Shown here: positions 1 to 64,000 of the stretch, piece after piece
Numbering within the stretch: the stretch's first letter is position 1
Layout: each line of letters starts with the position of its first letter
Assembly (NCBI GenBank): GCA_017983615.1
Contig: JAGOBB010000002.1
Span: 1-64,000 of the forward strand
From: Azonexus sp.
GTDB taxonomy: Bacteria; Pseudomonadota; Gammaproteobacteria; Burkholderiales; Rhodocyclaceae
Reading direction: 5' to 3'
DNA length: 64,000 nucleotides
Made by a program: the position numbers and the translations under genes
The notes under the pieces: generated by a model
What the model was told of the DNA's origin: nothing
Database searches by the model: none
What the model saw: the letters and a program-made list of their open reading frames with translations, nothing else

Positions 1-377
1 GCGACTCGTCCCAACGAGGAAAATGTGACAGTTCGCGCATCGGCGGGGATTGTCACAAGCGTTGCATTGCGGGAGCCTTCGCCGGCAGGGGCAGCTTGCA
101 GAATGGCCCCCGTATTTCGCTCAACGATTTGCCAGCCGGTTTCGCCAGCACCACCGTTGCCGGTCAATGTGAATTCGATGGGGGTGCTGCGCCGTATTGC
201 CTCTGCACGAGCGCTTTGCATTCCGCTGGCAATTGATTCGGCGGCAGTCCGAATCTGGGTGTTTTGTATCCATTCATTGAAACTGGGTATTCCAGTAGCA
301 GCCAGGATTGCAACTATTGCAACGACGACCATCATTTCGATGAGGGATAGCCCCTGTAGCCTGCGGCGCGAGGTCAT
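1..377 (-). CDS. GspH/FimT-type pseudopilin, 3' end outside window
   Basis: The gene runs off the left edge, so only about 125 N-terminal residues are visible. It begins with a short basic leader, then a prepilin peptidase site (G before LSLIE, with Glu at mature position 5) and the hydrophobic helix MMVVVAIVAILAA typical of type IV pilins and pseudopilins. The following segment (TAAESIASGMQSARAEAIRR) matches the GspH/FimT family, whose members are minor pilins that help prime pilus assembly at the inner membrane. The start is 2 nt after the stop of the upstream pilin, so the two are co-transcribed. The C-terminal domain cannot be judged. A type II secretion minor pseudopilin is the alternative, but the neighbouring PilE-like gene favours type IV pili. 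Confidence 0.85.
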   Translation of the reverse strand, partial: MTSRRRLQGLSLIEMMVVVAIVAILAATGIPSFNEWIQNTQIRTAAESIASGMQSARAEAIRRSTPIEFTLTGNGGAGETGWQIVERNTGAILQAAPAGEGSRNATLVTIPADARTVTFSSLGRV

Positions 378-379
378 GG

Positions 380-811
380 CTAGCAACCGCTCTTCCGGGT
401 CACCCAGCAATTGCCCCCAGACCAGCCTGGTTCGGAGATCACGCTGACGCGCGTGTTTGCCTGATCAACCGTAAAGGTGAAGTTGGCCATCGGACCAACA
501 CCTGCAGCTTGAATCGTGTAAGTGTTGGCCGTTTGTGTCGTACAGGAGAAGTTGAAGTTGGACGAGGTGACTGCCGTAGTGCAATCAAAACCAACATAGG
601 TTCGGGTGTTGTCGAAATTCGTTTCCAGTCGCGAGCGTATGGCTGACAATCCGGATGTGGCATCCGGAATCCGGCTCACCAGGACATAGTCTCGATAGGC
701 AGGGAGTGCGATGGAGGCGAGAATGCCGAGAATCGCAACCACAACCAATATTTCGATTAACGTAAACCCTCGAGACAAACTAGGCTGTTTCGCGAACGGG
801 GTGGCTTTCAT
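380..811 (-). CDS. pilE: Type IV minor pilin, PilE-like
   Basis: A 143-residue prepilin. The leader ends in SRG, followed by FTLIEILVVVAILGILA with the invariant Glu at position 5, so it should be cleaved and methylated by PilD and inserted in the inner membrane for pilus assembly. The globular part carries four cysteines, two in the middle (FDC...FSC) and two at the extreme C-terminus (NCWVTRKSGC), enough for two disulfides. I chose the ATG at 811 because AAGGAG lies just upstream; an in-frame ATG at 829 lacks such a site. It is the first gene of a minor-pilin operon with the GspH/FimT gene. The four-cysteine layout resembles both PilE-type minor pilins and the DNA-receptor pilin ComP; sequence alone does not separate them. 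Confidence 0.85.
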   Translation of the reverse strand: MKATPFAKQPSLSRGFTLIEILVVVAILGILASIALPAYRDYVLVSRIPDATSGLSAIRSRLETNFDNTRTYVGFDCTTAVTSSNFNFSCTTQTANTYTIQAAGVGPMANFTFTVDQANTRVSVISEPGWSGGNCWVTRKSGC

Positions 812-1001
812 GGAATCTCCTTTATTCATGGCTCTATAGTAGTGTCTTGATTGTCGAAGAGCATGCGATCCGGATTGTCGGTTGGTTTTCAATGACGAAC
901 GGTCAGTTCGATGGTGTTCTGAAGTTGGTTGCTTCTGTTCTTTTTTTTTGAATGGTGTGCTAGACTTGTCGTTTCTGGTTTTTACTTTTGGATTTACTTT
1001 C

Positions 1002-1271
1002 ATGGCCAATAGCGCACAAGCCCGCAAGCGCGCCCGTCAAGCTGACAAGCAGCGCTCCCACAACGCCAGCCTGCGTTCGACCCTGCGTACCGCGATCAAG
1101 CGTGTGCGTCAGGCGATCGAAGCTGGTGACAAAGCCGCCGCTCAGGGTGTCTTTCAGCAGTCCGTCGCAGTGCTTGACCGCATTGCCGACAAGAAGATTG
1201 TTCACAAGAACAAGGCTTCTCGTACCAAGAGCCGTCTGTCCGCTCAGATCAAGGCGCTCGCTGCTGCCTGA
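1002..1271 (+). CDS. rpsT: 30S ribosomal protein S20
   Basis: An 89-residue, very basic protein starting [16 protein letters not shown] and ending in KALAAA, the S20 family pattern (usual length about 87). It binds 16S rRNA and helps early 30S assembly. The ATG at 1002 is preceded by only a weak ribosome site (GGATTTACTTTC). An extended -10-like element (TGCTAGACT, 958-966) lies about 36 nt upstream and could be the promoter. The gene is monocistronic and ends in a strong terminator at 1290-1316. Confidence 0.97.
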
Positions 1272-1289
1272 TTGAGTTTGACGCTCAAC

Positions 1290-1316
1290 AAAAAGGCGCC
1301 TGCGGGCGCCTTTTTG
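1290..1316. terminator. Rho-independent terminator of rpsT
   Basis: An 11-bp stem (AAAAAGGCGCC with GGCGCCTTTTT) closes a TGCG loop. The flanking A and T tracts let it work in both directions, which suits rpsT on plus and the DUF3579 gene ending at 1333 on minus. Confidence 0.9.
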
Positions 1317-1332
1317 TTTGCTGTGCGCCGGA

Positions 1333-1632
1333 TTATTTCTTGCCGTCGATCGAGCAGACGCCGTCGACGATTTGCAGGTCGTTATCCTGGGCGAAGTTGA
1401 GCATGAAGCGGTAGGCCATCGGCTCGATTTCGCCGAGGCGGCCGTCGACAAACACGGCTTTCTCGCCGTTGTAGTCACCGGGGCCAACGTAGGGGGAGTA
1501 TTTCATCTTGCGTTCGGCGCCGAAGGCGGACATGACGCCACAGAGGCGTTCGGCCCAATCGCTGGGGCGGAATTTTCTTCCCTCTCGGGTCAGGCCAACA
1601 ATGATGAATGTGGTCGATTCTGGGGGTGTCAT
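1333..1632 (-). CDS. DUF3579 family protein
   Basis: A 99-residue protein with the conserved betaproteobacterial block GLTREGRKFRPSDWAERLCG near the N-terminus, which I recognise as DUF3579. No signal peptide or membrane segment is visible, so it should be cytoplasmic. Function is unknown. It lies downstream of the orphan ParA gene on the same strand, separated by 138 nt that hold a perfect 24-bp palindrome and one copy of the TGCTACGGT element. It may therefore have its own promoter and operator rather than being read with parA. Confidence 0.75.
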   Translation of the reverse strand: MTPPESTTFIIVGLTREGRKFRPSDWAERLCGVMSAFGAERKMKYSPYVGPGDYNGEKAVFVDGRLGEIEPMAYRFMLNFAQDNDLQIVDGVCSIDGKK

Positions 1633-1695
1633 TGTTCTACTCTGCGTTTGCGGGCGATGCGACCTTATATCCGGGCATTCTAGCAGAAGCCTGTG

Positions 1696-1719
1696 CCGTA
1701 TCCATAATTATGGATACGG
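1696..1719. promoter_or_regulatory. Perfect 24-bp palindrome, candidate operator
   Basis: The half site CCGTATCCATAA is followed at once by its exact reverse complement, with no spacer. It lies upstream of the DUF3579 gene and downstream of the ParA-like gene. There is no T-run, so it is not a terminator. Such an extended symmetric site usually binds a dimeric regulator; the protein is unknown. It does not match the parS consensus. Confidence 0.5.
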
Positions 1720-1737
1720 GCTGGGCCTGTTTTTCCA

Positions 1738-1771
1738 AATGCTACGGTCGGTGCCAAAAAACGGCCAATTT
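1738..1771 (+). repeat. USS-like element, copy 1
   Basis: Core AATGCTACGGTCG with T tract position 1 at 1740, then AAAAAA at +17 to +22 and AATTT at +28 to +32. The segment between the tracts can pair (GGCC-like arms around the A-run). It sits between parA and the DUF3579 gene and just touches the parA stop codon. Confidence 0.85.
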
Positions 1772-2532
1772 CACAAATCGCCGCGTTCGGTCAATTCGTG
1801 CAGAAGTTGCTTATAGTCGTGTGCGCCGGGGCTGGAACTGTTGTGCCGGAAGACGTCCCGGTTCAGCGAGGGACTTTCGGCGACGGCGACATTTTCTGAA
1901 ATGACGACATCGAGGACGTCGTCGCCGTAACGTTCGCGCAGCTTGGTGCGGATGTCGTCGCTCATCCGGCGTCGGCGGTCGAACCGGGTGAGCAGGTAGC
2001 GGCGTTCGACGCGGCGCTTGAGCACGGGCTCAAGGACTTTTAGCGTGCGGGTGATGTGTTCGGCCGCTTGTAGCGACAGGTAGTCGGTTGATACCGGAAT
2101 GACCAGGCAGTCGCAGGCGAAGATGGCGTTGAGCGCCAGCACGCCGATGTAGGGGCAACAGTCGATAATGCAGGGGCGGCGGGTTTCGCTCGCTTCCAGT
2201 TGCTCCAGGCCGAGGCGCAGCTTGTTGAGGACGGCGGGGCCTTTGCCGAAGATAGAGTCGACCTTGATCAGTTGCTGGTGGGCGGGGATCAGGTGGCCAA
2301 TGTGCTCCCATGGTACTTCAAGGTCGTTCAGCGAACAGGTGTCCTGAAAGAATGCAAACAGGCTGCGGTTGGCCTCTGCGGGCGTTGTTCCATGGATGCT
2401 GGAGAGGTGCCCCTGGGGGTCGAGATCGATCAGCAGCGGTGGCCTTTCGGCACGACTCAGGGCGGCCCCGAGATTGAGGGCTGTCGTCGTTTTTCCGACG
2501 CCGCCCTTCTGGTTGAATATGGCGATGCGCAT
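1771..2532 (-). CDS. Orphan ParA/Soj family ATPase
   Basis: A 253-residue ParA-type ATPase. The deviant Walker A motif FNQKGGVGKTTTALNL is at residues 6-21, DLDPQGH (Walker A') at about 37, and a Walker B-like IIDCCP at about 120. These dimeric ATPases position DNA or protein cargo on the nucleoid. No ParB gene or parS-like site lies nearby, so this is not the main chromosome partition pair. The gene reads away from argD, and its 3' end touches a USS-like element. The cargo is unknown; roles in positioning of pili, chemoreceptors or other complexes are possible for orphan ParAs but not shown here. Confidence 0.85.
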   Translation of the reverse strand: MRIAIFNQKGGVGKTTTALNLGAALSRAERPPLLIDLDPQGHLSSIHGTTPAEANRSLFAFFQDTCSLNDLEVPWEHIGHLIPAHQQLIKVDSIFGKGPAVLNKLRLGLEQLEASETRRPCIIDCCPYIGVLALNAIFACDCLVIPVSTDYLSLQAAEHITRTLKVLEPVLKRRVERRYLLTRFDRRRRMSDDIRTKLRERYGDDVLDVVISENVAVAESPSLNRDVFRHNSSSPGAHDYKQLLHELTERGDL

Positions 2533-2622
2533 GGTTCTGTCTTCTATACAAGGCGCTATTTTTCACTTAACATTCAGGTTTCTGCAACTAATTCCGCTAC
2601 CCGGCGAGAGTTGCGGTCGTTT

Positions 2623-2646
2623 CGGCGGCAATGGCCGCCGTTTTTG
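2623..2646 (+). terminator. Terminator-like hairpin in the argD leader
   Basis: Stem CGGCGGC/GCCGCCG with an AATG loop, followed by TTTTTGTTTT. It ends about 18 nt before the argD start codon, so it would stop transcription before argD unless bypassed. That makes it a candidate attenuator; a terminator for an upstream short transcript is the alternative. Confidence 0.5.
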
Positions 2647-2663
2647 TTTTATGGGGTTGCCTC

Positions 2664-3836
2664 ATGTCGCATGTCATGAATACCTACGCCCGGTTGCCGG
2701 TGGCGTTCAGCCACGGCCAGGGTAGCCGGATTACCGATACCGAGGGCAAGGAATATCTTGACGCCTTGTCCGGGATTGCCGTTTCGACGCTCGGCCATGC
2801 CCATCCCAAGCTGGTTTCGGCCATTGCCGCCCAGGCCGGCCGTGTGTTGCATACCTCCAATCTCTATGGAATTACTGGCCAGGAACAGCTCGCTGACAAG
2901 CTGTGCGAACGTTCCGGCATGCAGGAAGTTTTCTTCTGCAATTCCGGCTGCGAGGCCAACGAGGCGGCGATCAAGCTGGCGCGTTTCTACGGGCACAAGC
3001 AGGGGATTGAATCGCCGACCATCATCGTGATGGAAAAGGCTTTCCACGGCAGGACCATGGCGACGCTGTCGGCGACTGGCAACCGCAAGGCACAGGCCGG
3101 CTTCGAGCCGCTGGTGCATGGCTTCCTGCGCGTGCCCTACGACGATCTCGACGCGATCAAAACGATTGCCGAGCACAACAACAATATCGTTGCCGTCATG
3201 CTGGAGATCATCCAGGGCGAGGGTGGCATCCATTTGGCCTCGACGGAATACCAGAAGGGCCTGCGCCAGTTGTGCGATGCCAAGGGCTGGCTGCTGATCT
3301 GCGACGAAGTGCAGTGCGGCATGGCGCGGACCGGCAAGTGGTTCGGCTACCAGCATGCCGGCATCCAGCCGGATATTGCGACACTGGCCAAGGGCCTCGG
3401 CTCGGGCGTGCCGATCGGTGCCTGCATGACCAGCGGCAAGGCGGCCGGTCTGTTCGGGCCGGGCAATCATGGTTCGACTTTCGGCGGTAATCCGCTGGCC
3501 TGCACTGCGGCGCTGACCACCATAGACTGCATCGAGGAAGAGGGCCTGATGGCCAATGCCGAGAAGGTCGGTGCGCTGATCCGCAAGTTGTTTGCTGACG
3601 GTCTGACCGGCGTTGATGGCATCGTCGAAATCCGCGGCCATGGCCTGATGATCGGTATCGAGCTCGACCGGCCGTGCGGCGAACTGGTGGGCAAGGCCCT
3701 GGCTGCCGGCCTGCTGATCAACGTAACGGCCGACAAGGTCATTCGCCTGCTGCCACCGCTGACCTTCAGCGAAAATGAGGCAAAAGAACTGGCCGACCGT
3801 AGCATTCCGCTGATCAAGGCTTTCCTGGCGGGTTAA
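2664..3836 (+). CDS. argD: Acetylornithine aminotransferase
   Basis: A 390-residue class III PLP aminotransferase. It transfers an amino group from glutamate to N-acetylglutamate semialdehyde in arginine synthesis and may also act in lysine synthesis. Visible landmarks are the DALSGIAVSTLGHAHP start region, FCNSGCEANEAAIKLAR for phosphate binding, DEVQCGMARTG, and the PLP lysine in IATLAKGLGSG (Lys243). I chose ATG 2664 (MSHVMNTYARLP) because it matches the family N-terminus; an upstream ATG at 2631 falls inside the leader hairpin. argF follows 3 nt later and argG after that. The C-terminal codons (ELADRSIP) are part of a USS-like element. Confidence 0.95.
   Translation: MSHVMNTYARLPVAFSHGQGSRITDTEGKEYLDALSGIAVSTLGHAHPKLVSAIAAQAGRVLHTSNLYGITGQEQLADKLCERSGMQEVFFCNSGCEANEAAIKLARFYGHKQGIESPTIIVMEKAFHGRTMATLSATGNRKAQAGFEPLVHGFLRVPYDDLDAIKTIAEHNNNIVAVMLEIIQGEGGIHLASTEYQKGLRQLCDAKGWLLICDEVQCGMARTGKWFGYQHAGIQPDIATLAKGLGSGVPIGACMTSGKAAGLFGPGNHGSTFGGNPLACTAALTTIDCIEEEGLMANAEKVGALIRKLFADGLTGVDGIVEIRGHGLMIGIELDRPCGELVGKALAAGLLINVTADKVIRLLPPLTFSENEAKELADRSIPLIKAFLAG
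3773..3806 (-). repeat. USS-like element, copy 2, inside argD
   Basis: On the minus strand the core GAATGCTACGGTCG is followed by TTCTTTT at +17 to +23 and ATTTT at +29 to +33. It codes in frame for part of the ArgD C-terminus. Confidence 0.75.
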
Positions 3837-3839
3837 ATC

Positions 3840-4760
3840 ATGGCCATCAAGCATTTTCTGCAGTTCAAGGATTTCACCCGCAACGAATTCGAATACGTCT
3901 TCGAGCGCACCGGCTGGATCAAGAACCAGTTCAAGTCCTACCAGAAGTACTGGCCGCTCTCCGACCGCACGCTGGTCATGATCTTCGAGAAGGCCAGCAC
4001 GCGGACGCGGCTGTCTTTCGAGGCCGGCATGCAGCAACTCGGCGGTTCGGCGATTTACCTGAATACCCGCGATTCTCAGCTCGGGCGTGGCGAACCGGTC
4101 GAAGATGCGGCCCAGGTCATCTCGCGGATGAGCGACATCGTGATGATCCGCACTTTCGAGCAGGAGATCATCGAGCGCTTCGCTGCCAATTCGCGCGTGC
4201 CGGTGATCAACGGCCTGACCAACGAATACCACCCGTGCCAGATCCTGGCCGACATCTACACCTACATCGAGCATCGCGGCTGCATCCAGGGCAAGACGGT
4301 GGCCTGGGTTGGCGACGCAAACAATATGTGCAATACCTGGCTGCAGGCGGCCGAGGTGCTGGACTTCAAGGTCCACGTGTCGACCCCGCCGGGTTACGAA
4401 ATCCAGCCGGAACTGGTCGGCAAGATCGATCCGGCGCGCTTCAAGGTTTTTGCCGACCCGATGGATGCCTGCCGCGGCGCCGACCTGGTCACCACCGACG
4501 TGTGGACTTCGATGGGCTTCGAAGCCGAGAACGAGGAACGGATCAAGGCCTTCGCAGACTGGTGCGTCGACGGCGACATGATGCGCGTGGCGAATAAGGA
4601 AGCTGTGTTCATGCACTGCCTGCCGGCGCATCGCGGCGAGGAAGTGACGGCCGAAGTGATCGACGGGCCGCAATCGGTGGTCTGGGACGAGGCGGAGAAT
4701 CGCCTGCACGTCCAGAAGGCGTTGATGGAATATTTGCTGTTGGGCCGGATTCAGGGCTGA
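3840..4760 (+). CDS. argF: Ornithine carbamoyltransferase
   Basis: A 306-residue cytoplasmic enzyme that makes citrulline from ornithine and carbamoyl phosphate. The carbamoyl phosphate loop STRTRLSFE is near residue 51, HPCQ near 130, and the ornithine-binding HCLPAHRGEEV near 258, all intact. Length is typical. It starts 3 nt after the argD stop and is followed 32 nt later by argG, so the three arginine genes form one transcription unit in pathway order except that argD leads. Confidence 0.97.
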   Translation: MAIKHFLQFKDFTRNEFEYVFERTGWIKNQFKSYQKYWPLSDRTLVMIFEKASTRTRLSFEAGMQQLGGSAIYLNTRDSQLGRGEPVEDAAQVISRMSDIVMIRTFEQEIIERFAANSRVPVINGLTNEYHPCQILADIYTYIEHRGCIQGKTVAWVGDANNMCNTWLQAAEVLDFKVHVSTPPGYEIQPELVGKIDPARFKVFADPMDACRGADLVTTDVWTSMGFEAENEERIKAFADWCVDGDMMRVANKEAVFMHCLPAHRGEEVTAEVIDGPQSVVWDEAENRLHVQKALMEYLLLGRIQG

Positions 4761-4792
4761 GCGGCAGGGTTAAACGAAACTAGGGAACGGAA

Positions 4793-6271
4793 ATGAGCGA
4801 CATCAAGAAGGTTGTGCTGGCCTATTCGGGCGGTCTGGATACCTCGGTCATCCTCAAGTGGCTGCAGGATGTTTACAAGTGCGAAGTCGTCACCTTCACG
4901 GCCGACCTCGGCCAGGGTGAAGAGTTGGAGCCGGCGCGTGCCAAGGCCCTGAAGGCCGGTATCAAACCGAAGAACATCTACATCGACGACGTGCGTGAAG
5001 AATTCGTCCGCGACTTCGTCTTCCCGATGTTCCGCGCCAACACCGTTTACGAAGGCGAGTATCTGCTCGGTACCTCGATTGCCCGGCCGCTGATCGCCAA
5101 GCGCCTGATCGAGATCGTCAATGAAACCGGCGCCGATGCCATCTGCCACGGCGCGACCGGCAAGGGCAACGACCAGGTTCGCTTCGAACTCGGCGCCTAC
5201 GCGCTGAAGCCGGGCATCAAGGTCATCGCCCCGTGGCGCGAATGGGACCTGATGTCGCGCGAAAAGCTGATGGCCTATGCCGAGAAGCACGGCATCGAAA
5301 TCGACATGAAGCACAAGAAGGGCGGCTCGCCGTATTCGATGGACGCCAACCTGCTGCACATCTCTTACGAAGGCCGTCACCTGGAAGATCCGGCGGCCGA
5401 AGCCGAAGAGTCGATGTGGCGGTGGACGGTGTCGCCGGAAAAGGCGCCGAACAAGGCCGAATACCTCGACCTCGAATTCGCCCAGGGTGACGTGGTTGCC
5501 ATCAACGGCAAGAAGATGAAGGCCCACGAAGTGCTCGGCACGCTGAACGAAATCGGCGGCAAGCACGGCATCGGCCGCCTCGACTTGGTCGAGAACCGCT
5601 ACGTCGGCATGAAGTCGCGTGGCTGCTACGAAACCCCGGGCGGCACCATCCTGCTGCGCGCTCATCGCGCCATCGAATCGGTGACCTTGGACCGCGAAGT
5701 CGCCCACCTCAAGGACGACCTGATGCCGCGTTACGCCAGCCTCGTCTATAACGGCTACTGGTGGAGCCCGGAGCGCAAGGCGCTGCAGGTGCTGATCGAC
5801 CACACCCAAGGCAGCGTCAATGGTGTGGTTCGCCTGAAGCTGTACAAGGGCAACGTGATCGTCGTCGGCCGCGATTCCAAGACGGATTCGCTGTTCGACT
5901 CGACCATCGCCACCTTCGAGGACGATGCCGGTGCTTACGACCAGCGCGATGCCGGCGGTTTCATCAAGCTCAACGCCCTGCGCATGCGGATCGCGGCCAA
6001 TCTGGCGGCGAAGAAGGCTGGCAAGCCGGCCGCTGCCAAGAAGCCGGCTGCGAAGAAGGCTGCGCCGGCCAAGGCCGAAGCCAAGCCGGTAGCGGCCAAG
6101 AAGGCGCCGGCTAAATCCGCCGCCAAGCCGGTTGCAAAGGCAGTCGCAAAACCCGCCGCCGCCAAGCCGGTCGTCAAGAAGGTTGCTGCCAAGGCCGTCG
6201 TCGCCAAGGCCGCGGCAAAGCCGGTGACCAAGAAGGCTCCGGCCAAGGCGGCTGCCAAGAAGAAGGGCTAA
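4793..6271 (+). CDS. argG: Argininosuccinate synthase with a histone H1-like C-terminal tail
   Basis: Condenses citrulline and aspartate with ATP. The ATP-binding loop AYSGGLDTS is at residues 10-18, and the catalytic domain, including [17 protein letters not shown], ends near residue 404. This matches the usual length of about 400. About 85 further residues form a low-complexity Ala/Lys/Pro tail of KKPAAKKAA- and KPVAAKKAP-like repeats, closely resembling bacterial histone H1-like or AlgP-type DNA-binding tails. The frame is continuous with no internal stop or start signal, so it is a true extension. The tail could bind nucleic acid or polyanions; that is inference. The DUF2788 gene starts 3 nt later. 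Confidence 0.93.
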
Positions 6272-6274
6272 GCG

Positions 6275-6499
6275 ATGGAAGGCGGTACCGTATTCGGGTT
6301 CAATGAAGAGCAGATCGCGGATTTCTTCTCGACCTGGGGCGTTGCTGCCTTCATTATCTTCATGCTGTTCATCATCGGCGAGATCGCCTACAAGTCCAAG
6401 GCCGGCAAGACGGGTACCTTCGTGCTGTTCTTCGTCCTTGCCTTTGGCATGGTTGGCTTTGTTGCCAAGTCTGTCATTCAGAAAATCTGGGGTATGTAA
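6275..6499 (+). CDS. DUF2788 small membrane protein
   Basis: A 74-residue protein with two predicted membrane helices (about residues 20-40 and 50-68) separated by a short basic loop (YKSKAGKTG). I recognise it as DUF2788, a family of unknown function. It lies 3 nt after argG and abuts ppnP directly (stop 6499, ATG 6500), so it is cotranscribed with both. Confidence 0.75.
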   Translation: MEGGTVFGFNEEQIADFFSTWGVAAFIIFMLFIIGEIAYKSKAGKTGTFVLFFVLAFGMVGFVAKSVIQKIWGM

Positions 6500-6817
6500 A
6501 TGTCGCAATACGACAACGTTTCGGTGGTCAAGAAGGCCAATGTTTATTTCGACGGCAAGTGCGTCAGCCACACCGTGGTGCTGGCCGACGGCACCAAGAA
6601 GACGGTTGGCGTGATCCTGCCGTCCAGCCTGACCTTCAACACCGGCGCGCCGGAAATCATGGAAGGTGTCGGCGGTTCTTGCCGCGTCAAGCTCAAGGGC
6701 GAGAGCGAGTGGAAGGCCTGGGGTGAAGGCCAGTCCTTCAACGTACCGGGGAATTCCTCATTCGAGATTTCGGTCGCTGAAGGCGATGCCTATCACTACG
6801 TCTGCCACTTCGGTTGA
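6500..6817 (+). CDS. ppnP: Pyrimidine/purine nucleoside phosphorylase
   Basis: A 105-residue single-domain cupin of the YaiE/DUF1255 family. It phosphorolyses a wide range of nucleosides to free base and ribose 1-phosphate. The family signatures [13 protein letters not shown] and the C-terminal AYHYVCHFG are both present, and length is standard. It is the last gene of the arg-DUF2788-ppnP run; a weak GC hairpin follows at about 6878-6893. Confidence 0.9.
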
Positions 6818-6915
6818 TCAGGTAAGAGCCTGGTGCTTGGCGTGCTTTTCCGTACTGCCGTCGCGCCAGCGCCTTGCCCGGCTTGCACGCCGGACTTTTA
6901 ACCCAGGAGTTTTCC

Positions 6916-7410
6916 ATGCCGAGCTTTGACTTCACCTCCGAAGCAGACATGGTGGCGTTGAAGAACGCCATCGACGTCGCCATTCGTCAAATCGACAACC
7001 GCTACGACTTCAAGGGCACCTCTGCCAAGGTCGAGTTCAACGAGAAGGACAAGGTCATTACCTTGCACGGCGACTCCGACTTCCAGCTCGACCAGATCAA
7101 GGACATCCTGTTTCCGGCCATGGAAAAGAAGGAGGTGGAGAGCACCAAGCGTCTCGATCACCAGCCGGTGCAGAAAGTTTCCGGCAACAAGGTCAAGCAG
7201 GATCTGAAGATCAAGATGGGCATCGAGACCGAACTGGCCAAGAAGCTGGTCAAGATCATCAAGGATGCCAAGCTGAAGGTCCAGGCTTCGATCCAGGGTG
7301 ATGCGGTGCGCGTCCAGGGCGCCAAGCGCGACGATCTGCAGGACTGCATCGCGCTGATCCGCAAGGAAGTGACCGATTTCCCGATCAAGGCCGGCAATTT
7401 CCGCGACTGA
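6916..7410 (+). CDS. yajQ: YajQ family cyclic di-GMP/nucleotide-binding protein
   Basis: A 164-residue protein beginning MPSFDFTSEADMVALKNAID and containing RYDFKGTSAKVE, both hallmarks of YajQ. Family members have two ferredoxin-like domains; some bind cyclic di-GMP and act as transcriptional co-regulators. The ATG at 6916 has a good CAGGAG site upstream. Several cyclic di-GMP enzymes are also in the window, but nothing here ties them to this protein. It ends before a USS-like copy and a bidirectional terminator. Confidence 0.93.
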   Translation: MPSFDFTSEADMVALKNAIDVAIRQIDNRYDFKGTSAKVEFNEKDKVITLHGDSDFQLDQIKDILFPAMEKKEVESTKRLDHQPVQKVSGNKVKQDLKIKMGIETELAKKLVKIIKDAKLKVQASIQGDAVRVQGAKRDDLQDCIALIRKEVTDFPIKAGNFRD

Positions 7411-7414
7411 GGCA

Positions 7415-7448
7415 AATGCTACGGTCGGCCCGAAAAAAGGGCCAAAAT
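7415..7448 (+). repeat. USS-like element, copy 3
   Basis: Core AATGCTACGGTCG, AAAAAA at +17 to +22 and AAAAT at +28 to +32. The arms GGCCC and GGGCC flank the first A tract as a perfect inverted repeat. It is intergenic, directly before the yajQ terminator. Confidence 0.9.
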
Positions 7449-7449
7449 C

Positions 7450-7475
7450 AAAAAGGCAGCTTCGGCTGCCTTTTG
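7450..7475. terminator. Bidirectional terminator between yajQ and the amidotransferase gene
   Basis: AAAAGGCAGC and GCTGCCTTTT pair around a stable TTCG loop. The A and T tracts on either side suit both convergent genes. Confidence 0.9.
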
Positions 7476-7479
7476 ACTT

Positions 7480-8193
7480 TCAGCGCGCCAGTCCCTCTAT
7501 CCAGACCGAATAGAGTTGTTCGGAAAGCTGGCGCATGACCGGCAGGCGATCCGCAATCTGCTGCGCCATCATTTCCGGGGTCTGCACGCTGGGCAGGTCG
7601 GCGAGGGCACTTGCCTCCTCGGCCCATTGCTCACACCAGGTGGCGATCATCTCCGGCGTCATCTCGACGTGGCACTGCATGCCCAGATGCGGACCGAGCG
7701 CGAACATCTGATTGGCGCAATATCCGTTGGCCAACAGGCGGGTCGCACCGGTCGGGATGCTGAAGGTCTCGCCATGCCACTGGAAGACGGTGCCGCGCTG
7801 TCCGGCGTGGTTGCCAAGCCAGTGACGGGCGACAGGGTCGTCCTCGCCGAGCCCCTCGCCCCAGCCGATCTCCTTGACCGGATTGCCGGTGATCTGGCCG
7901 CCCAGCGCCTTGCTCATCAGCTGCCCGCCCAGGCAATGGCCGATCACCGGAATGTTTTTCTCCGCGGCATCGCGAATCAGCGAGCAGACCGGTGCTATCC
8001 ACGGCAGCGGGTCGTTGACGCTCATCGGGCCGCCCATGAAGCAGAGACCCGAGTAATCATCAGCTGTCGCTGGTACCGGATCGCCTTCGTCAATGGCGAT
8101 CAGTTGCCACGGAATCCCGTGCTGTTCCAGGAATATGGCAAAATAGCCCGGACCTTCAGTCGGAGAGTGGCGAAAGATGGCAACAGGGAGCAT
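7480..8193 (-). CDS. Class I glutamine amidotransferase-like protein
   Basis: A 237-residue single-domain amidotransferase of the GuaA-N-terminal/YfeJ type. The nucleophile elbow IGHCLGGQLMS and the His-Glu region MQCHVEMTPE are intact. I place the start at 8193 (MLPVAIFRHSPTEGPG), which matches the family N-terminus; earlier in-frame codons run into the divergent gene and look non-coding. Such free-standing proteins hydrolyse gamma-glutamyl amides or feed ammonia to partner enzymes, but the substrate here is unknown. Its first codons overlap the start of the divergent protease-like gene by 17 nt. Confidence 0.85.
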   Translation of the reverse strand: MLPVAIFRHSPTEGPGYFAIFLEQHGIPWQLIAIDEGDPVPATADDYSGLCFMGGPMSVNDPLPWIAPVCSLIRDAAEKNIPVIGHCLGGQLMSKALGGQITGNPVKEIGWGEGLGEDDPVARHWLGNHAGQRGTVFQWHGETFSIPTGATRLLANGYCANQMFALGPHLGMQCHVEMTPEMIATWCEQWAEEASALADLPSVQTPEMMAQQIADRLPVMRQLSEQLYSVWIEGLAR

Positions 8194-8854
8194 GGTGGCA
8201 CTTACCTCCGGAAAATCAAGATTGCATTCTACGCTGCTCGGACTTGTCGCGTTCCTGATACCGTTGGCAGCGGCCGCGCAGGATGTCGGGCTGGCCGGAA
8301 TCATGGGCAGCAAGGCCATGCTGATGATCAACGGCGGTGAGCCGCAGGCAGTGCCGGTCGGCCAGACGCTCGACGGGGTCAAGGTCCTGTCGATCAATGG
8401 CGACCAGATCATGGTCGAAATCGGCGGCAAGAAACGACCCTTGCGGGTCGGTCAGCACGCCATCGGCGTTTCGAACGGCGACGGCTCGGACAAGATCATC
8501 ATGACCGCCGATCTCCAGGGACATTTTTATACGACCGGTACCGTTAACGGCACATCGGTTCGCTTCGTCGTCGATACCGGTGCAACCGCCATTGCGCTCG
8601 GTCCGACCGACGCGCGGCGGATCGGCCTCGATCTTCGGCAGGGGCAGCGTGGCATGACCAGCACCGCTAACGGTCAGGTGGTTGTGACGCGAATAGCGCT
8701 TGATACCGTGAAAATTGGCGGCATAACCCTGCACAATGTCGAAGCGGTCGTGTTGCCTGCCGAGATGCCGATTGCCCTGCTCGGCATGAGTTTTCTGAAC
8801 CGCATGGAAATGCAGCGCGACGGCAGTACCATGACATTAAAAAAACGATTCTAG
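8177..8854 (+). CDS. Retroviral-type (clan AA) aspartic protease-like protein, exported
   Basis: A 225-residue protein with an N-terminal signal or anchor (LLGLVAFLIPLAAAAQ, residues 20-35). A small beta domain follows, then a pepsin-retropepsin type domain with VRFVVDTGATAIAL (catalytic Asp in DTGA, near residue 131). This matches the proteobacterial TIGR02281-like aspartic protease family, likely periplasmic or membrane-anchored. The start could be ATG 8177 or ATG 8192; both overlap the divergent amidotransferase start at 8193. The next gene follows 9 nt later with a good AGGAG site. Activity and substrate are not established. Confidence 0.8.
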   Translation: MATGSMVALTSGKSRLHSTLLGLVAFLIPLAAAAQDVGLAGIMGSKAMLMINGGEPQAVPVGQTLDGVKVLSINGDQIMVEIGGKKRPLRVGQHAIGVSNGDGSDKIIMTADLQGHFYTTGTVNGTSVRFVVDTGATAIALGPTDARRIGLDLRQGQRGMTSTANGQVVVTRIALDTVKIGGITLHNVEAVVLPAEMPIALLGMSFLNRMEMQRDGSTMTLKKRF

Positions 8855-8863
8855 GAGAGAGAA

Positions 8864-9121
8864 ATGCCGCAAAAAGACCAAGAAATAGCGCTGCTGCGCG
8901 AAGAACTCGAAATGCTGATGGGCGAACGCCAGGCCTTGTTGCGCGTTGCCGGTGCTGCGGCAGTGATGATTGCCAGCCTGGACAGCAAACGACTGCCGGT
9001 CGGCGCGATCGAATCGGCCGACCTGGTGGCGACAACCATCAATGACCTGCCCGAAGAAACCCTGCAGGATGCGCTGTCGGCAGTTCACGCCGAAATCGAG
9101 GAAGACTCCAAGGCGGCATGA
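8864..9121 (+). CDS. Small conserved-looking protein of unknown function
   Basis: An 85-residue protein, not recognised. The first 28 residues (DQEIALLREELEMLMGERQ) look like a short coiled coil; a hydrophobic stretch (VAGAAAVMIASLD) and an acidic C-terminus follow. A strong AGGAGAGAGAA ribosome site supports translation. The stop overlaps the Nudix gene start (ATGA), so it is translationally coupled and belongs to the protease-small protein-Nudix operon. Confidence 0.7.
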   Translation: MPQKDQEIALLREELEMLMGERQALLRVAGAAAVMIASLDSKRLPVGAIESADLVATTINDLPEETLQDALSAVHAEIEEDSKAA

Positions 9122-9738
9122 CGCTTGATCTGGCGCACCTGCGGGCCAGCCTGCTGGCTGAGCCGCAGATCGAGCATTTCGTTCAGGAGGACGGTGCCTC
9201 GGATTTGCCGTTGACGCCGGCAGCAGTATTGTTTCCCATCGTCCTGCGCGAAGCGGGGCATACGGTATTGCTGACCCAGCGCACGGCGCATCTCAAAGAT
9301 CACGCCGGCCAGATCAGCTTTCCCGGTGGTCGGGTCGAGGAGTCTGATCTGTCCCCGCTGCACACCGCCCTGCGCGAAACCGAAGAAGAAATCGGCCTGG
9401 AACGGGAGCGGGTCGAAATTCTTGGTTTTCTGCCGGAATATCGGACGGGTACAGGTTTTCGTATCACGCCGGTGGTGGCGCTCGTCCAGCCGCCGTTCGA
9501 CCTGCAGCCAGACCCCTTCGAAGTGGCTGAAATCTTCGAAGTGCCGCTCGCCTTCCTGCTTGATCCGGCCAATCACCAGCGTCATTCGCTGCACTACCGC
9601 GGCGCCCTTCGCAACTACTTTGCCATGCCCTATGGCGACTATTTCATCTGGGGTGCAACGGCCGGAATGATCCGTTCGCTGACTGAGCGGCTTGGTCTGC
9701 TCCACGGCACCGATGCTTGTGGTATCGTGGCATCTTGA
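9118..9738 (+). CDS. Nudix hydrolase, CoA pyrophosphatase-like
   Basis: A 206-residue Nudix protein. The Nudix helix is FPGGRVEESD...ALRETEEEIGL, with the REtEEEiGL metal-binding core intact, and FLPEYRTGTGFRITPVV follows as in the YeaB/NudL CoA pyrophosphatase group. Such enzymes split CoA and acyl-CoA to acyl-phosphopantetheine and ADP. The ATG overlaps the preceding stop by 4 nt. Family assignment is firm; the exact substrate is inferred. Confidence 0.85.
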   Translation: MTLDLAHLRASLLAEPQIEHFVQEDGASDLPLTPAAVLFPIVLREAGHTVLLTQRTAHLKDHAGQISFPGGRVEESDLSPLHTALRETEEEIGLERERVEILGFLPEYRTGTGFRITPVVALVQPPFDLQPDPFEVAEIFEVPLAFLLDPANHQRHSLHYRGALRNYFAMPYGDYFIWGATAGMIRSLTERLGLLHGTDACGIVAS

Positions 9739-9777
9739 TACACAAAATAAGCCGAACACGGCAACCCGCGGCCCCAA

Positions 9778-10701
9778 ATGAGTCTTCTCTCGCTGATTGC
9801 AGTCTTTCTCATCGAGCAGCTGAAACCCCTTGATTACCGGCGCCTGATTGCCGAACCGCTGGGCGCGTGGGCGGATTTCATCGAATCCCGTTTCAATGCC
9901 GGCGCGTATCGCCATGGCGTGCTCGCCTGGTGCCTGGCCGTCCTGTTGCCGGTCCTGCTCGTCGCCATCGCCTACGGCCTGCTCTATTCGCTGAATCCCG
10001 TCTTCGGTCTGCTGCTCAACGTCGGCGTGCTTTACCTGACCATGGGCTTTCGGCAATTCAGCCATCACTACACCGAAATCCAGCTCGCCCTGAATCTCGG
10101 CGATCTTGAACGGGCCCGGCAACTGCTCGGGGAGTGGCAGGGACGTTCAACCTACGGCCTGAATTCCGAAGACATCGCCCGCCTTTCGATCGAAGGCGCG
10201 CTGGGCGCCTCGCATCGCCACGTCCTTGCCGTGCTGCTTTGGTTCATCCTGCTGCCCGGGCCGTGTGGCGCCTTGTTGTATCGGCTGTCACTGATTGTCC
10301 GTGATCGCTGGCAGGCCGTCGATGTTGCACTGCACAACGATTTTTCCGCATTCTCCCGGCAGGTTTTCGGTATGATCGACTGGTTGCCATTGCGGGCTAC
10401 CGCTTCGGCATTCGCCATCGTTGGCGACTTCGAGGATGCGGCATATTGCTGGCGAACCCAGCCAGCCCAGTGGCCGGATCGTGACATGGGAGTCGTTCTT
10501 GCCGCTGGCGCAGGGGCGCTGGGGGTTCAATTGGGCCGCCCGGTTGTGGAAGGTGCCGAGGTATCCGATCGGGCCGAATTGGGGCTGGGTGATCCAGCCG
10601 ATGTCGAATTCATGCAAAGTGCCGTGGGCCTCGTCTGGCGAGCTACGGTGTTGTGGATGTTGTTGCTCTTTTTGTTGGGGCTCGCCAGCTTGGTGGGCTG
10701 A
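9778..10701 (+). CDS. CobD/CbiB (AmpE-like) family membrane protein
   Basis: A 307-residue integral membrane protein with helices near residues 5-15, 45-85, 145-170 and 285-305. Segments such as YLTMGFRQFSHHYTEIQLAL and EDIARLSIEGALGASHRHVLAVLLW recall the CobD/CbiB adenosylcobinamide-phosphate synthase superfamily and the related AmpE proteins. No other cobalamin gene is nearby, so a role in B12 synthesis is not supported by context. It starts 39 nt after the Nudix gene and is followed 26 nt later by a thiolase. Confidence 0.7.
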   Translation: MSLLSLIAVFLIEQLKPLDYRRLIAEPLGAWADFIESRFNAGAYRHGVLAWCLAVLLPVLLVAIAYGLLYSLNPVFGLLLNVGVLYLTMGFRQFSHHYTEIQLALNLGDLERARQLLGEWQGRSTYGLNSEDIARLSIEGALGASHRHVLAVLLWFILLPGPCGALLYRLSLIVRDRWQAVDVALHNDFSAFSRQVFGMIDWLPLRATASAFAIVGDFEDAAYCWRTQPAQWPDRDMGVVLAAGAGALGVQLGRPVVEGAEVSDRAELGLGDPADVEFMQSAVGLVWRATVLWMLLLFLLGLASLVG

Positions 10702-10727
10702 ATAAATTTCCAATTGGAGGTAGTTTC

Positions 10728-11912
10728 ATGAGCAGAGATGTTGTCGTTCTGAGCGCAGTTCGTTCCGCTATTGGTACCTTTGGCGGCGCACTGGCCGATT
10801 TCGAATCTTCCGAGCTGGCCGGTATCGTCATGAAAGAAGCCGTAGCTCGTTCCGGCGTCGATCCCCAAGCAATCAACTACGTTACCGTCGGTACCACGAT
10901 GCCGACCGATTCCCGCTATGCCTACGTTTCGCGCGTTGCATCCATCCAGGCTGGCCTGTCGATGGATTCTGTCGCCATGCAGGTTTCCCGCCTGTGCGCC
11001 TCAGGCCTGCAGGGCATTGTCACCACCGCCCAGAACATCATGCTGAACGATGCCGATTACGGCGTCGGCGGTGGCGTTGAAGTCATGTCGAAGGCCGCCT
11101 ACCTGCTGCCGGCGCTGCGCAACGGTGCCCGCATGGGCGACACCAAGGCCATTGACTCGATGGTTGGCGTGCTGACCGACCCGTTCGGCGTTGGCCACAT
11201 GGGTATCACCGCCGAAAACCTGGCGACCAAGCATGGTATTACCCGTGAAGAGCAGGATGCCTTCGCTGTCGAATCCCAGCGCCGCGCCGCTGCCGCCATC
11301 GACGCCGGCCATTTCAAGTCGCAGATCATGCCGATCGTCAAGCAGACCCGCAAAGGCGAAGTTGTGTTCGATACCGACGAGCACGTCAAGCGCGGCACGA
11401 CCATGGAATCGCTGGGCAAAATGAAGCCGGCCTTCAAGAAGGAAGGCGGCACGGTGACAGCAGGTAACGCATCCGGTATCAACGACGGCGCTGCCTTCTT
11501 CGTGCTTGCTGCTGCCGATGTCGCTGCCAAGGCTGGTCAAAAGGCCATGGCCCGGATCGCCGGTTACGCCGTCGCCGGCGTGCCGAACGATATCATGGGC
11601 GAAGGCCCGATCCCGGCTACCAAGCTGGCCCTGAAGAAGGCCGGCCTGACGCTGGATCAGATGGACGTCATCGAATCGAACGAAGCCTTTGCAGCGCAGG
11701 CACTGTCTGTTTCCAAGGTTCTCGGTCTCGATCCGGCCAAGACCAACCCGAACGGCGGCGCTATCGCCCTCGGCCACCCGGTCGGCTGTTCTGGTGCATT
11801 CATCGCCACCAAGGCACTGTACGAACTGGAACGCATCGGCGGCAAGTACGCGCTGGTCACCATGTGTATCGGTGGCGGTCAGGGTATTGCCGTGATCTTC
11901 GAACGCGCCTAA
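10728..11912 (+). CDS. Acetyl-CoA C-acyltransferase (thiolase)
   Basis: A 394-residue thiolase. The nucleophilic cysteine lies in SRLCASGLQ (Cys90), the catalytic His in NPNGGAIALGHPVGCSGA, and the second Cys in MCIGGGQG. It condenses two acetyl-CoA units or cleaves 3-ketoacyl-CoA. Sequence resembles the BktB/PhaA group used for polyhydroxyalkanoate synthesis, and a phasin gene lies 7 kb away; a beta-oxidation role is equally possible. ATG 10728 has a clear TTGGAGG site. A terminator follows at 11935. Confidence 0.92.
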   Translation: MSRDVVVLSAVRSAIGTFGGALADFESSELAGIVMKEAVARSGVDPQAINYVTVGTTMPTDSRYAYVSRVASIQAGLSMDSVAMQVSRLCASGLQGIVTTAQNIMLNDADYGVGGGVEVMSKAAYLLPALRNGARMGDTKAIDSMVGVLTDPFGVGHMGITAENLATKHGITREEQDAFAVESQRRAAAAIDAGHFKSQIMPIVKQTRKGEVVFDTDEHVKRGTTMESLGKMKPAFKKEGGTVTAGNASGINDGAAFFVLAAADVAAKAGQKAMARIAGYAVAGVPNDIMGEGPIPATKLALKKAGLTLDQMDVIESNEAFAAQALSVSKVLGLDPAKTNPNGGAIALGHPVGCSGAFIATKALYELERIGGKYALVTMCIGGGQGIAVIFERA

Positions 11913-11934
11913 GCAAAGCTGAGCGCTGAAGTAA

Positions 11935-11964
11935 AAGCCGCCGGATCAACCGGCGGTTTTTTTA
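11935..11964. terminator. Rho-independent terminator
   Basis: AAAAGCCGCCGG and CCGGCGGTTTTTTT pair around a short ATCAA loop. It lies between the convergent thiolase and PAS-GGDEF-EAL genes. Confidence 0.9.
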
Positions 11965-11989
11965 CGTCCGGGGTTTGGTGGACAAGGTC

Positions 11990-14900
11990 TTAGAGGCACC
12001 AGTCGAGCTGTGGCGATGGGCGCGGCTGGTTGGCGAAGCGCTTGAAGTCTTCTGCGGGCAGGGCGTGACTGATCAGGTAGCCTTGGGCGACGTTGCAGCC
12101 GCAGGCATTCAGGAACGATAGCTGGGCAGCAGTTTCGACGCCTTCGGCAACTGCGTTCAGCTTGAGGGCGTGCGCCATCTGGGTGATGGCCCGGACAATC
12201 GCCCGGTCTTCCTCGCTGGCGGCAGATCCGGCGATGAACGAGCGATCGATTTTCAGCTTGTCGACCTGGAAGCGGCTCAAATAGGCCAGGCTGGAATAGC
12301 CGGTGCCGAAATCGTCGATCGCGACCGAGCAGCCCAGCGACTTGAATTCGCGAATCACTTCGCGGACGATCTGGCTGTCCTGCATCAGGGTTGATTCGGT
12401 CAGTTCGACTTCGATGGCCGAGGGGGAGATGCCGGCATCCCGGGTGTGCCTGGCCAGCAGGGAGGGAATGTCCGCGTGATAGATCTGCACGCCGGAAACG
12501 TTGACGGCAGTTTTTATGCCCAAGCCTGCATCGTGCCACTGGCGCAACTGGCGGCAGGCTTCGCCGATCACCCATTCGCCGATGGGCAGAATCAGTCCCG
12601 TTTCCTCGGCAATCGGAATGAATTCGGCTGGACTGATTGATTGGCCATTCGGCAAGATCCAGCGGAGCAGCGCCTCGCTACCGATCAGGCTGTTGTCTTG
12701 TATCGATGTCTGCGGCTGGTAATGGAGCCGGAACTGCCCATCTTCAAGCGCTCTGTGCATCGCATTGACGAGATGATGACGGTTAAGTGCCGCATCGTTC
12801 ATGTCCTGCCGGAAGAAGCTGAAGCGTCCCCGCCCGCGCTCCTTGGCGTGATACATCGCGATATCGGCCTTTTGCAGCAGGGTGTCAAAGTCGGCGCCAT
12901 CGATCGGAGCCATGGCAATGCCGATGGAGACAGAGGAATTGATCTGCTGCCCCTGGATGTTGAAAACCGGGGTCATGCTGTTGAGAATCTTGTTGGCGAC
13001 GGAGGCCGCGGCAACGGGGCTGTCAATGTCGCCAAGCAGGATGATGAATTCGTCGCCACCCTGTCGGCTGATCGTATCGGTTTCGCGCAGGCATTCCTTG
13101 AAACGCTGGACGACGGCAATCAGCAGTTCGTCACCGACACGGTGGCCGAGCGAGTCATTGATGCGCTTGAACTCGTCCAGGTCGAGGAACATGAAGGCCA
13201 TCGACTTGCCGGTTCGCTTGCTTTGCTCGATGGCCTGGCCAAAGCGGTCGCGTAGCAGTAGCCTGTTGGGAAGGGTCGTCAGGGCGTCGTGATGGGCCAG
13301 GAAGCGGATTTTTTCCTCGGCAGCCTTGCGCTCCGAGATGTCCTGGAACGATCCGATGAAATTGACGATTTCTCCGTGCTGCCCATAGGCCGTCGAAATC
13401 GACAGCCATTTTGGATAGCACTCGCCATTCTTGCGACGGTCGATCAACTCGCCGCTCCAGCGTCCGGTGGCGAGCAGGGTCTGCCACATTTCGTCGTAGA
13501 AAGCCTTGGGCTGATGGCCGGAATTCAGCAGGCTGGCTGGTTGGCCGATCGCCTCTTCGGCCGAATAGCCTGTGACGACGGTAAAGGCACGATTGACGTC
13601 GGCGATTATGCCGGCACGATCAGTGACTATCAGGGCTTCCGAGCTATGCTCGAAAACCGTGTGGGCCAGTCGCAACTGGGCCTCCTGCTGACGGCGCTGG
13701 GTAATGTCGGCAAAGACCCAGATCGAGCCGCCCTGTGGGTCCTTCGGATTGATCGCCCGGCCGGTACGGTGGCACCAAACAGATGCTCCGTCGCGTTTGG
13801 AAAACTGATACTCACGGTCGCTGACGCCGGTCCGGCCCAACTCGTCGTAGGCCAACTCGCCATCTTCAAGCCAGTCCTGGCGGCTGGCGTAGATCGTTTC
13901 TGTCGTCTTGCCGATCAGTGCCTCCGGCGAGTCCCAGCCGAACAGTTCAGCCATCCGGGTGTTGCAGTTGACGAATATGCGGTTTCGGAGATGCGCGATG
14001 CCAACGTGGGCATTTTCGAAGGTGGCCCGCAGTTCGTCGAGCAACTGCTGGATATGGATTTCCTGGAGGCGGCGCAGCGTGATGTCGGTCAGCGTCATCA
14101 GGGAACCACCGCCGGGCATCGTCGCATAGCGCACACTCAGCGTACGGCCGTCGATCATGATCCACTCGGCCTGGTCCTGTGTTTCCTGTGTGGCCGGTGC
14201 CGGCGCCAGAATCTTCGGGAGCTTGCTGCGTGGCATGCGCTCGAGCAGTTCGCCTTCAGAAAAGTCTAGCAAGGCGAGCAGGCGATTGTTCCAGACCAGA
14301 AGGCGGTCGTCAGCGTCGAAAACGACAACGCCCTGAGGCAGGTTGTCGAGCGTGGTCTGGAGCAGAATAGCCTGTTCGGCCAGCTCGCGTTCGCGTCGCT
14401 GGTTTTCGCGTTGCTTGATCTCGCTGATGTCAGCATATGTGCCGACAATGCTGCCGTCCCCCGCGGGACGCTCGGAGATGCGGATCCACAGGTTGTCGCG
14501 AATGCATAGTTCGATGGTTGCCGCTTCGCCGGCACGAACATTATGATGCAGGGCAAGCCAGCGGGCGGGCCAATCTGCGCCGGGGGCAGCGTCCTTGAGC
14601 TCTTCGATCAGTACCCGGAAGGTGGCGCCGGCCTGTCTGCCTGTCGGGCTGCCTGCGGCCTGCCAGATGTCCGAGAACTGTTGGTTCGCCATGCTTAGCC
14701 GATCATCGGCATCGAACAATGCAAACCCGTCGGAACTGTTGCTGAATGCGGCAACCAGCTGGGCCTGGGCGGCCTCTGCAGCCTGCTTTTCTGCCTCTAG
14801 TGCCGTATTGGTGTGCTTTAGCGCGGCCATTGCTTCATCCAGTCTGGCGGTGCGCTCGCGAACCTTGGTATCGAGCAGTATGGCTGTCTGGAAGAAGCTG

Positions 14901-15052
14901 TAGTCGGAAGCATGTTGCCCCGCATCCTGTTCGATGCGGTTCATCAGGACGTCAATGATCTTGTCACGACGAGCGATTTCATCTGCCGCCTCGCGCGGCT
15001 CGGAGGTGGAGTGGGTGTTGATCGGGATGATCCGGCGATTGATCACTTTCAT
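11990..15052 (-). CDS. Multi-PAS GGDEF-EAL cyclic di-GMP enzyme
   Basis: A 1020-residue cytoplasmic signalling protein without evident membrane helices. A coiled coil (about 60-105) is followed by four PAS-type domains (about 105-215, 225-330, 340-455, 465-580). A GGDEF domain with intact RQGGDEF (near 668) and an EAL domain with intact EALLRW (near 793) and DDFGTGYSS follow. Both synthesis and breakdown of cyclic di-GMP are therefore possible; such hybrids usually act mainly as phosphodiesterases with a regulatory GGDEF. The start overlaps the stop of the upstream FIST gene (ATGA), so the FIST protein is the likely ligand-sensing partner. The gene ends just before the thiolase terminator. 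Confidence 0.93.
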
Positions 15053-16200
15053 TGCACCTTGCTGTCAGCCACCTGACCGAATGCGATGCCATTGAAGGTC
15101 TGATTGACATGAATTCTGCGATGCAGTTCACCAAAGGAGAGAAAACCAGTGACCTTGCGTTCGCGTAACAGTGCCGACATTTCGTCCAGTTGCCCGCTTT
15201 GCCTGAATTCAAGGTTGCGCAGGATGCAGTCGCAGGCGAGAACGGCCTGTAGTGGGCCGATTTCGGCATCGGCAGCATCCAGTGCGGCAATCAGGTTGTG
15301 CATTGGATCGATGCCAAGCGCCCGCGAAAGCACAACTCCGGTGTCGATAGCGCAATAGAAGCTCAGGCTGTTGTCAGGATTCACCTTCTGGATGGAGCGG
15401 ACATACTCTTGGTCGCCGATGCGGACGACAACTGGAAAGGCGGCAAAGGCATCCGGGTTCAGGAGTTCGGGCGGAATGCCGACAATGCGGGCATATTCGG
15501 TGGCTGCCGGGTAGCCGTTGATTTCCGTGACGATACGGGATTCCGGAATGGCTCCGGTAATGACCATTCGGTTTGCCGTCGGTTCGAAATGCTGGGCCTT
15601 GACGAAACAATAGCGCAGCCGAGTCGAGATGATGGCGAGGACGGCAGCATTGTTGTGGAAGCTGCCGTCGTGAAAGACGCAGGTTTGGCGGAATTGCAAC
15701 GAGTCTCCGGCTGAGCCGCCGATGACGGGAATGCTGCCGAGGGTGAGCTGGACCGCCTTGCCTAGTGCTTCTTCGCGACGGGAAAGGCCATCGATAAGTA
15801 AAAAGGCAAATTGCCCCTGCGCTTTTTCGTTCGGCTCAAATGATGTCGTACGTTGCAGAGCATTACGGATATGCTGTTCGCAGTCGGCAATGTTGAATTC
15901 ATTCAGGTGCGGCAAGAGCGTCGTGGTGACTGAGAAGTCATCGGCGGGAAAACCAATGGCAACGATGGAGTCATGCTGGTAGCCGGCAGGGCCAATTTCT
16001 CCTGCGGTTGTACAGCCAAGCAGGGCGGTGCTGGCTGGAAACTGGTCGCGCATGGCGCTGGCCAGGCTGCCTTGATCGAAACTGTCAGCACAGAAAAAGA
16101 GGATGACCGCATATTGCTGCCCGGCCAGCTGGTCAGACAGTTCAGAGACAGCCAGGCTGGTGCAGCTAGTCGATGACGATGCGACACGAATGGTGCTCAT
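15049..16200 (-). CDS. FIST N- and C-domain sensory protein
   Basis: A 383-residue protein with the FIST_N pattern ([20 protein letters not shown] near 65-85, [14 protein letters not shown] near 165) and a FIST_C domain ([23 protein letters not shown]). FIST domains are predicted small-ligand, perhaps amino-acid, sensors found with signalling enzymes. I chose ATG 16200 ([10 protein letters not shown]); a TTG at 16209 is also in frame. It is translationally coupled to the PAS-GGDEF-EAL gene, suggesting the pair forms one cyclic di-GMP signalling unit. The upstream region is unusually AT-rich. Confidence 0.88.
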
Positions 16201-16300
16201 GCGGGTCAATGTAGTATTGTTGCATTTGTCATTTATATATATTTTATAATTTCATTTTGTCAGATGCAATTCATTTGTCAAGGCGATCTGTCAAATAGTG
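16201..16300 (-). promoter_or_regulatory. AT-rich promoter region of the FIST operon with TTTGTCA repeats
   Basis: The stretch 16201-16526 holds no gene. Its FIST-proximal part is much more AT-rich than the surroundings (TTTATATATATTTTATAAT near 16232-16250). It holds three direct TTTGTCA repeats at 16225-16231, 16256-16262 and 16274-16280. These may be binding sites for a regulator of the FIST operon. The distal part carries the promoter of the plus-strand cassette. Confidence 0.4.
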
Positions 16301-16376
16301 GCTTCTTGGTGTGCTGCGAGCCAGTGGGTCTTGGTTATTTCCTTGGGGCAAACAGCGTGCATCGCGGGGGAGGGAA

Positions 16377-16490
16377 TGCACCGAGGCGGAATATCTGCAC
16401 TGCGATGGTGCGCACACCCTCTGCCTGGCGTACTGAGTTGTGTCTATCCACATGATTATAAACAGCTACTGATTTTGGTATGGAACCTGC
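16377..16490 (+). promoter_or_regulatory. Candidate NtrC sites and sigma-54 promoter of ATP-grasp/alpha-E cassette 1
   Basis: TGCACT-N5-GGTGCG at 16396-16412 matches 10 of 12 bases of the NtrC dyad TGCACC-N5-GGTGCA, and a second TGCACC half site starts at 16377. A sigma-54-type element TGG-TATGGAAC-CTGC has GG at 16477-16478 and GC at 16489-16490, the required GG-N10-GC spacing. The start point would be near 16502, 25 nt before the gene, with the NtrC dyad centred near -98. Confidence 0.6.
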
Positions 16491-16526
16491 TAGAAATCTG
16501 GCGAGAGCATCCTCAGCGACGAGAAC

Positions 16527-17942
16527 ATGATGAACTTCTATAACGAGATGTATGACGCCAATGGCGGCGTCCGGGCACATTACAAGGGATACGAAGACTG
16601 GCTGAAGGCGACACCGCCGGAGCGTATCGAGCGCAAACGGGCGGAAGCCGATCTGGCTTTCCACCGGGTGGGCATTACCTTTGCGGTTTACGGCGAGGAG
16701 GCCGGCAAGGAGCGCCTGATCCCCTTCGACATCATCCCGCGCGTCATTCCCTCTGCAGAGTGGAAGGCGCTGCAATCCGGCCTGCGCCAGCGCGTCAAGG
16801 CGCTGAACATGTTCCTCTGGGATGTATATCACGATCAGGAAATCCTCAAGGCCGGCGTCATTCCGGCCGAGCAGGTGCTGAACAATGCCCAGTATCGTGC
16901 GGTCATGCAGGGGGTCGATGTGCCGGGAGGGATTTACGCCCATATTACCGGGGTCGATATCGTGCGCGCCGGAGAGGGCGAGTTTTACGTGCTGGAAGAC
17001 AATTTGCGCGTGCCCTCAGGTGTTTCGTACATGCTCGAAGACCGCAAGATGATGATGCGGCTCTTTCCGGAACTGTTTGCCAAACACAAGGTGGCACCGG
17101 TTCAGCACTACCCGGACATGCTGCTGGAGAAGCTGCGCGCCGTGGCGCCCAAGGGCGTGACCGATCCGACGGTGGTTGTCCTGACGCCGGGCGCCTACAA
17201 CAGCGCTTATTTTGAACACACCTTCCTCGCCCAGCAGATGGGCGTCGAACTGGTTGAGGGGCGTGACCTCTTTGTCAAGGACGAGGTGGTCTACATGCGG
17301 ACGACGCAGGGGCCGCAGCGCGTCGATGTGATTTACCGCCGTCTCGACGACGATTTCATGGACCCGACGGTCTTCCGTGCTGATTCTTCGCTCGGCGTAC
17401 CGGGCATCATCCGCGCCTATCAGGCCGGCAACGTGACGTTGGCCAACGCGGTCGGCACCGGAGTCGCCGACGACAAGTCGATCTACCCCTACGTGCCGGA
17501 CATGATCCGTTTCTACCTCGGCGAGGAGCCGAAGCTGAACAATGTGCCGACCTACATGTGCCGCAAAAAGGACGATTTGGCCTACGTGCTCGATCATCTG
17601 CCGGAACTGGTCGTCAAGGAGGTCCATGGTGCCGGCGGCTACGGCATGCTGGTCGGACCGGCTTCGACGAAGGAGCAGATCGAGCATTTCCGCCAGTTGC
17701 TGATCGCCAAGCCGGATGGCTACATCGCGCAGCCGACGCTGGCCTTGTCCAATTGCCCGACCTTCGTCGAGGAGGGCATCGCGCCGCGTCACCTCGACCT
17801 GCGTCCCTTCGTGCTGTCCTCGGGCGAGTGCGTGAACATGGTGCCGGGCGGCCTGACCCGCGTCGCGCTGACCAAGGGCTCGCTGGTCGTCAATTCGTCG
17901 CAGGGCGGCGGTACCAAAGATACCTGGGTTTTGGAGGATTAA
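16527..17942 (+). CDS. Circularly permuted ATP-grasp type 2 protein (DUF404/DUF407)
   Basis: A 471-residue protein of the circularly permuted ATP-grasp family, predicted to form amide or peptide bonds using ATP. Family signatures seen include LNMFLWDVYHDQEIL (near 92), YVLEDNLRVPSGVSYMLEDR (near 155), LTPGAYNSAYFEHTFLAQQMGVELVEGRDL (near 220-250), the lysine-containing LVVKEVHGAGGYGM (near 366), and a C-terminal GGGTKDTWVLED. The alpha-E gene starts 4 nt after its stop, the standard partnership. Substrate unknown; the family has been predicted to ligate peptides or amino acids onto proteins. The upstream region carries NtrC/sigma-54-like sites. Confidence 0.9.
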   Translation: MMNFYNEMYDANGGVRAHYKGYEDWLKATPPERIERKRAEADLAFHRVGITFAVYGEEAGKERLIPFDIIPRVIPSAEWKALQSGLRQRVKALNMFLWDVYHDQEILKAGVIPAEQVLNNAQYRAVMQGVDVPGGIYAHITGVDIVRAGEGEFYVLEDNLRVPSGVSYMLEDRKMMMRLFPELFAKHKVAPVQHYPDMLLEKLRAVAPKGVTDPTVVVLTPGAYNSAYFEHTFLAQQMGVELVEGRDLFVKDEVVYMRTTQGPQRVDVIYRRLDDDFMDPTVFRADSSLGVPGIIRAYQAGNVTLANAVGTGVADDKSIYPYVPDMIRFYLGEEPKLNNVPTYMCRKKDDLAYVLDHLPELVVKEVHGAGGYGMLVGPASTKEQIEHFRQLLIAKPDGYIAQPTLALSNCPTFVEEGIAPRHLDLRPFVLSSGECVNMVPGGLTRVALTKGSLVVNSSQGGGTKDTWVLED

Positions 17943-17945
17943 GCC

Positions 17946-18893
17946 ATGCTGAGTCGTACTGCCGATCATTTGTTCTGGATGTCGCGCTATATCGAGCGCG
18001 CCGAGAACCTGGCCCGCCTGCTCGACGTTACCTGGCAGATGTCCCTCGTCCCGCAATCTGAGGAAGCGGCCAACCAAAGCTGGAACGCGATCATCGCCCT
18101 GAACAGCCTGGAAGAGGCGTTCGCCAAGAAATATGCGACGGTCAATGGCGAAAACGTCCTGAAATTTATGGTCAGCGATCCGGACAATTTTTCGTCCATC
18201 CATAGCTGCCTGCGCCTGGCCCGCGAGAACGCCCATGCCGTGCGCGGCACGTTGACCACGGAGATGTGGGAAACGCTGAACGCCACATGGCTGGAAGCCA
18301 AAGAGAAAAGCTTCGAACAACTGCTCGGCGCCGGCATCGGCGACTACTTCGAATGGGTCAAGATGCGGTCCTCGCTGTCACGTGGGACGACACTCGGCAC
18401 ATTGTTGCAGGACGAGGCGTTTCATTTCATTCGGCTGGGCACGCTGCTTGAACGTGCCGACAACACGGCGCGCATTCTCGATGTCAAATACCACGTCTTG
18501 CGTTCGCATGGCGACGAGGGGGCGACCGACTTCTACGAATGGGGGGCGCTGCTCCGTTCGGTCTCGGCTTTCGAGGTCTATCGCAAGGTTTATCGCGACG
18601 TGATCACGCCGGACCGCGTGGCGGAACTGCTGATCCTCAACAAGGACATGCCGCGCTCCTTGCACTTTTGCCTGAACAGCGTGATCAAGGTTCTCGACTT
18701 GATCGCCAATCGCCAGTCCGGAGAAACGGCTCGCCAGGCGGGCCTGATGCACGCCCAGTTGCACTATGGGCGGATCGAGGACATCCTGGCACACGGCCTG
18801 CACGAGTGGCTGACTGATTTCATGGACCGCATTTACCTGCTCGGCGATGGCATCAGCAAGGACTTTCTGGTGCCGATGGCGGAAGCGGCATAA
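17946..18893 (+). CDS. Alpha-E domain protein (DUF403)
   Basis: A 315-residue all-helical protein starting MLSRTADHLFWMSRYIERAENLARLLD, the alpha-E signature with conserved Arg and Glu. NTARILDVKYHVL appears near 178. Function is unknown; it almost always occurs beside or fused to circularly permuted ATP-grasp proteins and probably acts in the same reaction. It is the second and last gene of cassette 1; two terminators and a USS-like copy follow. A fused version of the same two domains is found at 28188-30710. Confidence 0.9.
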   Translation: MLSRTADHLFWMSRYIERAENLARLLDVTWQMSLVPQSEEAANQSWNAIIALNSLEEAFAKKYATVNGENVLKFMVSDPDNFSSIHSCLRLARENAHAVRGTLTTEMWETLNATWLEAKEKSFEQLLGAGIGDYFEWVKMRSSLSRGTTLGTLLQDEAFHFIRLGTLLERADNTARILDVKYHVLRSHGDEGATDFYEWGALLRSVSAFEVYRKVYRDVITPDRVAELLILNKDMPRSLHFCLNSVIKVLDLIANRQSGETARQAGLMHAQLHYGRIEDILAHGLHEWLTDFMDRIYLLGDGISKDFLVPMAEAA

Positions 18894-18900
18894 GCGCCTC

Positions 18901-18929
18901 CCGGTCCGGTCTTGGCCGGATCGGTTTTT
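18901..18929 (+). terminator. Terminator after the alpha-E gene
   Basis: CCGGTCCGG pairs with CCGGATCGG (one G-U type pair) around TCTTGG, followed by TTTTT. It directly follows the alpha-E stop codon. Confidence 0.75.
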
Positions 18930-18957
18930 GCCATTTTTTTGGGGCGACCGTAGCATT
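18924..18957 (-). repeat. USS-like element, copy 4
   Basis: On the minus strand, GAATGCTACGGTCG is followed by AAAAAAA at +16 to +22 and AAAAA at +27 to +31. It is intergenic, between the terminators of two convergent genes. Confidence 0.85.
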
Positions 18958-18983
18958 CGGACAAATTTGCAGCCCCAGAAATT

Positions 18984-19012
18984 AAAATGCCCGCTTTTAA
19001 GCGGGCATTTTT
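18984..19012. terminator. Bidirectional terminator at the phasin 3' end
   Basis: AAAATGCCCGC and GCGGGCATTTTT pair around TTTTAA. It serves the minus-strand phasin gene and can also stop read-through from the alpha-E gene. Confidence 0.9.
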
Positions 19013-19031
19013 ACGACAGCGAGGACCGGGA

Positions 19032-19568
19032 TTACTTGGTCTTCTTGACAGCCTTGGCAGTTGCGCTGGTGGCAGCGGCCATGTTGTTCTGGGCCATGTC
19101 GGTCACTTGCTGGGCAACCTTGCGCATGTTGTCGAAAGCGGAGTTGGCAGCGGCGATGGCGCTCTGCACGGCGGCGACGGCGACGTCGGAACCAGCCGGG
19201 GCGGACTTGGCAGCCTTTTCCAGCATGCTGGAAACGCTCTTCTGGAAATCGCCGAACTGGGCTTCGACCATCTTGGCCAGCTGTTCTTGCGTTTCGGTGG
19301 AAATTTCATAGACCGACTTGCCGTAGGCAACAGCCTTCTCGACGCTCGGCTTGGCCAGGGAGGCCTGGATGGACAGGGCTTCCTGCGGATCCTTGGCGCC
19401 CATGATGGCCTTGGCGTTGGAGACGGAATCTTCCAGCACGGAACGGGCGGTTTCAAGGTTCAGGGTAGCGATACGCTCGGCAGAAGCCAGGGCGGTATTG
19501 GCGACGGACAGCAGGGAATCGACAGCAGCCTTGTTAGCGGCGGCGAATTGCTCGGGATTGATAGACAT
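19032..19568 (-). CDS. phaP: Phasin family protein
   Basis: A 178-residue, Ala-rich, mostly helical protein starting MSINPEQFAAANKAAVDSLL, ending in a basic AKAVKKTK, with the TLNLETARSVLEDS segment of the phasin_2 family. Phasins coat polyhydroxyalkanoate granules and control their size. AAGGAG upstream of ATG 19568 supports the start. The upstream region carries a PhaR-like CTGC-N3-GCAG site, an FNR-like box and a possible -10 (TACAAT, 19610-19615), suggesting control by polymer level and oxygen. No PHA synthase is in the window. Confidence 0.93.
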   Translation of the reverse strand: MSINPEQFAAANKAAVDSLLSVANTALASAERIATLNLETARSVLEDSVSNAKAIMGAKDPQEALSIQASLAKPSVEKAVAYGKSVYEISTETQEQLAKMVEAQFGDFQKSVSSMLEKAAKSAPAGSDVAVAAVQSAIAAANSAFDNMRKVAQQVTDMAQNNMAAATSATAKAVKKTK

Positions 19569-19633
19569 CGGACGCTCCTTAAGTGAGGGAATAAAATTAC
19601 AACGGCCTTATTGTAACAGTATATCTATCAGAA

Positions 19634-19650
19634 ATGCTGCACCGCAGCAT
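19634..19650. promoter_or_regulatory. PhaR-like operator upstream of the phasin gene
   Basis: ATGCTGC-ACC-GCAGCAT is a perfect 7-bp inverted repeat containing CTGC-N3-GCAG, the form I recall for PhaR operators of phasin genes. It would overlap the -35 region if the -10 is TACAAT at 19610-19615. Confidence 0.5.
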
Positions 19651-19659
19651 GTTGATTTA

Positions 19660-19673
19660 CTGATCTAGATCAA
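19660..19673. promoter_or_regulatory. FNR/DNR-like box upstream of the phasin gene
   Basis: CTGAT-CTAG-ATCAA matches 9 of the 10 defined bases of TTGAT-N4-ATCAA. It lies about 92-105 nt upstream of the phasin start. A DNR-type regulator gene is encoded 3.8 kb away. Confidence 0.5.
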
Positions 19674-19960
19674 TCATTTGGCAGATACCTCGCTAAACGA
19701 TTGTTTCAAACATTGCTGTGCTGCAACGATGTTTTTGGGCGGTTACCTATTAGACTGGGAAAGTGTTACGGCGTTGTTGCTGTGCTATCCGTTCGTTTAA
19801 ACAGTGTTTCCCGGAAAGCGCTGGGGGCAGATCAAACAGGGCATCGCTGCCTGAGCAAGACGGCTTTGGTCAAACCAATGTTGCCGTCGCCAAATCCGCT
19901 TGAGGCACGGTGGTAGAATCCGCCCCGTTTCCGCATCAGCACTTCATTTGATCCCGCCCA

Positions 19961-21175
19961 ATGCATTTTGACGTCATCATCATCGGCGCCGGCGCTGCCG
20001 GCATGATGTGCGCGGCCCAGGCCGGGGGCAGGGGGCGGCACGTGCTTCTGGTCGACCACTCGGCCAAACTCGGCGAGCGCATTCGGATTTCCGGTGGCGG
20101 GCGCTGCAATTTCACCAACCGGACGGTCAGCGCCGAGAACTACCTTTCGCAGAACCCGCACTTCTGCCGCTCGGCACTGGCGCGCTTCTCGCAATTCGAT
20201 TTCATCGCGATGGTCGAAAAGCGGCGCATTCCGTACCACGAGCGCGAACACGGCCAGCTTTTCTGCGACGACTCGGCCGAGGAAATCATCGCCATGCTGC
20301 GCGATGCCTGCGACGACGCCAGCGTCAAATGGGCCTTGCAGTGCGCCGTCCAGCATATTGAACGCAACGACGGGCATCCCGTAAAGCGCTATCGGGTGGC
20401 CACCGACAACGGCAGCTTCACCTGCCAGTCGCTGGTCGTCGCCACCGGCGGTCTGGCGATACCGAAAATCGGTGCCAGTCCGTTCGGTTACCGGCTCGCA
20501 GAGCAATTCGATATTCCCGTCATTGCCCCAAAACCCGCCCTGGTACCGCTCGCCCTGGCGCCGGAAGTGCTCGAACCGATCAAGCCGCTGGCCGGTGCAA
20601 CGCTCGATGCCGTGGCGCAATTCGGGCCAGCCGGTTTCCGCGAAAATGTGCTGCTCACTCACCGCGGCCTGTCCGGCCCTGCCATCCTGCAGATTTCCAG
20701 CTACTGGCAGATGCAGGAATACCGGGCGGGCAAGAAGCAGCCCGTCGAGATCGACCTGCTGCCCGGCCTTGATGCCGCCACCTGGCTGGAAGAACACCGG
20801 CAGGGGCGCATTCATCTTCCCAACCTGCTGGCTGAGCGTCTGCCGCGTCGCTTCGCGCACGAATGGTGCGCATTGTATGGCGGCGAAAAGCTGGTCTCAC
20901 GACCGATCGGCGAACTCGGCCGCCGCGATCTCGACGCCATCGCCGCCAGACTCAACGCCTGGCCGCTGATGCCCGCCGGTACGCTGGGTTTTGCCAAAGC
21001 GGAGGTTACCCTCGGGGGCGTGTCCACTGCAGCATTGTCGTCAAAAACCATGGAAGCCACAGCGGCGCCCGGGCTCTATTTCATCGGCGAAGTGGTCGAC
21101 GTCACGGGCTGGCTGGGCGGCTATAACTTCCAGTGGGCGTGGTCGTCGGGCTGGGTGGCCGGGCAGTTCGTTTAA
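19961..21175 (+). CDS. HI0933/BaiN-type FAD flavoprotein
   Basis: A 404-residue flavoprotein. The FAD-binding motif IIIGAGAAGMMCAAQAG is at the N-terminus, followed by the family signature RISGGGRCNFTN (near 45) and a C-terminal GLYFIGEVVDVTGWLGGYNFQWAWSSG pattern that closes the FAD site. The family (HI0933, YhiN, BaiN) contains NAD(P)/FAD oxidoreductases, some of which reduce enone or steroid substrates. The substrate here is unknown. Its stop overlaps the convergent gene's stop in a shared TTAA. A related protein is encoded at 31672-32913. Confidence 0.88.
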   Translation: MHFDVIIIGAGAAGMMCAAQAGGRGRHVLLVDHSAKLGERIRISGGGRCNFTNRTVSAENYLSQNPHFCRSALARFSQFDFIAMVEKRRIPYHEREHGQLFCDDSAEEIIAMLRDACDDASVKWALQCAVQHIERNDGHPVKRYRVATDNGSFTCQSLVVATGGLAIPKIGASPFGYRLAEQFDIPVIAPKPALVPLALAPEVLEPIKPLAGATLDAVAQFGPAGFRENVLLTHRGLSGPAILQISSYWQMQEYRAGKKQPVEIDLLPGLDAATWLEEHRQGRIHLPNLLAERLPRRFAHEWCALYGGEKLVSRPIGELGRRDLDAIAARLNAWPLMPAGTLGFAKAEVTLGGVSTAALSSKTMEATAAPGLYFIGEVVDVTGWLGGYNFQWAWSSGWVAGQFV

Positions 21176-22788
21176 GCGGGTCGCGTCATCGACAAGGCCA
21201 CCGCCTCTGCCACCTTGATGCCATCGACGCCCGCCGACAGGATGCCGCCAGCGTAGCCGGCGCCTTCGCCGGCCGGGTAGAGACCGCGGGTGTTGATGCT
21301 CTGGTAGTCGGCGTCGCGCTTGATGCGGATCGGCGAAGAAGTGCGCGTCTCGACGCCGGTCAGCACGGCGTCGGCCATGGCGAAGCCGCGGATTTGCTTG
21401 TCGAAGACCGGAATGGCTTCGCGCAATGCCTCGATGACGAAGGGCGGGGCGCAACTCGCCAGGTCGGTCATGTGTACACCCGGCTGGTAGGAAGGATCGA
21501 CGGCGCCGAGCGCCGTGGATGGCCGGCCGGCGAGGAAGTCGCCGATGCGCTGGGCGGGTGCGGCGTAGTTGCTGCCGCCGGCGACGAAGGCGGCCGATTC
21601 CCATTGGCGCTGGAAATCGATGCCGGCCAGCGGGTTGGTCTTGTAGTCGCCGGGAAAGTCCTCGGGCTTGACTTCGACGACCAGCGCCGCGTTGGCATTG
21701 CGTTCGGCGCGCGAATACTGGCTCATGCCGTTGGTGACGACGCGGCCTTCCTCCGAGGTGGCAGCGACGACCTGACCGCCCGGGCACATGCAGAAGCTGT
21801 AGGCAGCGCGGCCGTTGGCGCAATGGTGGACCAGCTTGTAGTCGGCGGCGCCGAGGATCTCGTTGCCGGCGTTGGGGCCGAAGCGGGCCTGGTCAATCAG
21901 CGTCTGCGGGTGCTCGACGCGGAAGCCGATCGAGAAGGGCTTGGCCTCGATGTAAACGCCTTGTTCGTGCAAGGTCTGGAAGGTGTCGCGGGCGCTGTGG
22001 CCGACAGCGAGAACGACGTGGTCGGTGGCGATGGTTTCGCCATCGGCGAGGACGACGCCCTGCACTTGATGGTCACCGATGATCAGCCGCTCGACCTTGC
22101 TGCCGAAGCGGATCTCGCCGCCCAGTGCGGTGATCGTGGCGCGGATGTTCTCGACCATCTTGACCAGCCGGAAGGTGCCGATGTGTGGCTTGCTGACATA
22201 CATGATCTCTTCCGGCGCGCCGGCTTTGACGAACTCTTCCAGCACCTTGCGGCCGTGGTGCTGTGGGTCCTTGATCTGGCTGTAGAGCTTGCCGTCCGAA
22301 AAGGTGCCGGCGCCACCTTCACCGAACTGGACGTTCGATTCCGGGTTCAGCTTGTTGTTGCGCCACAGGCCCCAGGTGTCTTTCGTGCGCTCGCGCACGG
22401 CCTTGCCGCGTTCTAGGATGATCGGCTTGAAGCCCATCTGGGCCAGGATCAGGCCGGCCAGCAGGCCGCAGGGGCCGGTGCCGATGACAACTGGGCGGGC
22501 TGGCAGGTCGGCCGGGGCCTGGGTGACGAACTTGTAAGTGGTGTCCGGCGTCGGGCCGACGTGGCGATCATCGGCAAACTTCTTCAGCAATGCCGCTTCG
22601 TCGGCGACCTTGAAGTCCAGCGTGTAGATCAGCGTGATCGCCGATTTTTTGCGCGCATCGTAGCTACGCTTGAAGATCGTGAAATCGAGCAGTTCGCCGT
22701 CGGCGATGCCCAGGCGCTGGCAGAGCGCCGGGCGCAGCGCATCGGCGGCATGGTCAAGCGGCAGCTTCAGTTCGGTGATTCTCAACAT
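21172..22788 (-). CDS. FAD-dependent oxidoreductase of the COG2509 type
   Basis: A 538-residue protein with an N-terminal domain (about 1-95, including FKRSYDARKKSAITLIYTLD), then a dinucleotide fold PVVIGTGPCGLLAGLILAQMG (near 100-118) and a C-terminal FAD-closing motif GLYPAGEGAGYAGGILSAGVDG (near 500). This matches a conserved, uncharacterised FAD dehydrogenase family. No membrane segment is seen. It reads toward the cytochrome c'-like gene's 3' side and may be cotranscribed with it (18-nt gap), which would link it to electron transfer; that is inference. Confidence 0.82.
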   Translation of the reverse strand: MLRITELKLPLDHAADALRPALCQRLGIADGELLDFTIFKRSYDARKKSAITLIYTLDFKVADEAALLKKFADDRHVGPTPDTTYKFVTQAPADLPARPVVIGTGPCGLLAGLILAQMGFKPIILERGKAVRERTKDTWGLWRNNKLNPESNVQFGEGGAGTFSDGKLYSQIKDPQHHGRKVLEEFVKAGAPEEIMYVSKPHIGTFRLVKMVENIRATITALGGEIRFGSKVERLIIGDHQVQGVVLADGETIATDHVVLAVGHSARDTFQTLHEQGVYIEAKPFSIGFRVEHPQTLIDQARFGPNAGNEILGAADYKLVHHCANGRAAYSFCMCPGGQVVAATSEEGRVVTNGMSQYSRAERNANAALVVEVKPEDFPGDYKTNPLAGIDFQRQWESAAFVAGGSNYAAPAQRIGDFLAGRPSTALGAVDPSYQPGVHMTDLASCAPPFVIEALREAIPVFDKQIRGFAMADAVLTGVETRTSSPIRIKRDADYQSINTRGLYPAGEGAGYAGGILSAGVDGIKVAEAVALSMTRPA

Positions 22789-22806
22789 GCGGATATTCCG
22801 GCGATC

Positions 22807-23262
22807 TCAGCGTTCCTTGAACTGCTTGTGGCAGCTCTTGCAGGCCTGGTGCACCTTGTCGTAAGCGGCTTCCGACTGTGCCTTGTCCTTGCGCTGAGCG
22901 GCGGCCAGCAAGGCATCGGTGGCAGCGAGGAAGGCCTGCTTTTCCTTCTCGAATTGTTCCGCCTGCTTCCAGACCTCGGGCGTTGCCTTGGTCGGCGGGT
23001 AATTGGTGTCCGGGCCAAAATGCGACCACGGTCCGTCGCGTCGGGCCATCAGCCGTTCGGCGTGCATGGCGAACTTGTCAGCATCGTAGCGGTTCTCGCG
23101 CAGCATCACGCCCATCGGCTCGAAGGCCTTGACGATCTCCTTGAACGCCGTCTGCCGCGTTTTGACCGGCTGGCCGGGTCGCGTGTCCTCGACTTCGCCG
23201 CAAGCGGCCAGCAATGCTACGGTCGAGAGCAAAAAAAGGCGAAATCTGAAAAACTGGAACAT
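22807..23262 (-). CDS. Cytochrome c'-like heme lipoprotein
   Basis: A 151-residue protein with a lipoprotein signal (LSTVALLAACGE, lipid Cys near residue 21) and a single C-terminal heme site CKSCH four residues from the characteristic end of cytochrome c' proteins. The middle (AFKEIVKAFEPMGVMLRE...AERLMARRDGPWSHFGPDT) fits that four-helix family. Cytochromes c' bind NO and protect denitrifying or sulfur-oxidising cells; most are soluble, so the lipid anchor is unusual. Residues about 6-17 of the signal peptide are encoded by a USS-like element. An FNR-type box lies 111-124 nt upstream, shared with the divergent dnr-like gene. Confidence 0.85.
   Translation of the reverse strand: MFQFFRFRLFLLSTVALLAACGEVEDTRPGQPVKTRQTAFKEIVKAFEPMGVMLRENRYDADKFAMHAERLMARRDGPWSHFGPDTNYPPTKATPEVWKQAEQFEKEKQAFLAATDALLAAAQRKDKAQSEAAYDKVHQACKSCHKQFKER
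23213..23246 (+). repeat. USS-like element, copy 5, encoding a signal peptide core
   Basis: AATGCTACGGTCG, then AAAAAAA at +17 to +23 and AAAT at +28 to +31. It is read in antisense by the cytochrome c'-like gene and encodes the hydrophobic segment FRLFLLSTVA of its signal peptide. Confidence 0.85.
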
Positions 23263-23372
23263 GGCAGGCGATCATTGGCTGGGCAAACCCGGGAGTGCGA
23301 ATTATACGGGCTGCGGCAGGCGACGACAGCAGGCAGCATTGAGCCTGGGCCTTGTGGCTATCATGGCTTGAT

Positions 23373-23386
23373 TTGATTCATATCAA
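23373..23386. promoter_or_regulatory. Perfect FNR/DNR box with class II promoter spacing
   Basis: TTGAT-TCAT-ATCAA matches the FNR-family consensus exactly. With a -41.5 position the start point would fall near 23421, and GATAAT at 23403-23408 is close to the expected -10. It probably drives the regulator gene at 23454 (autoregulation) and may also act on the divergent cytochrome c'-like gene. Confidence 0.7.
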
Positions 23387-23453
23387 ACGCAACAATAGCG
23401 CCGATAATGCCCGAATTGCCGGGTTTGGCCGTGGATTCAGTCGAGGAGCGAGC

Positions 23454-24158
23454 ATGCGTGATTTTCAGCCGGTACAGATCGATACGCTTTTGAGTCGTAT
23501 CCCCCTGTTCGAAGGACTGGTGCCGGAAGAGCTCGCCAGAATGGCGAAAGGGACGCATCAGGTCCGGCTTGGCAAAGGTGAAATGCTGTTTCGGCAAGGC
23601 GATGCCTGCACCGGGTTTCATGTCGTGGTCTATGGTCAGATCAAACTGGGCATCTCCTCCGCGCAAGGCGCCGAGAAGGTGGTCGAAATCATTCAGCCGG
23701 GACAGAGCTTCGGCGAAGCCATCATGTTGATGGACAAGGCATATTTCGTTTCCGCTCAGGCGCTGAGCGACTCGCTGCTGCTTCATGTCTCGAAGGCGGC
23801 AATCGATGAGGAACTCCAGCGCGACTACGCTTTCGTCCGCAAGTTACTGGCCGGCATGTCCATGCGGCTGCATCAGCTGATGATCGATGTCGAATCATAT
23901 TCAATGCATTCCGGGACGCAGCGGGTCATCGGCTACCTCATGCACGAACTGCCGGAACACGAGCACGGCAAGGACAATGTCGTGATGGAACTGGTCGCCA
24001 ACAAGGGCGTGATCGCGTCGCGCCTCAACCTGACCCAGGAACATTTCTCGCGCATCCTGCACGACCTGATTGAACTTGGGCTGATCGTGGTCGAAGGCAA
24101 GCGGATTCGTATCCCCAGCGTGCCCAAACTGCAGAAGCATCAACTGGCGCTCCAATAG
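23454..24158 (+). CDS. Crp/Fnr family regulator, DNR-like
   Basis: A 234-residue regulator: cyclic nucleotide-binding-type beta barrel (about 10-130), dimerisation helix, and a C-terminal winged helix with the recognition segment SRLNLTQEHFSRILHDL. The N-terminal cysteine cluster of oxygen-sensing FNR is absent; only one Cys (DACTGF) is present, so it fits the DNR group that senses NO through heme. The start at 23454 has a GAGGAG site. A perfect FNR-type box upstream suggests autoregulation. Probable targets in the window are the cytochrome c' gene and possibly phaP. Confidence 0.85.
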   Translation: MRDFQPVQIDTLLSRIPLFEGLVPEELARMAKGTHQVRLGKGEMLFRQGDACTGFHVVVYGQIKLGISSAQGAEKVVEIIQPGQSFGEAIMLMDKAYFVSAQALSDSLLLHVSKAAIDEELQRDYAFVRKLLAGMSMRLHQLMIDVESYSMHSGTQRVIGYLMHELPEHEHGKDNVVMELVANKGVIASRLNLTQEHFSRILHDLIELGLIVVEGKRIRIPSVPKLQKHQLALQ

Positions 24159-24193
24159 ACGGGAGCGCTCTCCCGGATCGACAGATAGAAATC

Positions 24194-24616
24194 ATGCAAC
24201 AGACCATCAGCTTCATCACCCTTGGCGTCGCCGATCTGGCACGCAGCAGGGCGTTCTACAAGGCGCTCGGCTGGCAGGAGTCGTCGGCCAGCCAGGAGGG
24301 CATCGCCTTCTTTCAGGCTGGATCGGTGGCCTTTGCCCTGTTCCAGCGCGAGGCGCTGGCCGAAGATGCTACGGTGTCGGCGATGGGGAGCGGCTTTTCC
24401 GGATTCACGCTGGCACATAACGTGCCGTCGGAGGCCTCGGTGATCGCCACGCTGGACGAGGCCGTGGCGGCTGGTGCCACCATGGTGCGCCCGGCCGACA
24501 AGGTATTTTGGGGCGGCTATCGTGGCTATTTTGGCGATCCGGACGGCTTCTTGTGGGAAGTCTGCTTCAACCCCTTCATCCCGCTGGATGCGGAAGGTTT
24601 CGTCAAGCTTCCTTAG
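24194..24616 (+). CDS. VOC/glyoxalase superfamily protein
   Basis: A 140-residue protein with two beta-alpha-beta-beta-beta modules: ISFITLGVADLARSRAFYKALGW at the N-terminus and VFWGGYRGYFGDPDGFLWEVCFNP near the end. The latter is typical of the glyoxalase/bleomycin-resistance fold with a metal-binding Glu. Substrate unknown. It starts 35 nt after the dnr-like gene and may be cotranscribed. The codons for DATVSAMG carry the core of a USS-like element. Confidence 0.85.
   Translation: MQQTISFITLGVADLARSRAFYKALGWQESSASQEGIAFFQAGSVAFALFQREALAEDATVSAMGSGFSGFTLAHNVPSEASVIATLDEAVAAGATMVRPADKVFWGGYRGYFGDPDGFLWEVCFNPFIPLDAEGFVKLP
24365..24398 (+). repeat. USS-like element, copy 6, weak, in the VOC gene
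   Basis: Exact core GATGCTACGGT, but the first A/T tract is missing; only TTTT at +29 to +32 remains. Coding for ATV in the VOC protein. Confidence 0.55.
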
Positions 24617-24620
24617 TATT

Positions 24621-24725
24621 TGCACCTGCTTGGTGCATGCTCAGTGTCATCGGGCTTTCACGAGGTGCGTGCGACGATGGCGGCTATTGAAAAACAATGG
24701 CTTGCAGGCTGGTTCGTGTCTTGCT
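24621..24725 (+). promoter_or_regulatory. Candidate NtrC site and sigma-54 promoter of cassette 2
   Basis: TGCACC-TGCTT-GGTGCA at 24621-24637 is an exact match to the NtrC dyad. TGG-TTCGTGTC-TTGCT has GG at 24711-24712 and GC at 24723-24724, the invariant GG-N10-GC of sigma-54 promoters. The start point would be near 24736, with the NtrC dyad centred near -107 and the GTG start codon 25 nt downstream. The layout matches that of cassette 1. Confidence 0.75.
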
Positions 24726-24760
24726 TCTAAGCCTGTAGTCATTCTGCCCGGAGCAAGCCC

Positions 24761-27700
24761 GTGTCCATCCATGTTGCACTGAATCACGTAACCACCTATA
24801 GCTACGACCGCCTGATCAATCTCGGTCCGCAGATCATCCGTCTGCGCCCCTGCCCGCATTCGCGGACACGTGTCCTGTCGTATGCGCTGAAGATCGGCCC
24901 GGAAACGCACTTCATCAACTGGCAGCAGGACCCGCAGGGCAACTACCTGGCCCGTCTGGTCTTCCCGGAAAAGACTCGCGAATTCAAGATCGAAGTCGAC
25001 ATGGTGGCCGAAATGTCGGTCATCAACCCCTTCGATTTCTTCCTCGAGCCGCACGCGGAGGAGATTCCCTTCGATTACGAAGCCTGGCAGCGTCACGAAC
25101 TGACGCCCTACCTGTACAAGCTGCCGGCGACGCCGCTATTCCAGAAATACCTCGACGGCATCTCGCGCGAGAAGATGCGCAGCGTTGATTTCCTGGTCGC
25201 CCTGAATGCCCAGGTGCAAAAGACGGTTGGCTACACGATCCGGATGGAGCCGGGCGTCCAGACGCCCGAAGAAACGCTGGAGAAGAAGACAGGCTCCTGC
25301 CGGGACTCTGCCTGGCTGCTGGTCCAGATACTGCGCCACCTTGGCCTGGCTGCCCGCTTCGTTTCAGGCTACCTGATCCAGCTGACGGCTGACGTCAAGT
25401 CGCTCGATGGCCCCTCAGGCCCCGAAGCCGACTTTACCGACCTCCACGCCTGGGCCGAGGTTTATTTGCCGGGCGCCGGCTGGGTCGGCCTCGATCCAAC
25501 CTCCGGCCTGTTTGCCGGCGAAGGCCATATTCCGCTCGCCTGTACGCCGGAACCCGGCTCGGCCGCGCCGGTCACTGGCGGCCTGGACGAGTGCGAAACC
25601 GAGTTCGGTCACCACATGCAGGTCACTCGCGTCTGGGAGGCGCCCCGCGTCACCAAACCTTACACTGACGAGCAGTGGGTCGAGATCGAAGGCCTCGGTC
25701 ACCAAATTGATGAAAAGCTGCTCGAAATGGACGTCCGCCTGACCCAGGGCGGCGAACCGACTTTTGTCGCCGCCGAAGACCCGGACGGCGCAGAATGGAA
25801 TACCGCTGCCCTTGGCCCGACCAAGCGGTTCTACGCGGCAGAGTTGTTCCATCGCCTGCGCGAAAAATATGCCCCCAACGGCCTGATGCACTTCGGCCAG
25901 GGCAAGTGGTATCCCGGTGAGCAGCTGCCGCGCTGGTCACTGAACTGCTTCTGGCGCAAGGATGGCGAGCCGATCTGGAATTCTCCGGCGCTCTATGCCA
26001 ACGAAAAGATCAACTATGGCGCCACCAGCGAGCATGCTGACCGCTTCCTCAAGCGCGTCGCCGAACGCCTCGGCGTGACCAGCGACTACGTCTTTCCGGC
26101 CTTCGAGGATGCCTACTACTACATGTGGCGCGAGCGCCGCCTGCCGGGCAACGTCGACCCCTTCGACTCGCGTGTCGACGACCCGCTTGAACGCGCCCGG
26201 CTGATGAAAGTCTTCACACAGGGCCTGACCTACACGGTTGGTCATGTACTGCCGATCATGAAGAATACCCGCAACGAATGGCAGACCGGCCCATGGTTCC
26301 TGCGCGCCGAGCGCTGCTACCTGTTCCCCGGCGATTCGGCCATGGGCTATCGCCTGCCGATCGACTCGCAACCGTGGACGGCGCAGAGCGACTACCCCTA
26401 CGTCAATGTGCCCGATGCCGAAACGGCGACCGATCCGCTGGCCAGCTACGCCGCCCTGCGCGGCCGGGTTTCCGGTCAGGCCGAGACGCGGATGCAGCTG
26501 CGTCCGCCCGGCGCCGCCGATGGGCGGGTTGGCGAAGGCAAGGGCAGGGCCTGGGAAAAGCCAACCGACACCGTGCCCGGCTTCAAGGAATCGGCCGGCT
26601 GGATCACCCGCCTCGCCATGTGCGCTGAGCCGCGCGACGGCAAGCTCTACATCTTCATGCCGCCGGCCAACACGCTCGACGATTACCTCGAAATCGTCGC
26701 CGCCGTCGAGGCGACGGCCGAGGAAATGTCCATGCCGGTCATCATGGAGGGCTATACGCCGCCGTCCGACCCGCGCCTGACACATTTCAGCGTGACGCCC
26801 GACCCCGGCGTCATCGAGGTCAACGTCCATCCGGCGCGCAGTTGGGATCAACTGGTTGACCAGACGACCCACCTCTACGAGTCGGCCTACTACACCCGCC
26901 TGACCACCGAGAAGTTCATGGTCGACGGCCGTCACACCGGCACCGGTGGCGGCAACCACTTCGTGCTTGGCGGCGCGACGCCGAACGACTCGCCTTTCCT
27001 CCGCCGTCCGGATCTGTTGAAGAGCCTGATTGCTTACTGGCACAACCATCCCAGCCTCTCCTACCTGTTCTCGGGTTTGTTCATCGGGCCGACCAGCCAG
27101 GCGCCGCGTGTCGACGAGGCCCGCAACGATTCGCTCTACGAACTGGAAATTGCTTTTAATCAGATTCCGCAGCCCGGCGGTTTCGTGCCGCCCTGGCTGG
27201 TAGACCGCATCCTGCGCAATCTGCTGATCGACGTGACCGGCAACACACACCGGTCAGAGTTCTGCATCGACAAGTTGTACTCGCCGGACGGCCCGACCGG
27301 CCGTCTCGGCCTGCTCGAATTGCGCGCGTTCGAAATGCCGCCGCACGCCCGCATGTCGCTGACCCAGCAATTGCTGCTGCGCGCGATGATCGCCCGTTTC
27401 TGGGAAGAACCCTACGAACCGGCCCGGCTGGCCCGCTGGGGTACCGAGCTGCACGACCGCTTCATGCTGCCGCACTACGTCGAGCAGGACTTCCGCGACG
27501 TCATGGAAGAAATGCAGCAGGCCGGCTACGCGTTCAAGGCCGAATGGTTTGCGCCACACTTTGAATTCCGTTTCCCGAAATACGGTGATTTCGCCGTCAA
27601 GGGCATCGATTTCGAATTGCGTCATGCCCTCGAACCCTGGCACGTGATGGGCGAGGAAGGCAACGTCGGGACTACGGTGCGCTTTGTCGATTCCTCGGTC

Positions 27701-28111
27701 GAGCGCGTCCAGGTCCGCATCAAGGGCATGGCGCCCGATCGCTACGTGCTGACCTGCAACGGCGTGCCGGTTCCGCTGCAGAACACTGGCACAAATGGCG
27801 AATTCGTCGCCGGCATCCGCTACCGCGCCTGGCAGCCGCCGTCCTGCCTGCATCCGAACATCGGCGTCCACGCACCGCTGGTCTTCGACATCGTCGATAC
27901 CTGGATGCAGCGCTCGCTGGGCGGTTGTCAGTACCATGTCGCGCACCCCGGTGGGCGCAGTTTCGACACCTTCCCGGTCAATGCCTTCGAGGCCGAGAGC
28001 CGGCGTCTGGCCCGCTTCTTCCGCTTTGGTCACACACCGGGCAAGATGCTGGTCGGGGCGCCGGAAGTCAGCGCCGAGCACCCGTTTACGCTAGACTTGA
28101 GGCGTTTTTAA
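24761..28111 (+). CDS. Transglutaminase-like protease fused to DUF2126
   Basis: A 1116-residue protein, probably cytoplasmic. Residues 1-90 form a transglutaminase N-terminal domain (LNHVTTYSYDRLINLGPQ). The transglutaminase core follows, with Cys in TGSCRDSAW (near 180), His in DLHAWAEVYLP (near 227) and Asp in GLDPTSG. From about 300 to the end it is DUF2126, including VRLTQGGEPTFV and the Glu/Arg-rich blocks typical of glutamine synthetase/GCS-like ligase folds. The start is GTG 24761 with CGGAG upstream. The domain set suggests that it cuts or transfers amide bonds in concert with the ATP-grasp ligase encoded next. It is preceded by NtrC/sigma-54 sites. Confidence 0.9.
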   Translation: MSIHVALNHVTTYSYDRLINLGPQIIRLRPCPHSRTRVLSYALKIGPETHFINWQQDPQGNYLARLVFPEKTREFKIEVDMVAEMSVINPFDFFLEPHAEEIPFDYEAWQRHELTPYLYKLPATPLFQKYLDGISREKMRSVDFLVALNAQVQKTVGYTIRMEPGVQTPEETLEKKTGSCRDSAWLLVQILRHLGLAARFVSGYLIQLTADVKSLDGPSGPEADFTDLHAWAEVYLPGAGWVGLDPTSGLFAGEGHIPLACTPEPGSAAPVTGGLDECETEFGHHMQVTRVWEAPRVTKPYTDEQWVEIEGLGHQIDEKLLEMDVRLTQGGEPTFVAAEDPDGAEWNTAALGPTKRFYAAELFHRLREKYAPNGLMHFGQGKWYPGEQLPRWSLNCFWRKDGEPIWNSPALYANEKINYGATSEHADRFLKRVAERLGVTSDYVFPAFEDAYYYMWRERRLPGNVDPFDSRVDDPLERARLMKVFTQGLTYTVGHVLPIMKNTRNEWQTGPWFLRAERCYLFPGDSAMGYRLPIDSQPWTAQSDYPYVNVPDAETATDPLASYAALRGRVSGQAETRMQLRPPGAADGRVGEGKGRAWEKPTDTVPGFKESAGWITRLAMCAEPRDGKLYIFMPPANTLDDYLEIVAAVEATAEEMSMPVIMEGYTPPSDPRLTHFSVTPDPGVIEVNVHPARSWDQLVDQTTHLYESAYYTRLTTEKFMVDGRHTGTGGGNHFVLGGATPNDSPFLRRPDLLKSLIAYWHNHPSLSYLFSGLFIGPTSQAPRVDEARNDSLYELEIAFNQIPQPGGFVPPWLVDRILRNLLIDVTGNTHRSEFCIDKLYSPDGPTGRLGLLELRAFEMPPHARMSLTQQLLLRAMIARFWEEPYEPARLARWGTELHDRFMLPHYVEQDFRDVMEEMQQAGYAFKAEWFAPHFEFRFPKYGDFAVKGIDFELRHALEPWHVMGEEGNVGTTVRFVDSSVERVQVRIKGMAPDRYVLTCNGVPVPLQNTGTNGEFVAGIRYRAWQPPSCLHPNIGVHAPLVFDIVDTWMQRSLGGCQYHVAHPGGRSFDTFPVNAFEAESRRLARFFRFGHTPGKMLVGAPEVSAEHPFTLDLRRF

Positions 28112-28138
28112 CCCAAAAAATGCATCGACCGTAGCAAC
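28105..28138 (-). repeat. USS-like element, copy 7
   Basis: On the minus strand, TTGCTACGGTCG is followed by ATTTTTT at +16 to +22 and TTAAAAA at +26 to +32, so the spacing of the A/T tracts is kept while their strand composition differs. It overlaps the 3' end of the transglutaminase gene and the foot of the next hairpin. Confidence 0.8.
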
Positions 28139-28178
28139 AGGCCAGAGACGCTCTGTTTCCGGCCTGTTTGTCTTTTTT
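28136..28178 (+). terminator. Terminator-like hairpin inside cassette 2
   Basis: AACAGGCC pairs with GGCCTGTT across a 17-nt loop, followed by TGTCTTTTTT. It lies between the first two genes, 10 nt before the second start codon, and would reduce downstream expression relative to the first gene. Confidence 0.6.
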
Positions 28179-28187
28179 CCCAGCTGA

Positions 28188-30710
28188 ATGGCACGCACAC
28201 TCCTCGCAATCTACCCTCACAGCGCCCGCCGCTACGACGAAATGCTGTCGGCGGACGGGGTCGTACGTCCGCACTGGCGGCAGTTCTTCAGCCACCTCGA
28301 TTCGGTGGCGCCGGACGAGATGCACCAGCGTCTGGAGTTCGTCGACCGGCGCATCCAGGAAAATGGCGTCACCTACAACGTCTATGCCGATCCGAACGGC
28401 GCCGACCGGCCGTGGGCGCTCGATCCGCTGCCGCTGATTATCCCGCCCGACGAATGGGCCGAGGTATCGGCGGCAGTCGCCCAGCGTGCCACCCTGCTCA
28501 ATGCCATGCTGGCCGATCTCTATGGCGAGCAGAAGCTCCTCGCCGAAGGTCTGCTGCCGCCCTCGCTGGTCTATGGTCAGCACGGCTACCTGTGGCCCTG
28601 TCAGGGCGTCAAGCCGGCTGGTGGTGTCTGGCTGCACAATTACGCCGTCGATCTGGCGCGTTCGCCGAACGGCCGCTGGTGGGTCATCGCCGACCGCACG
28701 CAGGCGCCGTCCGGGGCAGGCTATGCGCTGGAAAACCGGCTGGTCGTCTCGCGCGTCTTCCCCGAGATGTTTCGCGACCTGCACGTCCAGCACCTGGCCG
28801 ATTTTTTCCGCGACCAGCTCGACGGGCTGAGCGCGCTGGCGCCGGTCGATGGTGACGAACCGCCACACATCGTGCTGCTGACGCCCGGGCCGTACAACGA
28901 AACCTATTTCGAACACGCCTATCTCGCCCGCTACCTCGGTTTTCCGCTGGTCGAGGGCCAGGACCTGACGGTACGCGGCGACGCAGTTTATCTGAAGACC
29001 CTGCGCGGCCTGAAACGCGTCCATGTCATCCTGCGTCGTCAGGACGACGGCTATTGCGACCCGCTCGAACTGCGCGGCGAATCGGCCCTCGGCATTCCCG
29101 GACTGGTAAACGTCGCGCGCGCCGGCCGGGTAGTCATCGCCAATGCGCTGGGCAGCGGCCTGCTGGCGTCAGGCGCCCTGATGGGCTTTCTGCCCGCCAT
29201 CTGCCGGCGCCTGCTCGGCGAAAAACTGGCCATGCCCTCGGTGGCGACCTGGTGGTGCGGCGAAAAGCCGGCGCTCGACTACGTGAAGGAAAATTTCGAC
29301 GACCTGGTTATCAAGCCGGCCTATCCGACGCAGAACATGGAGCCGGTGTTCGGCTACGAATTGAAGGGCGAAGAGCGTGCCGAACTGTTGCGCCGGATTG
29401 AGGCGCGGCCGCATGCCTACGTCGCCCAGGAAATGGTCAACCTGTCGCAGGCGCCGACCTGGAGCCGGCAGCACGAGCGTCGGCTGCTTGCTCGCCCGGT
29501 GGGTTTGCGCGCCTACGCGGTGGTCAATGCCGATGGCGGCTATTCGGTGATGCCGGGCGGCCTGGCGCGGGTGGCAACCGGGGCCAGCACGCGCATCATC
29601 TCGATGCAGCGCGGCGGCGCTTCAAAGGATACCTGGGTGCTGACCAACGGCCCGGTCAGCGAATTCACGCTGCTCAAGCCGTCGATCGGTGTTCGCGACC
29701 TGGTGCGCGCCGGTTCCAACCTGTCTTCCCGCGTCGTCGAAAACCTGTTCTGGCTCGGCCGCTATTCCGAACGTTTCGACGACAGCGCACGCATGTTGCG
29801 CGTCGCACTGTCGCGCGTCGTCGAAGCTGGCGGCGAGAAGACGCCGGCCGTCGCTTCGGCGATGGAACTGGCCGAGCGGCTCGGCGTCCTGCCCGGGCCG
29901 GATGAGGATAGCGAGATCAAGGAAGGCAGCGAACATGCGTTGCTTGAGGCTATCTACGATCCGGCCCAGCCGGGCAGCCTGGCCGGCAACATCCGCAGCC
30001 TGATGTGGTCGGCGACACATGTCCGCGAACGCCTGTCGCTGGACCACTGGCATTCGCTGAACCGCCTGCAGCGCGACCAGCAGGCGGCGCTCAAAAAACA
30101 TCCGACGCTGACCGAGGCGATTGCCTTCCTTGACCGCGTGCTTGGCGTCTCGTCGTCGCTGACCGGCTTTGCGATGGACAACATGACGCGCGACGACGGC
30201 TGGCGCTTCCTGATCATTGGCCGGCGTCTGGAACGCCTGTCCTTCCTGGCGCAGACCGTCGCCCACTTCCTGTCCATGCCGGCGACGCGCGGCCCGGGTT
30301 CGCTGGAATGGCTGCTCGAACTGACCGACTCGATCATCACCTACCGTTCGCGCTACTCGCGCCTGCCGGAACTGCTGCCAGTCATCGACCTGCTGGTCTT
30401 CGACGACAGCAACCCGCACGGCGTGGTCTTCCAGGCCAGCGTGCTGGCGCGCTATCTCGACCGCATGGCGCGCGAACTCGGCGCCGATTTCGAAGGTGAT
30501 CTGGCTGGCGCGCTGGAGCGCCTGCGCGGCTTCAGCCTGGAAAAACTGGAGCATCTGCAGTTCAGCAACTGCCGGGAGTGCGAGCCCTGCGAGGAACTGG
30601 CCACCCTGCTGCGGGAGCTGGACCAGGCGGCCGTCCAGCTTTCCGATTGGCTGGGCATGCGCTACTTCACCCACGTCGGCGATGTCAGCCGGCAGACCAT
30701 GGCGCTTTGA
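28188..30710 (+). CDS. Fused circularly permuted ATP-grasp and alpha-E protein
   Basis: An 840-residue fusion. Residues 1 to about 490 are a circularly permuted ATP-grasp (LNAMLADLYGEQKLL, LTPGPYNETYFEHAYLARYLGFPLVEGQDL, DDLVIKPAY, ending GGASKDTWVL). Residues about 510-840 are an alpha-E domain (RVVENLFWLGRYSERFDDSARMLR). The order is that of the separate genes at 16527-18893, so this is the fused form of the same pair. No good ribosome site precedes ATG 28188; a terminator-like hairpin lies just upstream. Predicted to form amide bonds with ATP; the substrate is unknown. The transglutaminase that follows starts 2 nt after its stop. Confidence 0.9.
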   Translation: MARTLLAIYPHSARRYDEMLSADGVVRPHWRQFFSHLDSVAPDEMHQRLEFVDRRIQENGVTYNVYADPNGADRPWALDPLPLIIPPDEWAEVSAAVAQRATLLNAMLADLYGEQKLLAEGLLPPSLVYGQHGYLWPCQGVKPAGGVWLHNYAVDLARSPNGRWWVIADRTQAPSGAGYALENRLVVSRVFPEMFRDLHVQHLADFFRDQLDGLSALAPVDGDEPPHIVLLTPGPYNETYFEHAYLARYLGFPLVEGQDLTVRGDAVYLKTLRGLKRVHVILRRQDDGYCDPLELRGESALGIPGLVNVARAGRVVIANALGSGLLASGALMGFLPAICRRLLGEKLAMPSVATWWCGEKPALDYVKENFDDLVIKPAYPTQNMEPVFGYELKGEERAELLRRIEARPHAYVAQEMVNLSQAPTWSRQHERRLLARPVGLRAYAVVNADGGYSVMPGGLARVATGASTRIISMQRGGASKDTWVLTNGPVSEFTLLKPSIGVRDLVRAGSNLSSRVVENLFWLGRYSERFDDSARMLRVALSRVVEAGGEKTPAVASAMELAERLGVLPGPDEDSEIKEGSEHALLEAIYDPAQPGSLAGNIRSLMWSATHVRERLSLDHWHSLNRLQRDQQAALKKHPTLTEAIAFLDRVLGVSSSLTGFAMDNMTRDDGWRFLIIGRRLERLSFLAQTVAHFLSMPATRGPGSLEWLLELTDSIITYRSRYSRLPELLPVIDLLVFDDSNPHGVVFQASVLARYLDRMARELGADFEGDLAGALERLRGFSLEKLEHLQFSNCRECEPCEELATLLRELDQAAVQLSDWLGMRYFTHVGDVSRQTMAL

Positions 30711-30712
30711 GT

Positions 30713-31669
30713 ATGCCCGCCGTCCGCTATCACGTCCTGCACGAGACCCGCTACGACTACGGCAGCCCGGTGTCGCTTTCGCAGCAGCAGTTGCATCTCT
30801 CGCCGCGGGTTCTCGACTGGCAGCAGGTCGAGGAACAATGCATCAGCATCGAGCCGCCGCCGACCTGGCGTCGTGACGGTCAGGATGCCTTTGGCAATCC
30901 CGTTACCTGGGTGGCTTTCCATGTGCCGCACGACAGCCTGGTCATTCGTTCGGTCATGACTATCGCCGTGGCGCCCCACCTGCCGGGCGATCTTGACGAT
31001 TCCCTGGCCTGGGAGGAGGTGCGCGACCGGCTGGCTTACGATGCGACCGACCCGCGTCCGGAAGATCTCGGTGCCACCCGTTTCCTGTTCGAAAGCCCGC
31101 ACGTCCGCATCAAGCACGAGCTGGCGGCTTACGCCGCCGATTGCTTTCCGCCGGGAACGCCGGTCCTGGTCGGTGCCGAGCGATTGATGGCAAAAATTTT
31201 CGACGAGTTCGAATTCGACCCGGAAGCGACAACGGTGTCTACGCCGGTGCTCGAGGTGCTGGAAAACAAGCGTGGCGTCTGCCAGGACTTCGCGCATCTG
31301 ATGATCGCCTGCCTGCGGGCACTCGGCCTGGCTGCCCGCTACGTCAGCGGCTACCTGCTGACCCGGCCGCCTCCGGGCAAGCCGCGCCTGATCGGGGCCG
31401 ACGCCTCGCATGCCTGGGTCTCGGTCTATTCGCCGGGTGAAGGGCACGACTGGGTCGATTTCGATCCGACCAACAACCTGTTGCCGAACACCGAGCACAT
31501 CACGCTGGCCTTTGGCCGCGACTTCAGCGACATCTCGCCGCTGCGCGGCATCATCCTCGGCGGCGGCGGCACCGAACCCGAGGTGGCGGTGACAGTCTTT
31601 CCGCTCGATGAAGAAGAAATCCCCGAGGATCTGCTCACCGGGCCGAGCGACAAGAAGGACGGCGCCTGA
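30713..31669 (+). CDS. Transglutaminase family protein
   Basis: A 318-residue protein with an N-terminal transglutaminase beta domain (VRYHVLHETRYDYGSPVSLSQ) and a papain-like core: Cys in NKRGVCQDFAHLMIACLR (near 187), His in ASHAWVSVYSP (near 240) and Asp in WVDFDPTN. Such proteins are predicted proteases or amide-bond exchangers. It is the last gene of cassette 2 and, with the DUF2126 protein, gives the system two different thiol enzymes. The flavoprotein gene follows 2 nt later with a GTG start, so it is probably cotranscribed. Confidence 0.9.
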   Translation: MPAVRYHVLHETRYDYGSPVSLSQQQLHLSPRVLDWQQVEEQCISIEPPPTWRRDGQDAFGNPVTWVAFHVPHDSLVIRSVMTIAVAPHLPGDLDDSLAWEEVRDRLAYDATDPRPEDLGATRFLFESPHVRIKHELAAYAADCFPPGTPVLVGAERLMAKIFDEFEFDPEATTVSTPVLEVLENKRGVCQDFAHLMIACLRALGLAARYVSGYLLTRPPPGKPRLIGADASHAWVSVYSPGEGHDWVDFDPTNNLLPNTEHITLAFGRDFSDISPLRGIILGGGGTEPEVAVTVFPLDEEEIPEDLLTGPSDKKDGA

Positions 31670-31671
31670 CG

Positions 31672-32913
31672 GTGGCGCGTGTCGCCATCATCGGCGGCGG
31701 CCCGGCCGGCCTGATGGCGGCCGAGGCGCTGGCTACGGCAAATGCTACGGTCGGCCCGAAAAAAAGGCCAAAAATAGAAATTTTCGATGCCATGCCCTCG
31801 TTCGGCCGCAAGTTCCTGATGGCCGGCAAGGGCGGCATGAATATCACGCATTCCGAGCCTTTGCCCGATTTCGTCCGGCGCTACGGGGTACGTTCGGACC
31901 GCATTGCACCACTGCTCGATGCCTTCGGTCCGGCCCAGTTGTGCGAGTGGATTCATGGCCTCGGCATCGAGACATTTGTCGGTACCTCGGGGCGGGTATT
32001 TCCGACAGAGATGAAGGCAGCCCCGCTGCTCCGCGCCTGGCTGCACCGCCTGCGCAGCCAGGGGGTGCATTTTCATGTCCGCCATCGCTGGCTGGGCTGG
32101 GCCGACGACAGGTTGAGATTTGCCTCGCCGGACGGCGAAGTCGAAGTCGAGGCCGATGCAGTGATTCTTGCCCTCGGCGGCGGCAGCTGGGCGAAGCTCG
32201 GCTCCGATGGCGCCTGGGTGCCGCTGCTGTCCGGGTGCGGCGTGCCGGTCGTCCCGCTGAAGCCGGCCAACTGCGGTTTCGAGGTGACGTGGAGTGACTA
32301 TTTCAGCGAGCGATTCGCCGGCGCGCCGGTCAAGGCTGTCGTCGCGTCGGTTGGGGCACATCGCCAGCAGGGCGAATTCAACATCACGGTGACCGGTATC
32401 GAGGGCGGGCTGATCTATGCGCTTTCAGCGCCCCTGCGCGATGCGCTGGCGCGTGACGGCCACGCTGCACTGACCCTCGACCTGGCGCCGGGACGCAGCC
32501 TGGAACGGCTGACCTCTGATCTGTCGCGTCCGCGTGGCCACGATACGCTGGCCAATCACCTGCGTCGGCGCGCCGGTATCGAAGGCGTCAAGGCGGCACT
32601 GCTCCGTGAATTTTGCCCGCTGGAGAGGCTAACCGTAGCATTTGACCTGGCGACGGCGATCAAGTCGCTGCCGCTGCCAGTGACGGCCACCCGGCCGCTC
32701 GACGAGGCGATCAGTACTGCTGGCGGCGTTGCTTTCGAGGCCGTGGACGACGCCTTGATGCTGACTGCCATGCCCGGTGTTTTCTGCGCCGGAGAGATGC
32801 TGGACTGGGAAGCGCCGACGGGCGGTTACCTGCTCACTGCCTGCCTGGCCAGCGGCCGGGCGGCCGGCCTGGGCGTGCGGCAGTGGCTGGACCGTCGGCT
32901 CCCGGAAAATTAG
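31672..32913 (+). CDS. BaiN-like FAD flavoprotein (TIGR03862 type)
   Basis: A 413-residue flavoprotein starting at GTG. The FAD motif [18 protein letters not shown] is followed by [19 protein letters not shown] and, at the end, [23 protein letters not shown]. Substrate unknown. Between the first helix and second strand of the Rossmann fold it has about eight more residues ([11 protein letters not shown] region, residues 24-34) than its relative at 19961-21175; this insert is exactly a USS-like element read in frame. A second, weaker copy lies at 32609-32642. Its stop overlaps the convergent kinase gene. Linkage to the peptide-modifying cassette may be operonic only. Confidence 0.88.
31741..31774 (+). 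repeat. USS-like element, copy 8, in-frame insertion
   Basis: AATGCTACGGTCG, AAAAAAA at +17 to +23 and AAAAAT at +28 to +33, with GGCC arms. It encodes [12 protein letters not shown] in a loop of the flavoprotein's FAD domain. Confidence 0.9.
32609..32642 (-). repeat. USS-like element, copy 9, partial
   Basis: On the minus strand, AAATGCTACGGT has the exact core and AAAATT at +27 to +32, but the first tract is absent. It lies in the coding region for LTVAFDLA of the flavoprotein. Confidence 0.65.
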
Positions 32914-35900
32914 CCTGGAATCTTCGGCGGAAGAGCGGCATTCAGGCAGGCGAGGGCGCTTTCGAAATCGAAGGAAGCCACGCGCCCTTCGAATTCCACG
33001 AAGCGGATGCCGAGGACCATGCGCAGGGTGTTAGCTTGCTGGCTAACCAGTTCCTGGACGCTGATTTCGCCAAGTTGCAGTTCCCGCCGGATGCGTTCGA
33101 TCAACGCTGCCGTTGCTGGTGCGCTGCTGATTCCGTCGCTGGCCCGCGGGGCCTGCTCGAATCTGGCGAGTTGTTCGCGCAACGAGGCATAAACCTTTGC
33201 GGTGTCGTCGATCAGCGGTTCGATCAGCGCCAGCGGTTGGCCGGCCTTGATGGCCTCTTCCAGCGCAACGGATGCCCGATGGATGGCGACAGCGCCGAGC
33301 GTCGCCGATACGCCCTTCAGCGAGTGGGCCAGTCGGCGGGCCTCGTCAAGATTGGCATCGGCGAGGCATTGGCGAATCTTCACAAAATCGTCGGCGTGGT
33401 TTTCGGCAAACTTGTTCAGCAGCCGGCAATAGCTGTCGACCCGGCCGCGCACAGCCTGCAGGCCGAAGTGGCTGTCGAGCCCCTCGATGTCGGCCAGTTC
33501 GGGCGGGACAGCGGTGGCTTCGCTGCGTGGCATTGCCGTCGGTGCCGGTTGGCTGGGTAGCCAGCGGGCAAGCGCGGCATAAAGCACATCGGGAGAGACC
33601 GGCTTGGCGACGTGGTCGTTCATGCCGGCCTCTAGGCAGACTTCGCGGTCTTCGTCGAAGGCGTTGGCCGTCATGGCCAGGATGGGGGTTTGGGCGTAGC
33701 CGGGCAGGGCGCGAATCTGCCGGGTGGCTTCGAGGCCGTCCATGACCGGCATTTGCATGTCCATCAGGATCAGGTCGAAATGCTGCCGGCGGGCGAGGTC
33801 GAGTGCCGCACCGCCATCGACGGCATGGCTCACGGCCAGGCCGGCACTGCGCAGCAGGTCGCTGGCGACTTCGGCGTTGACGGCATTGTCTTCGGCCACC
33901 AGCACGTTGGCGCCAGTACGGTGCGTCGGCCGGTGAGCAATGTCGGGCGCCACCACGGGGGCGCTCGAAATGGCCGGGGCCAGGCGCATCGTGAACCAGA
34001 AGGTGCTGCCCTGGCCGGGGGCGCTGTTGACCCCGATCTCGCCATGCATGGCTTCAACCAGGCGCCGGGTGATGGCCAGACCGAGCCCGGTGCCACCATA
34101 GCGGCGGGTGGTCGAACTGTCGGCTTGCTCGAAGGGCAGGAATAGGCGGGCCTGCGCCTCGCTGGCGATGCCGATGCCGGTATCCGTCACGGCGCAGTAA
34201 ACAACGATGCCGTTGCTGTCGCTTTTCCGCAGGCTGGCGGACAGCGTAACCTTGCCGCGCTCGGTAAACTTGATCGCGTTGGACAGGAAATTGAGCAGCA
34301 CTTGCTGGATGCGCAGCGGGTCACCGCGCAGCATGGCCGGAATGGCCGGATCAATCTGGGTGCTGATTGGCAGGTGCTTGGTTTCGGCGCGCTCGGCCAC
34401 GAGGTTGCAGGCGTTGGCGCAGACCTGGGACAGGGAGAAATCTGTGTTCTCGAGGACCAGCTTGTCGGCCTCGATTTTCGAGATGTCGAGCACGTCGTTG
34501 ATGATTGCCATCAGATGCTGCGCCGCTTCGGTGACCTTGCCCAGGCGTTTCTGTTGATCCGGATCGCCGGAGTCGCGCTGGGCGAGGTGGGTCAGGCCGA
34601 GGATGGCATTCATCGGCGTGCGGATTTCATGGCTCATGTTGGCCAGGAAGGCGCTCTTGGCCCGGCTGGCCGATTCGGCTTCTTCCTTGGCCTGGATCAG
34701 TTGCTCGGTGCGTTCGGCGACCAGGGCTTCAAGGTGCCGACGGTAGCTTTCAAGTTCGGTCTGATTGCGCTTTTTCTCGGTGATGTCTTCCTGGATGCCC
34801 AGATAGTGACTGATCCGGCCATCCGGCTGGCGGACCGGGGAAATGATCGCGAAATCCTCGAAAACCGTGCCGTCCTTGCGCCGGTTGACGAATTCACCGC
34901 GCCAGATTTCGCCGCGTTCGAGGGTCGCCCACAGCGAGCTATAGGTTTCCGTCGGTGTCATGCCGGAGCGTAGCAGGCCGGGATCGGCGCCGATGACCTC
35001 ATCACGGCTGTAGCCGGTGTTGCGGACGAAGGCGTTATTGACGTATTCGATCTCGGCGTGCGTGTTGGTGATGACGATGCTGTGCGGATTCTGTTCGATG
35101 GCCAGCGACAGTTTGCGCAGCTGCTCCTCGGATTCTCGGCGCTCGGTGACATCCTGTACTGTGCCGACCGCGAAGATGGCGTTGCCGCCTTTGTCGAAGC
35201 GGACATGCGCGCGTTCGCGTACCCAGCGTACCTGTTGGCTGACAAAAATGCGATGTTCGCTGTCGTAAGTCTTGCCGTGCAGGGCGGCCTGCCAGTCGGT
35301 CAGAACGCGCTCCCTGTCTTCGGGATGAACGCGCTCGACAAAGTCGAGCAAGGCCAACGGGTGGTCGCGGGTCAGGCTGAATATCTCGTAAACCTCGTCG
35401 CTCCAGCTCAGCGTGTCGGAGACGATGTCCAGCGTCCAGCTGCCAAGGTGGGCGACGGCCTGGGCTTCCTTCAATTCGGCTTCGCTCTGGCTCAGGCGCT
35501 GCTCGAAATGCTTGCGCTCGGTAATGTCCTGGCTGGTGCCAAAAAATCGGGTCACCCGTCCGTCGCTACCGATGACGATTTGTCCGGCGCCGTGGATCCA
35601 GCGTTCCTGGCCGTCGTTGCGGCGGACGATGCGGTATTCGTTGTCGAAAGGCAGTTTGCTGCGAAAGACGTGGTCGCGGACATAGCGGCTCATCCGTTCC
35701 CGGTCGTCGGTGTGGATCAGGGCGCGCCAGGAAGCGGTATCAAGGAGTTCACCGGGAGCGATGCCGAAAATCTCGTTGTGCGTCGGCGAACCGGTCAGCG
35801 TGTCGCTGCTCGCCTCGAAGGTGAAGTGTCCAATGCGGGCCAGCCGTTGTGCCTGGAGCAGCATTTCCTCGCTGCGGGCCAGCGTCTGCCGCGAGCGTTG

Positions 35901-37613
35901 CATGCCGAGGCCGAGGCCGAGTTCCCCGGCCAGATTGCTGAGCAGGGTGACTTCGTCGTCGTCGAAGGCATCCAGCTGGTCAGCATACAGATTCAGTGCG
36001 CCGAGCACCTTGCCGTCGACGCGTACCGGCAGGGCGATCGATGCCCGGAAGCCGGCTGCTTGCGCTGCTGACTGCCATGGAATGAAGGTCGGATCGTTCT
36101 CGGTGTCGCGAATGATCACCGGAATACCGGTGCGGATGGCGCGGCCCGTTGGCCCCTGGCCGCTTGGACAATCGGCCCAGCTGATATCGATGGTGGATAG
36201 ATAGTGGTTGCTATCGCCTGACTCGGCACGGGGGACGATGCACTTTCCGGCATCGTTGACGGCTTCCCCCATCCAGGCCATGCGGTAGCCCCCGATTTCG
36301 ACGACGACAGTGCATACCTCGTCGAGCATCAGTTTTTCGTCGGTATGGCGGACCAGCGCTTGCGCAACGCCGCCCATCATGCGCAGGGCGCGATTCTGGC
36401 GGGTGATCTGCTGGCGGGCCTGGTGGCGCTCAGTTATGTCGTTGAGGACGCCGGCCGTGATTTTCGGGCTGCCGTCTGCGTTGCGCTCAGTCACACAACT
36501 GCGATCCTCAATCCACAGCCAGTGGCCGTCCGCGTGGCGAATCCGGTATTCGACGATCTGCGATGTCGATTTTGCCGCCTGCAGTTCGCTGACCGCAGCA
36601 TTCAGCAGCGGTCGATCTGCGGGATGCACGCGTTCCATCCAGTCGCGGCGGGTGCGCGGGGCGTTCGTGGGAGAGCAGCCGAGGAGGTTGATCAGGCCGT
36701 CGCTGAGAATGTGATGATCAAGGTCGTGCCGATATTCCCAGCTACCGGCGCCGCCGACGTCGAGGGCCAGTTGCAGGTGGGTCTCGAGGCGCAGGCGGTC
36801 GCGTTCCTGATGGACCTGCTGTAATGCATTTGACAGCTGTTCCAGCGCCAGTTGCTCGAAAAGTCGCCGCTGGCTGATGACGCCGGCAATTCGGCCGTCA
36901 CCGTCGAGGACCAACATGTGGCGCAGGCGGAAGCGGTTCATCGCTTCCAGTGCGATGGTCACCGAGGTATCGAGTTGGACGCTGCGCAAGGGCGAGCTCA
37001 TCGCCATGCGCAGGGGAATTTCGTGCGGTTTCTGGAACTGGGTGATCAGTCGTGGAATGTCCCGCTCGGTGAGAATGCCGACCGGCAGATCGTTTTCGAC
37101 GACGACCAGGTAGTCGGCGGCGTGCTCCAGCATGCAGGCGATTGCCTGCTCCAGCGATGCCTCGGGAGCCAATTGGGGCGTCTTGCGATCGATGGCGTTG
37201 CTTAGAGTCCGCAGATGCCCGAAGACGGCCGTACCGAGATGGAAGCGGAAATCCGTATCGCTGACCATGCCGACGATGCGCCCGGTAACGTCGGCAACGC
37301 CAAGATGGCGTATGCGCCGGCTTTCGACCAGTCGGCGGGCGCTGATCAGATCGAGGTGCGGTGGGGCGGTGATCAGCGGGCTGGACATTAATTCGTCCAG
37401 GCGCGTGTCTACGGGCTGTCGCCCATGCAGCGCACGCAGGACATTGGTTTCGGTGACAATGCCGACTGCCTGCCCTCCATCGATGATCAGCAGGCTGGAC
37501 AGGCGTTGCTCGGACATTAGCCGGCTCGCGTCCTTGAGCGTGGCGTGCGGTGGCAGGCTGCGTACGTCGCTGGTCATGATGTCGGCGAGCGTGGATGAGG
37601 GCAGCAGGGTCAT
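32910..37613 (-). CDS. Giant hybrid histidine kinase with CBS, PAS, GAF, receiver and Hpt domains
   Basis: A 1567-residue protein without evident membrane helices. Two tandem CBS pairs occupy about 1-275; a PAS domain about 280-400; a GAF domain ([11 protein letters not shown]... to [10 protein letters not shown]) about 405-560; three PAS/PAC units about 575-960. The histidine kinase domain has [10 protein letters not shown] (His near 994) and intact N, G1 and G2 boxes ([15 protein letters not shown]). A receiver follows with Asp in [13 protein letters not shown] (near 1283), then an Hpt domain with AHSLKG (near 1430). It is a cytoplasmic phosphorelay integrating nucleotide sensing by CBS with other signals. 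The HD-GYP response regulator encoded upstream is the obvious partner. Confidence 0.92.
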
Positions 37614-37757
37614 GATCAGTGGTGGCTCCAGCGGCTGCCAATTTGTTGGTGCGGCGTGCGCGGACAGGGAATTCGCATGGATTGAAGCGTCACTGGCCTG
37701 TTTGCCGCTGTGAGCACAGGCCGGGGATAATCGATGGGACGCTGGAACAAAGGATAT

Positions 37758-38843
37758 CTATTCGGCATAGATTTCTGCGATGGTCTGGAAGCGGTCGTAT
37801 TCCCTGATGAAGGCCTCGACGACATCCGGATCGAAATGCTTGCCAGAGCCGTCAACGATGATCCGATAAGCGTCTTCGAAGGTGAATGCCGGCTTGTACA
37901 CGCGCTTGCAGGTCAGGGCATCGAAAACGTCGGCCAGTGCCATCAGGCGGGCGGCGATCGGAATGGCATCGCCGGCCAGGGCATCCGGGTAGCCGCTGCC
38001 ATCCCATTTTTCATGGTGCGAGCGGGCGATCAGTTTGGCGATGGCGAGGAACTCGACCGGCTTCTCGGCATCGGCTTCGGCCTGGGCAATGGCGTTGCTG
38101 CCCAGTTCAGCATGAGTTTTCATGATTGCCCACTCCTCCGGCGTCAGCTTGCCGGGCTTGAGCAGGATGTGGTCGGGAATGCCGACCTTGCCGATGTCGT
38201 GGAGTGGTGCCGATTGCGCCAGGGCACTGATCGTCCGCTCATCGAGATACTCCGCGAAACGAGGGTGCTCGCGCAGTGCGCGGGCGAGGGTCAGGACGTA
38301 TTCCTGGGTGCGTCGCAGGTGCTTGCCGGTTTCGGGGTCGCGGGTTTCGGCCAGGCGGGCCAGGGCGTGGATGCTGACTTCCTGGATTAGCTGGTTCTCG
38401 CGCATGCGGCGCGCAACCTCGGCTTCCAGGAAACTGTTCTGGCCGGAAAGCACATCGCGCGCGTGCTTGATTTCGAGTTGCGTTCGGACCCGGGCCAGCA
38501 CGATGCTGGGGCGGATAGGCTTGGTGATGTAGTCGACGGCGCCCCGCTCGAGACCGCGTTCCTCGTCCTGCGTGCCGTCCATGGCTGTGACGAAGATGAC
38601 AGGGATGTTGCGGGTGGCCGGCGAGGCTTGCAGTTCGGCGAGGACGTCATAGCCGTCCATTTCCGGCATCATGACGTCGAGCAGGATGAGGTCCGGCGTC
38701 GGGTCGCCAAGGGCGATCTGCAACGCCCGGCGGCCGGAATTAGCGGCGCGGACTCGATAGTTCGGCTGCAGCAGTTCGCCGAGAACGCTAAGGTTCTCCG
38801 GGGTGTCGTCCACAATCAGTACGGTCGCTTGGCTGGCGCCCAT
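37758..38843 (-). CDS. Response regulator with HD-GYP cyclic di-GMP phosphodiesterase domain
   Basis: A 361-residue two-domain protein. The receiver domain (1-125) has TVLIVDDTPEN, the phosphorylatable Asp in LILLDVMMPEMDG (near 56) and Lys in ITKPI. The HD-GYP domain (about 150-355) keeps PLHDIGKVGIPD and the downstream HHEKWDGSGYP, so it should hydrolyse cyclic di-GMP. It is 144 nt upstream of the giant hybrid kinase on the same strand; Hpt-to-receiver transfer between them is likely. Together with the FIST-GGDEF-EAL pair it makes the window rich in cyclic di-GMP control. Confidence 0.93.
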   Translation of the reverse strand: MGASQATVLIVDDTPENLSVLGELLQPNYRVRAANSGRRALQIALGDPTPDLILLDVMMPEMDGYDVLAELQASPATRNIPVIFVTAMDGTQDEERGLERGAVDYITKPIRPSIVLARVRTQLEIKHARDVLSGQNSFLEAEVARRMRENQLIQEVSIHALARLAETRDPETGKHLRRTQEYVLTLARALREHPRFAEYLDERTISALAQSAPLHDIGKVGIPDHILLKPGKLTPEEWAIMKTHAELGSNAIAQAEADAEKPVEFLAIAKLIARSHHEKWDGSGYPDALAGDAIPIAARLMALADVFDALTCKRVYKPAFTFEDAYRIIVDGSGKHFDPDVVEAFIREYDRFQTIAEIYAE

Positions 38844-38952
38844 GGGCTATTCTCCGGTCGAGCAAAGATTACAACTTTGCCAGAATTATCACCTTGTGTT
38901 GGCGATATAGCTACCGTCTTCTGCTAGTACGGATGGCTTTGGCTGCAGGGCC

Positions 38953-39819
38953 TCAGGTTCGGCGCTGGGTGCCGACGATGCGGTGATATATGGCAAAACG
39001 CGATTTTTCGATTTTTCCAGCATCGACCGCAGCATTCAGCGCGCAGTCCGGTTCGCGATCATGGCGACAATCCCGGAAACGGCACTGGCCGAGATAGGGG
39101 CGGAATTCGCGGAAGGCGCTTTCGATCTCCAGGCGGTCAAGGTGGCCGAGGCCGAATTCCTGCAGGCCGGGGGAATCGATCAGATGGCTTTCGGCATCCA
39201 GGTGATAAAGCGTTGCGTGCGTTGTCGTGTGTTTGCCCGAGTCGAGCGCCTGCGAGATTTCACGGGTGGCGGCGTTGGCAGCCGGTATCAGGGCGTTGAC
39301 CAGCGTCGATTTGCCCATCCCTGACTGGCCGACGAGAACGCTGGTCTTTCCTTGCAGGTGGGGGCGCAGATCCTCGGCGTGACTGAGTGCCGAAAGTTCG
39401 AGAATTCGGTAGCCAAGTCCGGCGAGCGCGGTCAGCTGTGCCCGGGCGGCCGGGAGTTTGTCGATCAGGTCGGACTTGTTCAGTACGATTAGCGGTTCGA
39501 TGTTCTCGCTGTCGGCGGCAAGCAGGGCGCGGGCGACCAGTTCGTCGGAATAGGCGGGCTCGGTGGCGACGACGATGACGAGTTGGTCGACATTGGCAGC
39601 GATGAGTTTTTGGCGAATCTCGTTGGAGCGGTAGAGCAGGCTGCGCCGCGGCTGGATTGCTTCGATGACCCCCTGGTCGTCCGAGGTGCGCTTGATGTCG
39701 ACATGGTCGCCACAAGCCACCTCGCTTTTCTTGCCGCGCGGAAAGCAGGGAAGCAGGCTGCCATCGGGCAGTTCGACCACGTATTGCCGGCCATGTGCGG
39801 CGATGACGCGACCGTGCAT
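38953..39819 (-). CDS. rsgA: Ribosome small-subunit-dependent GTPase A
   Basis: A 288-residue circularly permuted GTPase needed for late 30S maturation. The OB fold is at the N-terminus (RVIAAHGRQYVVELPDG). The GTPase motifs come in permuted order: NKSD (G4), then GQSGMGKSTLVN (G1) and DSPG (G3). A C-terminal zinc site CRFRDCRHDREPDC closes it. I chose ATG 39819, which shares one base with the stop of the upstream cytochrome gene (TGATG). Near its 3' end (39003-39036) lies a one-mismatch USS-like element. Confidence 0.95.
   Translation of the reverse strand: MHGRVIAAHGRQYVVELPDGSLLPCFPRGKKSEVACGDHVDIKRTSDDQGVIEAIQPRRSLLYRSNEIRQKLIAANVDQLVIVVATEPAYSDELVARALLAADSENIEPLIVLNKSDLIDKLPAARAQLTALAGLGYRILELSALSHAEDLRPHLQGKTSVLVGQSGMGKSTLVNALIPAANAATREISQALDSGKHTTTHATLYHLDAESHLIDSPGLQEFGLGHLDRLEIESAFREFRPYLGQCRFRDCRHDREPDCALNAAVDAGKIEKSRFAIYHRIVGTQRRT
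39003..39036 (-). repeat. USS-like element, decayed copy 10 in rsgA
   Basis: On the minus strand, GAATGCTGCGGTCG has one core mismatch (A to G), but AAAAA at +19 to +23 and AAAAA at +27 to +31 are in register. The preserved flanks suggest a mutated copy. Confidence 0.5.
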
Positions 39820-40133
39820 CAGTCTTTGTAGTGGTAGAACTGCTGGTTCAGGTAGGCGGCCACTTCGGCCTCCTCCTCGGGGAACCAGCCGGCTTTGGTC
39901 TGCGAATTGCAGGTGCCGACACGTTGCAGGATATCGAGTTGCGTTGACAGAAGGCGCCCATCGCGGGTGTACATCTTGCTGCCGTCGCCGCCGTAGAGAC
40001 GGACATGGCAGGCGACACACTGCTTGTCATGGAGCACCTTGCCGGCCTTGGGGTCGGCATTGCCCCAGGGCTCGGCGGCAACTGCGGGCAGGGAGATGAG
40101 GGCTGCGGCAAACAGTGTGGCTAGCTTGTTCAT
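39819..40133 (-). CDS. Small periplasmic c-type cytochrome
   Basis: A 104-residue protein with a cleavable signal peptide (LFAAALISLPAVAAEP) and one heme site CVACH near residue 39. A later KMYTR may supply the Met ligand. It is a class I-like monoheme cytochrome. Its stop overlaps the rsgA start, and its ATG overlaps the M48 protease stop, so it sits inside a tight protease-cytochrome-rsgA operon. The redox partner is unknown. Confidence 0.85.
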   Translation of the reverse strand: MNKLATLFAAALISLPAVAAEPWGNADPKAGKVLHDKQCVACHVRLYGGDGSKMYTRDGRLLSTQLDILQRVGTCNSQTKAGWFPEEEAEVAAYLNQQFYHYKD

Positions 40134-41386
40134 GCAGGATTCTCCAAAAGTTGCAGGCGGGCGATGCGTTGCGCCGCCGGCGGGTGGGAGTCATGGAACA
40201 GCGAGTGCAACGGGTCGGGCGTCAGGGTCGAGGCGTTGTCCTGATAAAGCTTGACCAGGGCGCGGATCAGGTCGGTGGCCGAGGCGTGTTCGGCGGCGTA
40301 AGCGTCTGCCTCGAATTCGTTGCGCCGCGACAGGTAGCTGGTCAGCGGTGTGAACGGAAAGGTGAAGACCGGAATGACCAGGAAGAAGAGGATCAGTGCC
40401 AGCGCCGTATTCTGGGCGGGCACACCGAGTCCCGCATAGAACCACGGGGCGTCGATCAACTGGCCAAGGAGCCAGAGCAGGAGCAGCGAGCCGGCGAACA
40501 TCAGGGCGATGTGCTTGAGCACGTGATGGCGACGGAAGTGGCCGAGTTCGTGGGCCAGCACGGCCTCGATCTCGGGCGGCGCCAGGCGGTTGAGCAGGGT
40601 GTCGAAGAAGACGATACGCTTGTTGTTGCCGAAGCCGGTGAAGTAGGCGTTGCCGTGGCTGGATCGCTTCGAGCCGTCCATGACGAACAGGCCGGAGGAG
40701 CGAAAGCCGCAGCGGGTCAGCAGGGCCTCAATGCAGCGCTTCATCTCGCCGTCTTCGAGCGGCGAGAATTTGTTGAACAGCGGCGCGATCCAGGTCGGGT
40801 AGACGAACATGGCCAGCAGGTTGAAGGCGCTCCAGAATAGCCAGACGTAGAGCCACCAGAGGCTACCCATGGCACCCATCAGCCAGAGCACGGCAAGAAT
40901 GACCGGAGCGCCGACGGCGATGCCAAGCAGAGTCTGCTTGACGAGGTCGGAGAAGAACAGGCCCAGCGTCATCCGGTTGAAGCCGTGGCGGGCCTCGATG
41001 ACGAACTGGCGGTAGAGCGACAGCGGCAGGTCAATGAGTCCGGAAATGCCCATCACGCTGAAGATCATCGCCAGGCCGTAAGCCAGGCCGTCCAGGCGGG
41101 GCGCCCAGAAGCTGTGCAGTGCCGCGAGGCCGCCGCCGAGCGTGAAGGCGAGCAGTACGACACCTTCGCTGACGATGGCAAAAAGCACCGACTTGACACG
41201 GTCGATCGTGTAATCAGCGGCCTTTTGATGGTCGGCCAGGGCGATGGTGGCGGCGAAATCCGCCGGTACCGCGGCGCGGTGGGCACCGATATGGCGGATG
41301 TGGCGAATTTTCAGCCACAGGCGTACGGCTAGGGTCAGCGCGAAAAAGATGAGAAAGAGAGCAGTGAATTCTTGGGAATCGGGCAT
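40130..41386 (-). CDS. M48 family (Ste24-like) membrane zinc protease
   Basis: A 418-residue inner-membrane protease. Multiple hydrophobic helices flank the zinc motif [14 protein letters not shown] (near residue 277), and a third ligand is expected in [15 protein letters not shown] near 357. The fold corresponds to CAAX prenyl protease Ste24, which in bacteria cleaves membrane or misfolded proteins. I chose ATG 41386 ([11 protein letters not shown]), since the longer frame begins with non-helical proline-rich sequence. It is divergent from orn with a 50-nt gap. Confidence 0.9.
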
Positions 41387-41436
41387 GGGGGCCAAGCTGT
41401 GAGAAAATCGGGCTTTTGATGGAATCGGGCAATTAT

Positions 41437-41991
41437 ATGGCAGGCAACGCAAACAACCTCGTCTGGCTGGACATGGAAATGACCGGCCTGAATCCGGATG
41501 GTGACCGCATCATCGAAATGGCGATGGTCGTCACCAATTCGGATCTAGAAATGGTCGCCGAATCGCCGGCCTGGGTGGTTCACCAGTCGGACGCGATTCT
41601 CGCCGGCATGGATGATTGGAACCAGAAAACGCACGGTCGTTCAGGCCTGATCGACAAGGTCAAAGCGTCGACGACAGACGAGGCGGCCGTCGAGGCCGAG
41701 GCGCTGGAATTCCTGAAGAAATATTCGCTGGCCAATCACTCGCCGATGTGCGGCAACTCGATCGGCCAGGACCGCCGTTTCATGGCGCGCTACATGCCGA
41801 CGCTGGAAGCCTTCTTCCATTACCGCAACCTCGACGTCAGCACCCTGAAGGAGCTGTGCAAGCGCTGGCAGCCGGAGATCTACAAGGGCTTCAAGAAGAA
41901 GAGCAAGCACACGGCGCTGGCCGACATCTACGAGTCGATCGACGAACTGAAGTATTACCGGGAACACTTCCTGGTCAAGCCGGCCGTTTGA
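41437..41991 (+). CDS. orn: Oligoribonuclease
   Basis: A 184-residue DEDDh exonuclease that degrades dinucleotides, including the pGpG made by HD-GYP or EAL phosphodiesterases. The motifs [23 protein letters not shown] and the C-terminal [15 protein letters not shown] are intact. I chose ATG 41437 ([12 protein letters not shown]); in-frame ATG 41416 would add seven residues. It is single and divergent from the M48 protease gene. Confidence 0.95.
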
Positions 41992-42049
41992 TCGCTGCGG
42001 TCCCGGGCTAGTCTCGGGCTTGTCGCCCTGCCAGCGGCAGGGTTGGCAA

Positions 42050-42083
42050 AATGCTACGGTCAGCGCCGAAAAAGGCGGAATTT
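42050..42083 (+). repeat. USS-like element, copy 11
   Basis: AATGCTACGGTCAG, AAAAA at +18 to +22 and AATTT at +28 to +32, with CGCC/GGCG arms. It overlaps the stop and last codons (KFRLFRR) of the minus-strand glycosyltransferase gene. Confidence 0.85.
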
Positions 42084-43682
42084 CTCTTTTCGGTCGCCGG
42101 GGCGATTGCCTTCCCAGACCTTGCTCCATTGACCGTCTGGCGCTGCCAGTTCGCCGCGCGTGTCGCCAACTACCAGCAACCAGTTGCAGGCCTGGCCGGC
42201 CTTCGAGGCTTCGGCAACCGGTTCGATTTCGACGAAGTAGGCCAGCGAAGCCAGTTGAGTGTCGGTCAGGCCGCGCTCGGCCAGGCAGCCGTGATTTTCC
42301 GGCAGCGCCCGGGCGATGGCCTGGGCGACCGGGCGGTAGGTCTTGCCGTAGTCGAACCAGGGCAGGATCAGCGTTGTTGCCAACAGCCACAGTGTCGTGA
42401 AGCCGAGCGTCCAGTGAGTCAGGCTGCGGTAGGGGGAACGCTGTGCAGTCAAGATCAGCCAGATCCACCAGGCGGTCGCAGTCAAGCCGATGATCAGGGC
42501 CAGCAGGTCGAACTGGCCGACAAATCCGGGACGCAGCACGACCAGGCGTTTCGCCAGTTTTTCCGGCCAGCCGAGCGCCATGGCTGACCAGCATACCCAG
42601 ACGGCCGCGGCGAACAGGCTGAAGGTCGACATCGCAAACCAGTCAAACGCGTTGGCGGCACCACGGCGCAGGGCCAGGGCGCCCGGCGTGGCAAGCAGGG
42701 CGAGCGGGGGCAGGAGCAGCAGCGAGGGAATTTCACGCGGACGGTAGGCCCAGGCCAGCATCAACAGGGTGATCAGCAGGAAAACCAGGGGCAGCAGTTG
42801 TTGCGGGGCTTTGAGATCATGGCGGCGAATCCACAGGGTCCAGCCGGCCAGCGGCAGGGCAGGGAAGGCAAACCAGGGCAGCATACCGAGAAAACGGCTG
42901 CCCCCGACGAAGGAGAATGGCGTCTGCAGCGGGGCCAGTTCGGTGGCCAGCCAGTTGTGGAAACGAGCGGGTTCGAGACTGAGTAACATCAACGCCCACG
43001 GCAGGCTCAGTACGACGGCGATTGCCAGGCCGATGAGCAGGGTGTGCAGGGCCTTCGGGCGGTCCGGCGACAGCCACCAGGCGACCGGAGCGATGGCCAG
43101 CAAGGGCAGGGTCGGGGCGATGCCGGTACCGAGCAGGCAGCCAGCAATCGCCAGTCCAAAATAGATGCCCGTCAGGCGCGGTTTGCGGCCGATGGCGGCC
43201 AGGGCGCCGAGACCGCCGGCGTAGGCGGCGAGGGCGATCAGCATCGGCTGCGCGTCATGGGCATGGAACAGCAGGCCGGCGCAGCCTGCGAGCAGTAGCG
43301 GGCTGGCGGCAGCCGATTCCTCGCCATAAAGTTCGCGGCCGGCGTAGTACAGGCCCATCAGCGCCAGCGCGATCCAGACGCCACTGGCCAGACGGATGGC
43401 TTCGTGCAGGGGGAGGAGCCAGCCGAACATCTTGCCAGTCAGCGCCGCGGTCCAGTAATAGAGGGGGGGTTCGTGGAACGGGCGGCCTGCCAGATCGGGC
43501 GACAGCCAGTCGCTGTAATGCAGCATGTGCCACGCGGTACCGATGTGAATGGCGTCCTCGCCCTTCCACGGGTCGCGCCCGAACAGGCCAGCCAGGACAT
43601 AGAAGGCAAGCATGGCGGCGAGCATCCACCCGGCCGGAGGCAGGCGGATGCCGCGACGGATCAGCGCGAGAAAGGCAGGCAT
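42060..43682 (-). CDS. ArnT/GT39-like membrane glycosyltransferase
   Basis: A 540-residue inner-membrane protein with about a dozen hydrophobic helices. The first periplasmic loop has GRDPWKGEDAIHIGTAWHML with the acidic pair typical of GT-C enzymes, followed by FHEPPLYYW. The family (ArnT, PMT) transfers sugars from polyprenyl phosphate donors to lipid A or proteins. The substrate is not predictable here; there are no lipid A modification genes nearby. The C-terminus ends in a USS-like element. The start at 43682 lies just beyond the rpmE terminator. Confidence 0.83.
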   Translation of the reverse strand: MPAFLALIRRGIRLPPAGWMLAAMLAFYVLAGLFGRDPWKGEDAIHIGTAWHMLHYSDWLSPDLAGRPFHEPPLYYWTAALTGKMFGWLLPLHEAIRLASGVWIALALMGLYYAGRELYGEESAAASPLLLAGCAGLLFHAHDAQPMLIALAAYAGGLGALAAIGRKPRLTGIYFGLAIAGCLLGTGIAPTLPLLAIAPVAWWLSPDRPKALHTLLIGLAIAVVLSLPWALMLLSLEPARFHNWLATELAPLQTPFSFVGGSRFLGMLPWFAFPALPLAGWTLWIRRHDLKAPQQLLPLVFLLITLLMLAWAYRPREIPSLLLLPPLALLATPGALALRRGAANAFDWFAMSTFSLFAAAVWVCWSAMALGWPEKLAKRLVVLRPGFVGQFDLLALIIGLTATAWWIWLILTAQRSPYRSLTHWTLGFTTLWLLATTLILPWFDYGKTYRPVAQAIARALPENHGCLAERGLTDTQLASLAYFVEIEPVAEASKAGQACNWLLVVGDTRGELAAPDGQWSKVWEGNRPGDRKEKFRLFRR

Positions 43683-43699
43683 ATCATCGGCCAGAAATG

Positions 43700-43727
43700 A
43701 AAAAGGCAGCCAGTAGGCTGCCTTTTA
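43700..43727. terminator. Rho-independent terminator of rpmE
   Basis: AAAAGGCAGCC and GGCTGCCTTTT pair around AGTA. It ends rpmE and lies 18 nt before the start of the glycosyltransferase gene, which therefore needs its own promoter or read-through. Confidence 0.88.
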
Positions 43728-43745
43728 TAACGCATTTCGGGAAGA

Positions 43746-43970
43746 TCAGGCAGCAGCCTTGCCGCGCATGGCACCGAATTTCTGGTTGAAGCGCTCGACG
43801 CGACCGGCGGTATCGACGATCTTCTGCTTGCCCGTGTAGAACGGATGGCAGGCGGAGCAGACTTCAACGTGGAAGGCATCCTTGACCATGGTCGACTTGG
43901 TCGTGAAGGTGTTGCCGCAGGAGCAGGTCACAGCGACGTCATGGTAATTCGGGTGGATATCGGCTTTCAT
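43746..43970 (-). CDS. rpmE: 50S ribosomal protein L31, zinc-binding type
   Basis: A 74-residue protein, [21 protein letters not shown], with four cysteines (CSC and CSAC) and a [16 protein letters not shown] end. This is the zinc-ribbon C+ form of L31, which can be exchanged for a C- paralog under zinc shortage. No paralog is in the window. It follows trxA and rho in the same direction, a common proteobacterial arrangement. Confidence 0.96.
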
Positions 43971-44084
43971 CTTTTGTCCTTTAAACGAGCGACCGGCGGA
44001 TGTGGCCGATCTGGGAAGCCCGCGATTATCGTTGAATAAGCGCGGGCTTGCAACATGTTTTCTAGAGTCCTGTGCGATGCGGCT

Positions 44085-45344
<1,260 letters not shown>

Positions 45345-45455
45345 GTGGGAAGAGTGTGGCGCCGGATACAGAACGGGCGAATGCCCGGAGGCCTGGGCGC
45401 AGATCGGAGATCTTGGGGGGAGGGGAATGACGCCGGACAGCTTGCCTGTCGCGTC

Positions 45456-45486
45456 TGCCTGAAAGCGCAGAATGCACTTTCAGGCA
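45456..45486. repeat. 10-bp inverted repeat between trxA and rho
   Basis: TGCCTGAAAG and CTTTCAGGCA flank an 11-nt loop. There is no T-run on either strand, so it may be an RNA stem in the rho leader or trxA 3' end, or an operator, rather than a terminator. rho is known to be autoregulated through its leader in other bacteria. Confidence 0.5.
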
Positions 45487-45501
45487 TGGAGACTACGGAG
45501 A

Positions 45502-45828
45502 TTACAGGTTGCTGTCAATAAAGGCAGCGAGTTGGGACTTGGACAGCGCGCCGACCTTGGTGGCTTCGATATTTCCGTTCTTGAATATCATCAGGGTCGG
45601 GATGCCGCGGATGCCGTATTTGGCGGGGGTGGCCTGGTTGTCGTCGATATTGACCTTGGCGACCTTGAGTTTGCCGGCGTATTCGTTGGCGACTTCGTCA
45701 AGGATCGGGGCAATCATCTTGCAGGGACCACACCATTCAGCCCAGTAGTCGACGAGAACCGGTTGCTGCGACTGCAGCACTTCGGCTTCAAACGTGTCGT
45801 CGGTGACGTAATGGATATGCTCGCTCAT
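45502..45828 (-). CDS. trxA: Thioredoxin
   Basis: A 108-residue cytoplasmic thioredoxin with active site [10 protein letters not shown] (near residue 31) and cis-Pro in [13 protein letters not shown]. It reduces protein disulfides and supplies electrons to many enzymes. GAGG precedes ATG 45828. It is upstream of rho, as in Escherichia coli. Confidence 0.97.
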
Positions 45829-45925
45829 GGTTGCCTCATGGGATGGATGTATCGAATGGATTGCGCCGTGACGGCGACTGGAAAGTTGGCGTGATGCTAG
45901 CGAAAAATGACAGCTTAGGGAAGCA

Positions 45926-46528
45926 TCAGCTCCCGGATTTGAGCAGATTGGCCAGTTCAACTGCGGTCTTGACCTGCATCTTGTCGAACAGGTTGGCCCG
46001 GTGAACCTCGACGGTGCGCATGCTGATGTTTAATTCGTCGGCAATGATCTTGTTGAATTTTCCTGCGACGACCAGTTCCATGACTTGCCGTTCGCGGGTC
46101 GTCAAACTGGAAATTCGTGCTTTTACCGAATCGACCGTAGCATTTGCGGCGCGTTGACGAGCATCGAGCGCCATGGCTTCCTCGACGCGGGTGGCCAGTT
46201 CGTTGTCGTTGAGCGGCTTTTCAAAAAAATCGAACGCCCCTTTTTTCAGGGTCGCTACGGCCAGGGGAACATCGCCATGGCCGGTCAGGAATATGACCGG
46301 CAGGGTCGACTGGCGTTCGCCTAGCTGGTCGAAGCAATCCAGTCCGCTCATCCCCGACATGCGCATGTCGAGTACGACGCAGCCACTCATTCCCTTGTGC
46401 CAGGCGGCGAGAAAACTCTCCGCCGAGTCGAAGGCAGTGCATGGAAGCCCGCGCGACTTCAGCAGCCAGGAGAGGGCGTCGCGGATCGCTTCGTCGTCAT
46501 CGACAAGATAGGCTTGGGGCATGCTCAT
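45926..46528 (-). CDS. dctR: FixJ/NarL-type response regulator of the DctR type
   Basis: A 200-residue response regulator. The receiver has [15 protein letters not shown] and the phosphorylated Asp in [14 protein letters not shown], with Lys in FFEKPL. A LuxR-type helix-turn-helix ([26 protein letters not shown]) follows. GGGAG before ATG 46528 supports the start. Its ATG overlaps the kinase stop (ATGA). Divergent dctA and then dctPQM make C4-dicarboxylate uptake the likely target. The interdomain linker ([11 protein letters not shown]) is encoded by a USS-like element. Confidence 0.88.
46111..46144 (-). repeat. USS-like element, copy 12, in dctR
   Basis: On the minus strand, AAATGCTACGGTCG is followed by TAAAA at +18 to +22 and AATTT at +28 to +32. 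It is in frame and encodes the [12 protein letters not shown] linker between the receiver and DNA-binding domains. Confidence 0.8.
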
Positions 46529-48510
46529 GCTGCTCCCTGGGGCAGGGTGAAGCGGAATATCGTACCGCTTCCGGTGGGTGACAGGGTATTGTCCTCTGCC
46601 CACAGGCGCCCGCGATGGAATTCAATGATCGAGCGGCAGATCGACAATCCAATGCCCATGCCCTCCGGTTTGGTGGTGAAGAAAGCGGTGAACAGCTTGT
46701 CCCGGACATCGGACGGAATGCCGCAGCCGTGGTCGGCGACACTGATCGTCAATTCACTGTCGCCGATTTCGACGGCGACGCGCAGTATCCGTTGCGTTTC
46801 CGGCGTTGCGGCCATTGCCTCCATGCCGTTGCGGATCAGGTTGAGCAGCACCTGTTCCAGCATCAGGCGGTCGGCCGGAACGGGCGGTAATGCGGGCAGG
46901 TCGCAATCGATGCGGACGTGGTGCTTGCGTGCTTCCGCTTCGACGAAACCCAGGCAATCCTCGATCACTTCGCCAACCGCGCAGGGGGCGCGCTTGGGCT
47001 CGCTCTTGCGGACGAAGTCATGGACGCGGCGAATGATCTTGCCAGCGCGCTGGGCCTGAACGCCGATCTTTTCCAGTGCCGGGAGCAATTCCTGAGGAGC
47101 GGCCTGGCCCCTTTGGAGCAGATTAAGGCAACCGGTGTTGTAGCTGGCGATGGCGGCCAGCGGCTGGTTCAGTTCATGGGCCAGCGTCGAGGCCATTTCA
47201 CCCATGGTTACCAGGCGCGAAGTGAATTGCAGTTGTTCCTGCTGCTGGCGGGCCAGTTCCTCGGCGCGCTTGCGCTCGGTAATGTCGAGCACAGAGGCCA
47301 TCCAGCCGGTGTGGTTGCCATTGCCGTCAATCAGCTTGGCTTCGTAAACGAGGGCGTGGAAGCGCTCGCCGTTCTTGCGCATGAAGGTGATTTCGAAACC
47401 GTCTTGCGGCGCCTGGCCTGCCAGCACTGTCTGATGCATGGCGTAGGTTTCCTCCAGTTGTTCCGGCGCCCAGTAAGGCATTGGCGGCAACTGGTTCATC
47501 AGCTCTTCGACACTGAAGCCGGTCATACGGCAAAAGGCCGGATTGGCGTAAATAACCTTGCCTTTGAGGTCGCGGGCGCGCATGCCGACGGTCAGTGAGT
47601 CCTCCATGGCGGCACGAAAGGCGTGCTCGGCGCGCAGGGCATCTTCGGCATCCGAGCGTTTTTTCATTAAATCGCGAACCAACCAGAGACTCCAGAAAAC
47701 GCCGGTCGCCAGGAGAAAAATGGCGACCACCAGCAGCCGTTGCAAGGTGTTGTCCGGCGTGCGAAAGCTGGTGACGCGCAACAGCAACCCGCCTCCTGGC
47801 GGATCGAATGGAATGACGTGGCGCAGATCGCTATTGCCATCGACATTGGTCTTGGTGGCGTACCGGACGTCGTTGTCGTCGACGATCTCGACCTTGTATT
47901 TTTCTGTGAACCACCAAGGGACCTGATTGGCCAGCAAGGTGTCGAGCGGATAGGTCACCGCCAGCATGCCGGTGAGCTGGCGCTCGCGATAGATCGGGAT
48001 GAGTAGCGCGACAAAGGCTCGGTGATCGTCTAGAAAGAACGGTTCGCTGTATTGGAGTTTGCCGAGTCTGCTGGCCAGTTCGAATGCCTTGGCGGTCAGC
48101 GGTGGTGCAAGTCCTCCGGCCTGGTTTTTCGGAAGACTGGCAGTGGGCAGGGCGTCGACGACCTGCTGCCCGGCATCGAACCAGAGAATCTGCGCGAGAT
48201 CCGGAGAGTTCTTGAGCATGTGCTCAGCGCGCAGCCGGAAGATTTTCTGGCGGTCGGACCGGTCTGCCATTTCCAGCGCCAGTTGCTGAAATTGCTCTTC
48301 GTTGCCGTTCAGGTGGAAGCGCAGATTTTGCTCCAGCCACAGGACATCCTTGATCAGTGCGGAACGTTCCTCTTCGGCCTCGGTGCGGTGAAGTAGCCAG
48401 AGTAGCGAGAGGAGGGCGACCAGAAGCAGCACGATGCCAAGCTTGGGCAAGGCGAGAAGCCAGCGCAGGCGCCGGGAGCTGCCGGGGGTGATCGGTAAGG
48501 CAGGGATCAT
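46525..48510 (-). CDS. dctS: Membrane sensor histidine kinase of the DctS type
   Basis: A 661-residue kinase. One membrane helix (about 20-42), a periplasmic sensor domain of about 230 residues, and a second helix (about 270-290) are followed by a PAS/PAC domain (about 310-435, ending DITERKRAEE). The kinase core has TLAHELNQPLAAI (His near 452), then N and G boxes (NLIRNGMEA, DHGCGIP, GMGIGLSICRSIIE). The HELNQPL motif is typical of DctB/FixL-class kinases. It pairs with the overlapping dctR and lies divergent to dctA, so its periplasmic domain probably binds C4-dicarboxylates. Confidence 0.88.
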   Translation of the reverse strand: MIPALPITPGSSRRLRWLLALPKLGIVLLLVALLSLLWLLHRTEAEEERSALIKDVLWLEQNLRFHLNGNEEQFQQLALEMADRSDRQKIFRLRAEHMLKNSPDLAQILWFDAGQQVVDALPTASLPKNQAGGLAPPLTAKAFELASRLGKLQYSEPFFLDDHRAFVALLIPIYRERQLTGMLAVTYPLDTLLANQVPWWFTEKYKVEIVDDNDVRYATKTNVDGNSDLRHVIPFDPPGGGLLLRVTSFRTPDNTLQRLLVVAIFLLATGVFWSLWLVRDLMKKRSDAEDALRAEHAFRAAMEDSLTVGMRARDLKGKVIYANPAFCRMTGFSVEELMNQLPPMPYWAPEQLEETYAMHQTVLAGQAPQDGFEITFMRKNGERFHALVYEAKLIDGNGNHTGWMASVLDITERKRAEELARQQQEQLQFTSRLVTMGEMASTLAHELNQPLAAIASYNTGCLNLLQRGQAAPQELLPALEKIGVQAQRAGKIIRRVHDFVRKSEPKRAPCAVGEVIEDCLGFVEAEARKHHVRIDCDLPALPPVPADRLMLEQVLLNLIRNGMEAMAATPETQRILRVAVEIGDSELTISVADHGCGIPSDVRDKLFTAFFTTKPEGMGIGLSICRSIIEFHRGRLWAEDNTLSPTGSGTIFRFTLPQGAA

Positions 48511-48547
48511 GGCAAAGATGGTACCTCACGTCCTTTCCGATTGGGGC

Positions 48548-48565
48548 ATTGTGGCTTTCCACAAT
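48548..48565. promoter_or_regulatory. Inverted repeat upstream of dctA, candidate DctR operator
   Basis: ATTGTGG-CTTT-CCACAAT is a perfect 7-bp inverted repeat about 100 nt upstream of dctA. A further CCACAAT half site is at 48573-48579. The same motif occurs upstream of dctP. Confidence 0.55.
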
Positions 48566-48663
48566 TCGGATAACCACAATAGCCGTTTGCGCCAGGTTTT
48601 TGGATACTGCGCCCCGTTTTCCGGAATTTTCCGGAGTCCGCCATACAGAGGAGCGCAAATTCC

Positions 48664-50013
48664 ATGGCCAGAAAGACGATTTTCAAGAGTTTGTATTTTC
48701 AGGTGATCGTCGCGATCATCATTGGCGTAGCGCTTGGCCACTTTTACCCCGAAACCGGCGCGGCGATGAAGCCGCTGGGCGACGGCTTCATCAAGCTGAT
48801 CAAGATGATCATCGCGCCGATCATCTTCTGCACCATCGTCGTCGGGATCGCCGGCATGGAAGACATGAAGAAGGTCGGCAAGACCGGCGGCCTGGCGGTC
48901 TTGTACTTTGAGGTCGTCAGCACCGTCGCGCTGATCATCGGCCTGATCGTCGTAAACGTCTGGGCGCCGGGTGTTGGCATGAACGTCGATGTTTCGACGC
49001 TGGATACCAAGGGCATCGCCAAGTATGCCGAGCCGGGCAAGATGCAATCGACGGTTGATTTCTTGCTGAACATTATCCCGACCAGCGTCGTCGATGCCTT
49101 CGCAAAGGGCGACATGCTACAGGTGCTGTTCTTCTCGATCCTGTTCGGTTACGCCATGCATGCCTTCGGCGAGCGCGGCAAGCCGGTTTTCGACCTGATC
49201 GAAAAGCTGTCGCACGTACTGTTCGGCATCGTCGGCGTGATCATGAAGGTGGCTCCGATCGGCGCCTTTGGCGCGATGGCCTACACTATCGGCAAGCACG
49301 GCGTCGGCAGTCTGACCCAGTTGGCCAGCCTGATGGGGGCCTTCTATCTGACCTGCCTGATCTTCATCCTCGGTGTGCTGGGCAGTATTGCGGCGGCCCA
49401 CGGTTTTTCGATCATCAAGTTGATCAAGTACATCAAGGAAGAATTGTTCCTGGTGCTCGGTACCTCGTCGTCGGAATCGGCGTTGCCGCGCCTGATGGCC
49501 AAGATGGAAAATGCTGGCGCCCAGAAATCCGTAGTTGGCCTGGTTGTGCCGACCGGTTACTCGTTTAATCTCGACGGCACCTCGATTTACCTGACCATGG
49601 CGGCAGTGTTCATTGCCCAGGCAACCAATACGCCGATGGATCTGAGCCAGCAGATTACGCTGCTGGTCATCCTGCTGCTGACTTCCAAGGGTGCGGCTGG
49701 TGTCACCGGCAGCGGCTTCATCGTGTTGGCGGCAACGCTGTCGGCGGTCGGCACGGTACCGGTGGCCGGCCTGGCACTGATTCTCGGCATCGACCGCTTC
49801 ATGTCGGAAGCCCGGGCGTTGACCAACTTCATCGGCAACAGCGTGGCCACCCTGGTTGTCGCCAAGTGGTGCAAGGCGCTCGATGTCGAGCGGATGAATG
49901 CCGTGCTCAATAACGAAACGACCGACGAAGCCGATCATCCGGAACTGGTCCTGGACGATGCGCCCGACATGATAATTCCCCATGTGCCGCGCCCGATCGT
50001 CGAGCATCACTAG
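48664..50013 (+). CDS. dctA: C4-dicarboxylate:cation symporter DctA
   Basis: A 449-residue member of the DAACS family taking up succinate, fumarate and malate with protons or sodium. Eight or so hydrophobic segments and two re-entrant loops are visible: the serine-rich [14 protein letters not shown] and the [23 protein letters not shown] motif with the TM7 NLDGT. Length is standard. ATG 48664 is preceded by GAGGAG. A terminator follows, so it is separate from dctPQM. Confidence 0.96.
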
Positions 50014-50034
50014 CAGCAGGTCTGCGATATCGCC

Positions 50035-50064
50035 AAAACCGCCGGAACCCCCGGCGGTTTTTTT
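50035..50064 (+). terminator. Rho-independent terminator of dctA
   Basis: AAAACCGCCGG and CCGGCGGTTTTTTT pair around a short AACCC loop. Confidence 0.9.
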
Positions 50065-50074
50065 ATGCCTGACA

Positions 50075-50092
50075 TATGTGGTTATCCACAAT
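50075..50092. promoter_or_regulatory. Inverted repeat upstream of dctP, candidate DctR operator
   Basis: ATGTGG-TTAT-CCACAAT shares the GTGG-N4-CCACAAT core with the dctA site and lies about 75-90 nt upstream of dctP. TTATCCACA is also a perfect DnaA box, which is the main alternative reading; a related TTATCCACG occurs next to the dctP ribosome site. Confidence 0.5.
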
Positions 50093-50165
50093 ACTCTGGG
50101 ATTCACTCTTCCGTAATACTTGTCTCAAGTCGTAATCGAGCGACGTTATCCACGGAGGAGAAGAC

Positions 50166-51170
50166 ATGAAGCTTTCCAAATTGCTGGTTGGTCTGTTTGC
50201 CTGTGCCGTTTCGCTGGGCGCCTATGCGCAACAACCTATCGTGATCAAGTTCAGTCACGTTGTTGCAGCCGATACGCCGAAGGGAAAAGCGGCTGAAATG
50301 TTTGCCAAGAAGGCTGGCGAATTGACTGGTGGCAAGGTCAAGGTCGAGGTCTATGCCAATTCCACGCTGTACAAGGACAAGGAAGAAATGGAGGCGCTGC
50401 AGTTGGGTGCCGTCCAGATGCTCGCGCCGTCGCTGGCCAAGTTCGGCCCGCTGGGTGTCAAGGAATTCGAGGTCTTCGACCTGCCCTTCATCTTCGGCAG
50501 CTATGACGACCTGCACAAGGTGACCAACGGTGCGGTCGGCAAGAATCTGCTGTCCAAGCTGGAACCCAAGGGCATCAAGGGCCTGGCCTTCTGGGACAAC
50601 GGCTTCAAGTCCTTCTCGGCGAATACGCCGATCAAGACTCCGGCTGACCTGAAGGGCAAGAAGATGCGCATCCAGTCGTCCAAGGTGCTGGAAGAGCAGA
50701 TGCGCACGATTGGCTCGCTGCCGCAGGTAATGGCTTTCTCGGAGGTTTACCAGGCATTGCAGACCGGTGTGGTTGACGGTACCGAGAATCCGATTTCCAA
50801 CCTCTATACCCAGAAGATGCATGAGGTACAGAAGTATCTGGCACTGACCGAACACGGCTATCTGGGTTACGCGGTGATCGTGAACAAGAAATTCTGGGAT
50901 GGTCTGCCGGCCGATATCCGCAAGCAGCTGGAAGACGCCATGGAGCAGTCGACACGTTACGCCAACCAGATCGCCAAGGTCGAAAACGACAGCGCTCTGG
51001 ATGCTGTCAAGAAGAGCGGCAAGACTACTGTGTACGTCCCGACCAAAGAAGAACGCCTGGTCTTCAAGAAGGCACTGGTGCCTGTGCATCAGAAGATGGA
51101 AGGCCGGATCGGCAAGGAAGTGATTCAGGCGGTGTACAAGGACATCGGCTTCAAGCCGGATAGTCTGTAA
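50166..51170 (+). CDS. dctP: TRAP transporter solute-binding protein DctP
   Basis: A 334-residue periplasmic binding protein with a signal peptide (LLVGLFACAVSLGAYAQQ). IKFSHVVAADTPKGKAAEMF, the Arg-containing LKGKKMRIQSSKVLEEQMR and the VDGTENPISNLYT motif place it in the DctP family for C4-dicarboxylates. A strong GGAGG-like site precedes ATG 50166. A GC hairpin in the gap before dctQ can keep its mRNA more abundant than that of the membrane subunits. Confidence 0.95.
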   Translation: MKLSKLLVGLFACAVSLGAYAQQPIVIKFSHVVAADTPKGKAAEMFAKKAGELTGGKVKVEVYANSTLYKDKEEMEALQLGAVQMLAPSLAKFGPLGVKEFEVFDLPFIFGSYDDLHKVTNGAVGKNLLSKLEPKGIKGLAFWDNGFKSFSANTPIKTPADLKGKKMRIQSSKVLEEQMRTIGSLPQVMAFSEVYQALQTGVVDGTENPISNLYTQKMHEVQKYLALTEHGYLGYAVIVNKKFWDGLPADIRKQLEDAMEQSTRYANQIAKVENDSALDAVKKSGKTTVYVPTKEERLVFKKALVPVHQKMEGRIGKEVIQAVYKDIGFKPDSL

Positions 51171-51191
51171 TTCGCGGCAGCAACAACAAGA

Positions 51192-51211
51192 TCGGGGGCT
51201 GCGGCCCCCGA
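51192..51211 (+). other. GC-rich stem between dctP and dctQ
   Basis: TCGGGGGC and GCCCCCGA pair around a TGCG loop without a T-run. Its position after dctP suggests an mRNA-stabilising or attenuating stem that sets a higher level of the binding protein. Confidence 0.6.
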
Positions 51212-51232
51212 ATCACACCGGGGGAACTCGCT

Positions 51233-52018
51233 ATGATCAACAAGCTACTGAATCACCTCGAAGAGTTGCTGGTGACCTTCCTGATGGGAGCGGCCACGCT
51301 GATTATCTTCGTGTCCGTTATGCACCGTTATATGGCCGGGGTGGAAATACCTGGCTTGCAGGACTGGTTGCTGACGCTCAATTTTGGATGGGCTCAAGAA
51401 CTCTGCATCATCATGTTTGTCTGGATGGCCAAGTTTGGCGCGGCCTACGGCGTGCGAACAGGTATCCACGTTGGCGTTGACGTGCTAATCAACCGCCTCG
51501 AAGACAACATGCGCGGCAAGTTCATTATTTTCGGCCTGCTCGCCGGGGCACTGTTCACCGGCATCGTTGGTTCGCTCGGCGCCCAGTTTGTCTGGGAAAA
51601 CGGCGCGCACTACGCCTTTTTCAATTTTTTGGGTATCGCCGGTGAAGAGCTGTATGAAGGTCCGACTACGCCTGATCTCGAGTGGCCGACCTGGATTGTG
51701 TATAGCGCCATTCCGCTGGGCTCCTCGCTGATGTGTTTCCGCTTCCTGCAAGTGGCAGTTGGTTTCATAAAGACGGGCGAACTGCCACACCACGACCATG
51801 GGCATGTCGACGGTCTGGAGGATGAGGAAAAACTGCCGGTCGATGTCGACGTCTATGGCATGGGCGACAACCTGCATATGCATGACCTGAAACATGGACA
51901 ACTTGGCGAACGCCGCAGTGGTGAAGAACGTCGCCAAAATTCGCTAGCGGCCTCGGAAGATGAGCGCCGCCACGGTCAGCGCCGAAATGGCGACGAAAAA
52001 CAAGGAGACCAGCAATGA
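51233..52018 (+). CDS. dctQ: TRAP transporter small permease DctQ with extended C-terminus
   Basis: The first 180 or so residues contain four membrane helices and the DctQ pattern (VMHRYMAGVEIPGLQDW...AQELCIIMFVWMAKFGAAYGVRTGIHVGVDV). Small TRAP permeases usually end near residue 170-230; this one continues to 261 with a hydrophilic tail, first His/Asp-rich (HHDHGHVDG), then Arg/Glu-rich with repeats of GERRSGEERR type. The tail has no known domain and should face the cytoplasm. The stop overlaps the dctM start (ATGA). Confidence 0.9.
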   Translation: MINKLLNHLEELLVTFLMGAATLIIFVSVMHRYMAGVEIPGLQDWLLTLNFGWAQELCIIMFVWMAKFGAAYGVRTGIHVGVDVLINRLEDNMRGKFIIFGLLAGALFTGIVGSLGAQFVWENGAHYAFFNFLGIAGEELYEGPTTPDLEWPTWIVYSAIPLGSSLMCFRFLQVAVGFIKTGELPHHDHGHVDGLEDEEKLPVDVDVYGMGDNLHMHDLKHGQLGERRSGEERRQNSLAASEDERRHGQRRNGDEKQGDQQ

Positions 52019-53298
52019 ACGCCCTGGTGATTTTTACGCTGCTGGCAGTACTGATGCTGACCGGTATGCCGATCTCGATTTCGCTCGGCCTAACCGTTCT
52101 GACCTTCCTCTTTACGCTGACCCAGGTGCCGCTCGAATCGGTGGCGCTCAAGTTGTTCACCGGCATCGAGAAGTTCGAAATCATGGCCATTCCGTTCTTC
52201 ATCCTGGCTGGTAATTTCCTGACGCACGGCGGTGTGGCGAAACGGATGATCAATTTCGCCACGTCGATGGTCGGGCACTGGTACGGTGGTCTCGGTCTGG
52301 CCGGCGTGCTGGCCTGCGCGCTGTTCGCCGCGGTGTCCGGTTCCAGCCCGGCAACCGTGGTGGCGATTGGCTCCATCCTGCTGCCGGCGATGGTCAAGGC
52401 GGGCTTCCCGAACAAGTTCGGGGCCGGGGTGATCGCAACTTCCGGGGCGCTCGGTATTCTGATTCCGCCGTCCATCGTCATGGTGATGTACTCAGTGGCG
52501 ACCAATACCTCGGTCGGCGCCCTGTTCATGGCTGGCGTTCTGCCAGGTCTGGCGCTGGCCGGCGTGCTCGGCGGAGTAACCTGGTACCGGGCCAAGAAGT
52601 TTGACTATCCGCGTCAGCCGAAGGCGACCTGGGCCGAACGCTGGCAAGCCTTCCGCGCCTCTGTCTGGGGTTTGCTGCTGATCGTCGTCGTGATGGGCGG
52701 TATCTACACTGGCATCTTCACGCCGACCGAGGCGGCAGCAATGTCTGCGGTCTATGCCTTCATTTGCGCGGTTTTCATCTACCGCGATCTGGGCCTGAAG
52801 GATGTGCCGAAAGTCTTGCTCAACTCGGCCAACATGTCAGCGATGCTGCTCTACATCATCACCAATGCCGTGCTCTTCTCGTTCATCATGACCAACGAGA
52901 ACATTCCGCAGTCCCTGGCTGACTGGATGATGGGCAACGGGCTGGGTGTCATCACCTTCCTGTTGATGTGCAACGTTCTCTTGTTGCTCGCAGGCAACTT
53001 CATGGAGCCATCGTCCATCGTCCTGATTTTTGCACCTATCCTGTTCCCGGTGGCAGTGGCGCTCGGCATCCATCCGGTACATTTCGGCATCATCATGGTC
53101 GTCAATATGGAGGTCGGCATGTGCCACCCGCCGGTCGGCCTGAATCTCTACGTGGCTTCCGGGATCACCAAGATGGGCATTACCGAATTGACGATAGCAG
53201 TCTGGCCTTGGCTGTTGTCGATGCTCGGCTTCCTGGTGGTCGTGACATACTGGCCCGACCTGTCGTTGTGGTTCCCGCGGCAACTGGGAATGATCTAG
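52015..53298 (+). CDS. dctM: TRAP transporter large permease DctM
   Basis: A 427-residue permease with about 12 hydrophobic helices, the sodium-driven transport subunit for C4-dicarboxylates. Family motifs include IPFFILAGNFLTHGGVAKRM, AAVSGSSPATVVAIGSILLP and EVGMCHPPVGLNLYV. Overlap with dctQ ensures coupled translation. A terminator follows. Confidence 0.95.
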   Translation: MNALVIFTLLAVLMLTGMPISISLGLTVLTFLFTLTQVPLESVALKLFTGIEKFEIMAIPFFILAGNFLTHGGVAKRMINFATSMVGHWYGGLGLAGVLACALFAAVSGSSPATVVAIGSILLPAMVKAGFPNKFGAGVIATSGALGILIPPSIVMVMYSVATNTSVGALFMAGVLPGLALAGVLGGVTWYRAKKFDYPRQPKATWAERWQAFRASVWGLLLIVVVMGGIYTGIFTPTEAAAMSAVYAFICAVFIYRDLGLKDVPKVLLNSANMSAMLLYIITNAVLFSFIMTNENIPQSLADWMMGNGLGVITFLLMCNVLLLLAGNFMEPSSIVLIFAPILFPVAVALGIHPVHFGIIMVVNMEVGMCHPPVGLNLYVASGITKMGITELTIAVWPWLLSMLGFLVVVTYWPDLSLWFPRQLGMI

Positions 53299-53319
53299 AA
53301 ACAGCGACGCTTCGCACGA

Positions 53320-53350
53320 AGGCCCCGGGTTACTCCGGGGCTTTCTTTTT
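53320..53350 (+). terminator. Rho-independent terminator of dctPQM
   Basis: GCCCCGG and CCGGGGC pair around GTTACT, followed by TTTCTTTTTT. Confidence 0.9.
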
Positions 53351-53402
53351 TGCCGTGTGCGCTATGGCACAATCCGCTTCCCGGAAATCACCGTAGAAAA
53401 AC

Positions 53403-54089
53403 ATGAAATTCGCCCTTGCCATCGTTGCGCTCATTCTCGCCGCCCTGATTCTTCCTTTTTTCATGCCGGGCGCCGGGAGGCAGGATGGGATTGATCCGAA
53501 CAGCAATCTGCCCTGGCAGATCGAGCTTGACGGGCAGGGCGGTAGCCGCGTTTTCGGGCTGAAGCCAGGTGTCAGCACGCTGGCGGATGTGCGGCAGCAA
53601 CTGGGGGGCGAGATTGAGGTGGCCATCATCGCCGAACCCGGTGAAGTCGGCACGCTGGAGGGTTATTGCTCGCAGGTGTCGCTCGGTTTTGTCATGGCCA
53701 AGGTGATTGCTACGGTCGATGCCAAAAAAGAGGCAATTTCTGAAATGCGTGATCGTGCAATCAAGGCCAAACACATGGAAAGCACGACGCGCCGGATTAC
53801 CTTGCATCCGGATGACCTTGCTGCAGCCGACAATATGCCGATCAAGGCGATTTCTGTGATCCCGACGGTGAATCTCGACGAGGAAACGGTAGTGCAGCGT
53901 TTTGGCCCACCGGGCGAACGCCTGGTCGTTTCCGAAACGCGGGTCCATCTGCTCTATCCGGACAAGGGGCTCGATGTGGTGGTGGACCGCGATGGCAAGG
54001 AGCTCCTGCAGTATGTGGCGCCACGCGACTTTGCCCTGCTACGCGATCCATTGAAGGCGTCCGGCAGCGGAAAAACCGTTGCGCAGTGA
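53403..54089 (+). CDS. Conserved-looking membrane-anchored protein of unknown function
   Basis: A 228-residue protein, not recognised. The N-terminus is an uncleaved-looking anchor (FALAIVALILAALILPFFMPGAG), so most of it should be periplasmic. A mixed alpha/beta region with LKPGVSTLADVRQQLGG near 53 recalls short SmpA/BamE-like folds in which a GxS-xxxV-xxxLG loop is repeated; VVQRFGPPGERLVVSETRVHLLYP near 163 could be a second such unit. That resemblance is weak. Codons for IATVDAKKEAISEM (about 102-115) are a USS-like element. It lies alone between dctM and ndk. Confidence 0.65.
   Translation: MKFALAIVALILAALILPFFMPGAGRQDGIDPNSNLPWQIELDGQGGSRVFGLKPGVSTLADVRQQLGGEIEVAIIAEPGEVGTLEGYCSQVSLGFVMAKVIATVDAKKEAISEMRDRAIKAKHMESTTRRITLHPDDLAAADNMPIKAISVIPTVNLDEETVVQRFGPPGERLVVSETRVHLLYPDKGLDVVVDRDGKELLQYVAPRDFALLRDPLKASGSGKTVAQ
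53706..53739 (+). repeat. USS-like element, copy 13, in-frame
   Basis: ATTGCTACGGTCG, AAAAAA at +17 to +22 and AATTT at +28 to +32, with TGCC/GGCA arms. It encodes IATVDAKKEAIS in the hypothetical protein. Confidence 0.85.
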
Positions 54090-54161
54090 TACGGGCGTTC
54101 GTGATCCGAATCTGCTAAAATCGCCCGTTTTTCAACTGACTAGCTTTCCCGGAGCAATCTT

Positions 54162-54590
54162 ATGGCTATCGAACGCACCCTCTCCATCATTAAACCCGAC
54201 GCAGTTGCCAAGAACGTCATCGGCAAGATCTATTCCCGTTTCGAAACCAACGGTCTGAAGATCGTCGCCTCCAAGATGGCCTGGTTGTCGCCGCAAGAAG
54301 CCGGTGCTTTCTACGCCGTGCACAAGGAACGCCCCTTCTTCAAGGATCTGGTCTCCTTCATGATTTCCGGCCCAGTGATGATTCAGGTTCTGGAAGGCGA
54401 AAACGCCATCGCCAAGAACCGTGAGCTTATGGGCGCCACTGACCCGAAAAAGGCCGACGCCGGCACGATCCGCGCCGATTTCGCCGAATCCATCGACGCC
54501 AACGCCGTGCACGGCTCTGACGCCCCGGAAACCGCCGCTGTCGAAATCGGTTTCTTCTTCCCGGGCATGAACGTCTATTCCGGCCGTTAA
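54162..54590 (+). CDS. ndk: Nucleoside diphosphate kinase
   Basis: A 142-residue enzyme that passes the gamma phosphate from ATP to other nucleoside diphosphates. It starts [15 protein letters not shown], and the phosphohistidine lies in [12 protein letters not shown] (His near 117). Length is standard. It begins the conserved run ndk-rlmN-pilW-rodZ-ispG; rlmN follows after 10 nt. Confidence 0.97.
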
Positions 54591-54600
54591 TCAAAACTGC

Positions 54601-55695
54601 ATGACCGCCAACCTGCTGGATTTCGATGGCGAAGGCCTGACTGCCTGGTTTGCCGAGCAGGGCGAAAAGCCCTTCCGCGCCCGCCAGGTGTTGCGCTGGA
54701 TTCATCGTTCCGGCGTGGCGGACTTCGATGCCATGACCGACATTGCCAAGAGCCTGCGCGAAAAGCTCAAGGCGAAGGCGGTCGTGGCGCCGCCGACGGT
54801 TGTCTCCGACAAGCTGTCGGACGATGGTACGCGGAAATTCCTGATTGACGTTGGCAACGGTAATGCCGTCGAAACGGTGTTCATACCCGAAGACGACCGC
54901 GGCACGCTGTGCATTTCGACGCAAGCCGGCTGCGCGCTTGATTGCGCCTTCTGTTCGACCGGTAAGCAGGGTTTCAACCGCAACCTGACGGTGGCGGAAA
55001 TCATTGGCCAGCTATGGCAGGCCAACCGCGCACTCGGTGCGGTCCACGGCGACGAACGTGTTATTTCCAACGTCGTCCTGATGGGCATGGGCGAACCACT
55101 CGCCAATTTCGAAAATTCTGTCGCCGCGCTCAAGCTGATGCTCGACGACAACGCCTACGGCCTGTCGCGCCGTCGTGTCACAGTTTCGACATCCGGTCTC
55201 GTCCCGGTCATGGACCGTCTGGGCGACGAATGTCCGGTGGCTCTGGCAGTGTCGCTGCATGCGCCAAACGATAAACTGCGTGACCAGATCGTGCCGATCA
55301 ACCAGAAATACCCGCTGAAAGAGCTGATGGCGGCTTGCCAGCGTTATCTGGACAAGGCGCCGCGCGATTTCATCACCTTCGAGTACATCATGCTCGACGG
55401 CATCAACGACAGCGATGCCCATGCCCGCGAATTGCTGGCACTGGTCAAGAACGTCCATTGCAAATTCAACCTGATTCCCTTTAACCCGTTCCCAGGCTCG
55501 CCGTTCAGGCGTTCGCCAGCGGAGCGGGTGCGCCGGTTTGCCGATATCCTGATGCAGGCCGGCATCGTCACCACGACGCGCAAGACACGTGGCGACGACA
55601 TCGATGCGGCCTGCGGCCAACTGGCCGGACAGGTCAAGGACAAGACCCGGCGGACCGCCGGACGAGTGATTCCCCTGATGGAGGCAAGTTCGTGA
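54601..55695 (+). CDS. rlmN: Dual-specificity 23S rRNA/tRNA adenine-C2 methyltransferase
   Basis: A 364-residue radical SAM enzyme that methylates A2503 of 23S rRNA and A37 of some tRNAs. The iron-sulfur motif [11 protein letters not shown] (near residue 110) and the N-terminal [16 protein letters not shown] are intact. The mechanistic Cys pair is completed by the C-terminal region ([19 protein letters not shown]). The stop overlaps the GTG start of pilW (GTGA). Confidence 0.96.
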
Positions 55696-56492
55696 AAGTC
55701 TGTTCGCTGAAGAACCTTATCGCAGGTACCTGCCTGGGTTTGTGCCTGTTGGCGGTTGCGCAGGCCCAAAGCAACTACAACCAGTCGTCAGGTGGTCAGG
55801 GCCAGAGCGTAGCCGACGCCCGTGAGCGGGCCAAGATTCACACCGAACTGGGCGCCATGTATTTTCAGCTTGGCAACAATGCTGTGGCGCTTGACGAGTT
55901 GCAGATCGCAATCAACTCCGACTCGAGCTATTTTCAGGCCTACAGTGTTCGAGGCCTGGTTCGGTTAGGGTTGAAGGAGTATGACAAGGCTGAGGACGAT
56001 TTTCGTCGCGCCCTGAATATTGCACCCAACGATCCTGAAGTGAACAACAACTACGGCTGGTTTCTCTGTCAGACCGGCAAGGAACGCCAGTCGATTGCCT
56101 ATTTCCTGAATGCGCTCAAGAGCCCACTCTATGAAACGCCGGATCGGGCCTACACCAATGCCGGGACTTGCGCCCTGAAGGCCGGTGACATGGAGGGGGC
56201 GCAGAATTACTTGCTGAAGGCATTGCAGCTATCTCGTGATGGCGGAGTGACGGCTCGACTTGAACTGGCCAAGCTGTTCTACCGGCGGGGAATTTTTGAG
56301 GAATCGAAGATCTATCTGAATGACGCGCTGAGAATGATGGAGCCGCCGACAGCGGATGCACTCTGGCTAGGCTTGCGTCTTGAGCGAAAATTGGGCAATC
56401 GGGGTGCGGAAAGTGGCTATGCCTCGCAATTGCGCAGCCGCTATCCATCATCCCCGGAGTATCAGGAATTCCTGAAGGGCAGTTTTGAATGA
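55692..56492 (+). CDS. pilW: Type IV pilus biogenesis TPR protein PilW/PilF
   Basis: A 266-residue protein with a signal peptide and tandem TPRs ([71 protein letters not shown]). PilF/PilW pilots the secretin PilQ to the outer membrane. Most homologs are lipoproteins; here the signal ends LLAVAQAQS without a good lipobox cysteine. It starts at GTG 55692, overlapping rlmN, and overlaps rodZ (ATGA). It is the second pilus-related locus in the window. Confidence 0.9.
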
Positions 56493-57388
56493 GTGAGCAG
56501 GTCAATATCGAAAACGCAGTCGGAGACGATGGCGTCGTTGCTGAGGAAGTGCCGGTTGGCGAGCAGCTTCGTCTGGCACGCGAGGCGAGGGGGTTGCAGG
56601 TCGGTGACATCGCCCAGACACTCAAGCTTGGCGCAAGGCAGGTCGAGGCACTGGAGTGTGGCGATTGGTCTAGCCTGCCTGGGCAAACCTTTATCCGCGG
56701 CTTCGTGAGAAATTATGCACGCTTGGTTCAGGTTGATTCGGCTCCCTTGATGCTTCAGTTGACCAGCGTGCTGGAAAAACCGGCCGACAATCTGGCAGTG
56801 CAGGATGCGCGCCCGACGTCCATGCCCCATTCCGGGGGCGCCGGCTCCCGGCGTGATCGCTTGGTGGTGCTGATTGGTGCCGGCATGGTCGTGCTGGCCA
56901 CGCTGGTCTATGCCCTCATTCCGGCGGACCTTGGCATGTTGCGAGAGAGCGCGCAGGCGCTGCTAGATTCGCTGTCGCGTCAGGAAGCGCCTGTACCAGC
57001 ACCTGCTACGCCGGTAGTTGATCCGGTCTTTCCGCCAGGGGCAACGCCTCAGCAGATCATGAATCCCCAGGCACTGGCCCCTGCCGAGACAGCGGCCCCG
57101 GCCACCACTCCGCAATCCGAGACAGCGCCGGCAGCACTTCCCGGTGCGGCGGTGCCACAGATGCGTTTCCTGTTCGACAAGGATTCCTGGCTTGAAGTCA
57201 GAGATCGCGACAACAAGGTGGTTTTTTCGCAGCGTCTTCTGGCGGGTACAGAGCAGACCTTGTCCGGACAAGGTCCGTTGTCGGTGACCATAGGCTATGC
57301 ACCGGGCGTCAAGGTTTTCTGGCAAGGTCAGGCCGTCGACCTGGCGCCGCATACCAAGGGCGATGTGGCCCGTCTGGTCCTGGAGTAA
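56489..57388 (+). CDS. rodZ: RodZ-like helix-turn-helix membrane protein
   Basis: A 299-residue bitopic protein. A cytoplasmic helix-turn-helix (VGEQLRLAREARGLQVGDIAQTLKL, about 23-90) binds MreB. A membrane helix follows (VVLIGAGMVVLATLVYALI, about 125-145), then a Pro/Ala-rich linker and a periplasmic DUF4115 beta domain (MRFLFDKDSWLEVRDRDNKVVFS to the end). It links the MreB cytoskeleton to wall synthesis. It lies between pilW and ispG as in many proteobacteria. Confidence 0.92.
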   Translation: MSEQVNIENAVGDDGVVAEEVPVGEQLRLAREARGLQVGDIAQTLKLGARQVEALECGDWSSLPGQTFIRGFVRNYARLVQVDSAPLMLQLTSVLEKPADNLAVQDARPTSMPHSGGAGSRRDRLVVLIGAGMVVLATLVYALIPADLGMLRESAQALLDSLSRQEAPVPAPATPVVDPVFPPGATPQQIMNPQALAPAETAAPATTPQSETAPAALPGAAVPQMRFLFDKDSWLEVRDRDNKVVFSQRLLAGTEQTLSGQGPLSVTIGYAPGVKVFWQGQAVDLAPHTKGDVARLVLE

Positions 57389-57391
57389 GCC

Positions 57392-58621
57392 GTGAGTGCA
57401 GTGGAAAAACGGCCGACCCGGTCTTGTCTGGTCGGTCATGTACAGATCGGTGGCGATGCTCCGGTGGTTGTTCAGTCGATGACCAATACCGACACCGCTG
57501 ATTATCTCGCGACGGCCCTGCAAACCGCCGAGCTGGCGCGTGCCGGCTCAGAACTGGTGCGGATCACAGTCAATTCCCCGGAAGCGGCGGCGGCAGTGCC
57601 GAAGATTCGTGAGCACCTTGACCGGTTGAACTGCAATGTGCCGCTGATTGGAGATTTTCACTACAACGGGCATCGCCTGCTGACCGAGCATCCGGCTTGT
57701 GCCGAAGCGCTCGCCAAGTACCGGATTAACCCCGGCAATGTTGGCTTTGGCAAAAAAAAGGACGAGCAGTTCGCCCAGATGGTCGAGCTGGCTTGCAAGT
57801 ACGACAAACCGGTGCGTATCGGTGTCAACTGGGGCAGCCTTGACCAGGAATTGCTGGCGCGGATCATGGATGAAAATTCGCGCCTGCCGCAGCCTTTGGA
57901 TGCCACCGAGATGATGCGCCACGCGATGGTGACCTCGGCGCTCGAGTCGGCTGCCAAAGCGGAAGAGGTTGGCCTGGCTGGCGACAAGATCATCCTGTCG
58001 TGCAAGGTTTCCAGCGTCCAGGACCTGATCGCCATCTACCGTGAACTCTCAAAGCGAGCCAATTACGCGCTGCACCTCGGCTTGACCGAGGCCGGCATGG
58101 GCTCCAAGGGCATCGTCGCATCGACCGCAGCGCTGTCGGTGCTGCTGCAGGAGGGTATCGGCGACACCATCCGCGTTTCGCTGACTCCCGAACCCGGCGG
58201 TTCGCGTTCGCAGGAGGTCATCGTCGCCCAGGAGATACTGCAGACCATGGGTCTGCGCGCCTTCACTCCGATGGTTGCGGCCTGCCCCGGATGCGGCCGG
58301 ACGACCAGCACCTTTTTCCAGGAGCTGGCGGGGGAGGTGCAGGATTTCGTGCGCGCCAAGATGCCTGAGTGGAAGCTCAGGTATGACGGTGCCGAGAATA
58401 TGACGCTGGCCGTCATGGGCTGCATCGTCAACGGACCGGGCGAATCGAAGCATGCCAACATTGGCATCTCGTTGCCGGGTACTGGCGAAGCCCCTTCGGC
58501 ACCGGTCTACGAAGATGGTGTCAAGACGGTCACCCTCAAGGGCGACAATATCGCCAACGAATTCAAGCAGATCATCGAGCGCTATGTCGAGCGCACCTAT
58601 ACCAAGAAACTGAAGTCATGA
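57392..58621 (+). CDS. ispG: 4-hydroxy-3-methylbut-2-enyl diphosphate synthase
   Basis: A 409-residue iron-sulfur enzyme of the MEP isoprenoid pathway. [15 protein letters not shown] opens the TIM barrel. The cluster cysteines lie in ACPGCGRT and in [18 protein letters not shown], and the insertion typical of larger betaproteobacterial forms is present in part. Translation starts at GTG 57392, 3 nt after rodZ. Its stop overlaps hisS. Confidence 0.97.
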
Positions 58622-59907
58622 GTCAAACCTTGCAAGCCGTCCGCGGGATGAACGATGTCCTGCCGGAGGAAGCCGAGTTCTGGGAGTTGTTCGAGGACAC
58701 GATCCGTTCGTGGCTGAAGGGCTACGGCTATCGGCCGATCCGCATGCCCATCGTCGAGCCGACGCCCCTGTTCAAGCGTGCCATCGGCGAAGTGACAGAC
58801 ATCGTCGAAAAGGAAATGTATTCCTTCATCGACGGTCTGAACGGCGAAGCGCTGACGCTGCGTCCGGAAGGTACGGCCGGATGTGTGCGGGCCGTCATCG
58901 AACACAACCTGGCAGCCCGCCAGACCCAGCGCCTGTACTACCTCGGCCAGATGTTCCGCCACGAACGTCCGCAAAAGGGACGGTACCGGCAGTTTCATCA
59001 GGTTGGCGTCGAGTCGTTCGGTATGGCCGGACCAGATATCGATGCAGAAATGATCCTGATGGGCGCCCGTCTGTGGACCGATCTTGGCCTCGAGGGCATC
59101 GAACTGCAGCTCAACAGCCTGGGCCAGTCAGACGAACGCGCCCAGCACCGCGCGGCGCTGATTGCCTATTTCGAGGAAAATGCGGAAATCCTCGATGAGG
59201 ATGCCAAGCGCCGCCTGCATACCAATCCGCTCCGAATCCTTGATACCAAAAATCCGGCGATGCAGGATCTGTGTGCTACCGCACCGAAGCTGATCGACTA
59301 TCTCGGCGCCGAGTCGCTGGCTCATTTCGAAGGGGTCCAGCGCGTGCTGCGCGATGCCGGTGTTCCCTTTACGATTAACCCGCGTCTGGTGCGAGGCCTC
59401 GATTACTACAACCTGACCGTCTTCGAGTGGGTGACCGACAGGCTCGGTGCTCAGGGTACGGTTTGCGCCGGCGGGCGCTACGATGGCCTGGTCGAGCAAC
59501 TGGGCGGCAAGGCAACACCGGCCTGCGGCTTTGCAATGGGCGTCGAACGGCTGATTGCACTGATCAAGGAATCCGGCGGCGAGCCGGCGGCGCCGGCACC
59601 CGATGTCTACCTCGTGCATCAGGGCGACGCGGCATCGCGTCTGGCTTTCCGCGTCGCTGAAGGCTTGCGCGACCAGGGGATCAACGTATTGCAGCATTGT
59701 GGCGGCGGCAGCTTCAAGTCGCAAATGAAGAAAGCCGATGGTAGCGGCGCGACCTTTGCCGTGATCATCGGCGACGACGAAGCCGAGACTGGCAAGGCAC
59801 AGCTAAAGCCCTTGCGCGAGGAAGGTTCGGCGCAACTGAAACTGAGAATCGATGACCTGGCTGAAGCCATCATCGGACAACTGATTGATTTGGACGAAGA
59901 GGAATAA
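58618..59907 (+). CDS. hisS: Histidyl-tRNA synthetase
   Basis: A 429-residue class II synthetase. Motif 2 is in [22 protein letters not shown]. The histidine-specific [15 protein letters not shown] and [12 protein letters not shown] and the C-terminal anticodon domain ([22 protein letters not shown]) are all present. It overlaps ispG by ATGA; the yfgM-like gene follows 2 nt after its stop. Confidence 0.97.
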
Positions 59908-59909
59908 GC

Positions 59910-60548
59910 ATGGCGCACTACGACCTCGAAGAGCAGGAACAGATAGACACCCTGAAAACCTGGTGGAAAATGTACGGCAATCTCGTGACCGGCGTGGTGG
60001 TCGCGGCATCGCTGGGCGTCGTCGGGTGGCAGGGCTGGAACTGGTACCAGTCCGGACAGTCCGGCAAGGCGGCTGCGATTTACGGCGTGCTCGAACAGGC
60101 GGCGGGGGCCGGTGATGCACAGAAGGTCAAGGCTGCAGCAGGTGAGCTGGCCGAAAAGTTTGGCGGTACGGCCTACGCCTCGCTCGGCGCAATGCTCGCT
60201 GCCAAGCAGTCCTTTGACGCGGGCGATCTGAAGACAGCCAAGACCCAGCTGAGCTGGGTCGCCGAAAACGGCAAGGACGAAATCCGGGATCTGGCCCGTC
60301 TGCGTCTGGCTGCCGTACAACTCGACGAGCAGGCCTACGACGATGCGCTCAAACAACTCGATGCCAAGCATGCGCCGGCACTTGACGTACGTTTCCTGGA
60401 ATTGAAGGGCGATGTCCTGAGTGCTCAGGCCAAAAATGCTGAAGCGCGCGCCGCCTACAAGGCCGCACTGGACAAGATGACCGACAAGCCCGGAGCCGGG
60501 CGCGAACTGCTTCAGCAGAAGCTTGACAGCCTTGGCGAGGCTGCCTGA
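59910..60548 (+). CDS. YfgM-like inner-membrane TPR protein
   Basis: A 212-residue protein with a short cytoplasmic N-terminus (LEEQEQIDTLKTWWKMYGN), one membrane helix (LVTGVVVAASLGVVGWQGWNW) and a periplasmic TPR-like region. This matches YfgM/UPF0070, an ancillary SecYEG-associated chaperone. Its position between hisS and bamB is the conserved family context. The stop shares one base with the bamB start (TGATG). Confidence 0.9.
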   Translation: MAHYDLEEQEQIDTLKTWWKMYGNLVTGVVVAASLGVVGWQGWNWYQSGQSGKAAAIYGVLEQAAGAGDAQKVKAAAGELAEKFGGTAYASLGAMLAAKQSFDAGDLKTAKTQLSWVAENGKDEIRDLARLRLAAVQLDEQAYDDALKQLDAKHAPALDVRFLELKGDVLSAQAKNAEARAAYKAALDKMTDKPGAGRELLQQKLDSLGEAA

Positions 60549-61708
60549 TGTCTCGCCAGTTGCTAGCCCTTTTTGCTGCAGCAGGCTTGTTGCTGGGTGG
60601 CTGCGCTACGGTGTCGGATACGTTTGATTCGATCAATCCGTTTGCCAGTTCAGGCCCGAAAATGGCCCCTTTACCAGCCCTCACCGTAGCATCCGAGGTC
60701 AGCGTGCAGTGGTCGGCCAGCATCGGCAAGGCTGGCGACTATACGTTCACGCCGGCCGTCGTGGACAAGAAGGTTTTCGTTGCCGGCCATAACGGAACGA
60801 TCAGCCGGCTTGAAGATGGCAAGGTGGTCTGGAAAATCGATGCCGGTCAGCCACTGTCAGCGGGGGTTGGTGCCAACGCCCGTTTGGTCGTGGTCGGTAC
60901 GCCCAAGGGCGAAGTCTTGGCTTTTTCAGCCGATGACGGCAAGCCCCTATGGAAGGCGCGTGTCTCGAGCGAAGTTTTGGCCGCGCCTGTGGTTGGCGAA
61001 GATGGTGTTGCGGTAAAGAGTGGTGACAATCAGGTCTTCCTTTTTGATGCCGGTGACGGCGGGCGCAAGTGGGTCTATCAGCGGGCAACCCCGCCGCTGT
61101 CGGTGCGCGGTGCCGGTTCTCCTGTGTTTGCCGACCGCTATCTTTTTGTCGGGTATCCCGGTGGCAAGCTGGTAGCGCTGTCGCTGCAAAATGGCGCTCC
61201 GGTCTGGGAAGGGGCAGTTGCCTTGCCCAAGGGCGCTACCGAGCTTGATCGCGTTGCTGACATTGTTGCTTCGCCAATCGTAGATGGACGTCTGATCTGC
61301 GCTGTGGCCTTCCAGGGCCGTGTCGCCTGTTTCGATATGGGGCAGGGCGGAGCCATGACCTGGTCCAAGGATATTTCCTCGGTCGCCGGTCTGGCCATGG
61401 ATGCACGCTACCTGTTTGTGGCAGATGACAAAGGGGTCGTGCATGCCCTGGACCGTTCTTCAGGCAGTAGCCTGTGGAAGCAGGACAAGTTGAAAAACCG
61501 TCGCCTTTCGGCACCGGTAGTTCGTCGCGGGCTGGTTGCCGTGGCCGATGCGGAGGGCATCGTACACTTCCTTTCACGTGAAGATGGTAGCTTTTCAGCG
61601 CGCCAAAAAACCGATGGCACGCCGGTTCGCGCGCCTCTACAAATGCTCGGCTCAGCCCTGCTGGTGCAGACCACCGGCGGCAGCGTGAGTGCAATCGAGG
61701 CGCAATGA
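60548..61708 (+). CDS. bamB: Outer membrane protein assembly factor BamB
   Basis: A 386-residue lipoprotein with lipobox LLLGGCAT (Cys near 19) and an eight-bladed beta-propeller of PQQ-like repeats ([54 protein letters not shown]). It is a Bam complex subunit at the outer membrane. The linker after the lipid Cys ([12 protein letters not shown]) is encoded by a USS-like element. The stop overlaps the der start (ATGA). Confidence 0.95.
60660..60693 (-). repeat. USS-like element, copy 14, in bamB
   Basis: On the minus strand, GATGCTACGGT is followed by TAAA at +19 to +22 and ATTTT at +29 to +33, so both tracts are in register. It encodes the flexible linker of the BamB lipoprotein. Confidence 0.75.
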
Positions 61709-63036
61709 AACCTACGCTAGTCCTGGTTGGCCGTCCCAATGTCGGCAAGTCCACTCTTTTCAACCGACTGACCAAGTCGCGCGACGCCATTGTCGCCGAT
61801 ATGCCCGGCCTGACGCGTGATCGTCATTACGGTCACGGCAAGCTGGGAAAGAAGCCTTATCTGGTCGTCGATACCGGCGGTTTCGAACCGCTGGTCAAGG
61901 AGGGCATCCTGCACGAGATGGCACGCCAGACCGAGCAGGCAATTGCCGAAGCGGATGCTGTCATTTTCGTCGTTGACGGCCGCAGCGGTTTAACGCCTCA
62001 CGACAAGGAAATTGCCAACAAGCTGCGCCGCATCGATCGGCCGGTGTTCGTCGCGGTTAACAAGGCCGAAGGCATGAATTCCGGCATGGTTGAGGCCGAT
62101 TTCCATGAACTGGGGCTCGGCGAACCCAATGCCATTTCTGCCGCCCATGGCGAAGGCGTGCGCGGCTTGGTCGAACTGGCGCTGGAAAGCTTTCCCGAGC
62201 CTGAAGACGACGAATGGCACTCCGATGCCGTGCGTGTTGCGATTGTTGGGCGCCCCAACGTCGGCAAGTCTACGTTGATCAACACGTTGCTCGGCGAGGA
62301 GCGCGTCATTGCCTTTGATGCGCCGGGCACCACCCGCGACTCGATCGAGATCGATTTTGAAAAGGGCGGCCGGAAATACGTGCTCGTCGACACCGCAGGT
62401 ATGCGCAAGCGGGGCAAGGTCTTCGAGGCCATTGAGAAGTTTTCTGTGGTCAAGACCCTGCAGTCGATCGAAGATGCCAACGTGGTCATCCTGATGGTCG
62501 ATGCCCAGGCCGATGTCTCCGATCAGGATGCTCACATTGCCGACTTCGTCGTCCAAAGCGGCCGCGCTCTGGTCGTTGCAGTCAACAAGTGGGACGGCCT
62601 TGATTCCTACGTCCGTGAGCAGACCCGCCAGATTCTGCAGCGCAAGCTGAAATTCCTGGATTTTGCCAAGTTCCATTTTATTTCGGCGCGCGACAACATC
62701 GGTCTCGACAACCTGTTCCGTTCGGTGGATGCCGCTTATGCCGCCGCCATGGCCAAGCTGACCACGCCGCGCCTGACCCGGGTGCTGATCGACGCGGTGG
62801 CCAAGCAGGCACCGGCAAAACATGGCCTGTTCCGGCCCAAGCCGCGCTATGCCCACCAGGGTGGGTCGAATCCGCCGATCGTCGTCGTCCATGGTAGTGC
62901 CGTCGAGCACATCACCGAAAGCTATCGCCGTTACCTCGAGCACACCTTCCGCGAAGCCTTCAAATTACAGGGAACGCCGTTGCGAATTCAGTTTGTCTCA
63001 GGAAAGAACCCGTTCGCCGACAAAGACAAGAAATAA
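61705..63036 (+). CDS. der: Ribosome biogenesis GTPase Der
   Basis: A 443-residue protein with two tandem GTPase domains. The first has [14 protein letters not shown] (near 8) and DTGGFEP; the second has [20 protein letters not shown] (near 181), [11 protein letters not shown] and NKWD. A KH-like C-terminal domain follows ([31 protein letters not shown]). It is needed for 50S assembly. The gene closes the ispG-der run; hfq has its own promoter. Confidence 0.97.
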
Positions 63037-63048
63037 TCTGCAAATTTT

Positions 63049-63078
63049 TTGGCATCACCCCCCAAATTTGGGTACATT
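63049..63078 (+). promoter_or_regulatory. Candidate sigma-70 promoter of hfq with an internal palindrome
   Basis: TTGGCA (63049-63054) and TACATT (63073-63078) are spaced 18 bp. The 12-bp perfect palindrome CCCAAATTTGGG (63061-63072) fills the spacer and could be an operator. A transcript would start about 85 nt before hfq would need; the actual leader would be roughly 30 nt. Confidence 0.5.
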
Positions 63079-63116
63079 AGGACCCTCATAACAACTACCA
63101 CCATGGAGTCCACACC

Positions 63117-63353
63117 ATGAGCAACAAAGGGCAACTTTTACAAGACCCCTTCCTCAACGCTCTCCGTCGCGAGCATGTTCCGGTCTCGATTTATCTGGTA
63201 AACGGGATCAAATTGCAGGGCCAGGTCGAGTCCTTCGATCAGTATGTCGTGCTGCTAAAAAATACCGTTACCCAGATGGTTTACAAGCACGCCATTTCGA
63301 CGGTCGTCCCGGCGCGTCCGGTCAACCTGCAGCAGGAACAGGCTGCGGAATAA
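63117..63353 (+). CDS. hfq: RNA chaperone Hfq
   Basis: A 78-residue Sm-like protein. [36 protein letters not shown] carries the Sm1 motif; the Sm2 motif is in [11 protein letters not shown]. The distal-face and proximal-face residues look intact, and the C-terminal tail is short as in betaproteobacteria. It pairs small RNAs with mRNAs. hflX follows 63 nt later. Confidence 0.97.
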
Positions 63354-63416
63354 TCGATTCCTGTTCAGCGACCCGCCCGAGTGGCGGGGGCGCACTTCTC
63401 ACTCCCGGAAACACCC

Positions 63417-64000
63417 ATGATTGAACGACCCGCCGCCGGAGAACGCGCGGTGATCGTTCAACTTGATTTCGGCCAGTTTGATCTCGAAGATCAACTGGAA
63501 GAAGTCAGGCTGCTCACCGAATCGGCAGGCGGAACGGTCGTGGCGGAAGTGGGCGGGCCCCGGCAGAGCCCCGATCCAAAGACCTTTGCCGGCAAGGGCA
63601 AGGTCGAGGAAATCCGGGCGATGATTGCCGCGACCGATGCCGATCTGGTGATTTTCAACCATGAATTGTCACCAGCTCAGCAGCGCAATCTTGAGCGTTC
63701 GCTACAGTGTAGGGTGATTGACCGGACCAGCCTGATTCTAGATATCTTTGCGCTTCGGGCGTCCAGTGCCGAGGGCAAGTTGCAGGTCGAACTGGCACAG
63801 CTCGAACATCTCTCGACCCGCTTGGTCCGTGGCTGGACCCACCTGGAGCGTCAGCGGGGCGGCATCGGCATGCGTGGCCCGGGTGAAAAGCAGTTGGAAA
63901 CTGACCGCCGCCTACTTGGCAATCGCGTCAAATTGTTGAAGGAGCGGCTAGCCAAGTTGTCCCGCCAGCGCGGAGTTCAGCGCAAGGCGCGAATGCGCGG
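63417..64000 (+). CDS. hflX: GTPase HflX, 3' end outside window
   Basis: The first 194 residues are present. The N-terminal HflX domain is clear: AGKGKVEEIRAMIAATDADLVIFNHELSPAQQRNLE, VIDRTSLILDIFALRASSAEGKLQVELAQL, and RGGIGMRGPGEKQLETDRR. The GTPase domain lies beyond the right edge. HflX splits stalled or hibernating ribosomes. The hfq-hflX order is the usual proteobacterial one. Confidence 0.95.
   Translation, partial: MIERPAAGERAVIVQLDFGQFDLEDQLEEVRLLTESAGGTVVAEVGGPRQSPDPKTFAGKGKVEEIRAMIAATDADLVIFNHELSPAQQRNLERSLQCRVIDRTSLILDIFALRASSAEGKLQVELAQLEHLSTRLVRGWTHLERQRGGIGMRGPGEKQLETDRRLLGNRVKLLKERLAKLSRQRGVQRKARMR

Follow-up and report, generated by a model that had tools for sequence, protein, structure and literature searches.

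A dispersed element in an Azonexus genome with features of a DNA uptake signal

Results

Element copies and pilin genes in the window

The window, a 64-kb stretch of an Azonexus sp. contig, contains 13 exact copies of the 9-mer TGCTACGGT, seven on the plus strand and six on the minus strand, and at its edge a FimT/GspH pilin gene adjoins that of a ComP-like pilin (Table 1). The minor-pilin cluster of this assembly (G000; 2.92 Mb, 85.7% complete) is cut at the contig end. An RNA-family search of the window returned no match. The nearest named genomes by Rho, at 83–85% for the best hits, place G000 in the family Rhodocyclaceae.

Table 1 Copies of the element and pilin genes in the window. Core positions of minus-strand copies refer to the core T; G197 is a relative used for comparison.
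Feature	Position	Strand	Remark
FimT/GspH-type minor pilin, truncated by contig end; candidate DNA-binding pilin	1..377	-	next to the ComP-like pilin
Minor type IV pilin, Pfam ComP_DUS (PF16732) match; candidate uptake component	380..778	-	score 36.4 bits against a cut-off of 27.3, obtained on the longer frame 380-1027
Element copy, core 1740, both A/T tracts	1737..1777	+	core identical in G197
Element copy, core T 3804, both tracts, first T-rich	3767..3807	-	CGCTACGGT in G197
Element copy, core 7417, both tracts	7414..7454	+	core identical in G197
Element copy, core T 18955, both tracts	18918..18958	-	core identical in G197
Element copy, core 23215, both tracts	23212..23252	+	core identical in G197
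Core 24367, first tract absent; probably a decayed or chance core	24364..24404	+	altered in G197
Element copy, core T 28136, first tract T-rich	28099..28139	-	core identical in G197
Element copy, core 31743, both tracts	31740..31780	+	core identical in G197
Core T 32640, first tract absent; probably a decayed or chance core	32603..32643	-	altered in G197
Element copy, core 42052, both tracts	42049..42089	+	core identical in G197; region length varies in other relatives
Element copy within gene, core T 46142, both tracts	46105..46145	-	exact in 8/10 relatives; single-base difference in G167 and G172
Element copy, core 53708, both tracts	53705..53745	+	core identical in G197
Weak copy, core T 60691, first tract 4/6 A/T	60654..60694	-	TGCTGCGGT in G197

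The first-pass annotation had located these 13 copies and judged them far too many for chance, in agreement with our present data: 100 dinucleotide-preserving shuffles gave a mean of 0.20 copies and never more than 2. The strand balance it reported for the window extends to the whole of G000, where 545 copies (about 187 exact cores per Mb) are split 274:271 without orientation bias, and where the reversed-word control occurs only 57 times. A logo constructed from 93 copies in 456.5 kb, corresponding to about 16% of the genome, is sharp over some 40 bp and reads RAA-TGCTACGGTCG, followed by A/T tracts at +17..22 and +28..32, i.e., the arrangement of two tracts one helical turn apart that had been described for the window, and by a weaker third tract at +35..38 (55–76% A/T). 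When a first tract is scored as at least five A/T in six positions and a second as at least four in five, the tracts themselves are borne out; however, both are present in 10 of the 13 window copies and not in 11 as originally counted. The second tract is found in every copy, the first is missing at 24367, 32640 and 60691, and the T-rich first tract noticed at 28136 is real. Perfect cores outnumber those with a single mismatch by 93:64 in the G000 sample, and by 80:3 when both tracts are required.

Distribution and dialects within the genus

At least 100 tract-bearing copies are present in 16 of 76 genomes of the genus, and 373 genomes from other genera contain at most five each. Among the motif-rich relatives, of which G161 and G195 are close to each other and have similar motifs, the dialects centre on CGGTCRAC. 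In G175, G218 and G160, the prevailing form is GCGGTC, which is also part of Apl-type ACAAGCGGTC, with G at +5 in 80% (n = 20), 52% (n = 33) and 82% (n = 11) of the sampled sites, respectively. The initial view that the core is unrelated to known uptake cores thus holds for Neisseria, but not entirely for the Haemophilus family, whose Apl-type signals share this hexamer (PMC1626085). Samples of the motif-poor genomes G112 (120 kb), G154 (180 kb) and G150 (200 kb) revealed no alternative word of comparable abundance. For a 20-kb piece of a 146-kb contig from one member of the genus, the PLSDB matches listed (8 of 2229 records) were confined to a Tn3 transposase.

Spacing and orientation on the chromosome

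In G000, the gaps between copies are more regular than expected, with a coefficient of variation (CV) of 0.70 vs 0.96 (s.d. 0.09) for random placement, and none of 2000 simulations yielded a value as low. In G161, 77 stringently selected sites are not evenly spaced (CV 1.23), in part because of a GC-poor conjugative island, which encodes a conjugative coupling protein and, as the one island examined in detail, holds 10 sites in 240 kb vs 56 in 220 kb in other samples.

An abundant element that in G000 is evenly spread and non-palindromic and that carries A/T tracts typical of bent DNA could serve as the binding site of a protein that organizes or segregates the chromosome, of the FtsK-KOPS, Chi, SMC/ParB or nucleoid-protein type. 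The strand or replichore bias of a segregation motif was looked for, however, and no polarity emerged, neither relative to GC skew in G000 (plus/minus copies 33/32 where skew is negative and 18/10 where it is positive) nor between the chromosome arcs of G161 (p = 0.25). A polar motif of the KOPS or Chi type was rejected, as orientation does not follow the replichores. Furthermore, the excess of perfect over single-mismatch copies is unlike ordinary protein sites, and the near-absence of the element from many relatives, together with the dialects within one genus, also argues against a chromosomal protein site, a reading that we regard as unlikely.

Conservation and origin of the sites

Conservation at orthologous sites, a check proposed in the first-pass annotation, is evident in the comparison with G197, in which core identity is 0.932 and that of the flanks 0.834. 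Nine of the 13 window cores are exact in G197, against about 2.5 expected from 0.834^9. Exact cores are retained in nine of the ten two-tract copies and all three cores that lack the first tract are altered, so the latter are probably chance or decayed cores.

A small mobile or copied repeat (REP/MITE-like) would also show a strong consensus, with many perfect copies, over a conserved unit some 40 bp long, and the site at 42052 does sit in a gap of variable length among relatives. Against this stand the conservation of orthologous sites, the 45 of 93 copies that lie inside genes in both orientations, and site 41332, which is present in 8 of 11 genomes and absent in G000, G197 and G215. Alignment of the 11 genomes assigns its presence or absence to in-place substitutions with no difference in length. 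This is the one informative orthologous site for in-place mutation, and it is on this site, where presence and absence do not take the form of an insertion, that REP/MITE insertion was rejected. We consider a mobile repeat very improbable.

Placement relative to genes

As noted for the window, copies occur in genes as well as in gaps: of the 93 sampled, 47 lie between genes, 45 inside genes and 1 partially so. Non-coding DNA makes up 13% of the sampled sequence, and copies between genes are enriched fourfold. Of the 48 non-coding copies, 45 retain both tracts, as do 35 of the 45 coding ones, with backgrounds of 1.4% and 0.3%, respectively. Intergenic enrichment, and the location of 16 of the 47 intergenic copies between convergent genes, would suit a regulatory or terminator motif; however, nearly half of all copies are within genes, the intergenic ones are seen in every gene orientation, and the copy number is very high for a regulon. 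No two of the 93 copies are closer than 472 bp, which excludes paired hairpins, and a function of this kind is highly implausible.

Transformation machinery and receptor candidates

A ComEC-family match is present in 71 of 76 genomes of the genus and in 51 of 51 good ones. It is equally common in motif-poor genomes, and the machinery alone thus does not explain the motif pattern. Six genomes (G157, G160, G169, G182, G202 and G205) have a match that is short or split, and a serine-recombinase island lies inside comEC of both motif-rich G182 and motif-poor G202. Given the interruption in G182, some motif-rich genomes may belong to strains that are not competent. That the element is a former uptake signal, by now a relic in the G000 species, would fit this interrupted gene and the state of G000, an incomplete draft in which the cut pilin cluster leaves the uptake machinery only partly seen, but is hardly credible given that perfect copies still dominate, sites are conserved and the ComEC frame of G000 is open (867 aa).

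A pilin of the ComP_DUS family was found in 25 of 26 genus genomes checked, whether motif-bearing or not, and the G161 and G195 versions share an identity of only 25%; it therefore does not track the dialect. Compared with solved structures, the window pilins match general type IV pilins best, and not ComP. The ComP_DUS/FimT cluster was therefore rejected as the dialect-setting receptor, given also its presence in motif-poor genomes, and is retained as a candidate only.

Discussion

The element is likely to be an uptake signal for natural transformation that has spread by biased transformation, as first proposed from the window. This reading is supported by the genome-wide counts, the logo, the 93:64 consensus, the spacing in G000, the in-place change at 41332, the dialects and the scarcity of sites on the G161 island. 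From what is observed directly, namely the sequence pattern, its signature in the genome and between species, a ComEC gene and minor pilins, we infer preferential uptake, a receptor, a role for DNA bending and transformation-driven spread.

In the literature consulted here, uptake sequences are attributed to two families only, Pasteurellaceae and Neisseriaceae, which are mainly mucosal dwellers and whose signals are thought to be convergent in origin. Among the titles and abstracts searched, mainly of open-access literature without bioRxiv preprints, we found no report of an uptake sequence in Rhodocyclales.

The Pasteurellaceae uptake signal sequence (USS) likewise has two A/T tracts, spaced by about one helical turn, on the 3' side of its core, a strong consensus, which is a trait of both known signals, copies on both strands that are mostly non-coding yet often in genes, a mutational origin and dialects (PMC1626085). 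Its inner core GCGG (PMC7811141, PMC12616744) is the commonest form in the G160, G175 and G218 dialects, where it is followed by TC as in the Apl type. However, G000 has ACGG, TGCT replaces AAGT or ACAA in the 5' half of the core, and TGCTACGGT or its dialects stand in place of Hin-type AAGTGCGGT and Apl-type ACAAGCGGT(C). Furthermore, the first tract begins six bases past GGTC and not immediately 3' of the core, there is an additional, weak third tract and, in most dialects, an RAC extension, and the host is a GC-rich betaproteobacterium. The density of exact cores is below that of Hin-type signals (500–800 per Mb) and just under the Apl-type range (200–500 per Mb; PMC12616744).

With the Neisseriaceae DNA uptake sequence (DUS; GCCGTCTGAA, receptor ComP), the element shares abundance, lack of orientation bias, dialects and scarcity on islands (PMC7371117), and a ComP_DUS-family pilin occurs in the genus. 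The DUS core, with inner CTG, is nevertheless unrelated, the Neisseria DUS lacks flanking A/T motifs (PMC1626085), closely paired copies are not found among the 93, and the ComP_DUS pilin does not follow the motif. A further parallel is FimT of Legionella, a DNA-binding minor pilin for which the available text of PMC8897410 reports no sequence preference; here, the FimT/GspH pilin next to the ComP-like pilin is a candidate for a similar role.

In the mechanism that we propose for uptake, the CGGTC-centred core would be recognized by a DNA receptor at the cell surface, probably carried by a type IV pilus. Downstream of the core, the A/T tracts, in phase with the helix, would probably bend or loosen the DNA, which could then be kinked and drawn through the outer-membrane pore, and ComEC would transfer one strand into the cell. 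If a tag raises the frequency with which DNA is taken up and recombined, any point mutation that gives rise to one would spread by biased transformation; tags would thereby seed the genome fairly evenly, and dialects would diverge as the receptor changes.

In its genomic pattern, the tag resembles the uptake signals of the Haemophilus family and of the Neisseria family, which suggests that selective uptake of DNA may have arisen once more in evolution. We lean towards the view that the Rhodocyclaceae evolved self-DNA uptake signals independently and converged on the physical form of the Haemophilus family, with an inner CGGT, extended to GCGGTC in some dialects, and helically phased A/T tracts. 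If so, the pilus-secretin machinery itself would dictate the form of the signal, and a single genus would present a ladder of stages, from tag-rich genomes through those with diverging dialects to those in which the tags are thinning out or missing; mobile islands that disrupt comEC would act as a counterforce.

An additional system outside the two known families, with an architecture like that of Haemophilus, makes two old questions testable. One is whether selectivity evolves to exclude host DNA or simply reflects molecular drive through a receptor with a bias; the other is whether the uptake motor imposes the A/T tracts and the CGG core. Natural material in which to look for the receptor is provided by close relatives whose dialects differ and by those with few copies or none. 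The tags also serve as markers of acquired islands, and could aid genetic work in these organisms.

Abundance and anatomy of the element

An exact search of the window returned the 13 copies of the core TGCTACGGT listed in the first-pass annotation, at the same places, compared with an average of 0.20 in the shuffled window. In the whole source assembly (G000, an incomplete draft of 2,921,885 bases in 34 contigs, 85.7% complete), the core occurs 274 times on the forward and 271 times on the reverse strand, and the same word read backwards only 28 and 29 times, placing the genome-wide count that was proposed earlier well above the control. Alignment on the core of 93 copies from 456.5 kb (the window and parts of contigs C1, C2 and C4; about 16% of the genome, 62% G+C) recovered both predicted A/T tracts, at +17 to +22 (82–94% A/T) and +28 to +32 (84–99% A/T) from the first base of the core, and the tracts differ among copies in strand composition, as described earlier. 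RAA precedes the core, C is found at +10 (96%) and G at +11 (76%), +13 to +15 are C-rich, and GGCC at +24 to +27, C or T at +33 and, more weakly, an A-rich segment at +35 to +38 (55–76% A/T) complete the element; conservation is slight past +40.

The same 456.5 kb contain 93 perfect cores versus 64 with one mismatch, whereas 30 shuffled words gave a mean of 3.7 perfect (maximum 12) and 101 one-mismatch matches (range 17–235). With both tracts required, the cores remaining were 80 without a mismatch, 3 with one, 8 with two and 38 with three. Such an imbalance between perfect and one-mismatch copies is described, in a section of PMC1626085, as a puzzling trait common to the uptake sequences of Pasteurellaceae (USS) and Neisseriaceae (DUS), unlike ordinary protein-binding sites.

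Placement and conservation of sites

Copies lie between genes as well as within them, as first noticed in the window. According to our own simple gene caller, whose calls are approximate, 47 of the 93 are intergenic, one crosses a gene edge and 45 are inside genes (30 in the gene's own direction, 15 against it), at a non-coding share of 13% of the sampled sequence. Of the 48 non-coding copies 45 have both tracts, as do 35 of the 45 in coding sequence; at random positions the shares are 1.4% (non-coding) and 0.3% (coding). The strand balance seen in the window extends to the whole assembly, and orientation in the G000 sample does not track GC skew: negative-skew stretches hold 33 copies on the plus and 32 on the minus strand, positive-skew stretches 18 and 10. 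In the relative G161, assembled as one contig, all 77 sites of a stringent pattern, i.e., a subset (34 plus, 43 minus), display no unusual best half-circle polarity (p = 0.25). Gaps between sites in the G000 sample vary less than under random placement (CV 0.70 versus 0.96, s.d. 0.09; none of 2000 simulations as low), with three gaps below 1 kb versus 16.5 expected; the G161 subset lacks such evenness (CV 1.23), which counts against regular spacing.

Conservation at orthologous sites, which the first-pass annotation proposed to test, is evident in the relative G197, which aligns with the window over 63.3 kb at 86.6% identity: 9 of the window's 13 cores recur there without change, versus about 2.5 predicted from flank identity. 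Nine of the ten cores with both tracts were kept and none of the three without both; of G197's own sites, 9 of 11 are retained. Eight of ten relatives match the core at 46142 exactly and the other two differ from it by one base; the core at 42052 lies within a gap of variable length. A site at 41332, compared over a 7.8-kb stretch from ten relatives, is present in eight genomes and absent in G000, G197 and G215; there is no length difference over 76 aligned bases (G161 covers 74, G166 55), and this one site was therefore made or lost by substitutions in place.

Dialects within the genus

Exact TGCTACGGT is most abundant, among 76 genus genomes, in G000 (545), G215 (475), G166 (456), G196 (431), G197 (379), G167 (315) and G161 (202), with fewer in the remainder; it occurs at most 27 times in each of 146 genomes outside the genus (family sample of 150), and at most 12 times in 18 genomes behind named records, e.g., Propionivibrio limicola. 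The dialect-blind pattern CGGTCRNNNNNWWWWWWNNNNNAWWW is found at least 100 times in 16 of the 76 genomes, 20–99 times in 20 and fewer than 20 times in 40 (reversed controls, 0–2 per strand), and at most five times per genome in 373 genomes of other genera. Dialect logos are based on 11–33 sites in 40–100 kb sampled per genome (reversed-heart controls, 1–7). Sampled sites numbered 7 each in G152 and G153 (controls 1 and 0), 13 in G155 (control 3), 2 in G150 and 0 in G154 (controls 1 and 1). No other comparable word turned up when the motif-poor G112, G150 and G154 were sampled more extensively.

In a ComEC tree of 30 genus members, a single-gene tree with weakly supported forks, genomes with 100 or more copies group together (5 changes versus a shuffled mean of 8.7; 3 of 500 as low), and several low-copy genomes sit within the motif-rich part.

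In G155 (L113–L115), CGCGGTCGAC occurs 12 times in 60 kb versus 0.6 expected, with only weak A/T tracts, and is perhaps a decayed or changed dialect. Some dialects have a palindromic heart, GGTCGACC, and pairs of oppositely oriented elements overlap there with dyad symmetry, an arrangement that recalls the overlapping simDUS/kingDUS pairs of Simonsiella in an excerpt of PMC3630211.

Features, loci and dialects (sampled logos)
Feature	Genome	Location	Strand	Detail
Minor pilin, Pfam ComP_DUS, and cut FimT/GspH pilin	G000	window 1–778	-	ComP_DUS 36.4 bits, cut-off 27.3
Ordinary-looking cluster	G000	window 24761–31669		transglutaminase/amidoligase (DUF2126), circularly permuted ATP-grasp with Alpha-E domain, second transglutaminase
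Minor-pilin clusters compared	G161, G195, G182, G196	L264, L280, L281, L283 (respectively)
comEC island	G182	C33:108001–146000 (L312–L313)
comEC island	G202	C1:2217001–2253000 (L314–L315)
Overlapping opposite elements	G156	C2:245435–245458; C7:89407–89430
Overlapping opposite elements	G147	C1:2767393–2767434
Dialect	G197 (same as G000)			AATGCTACGGTCG
Dialect	G161, G196			about TGCTACGGTCAACCGG
Dialect	G195, G182, G191			about TnCCACGGTCAACCGG
Dialect	G175			TGCYGCGGTCRACGGC
Dialect	G218			TGCTGCGGTCAACCGG, G or A at +5
Dialect	G147			TTTCACGGTCGAC
Dialect	G160			TnTTGCGGTCGAC

Transformation machinery

The window's left margin coincides with a contig end; the pilin pair there, the ComP_DUS-family gene followed by the FimT/GspH gene at the very end, is separated by about 1 kb from the first copy of the element. 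The presence of this pair is suggestive, although not proof, of a part in uptake. A ComP_DUS-family pilin was found in 25 of 26 genus genomes searched, motif present or not, and the best solved-structure matches of the window pilin are general pilins. Minor-pilin clusters assume two arrangements, with a PilE/ComP-like gene upstream of FimT or with FimT-PilV-PilW first; the arrangement differs between close relatives, and similar clusters are common to more distant ones. G161 and G195 share one supported ComEC clade and similar motifs, yet their pilins are 25% identical, and the G195 pilin shares 79–83% identity with its counterparts in G196 and G182. Probably the receptor is another protein, or the pilin cluster is often exchanged.

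A ComEC-family match is present in 71 of the 76 genus genomes and in all 51 good ones; in G000 it is an open frame of 867 amino acids on the window's contig. The match is split or short in G157, G160, G169, G182, G202 and G205, with the two parts on one contig about 34 kb apart in G182 (391 sites) and about 32 kb apart in G202 (3 sites). In both, a GC-poor island of about 32–34 kb interrupts comEC at about the same point. Both islands carry a large serine recombinase and a type-B DNA polymerase, and that of G182 also a type ISP restriction enzyme and a CHAT-domain protein. The island is perhaps an element that blocks its host's transformation, and given the interruptions, a block to transformation may exist in some motif-rich genomes.

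Comparison with known uptake sequences

One island of G161, at about 2.68–2.92 Mb, was examined in detail, having been selected after the site gap there was seen; it has 52–58% G+C (62% in the last 20 kb) versus 58–63% in other samples, and 10 sites in its twelve 20-kb pieces versus 56 in eleven other pieces. This mostly GC-poor island (L296–L307) contains genes of catabolic type and encodes a conjugative coupling protein of the TrwB/TraD type; MMPL, DUF1302, biotin carboxylase and molybdopterin genes recur in it. Its low site density resembles the DUS depletion of neisserial islands, where, according to part of PMC7371117, DUS density is often drastically lower.

Portions of PMC7811141 and PMC12616744 describe GCGG as the inner core crucial for Haemophilus uptake, and suggest a helping role in uptake for A/T tracts, as rigid and slightly bent DNA. 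Compared with the Haemophilus USS, three of the genus dialects mostly have GCGGTC and the others ACGGTC; tract starts are 11 bp apart in the element, close to the 12 bp of the Hin-type USS, although the element's first tract is farther from the core. The literature examined, seen in part, attributes uptake sequences to Pasteurellaceae and Neisseriaceae, and our literature search for one in Rhodocyclales found none among the titles and abstracts listed. In its core sequence the element matches neither USS nor DUS; its behaviour in the genome resembles that of both.
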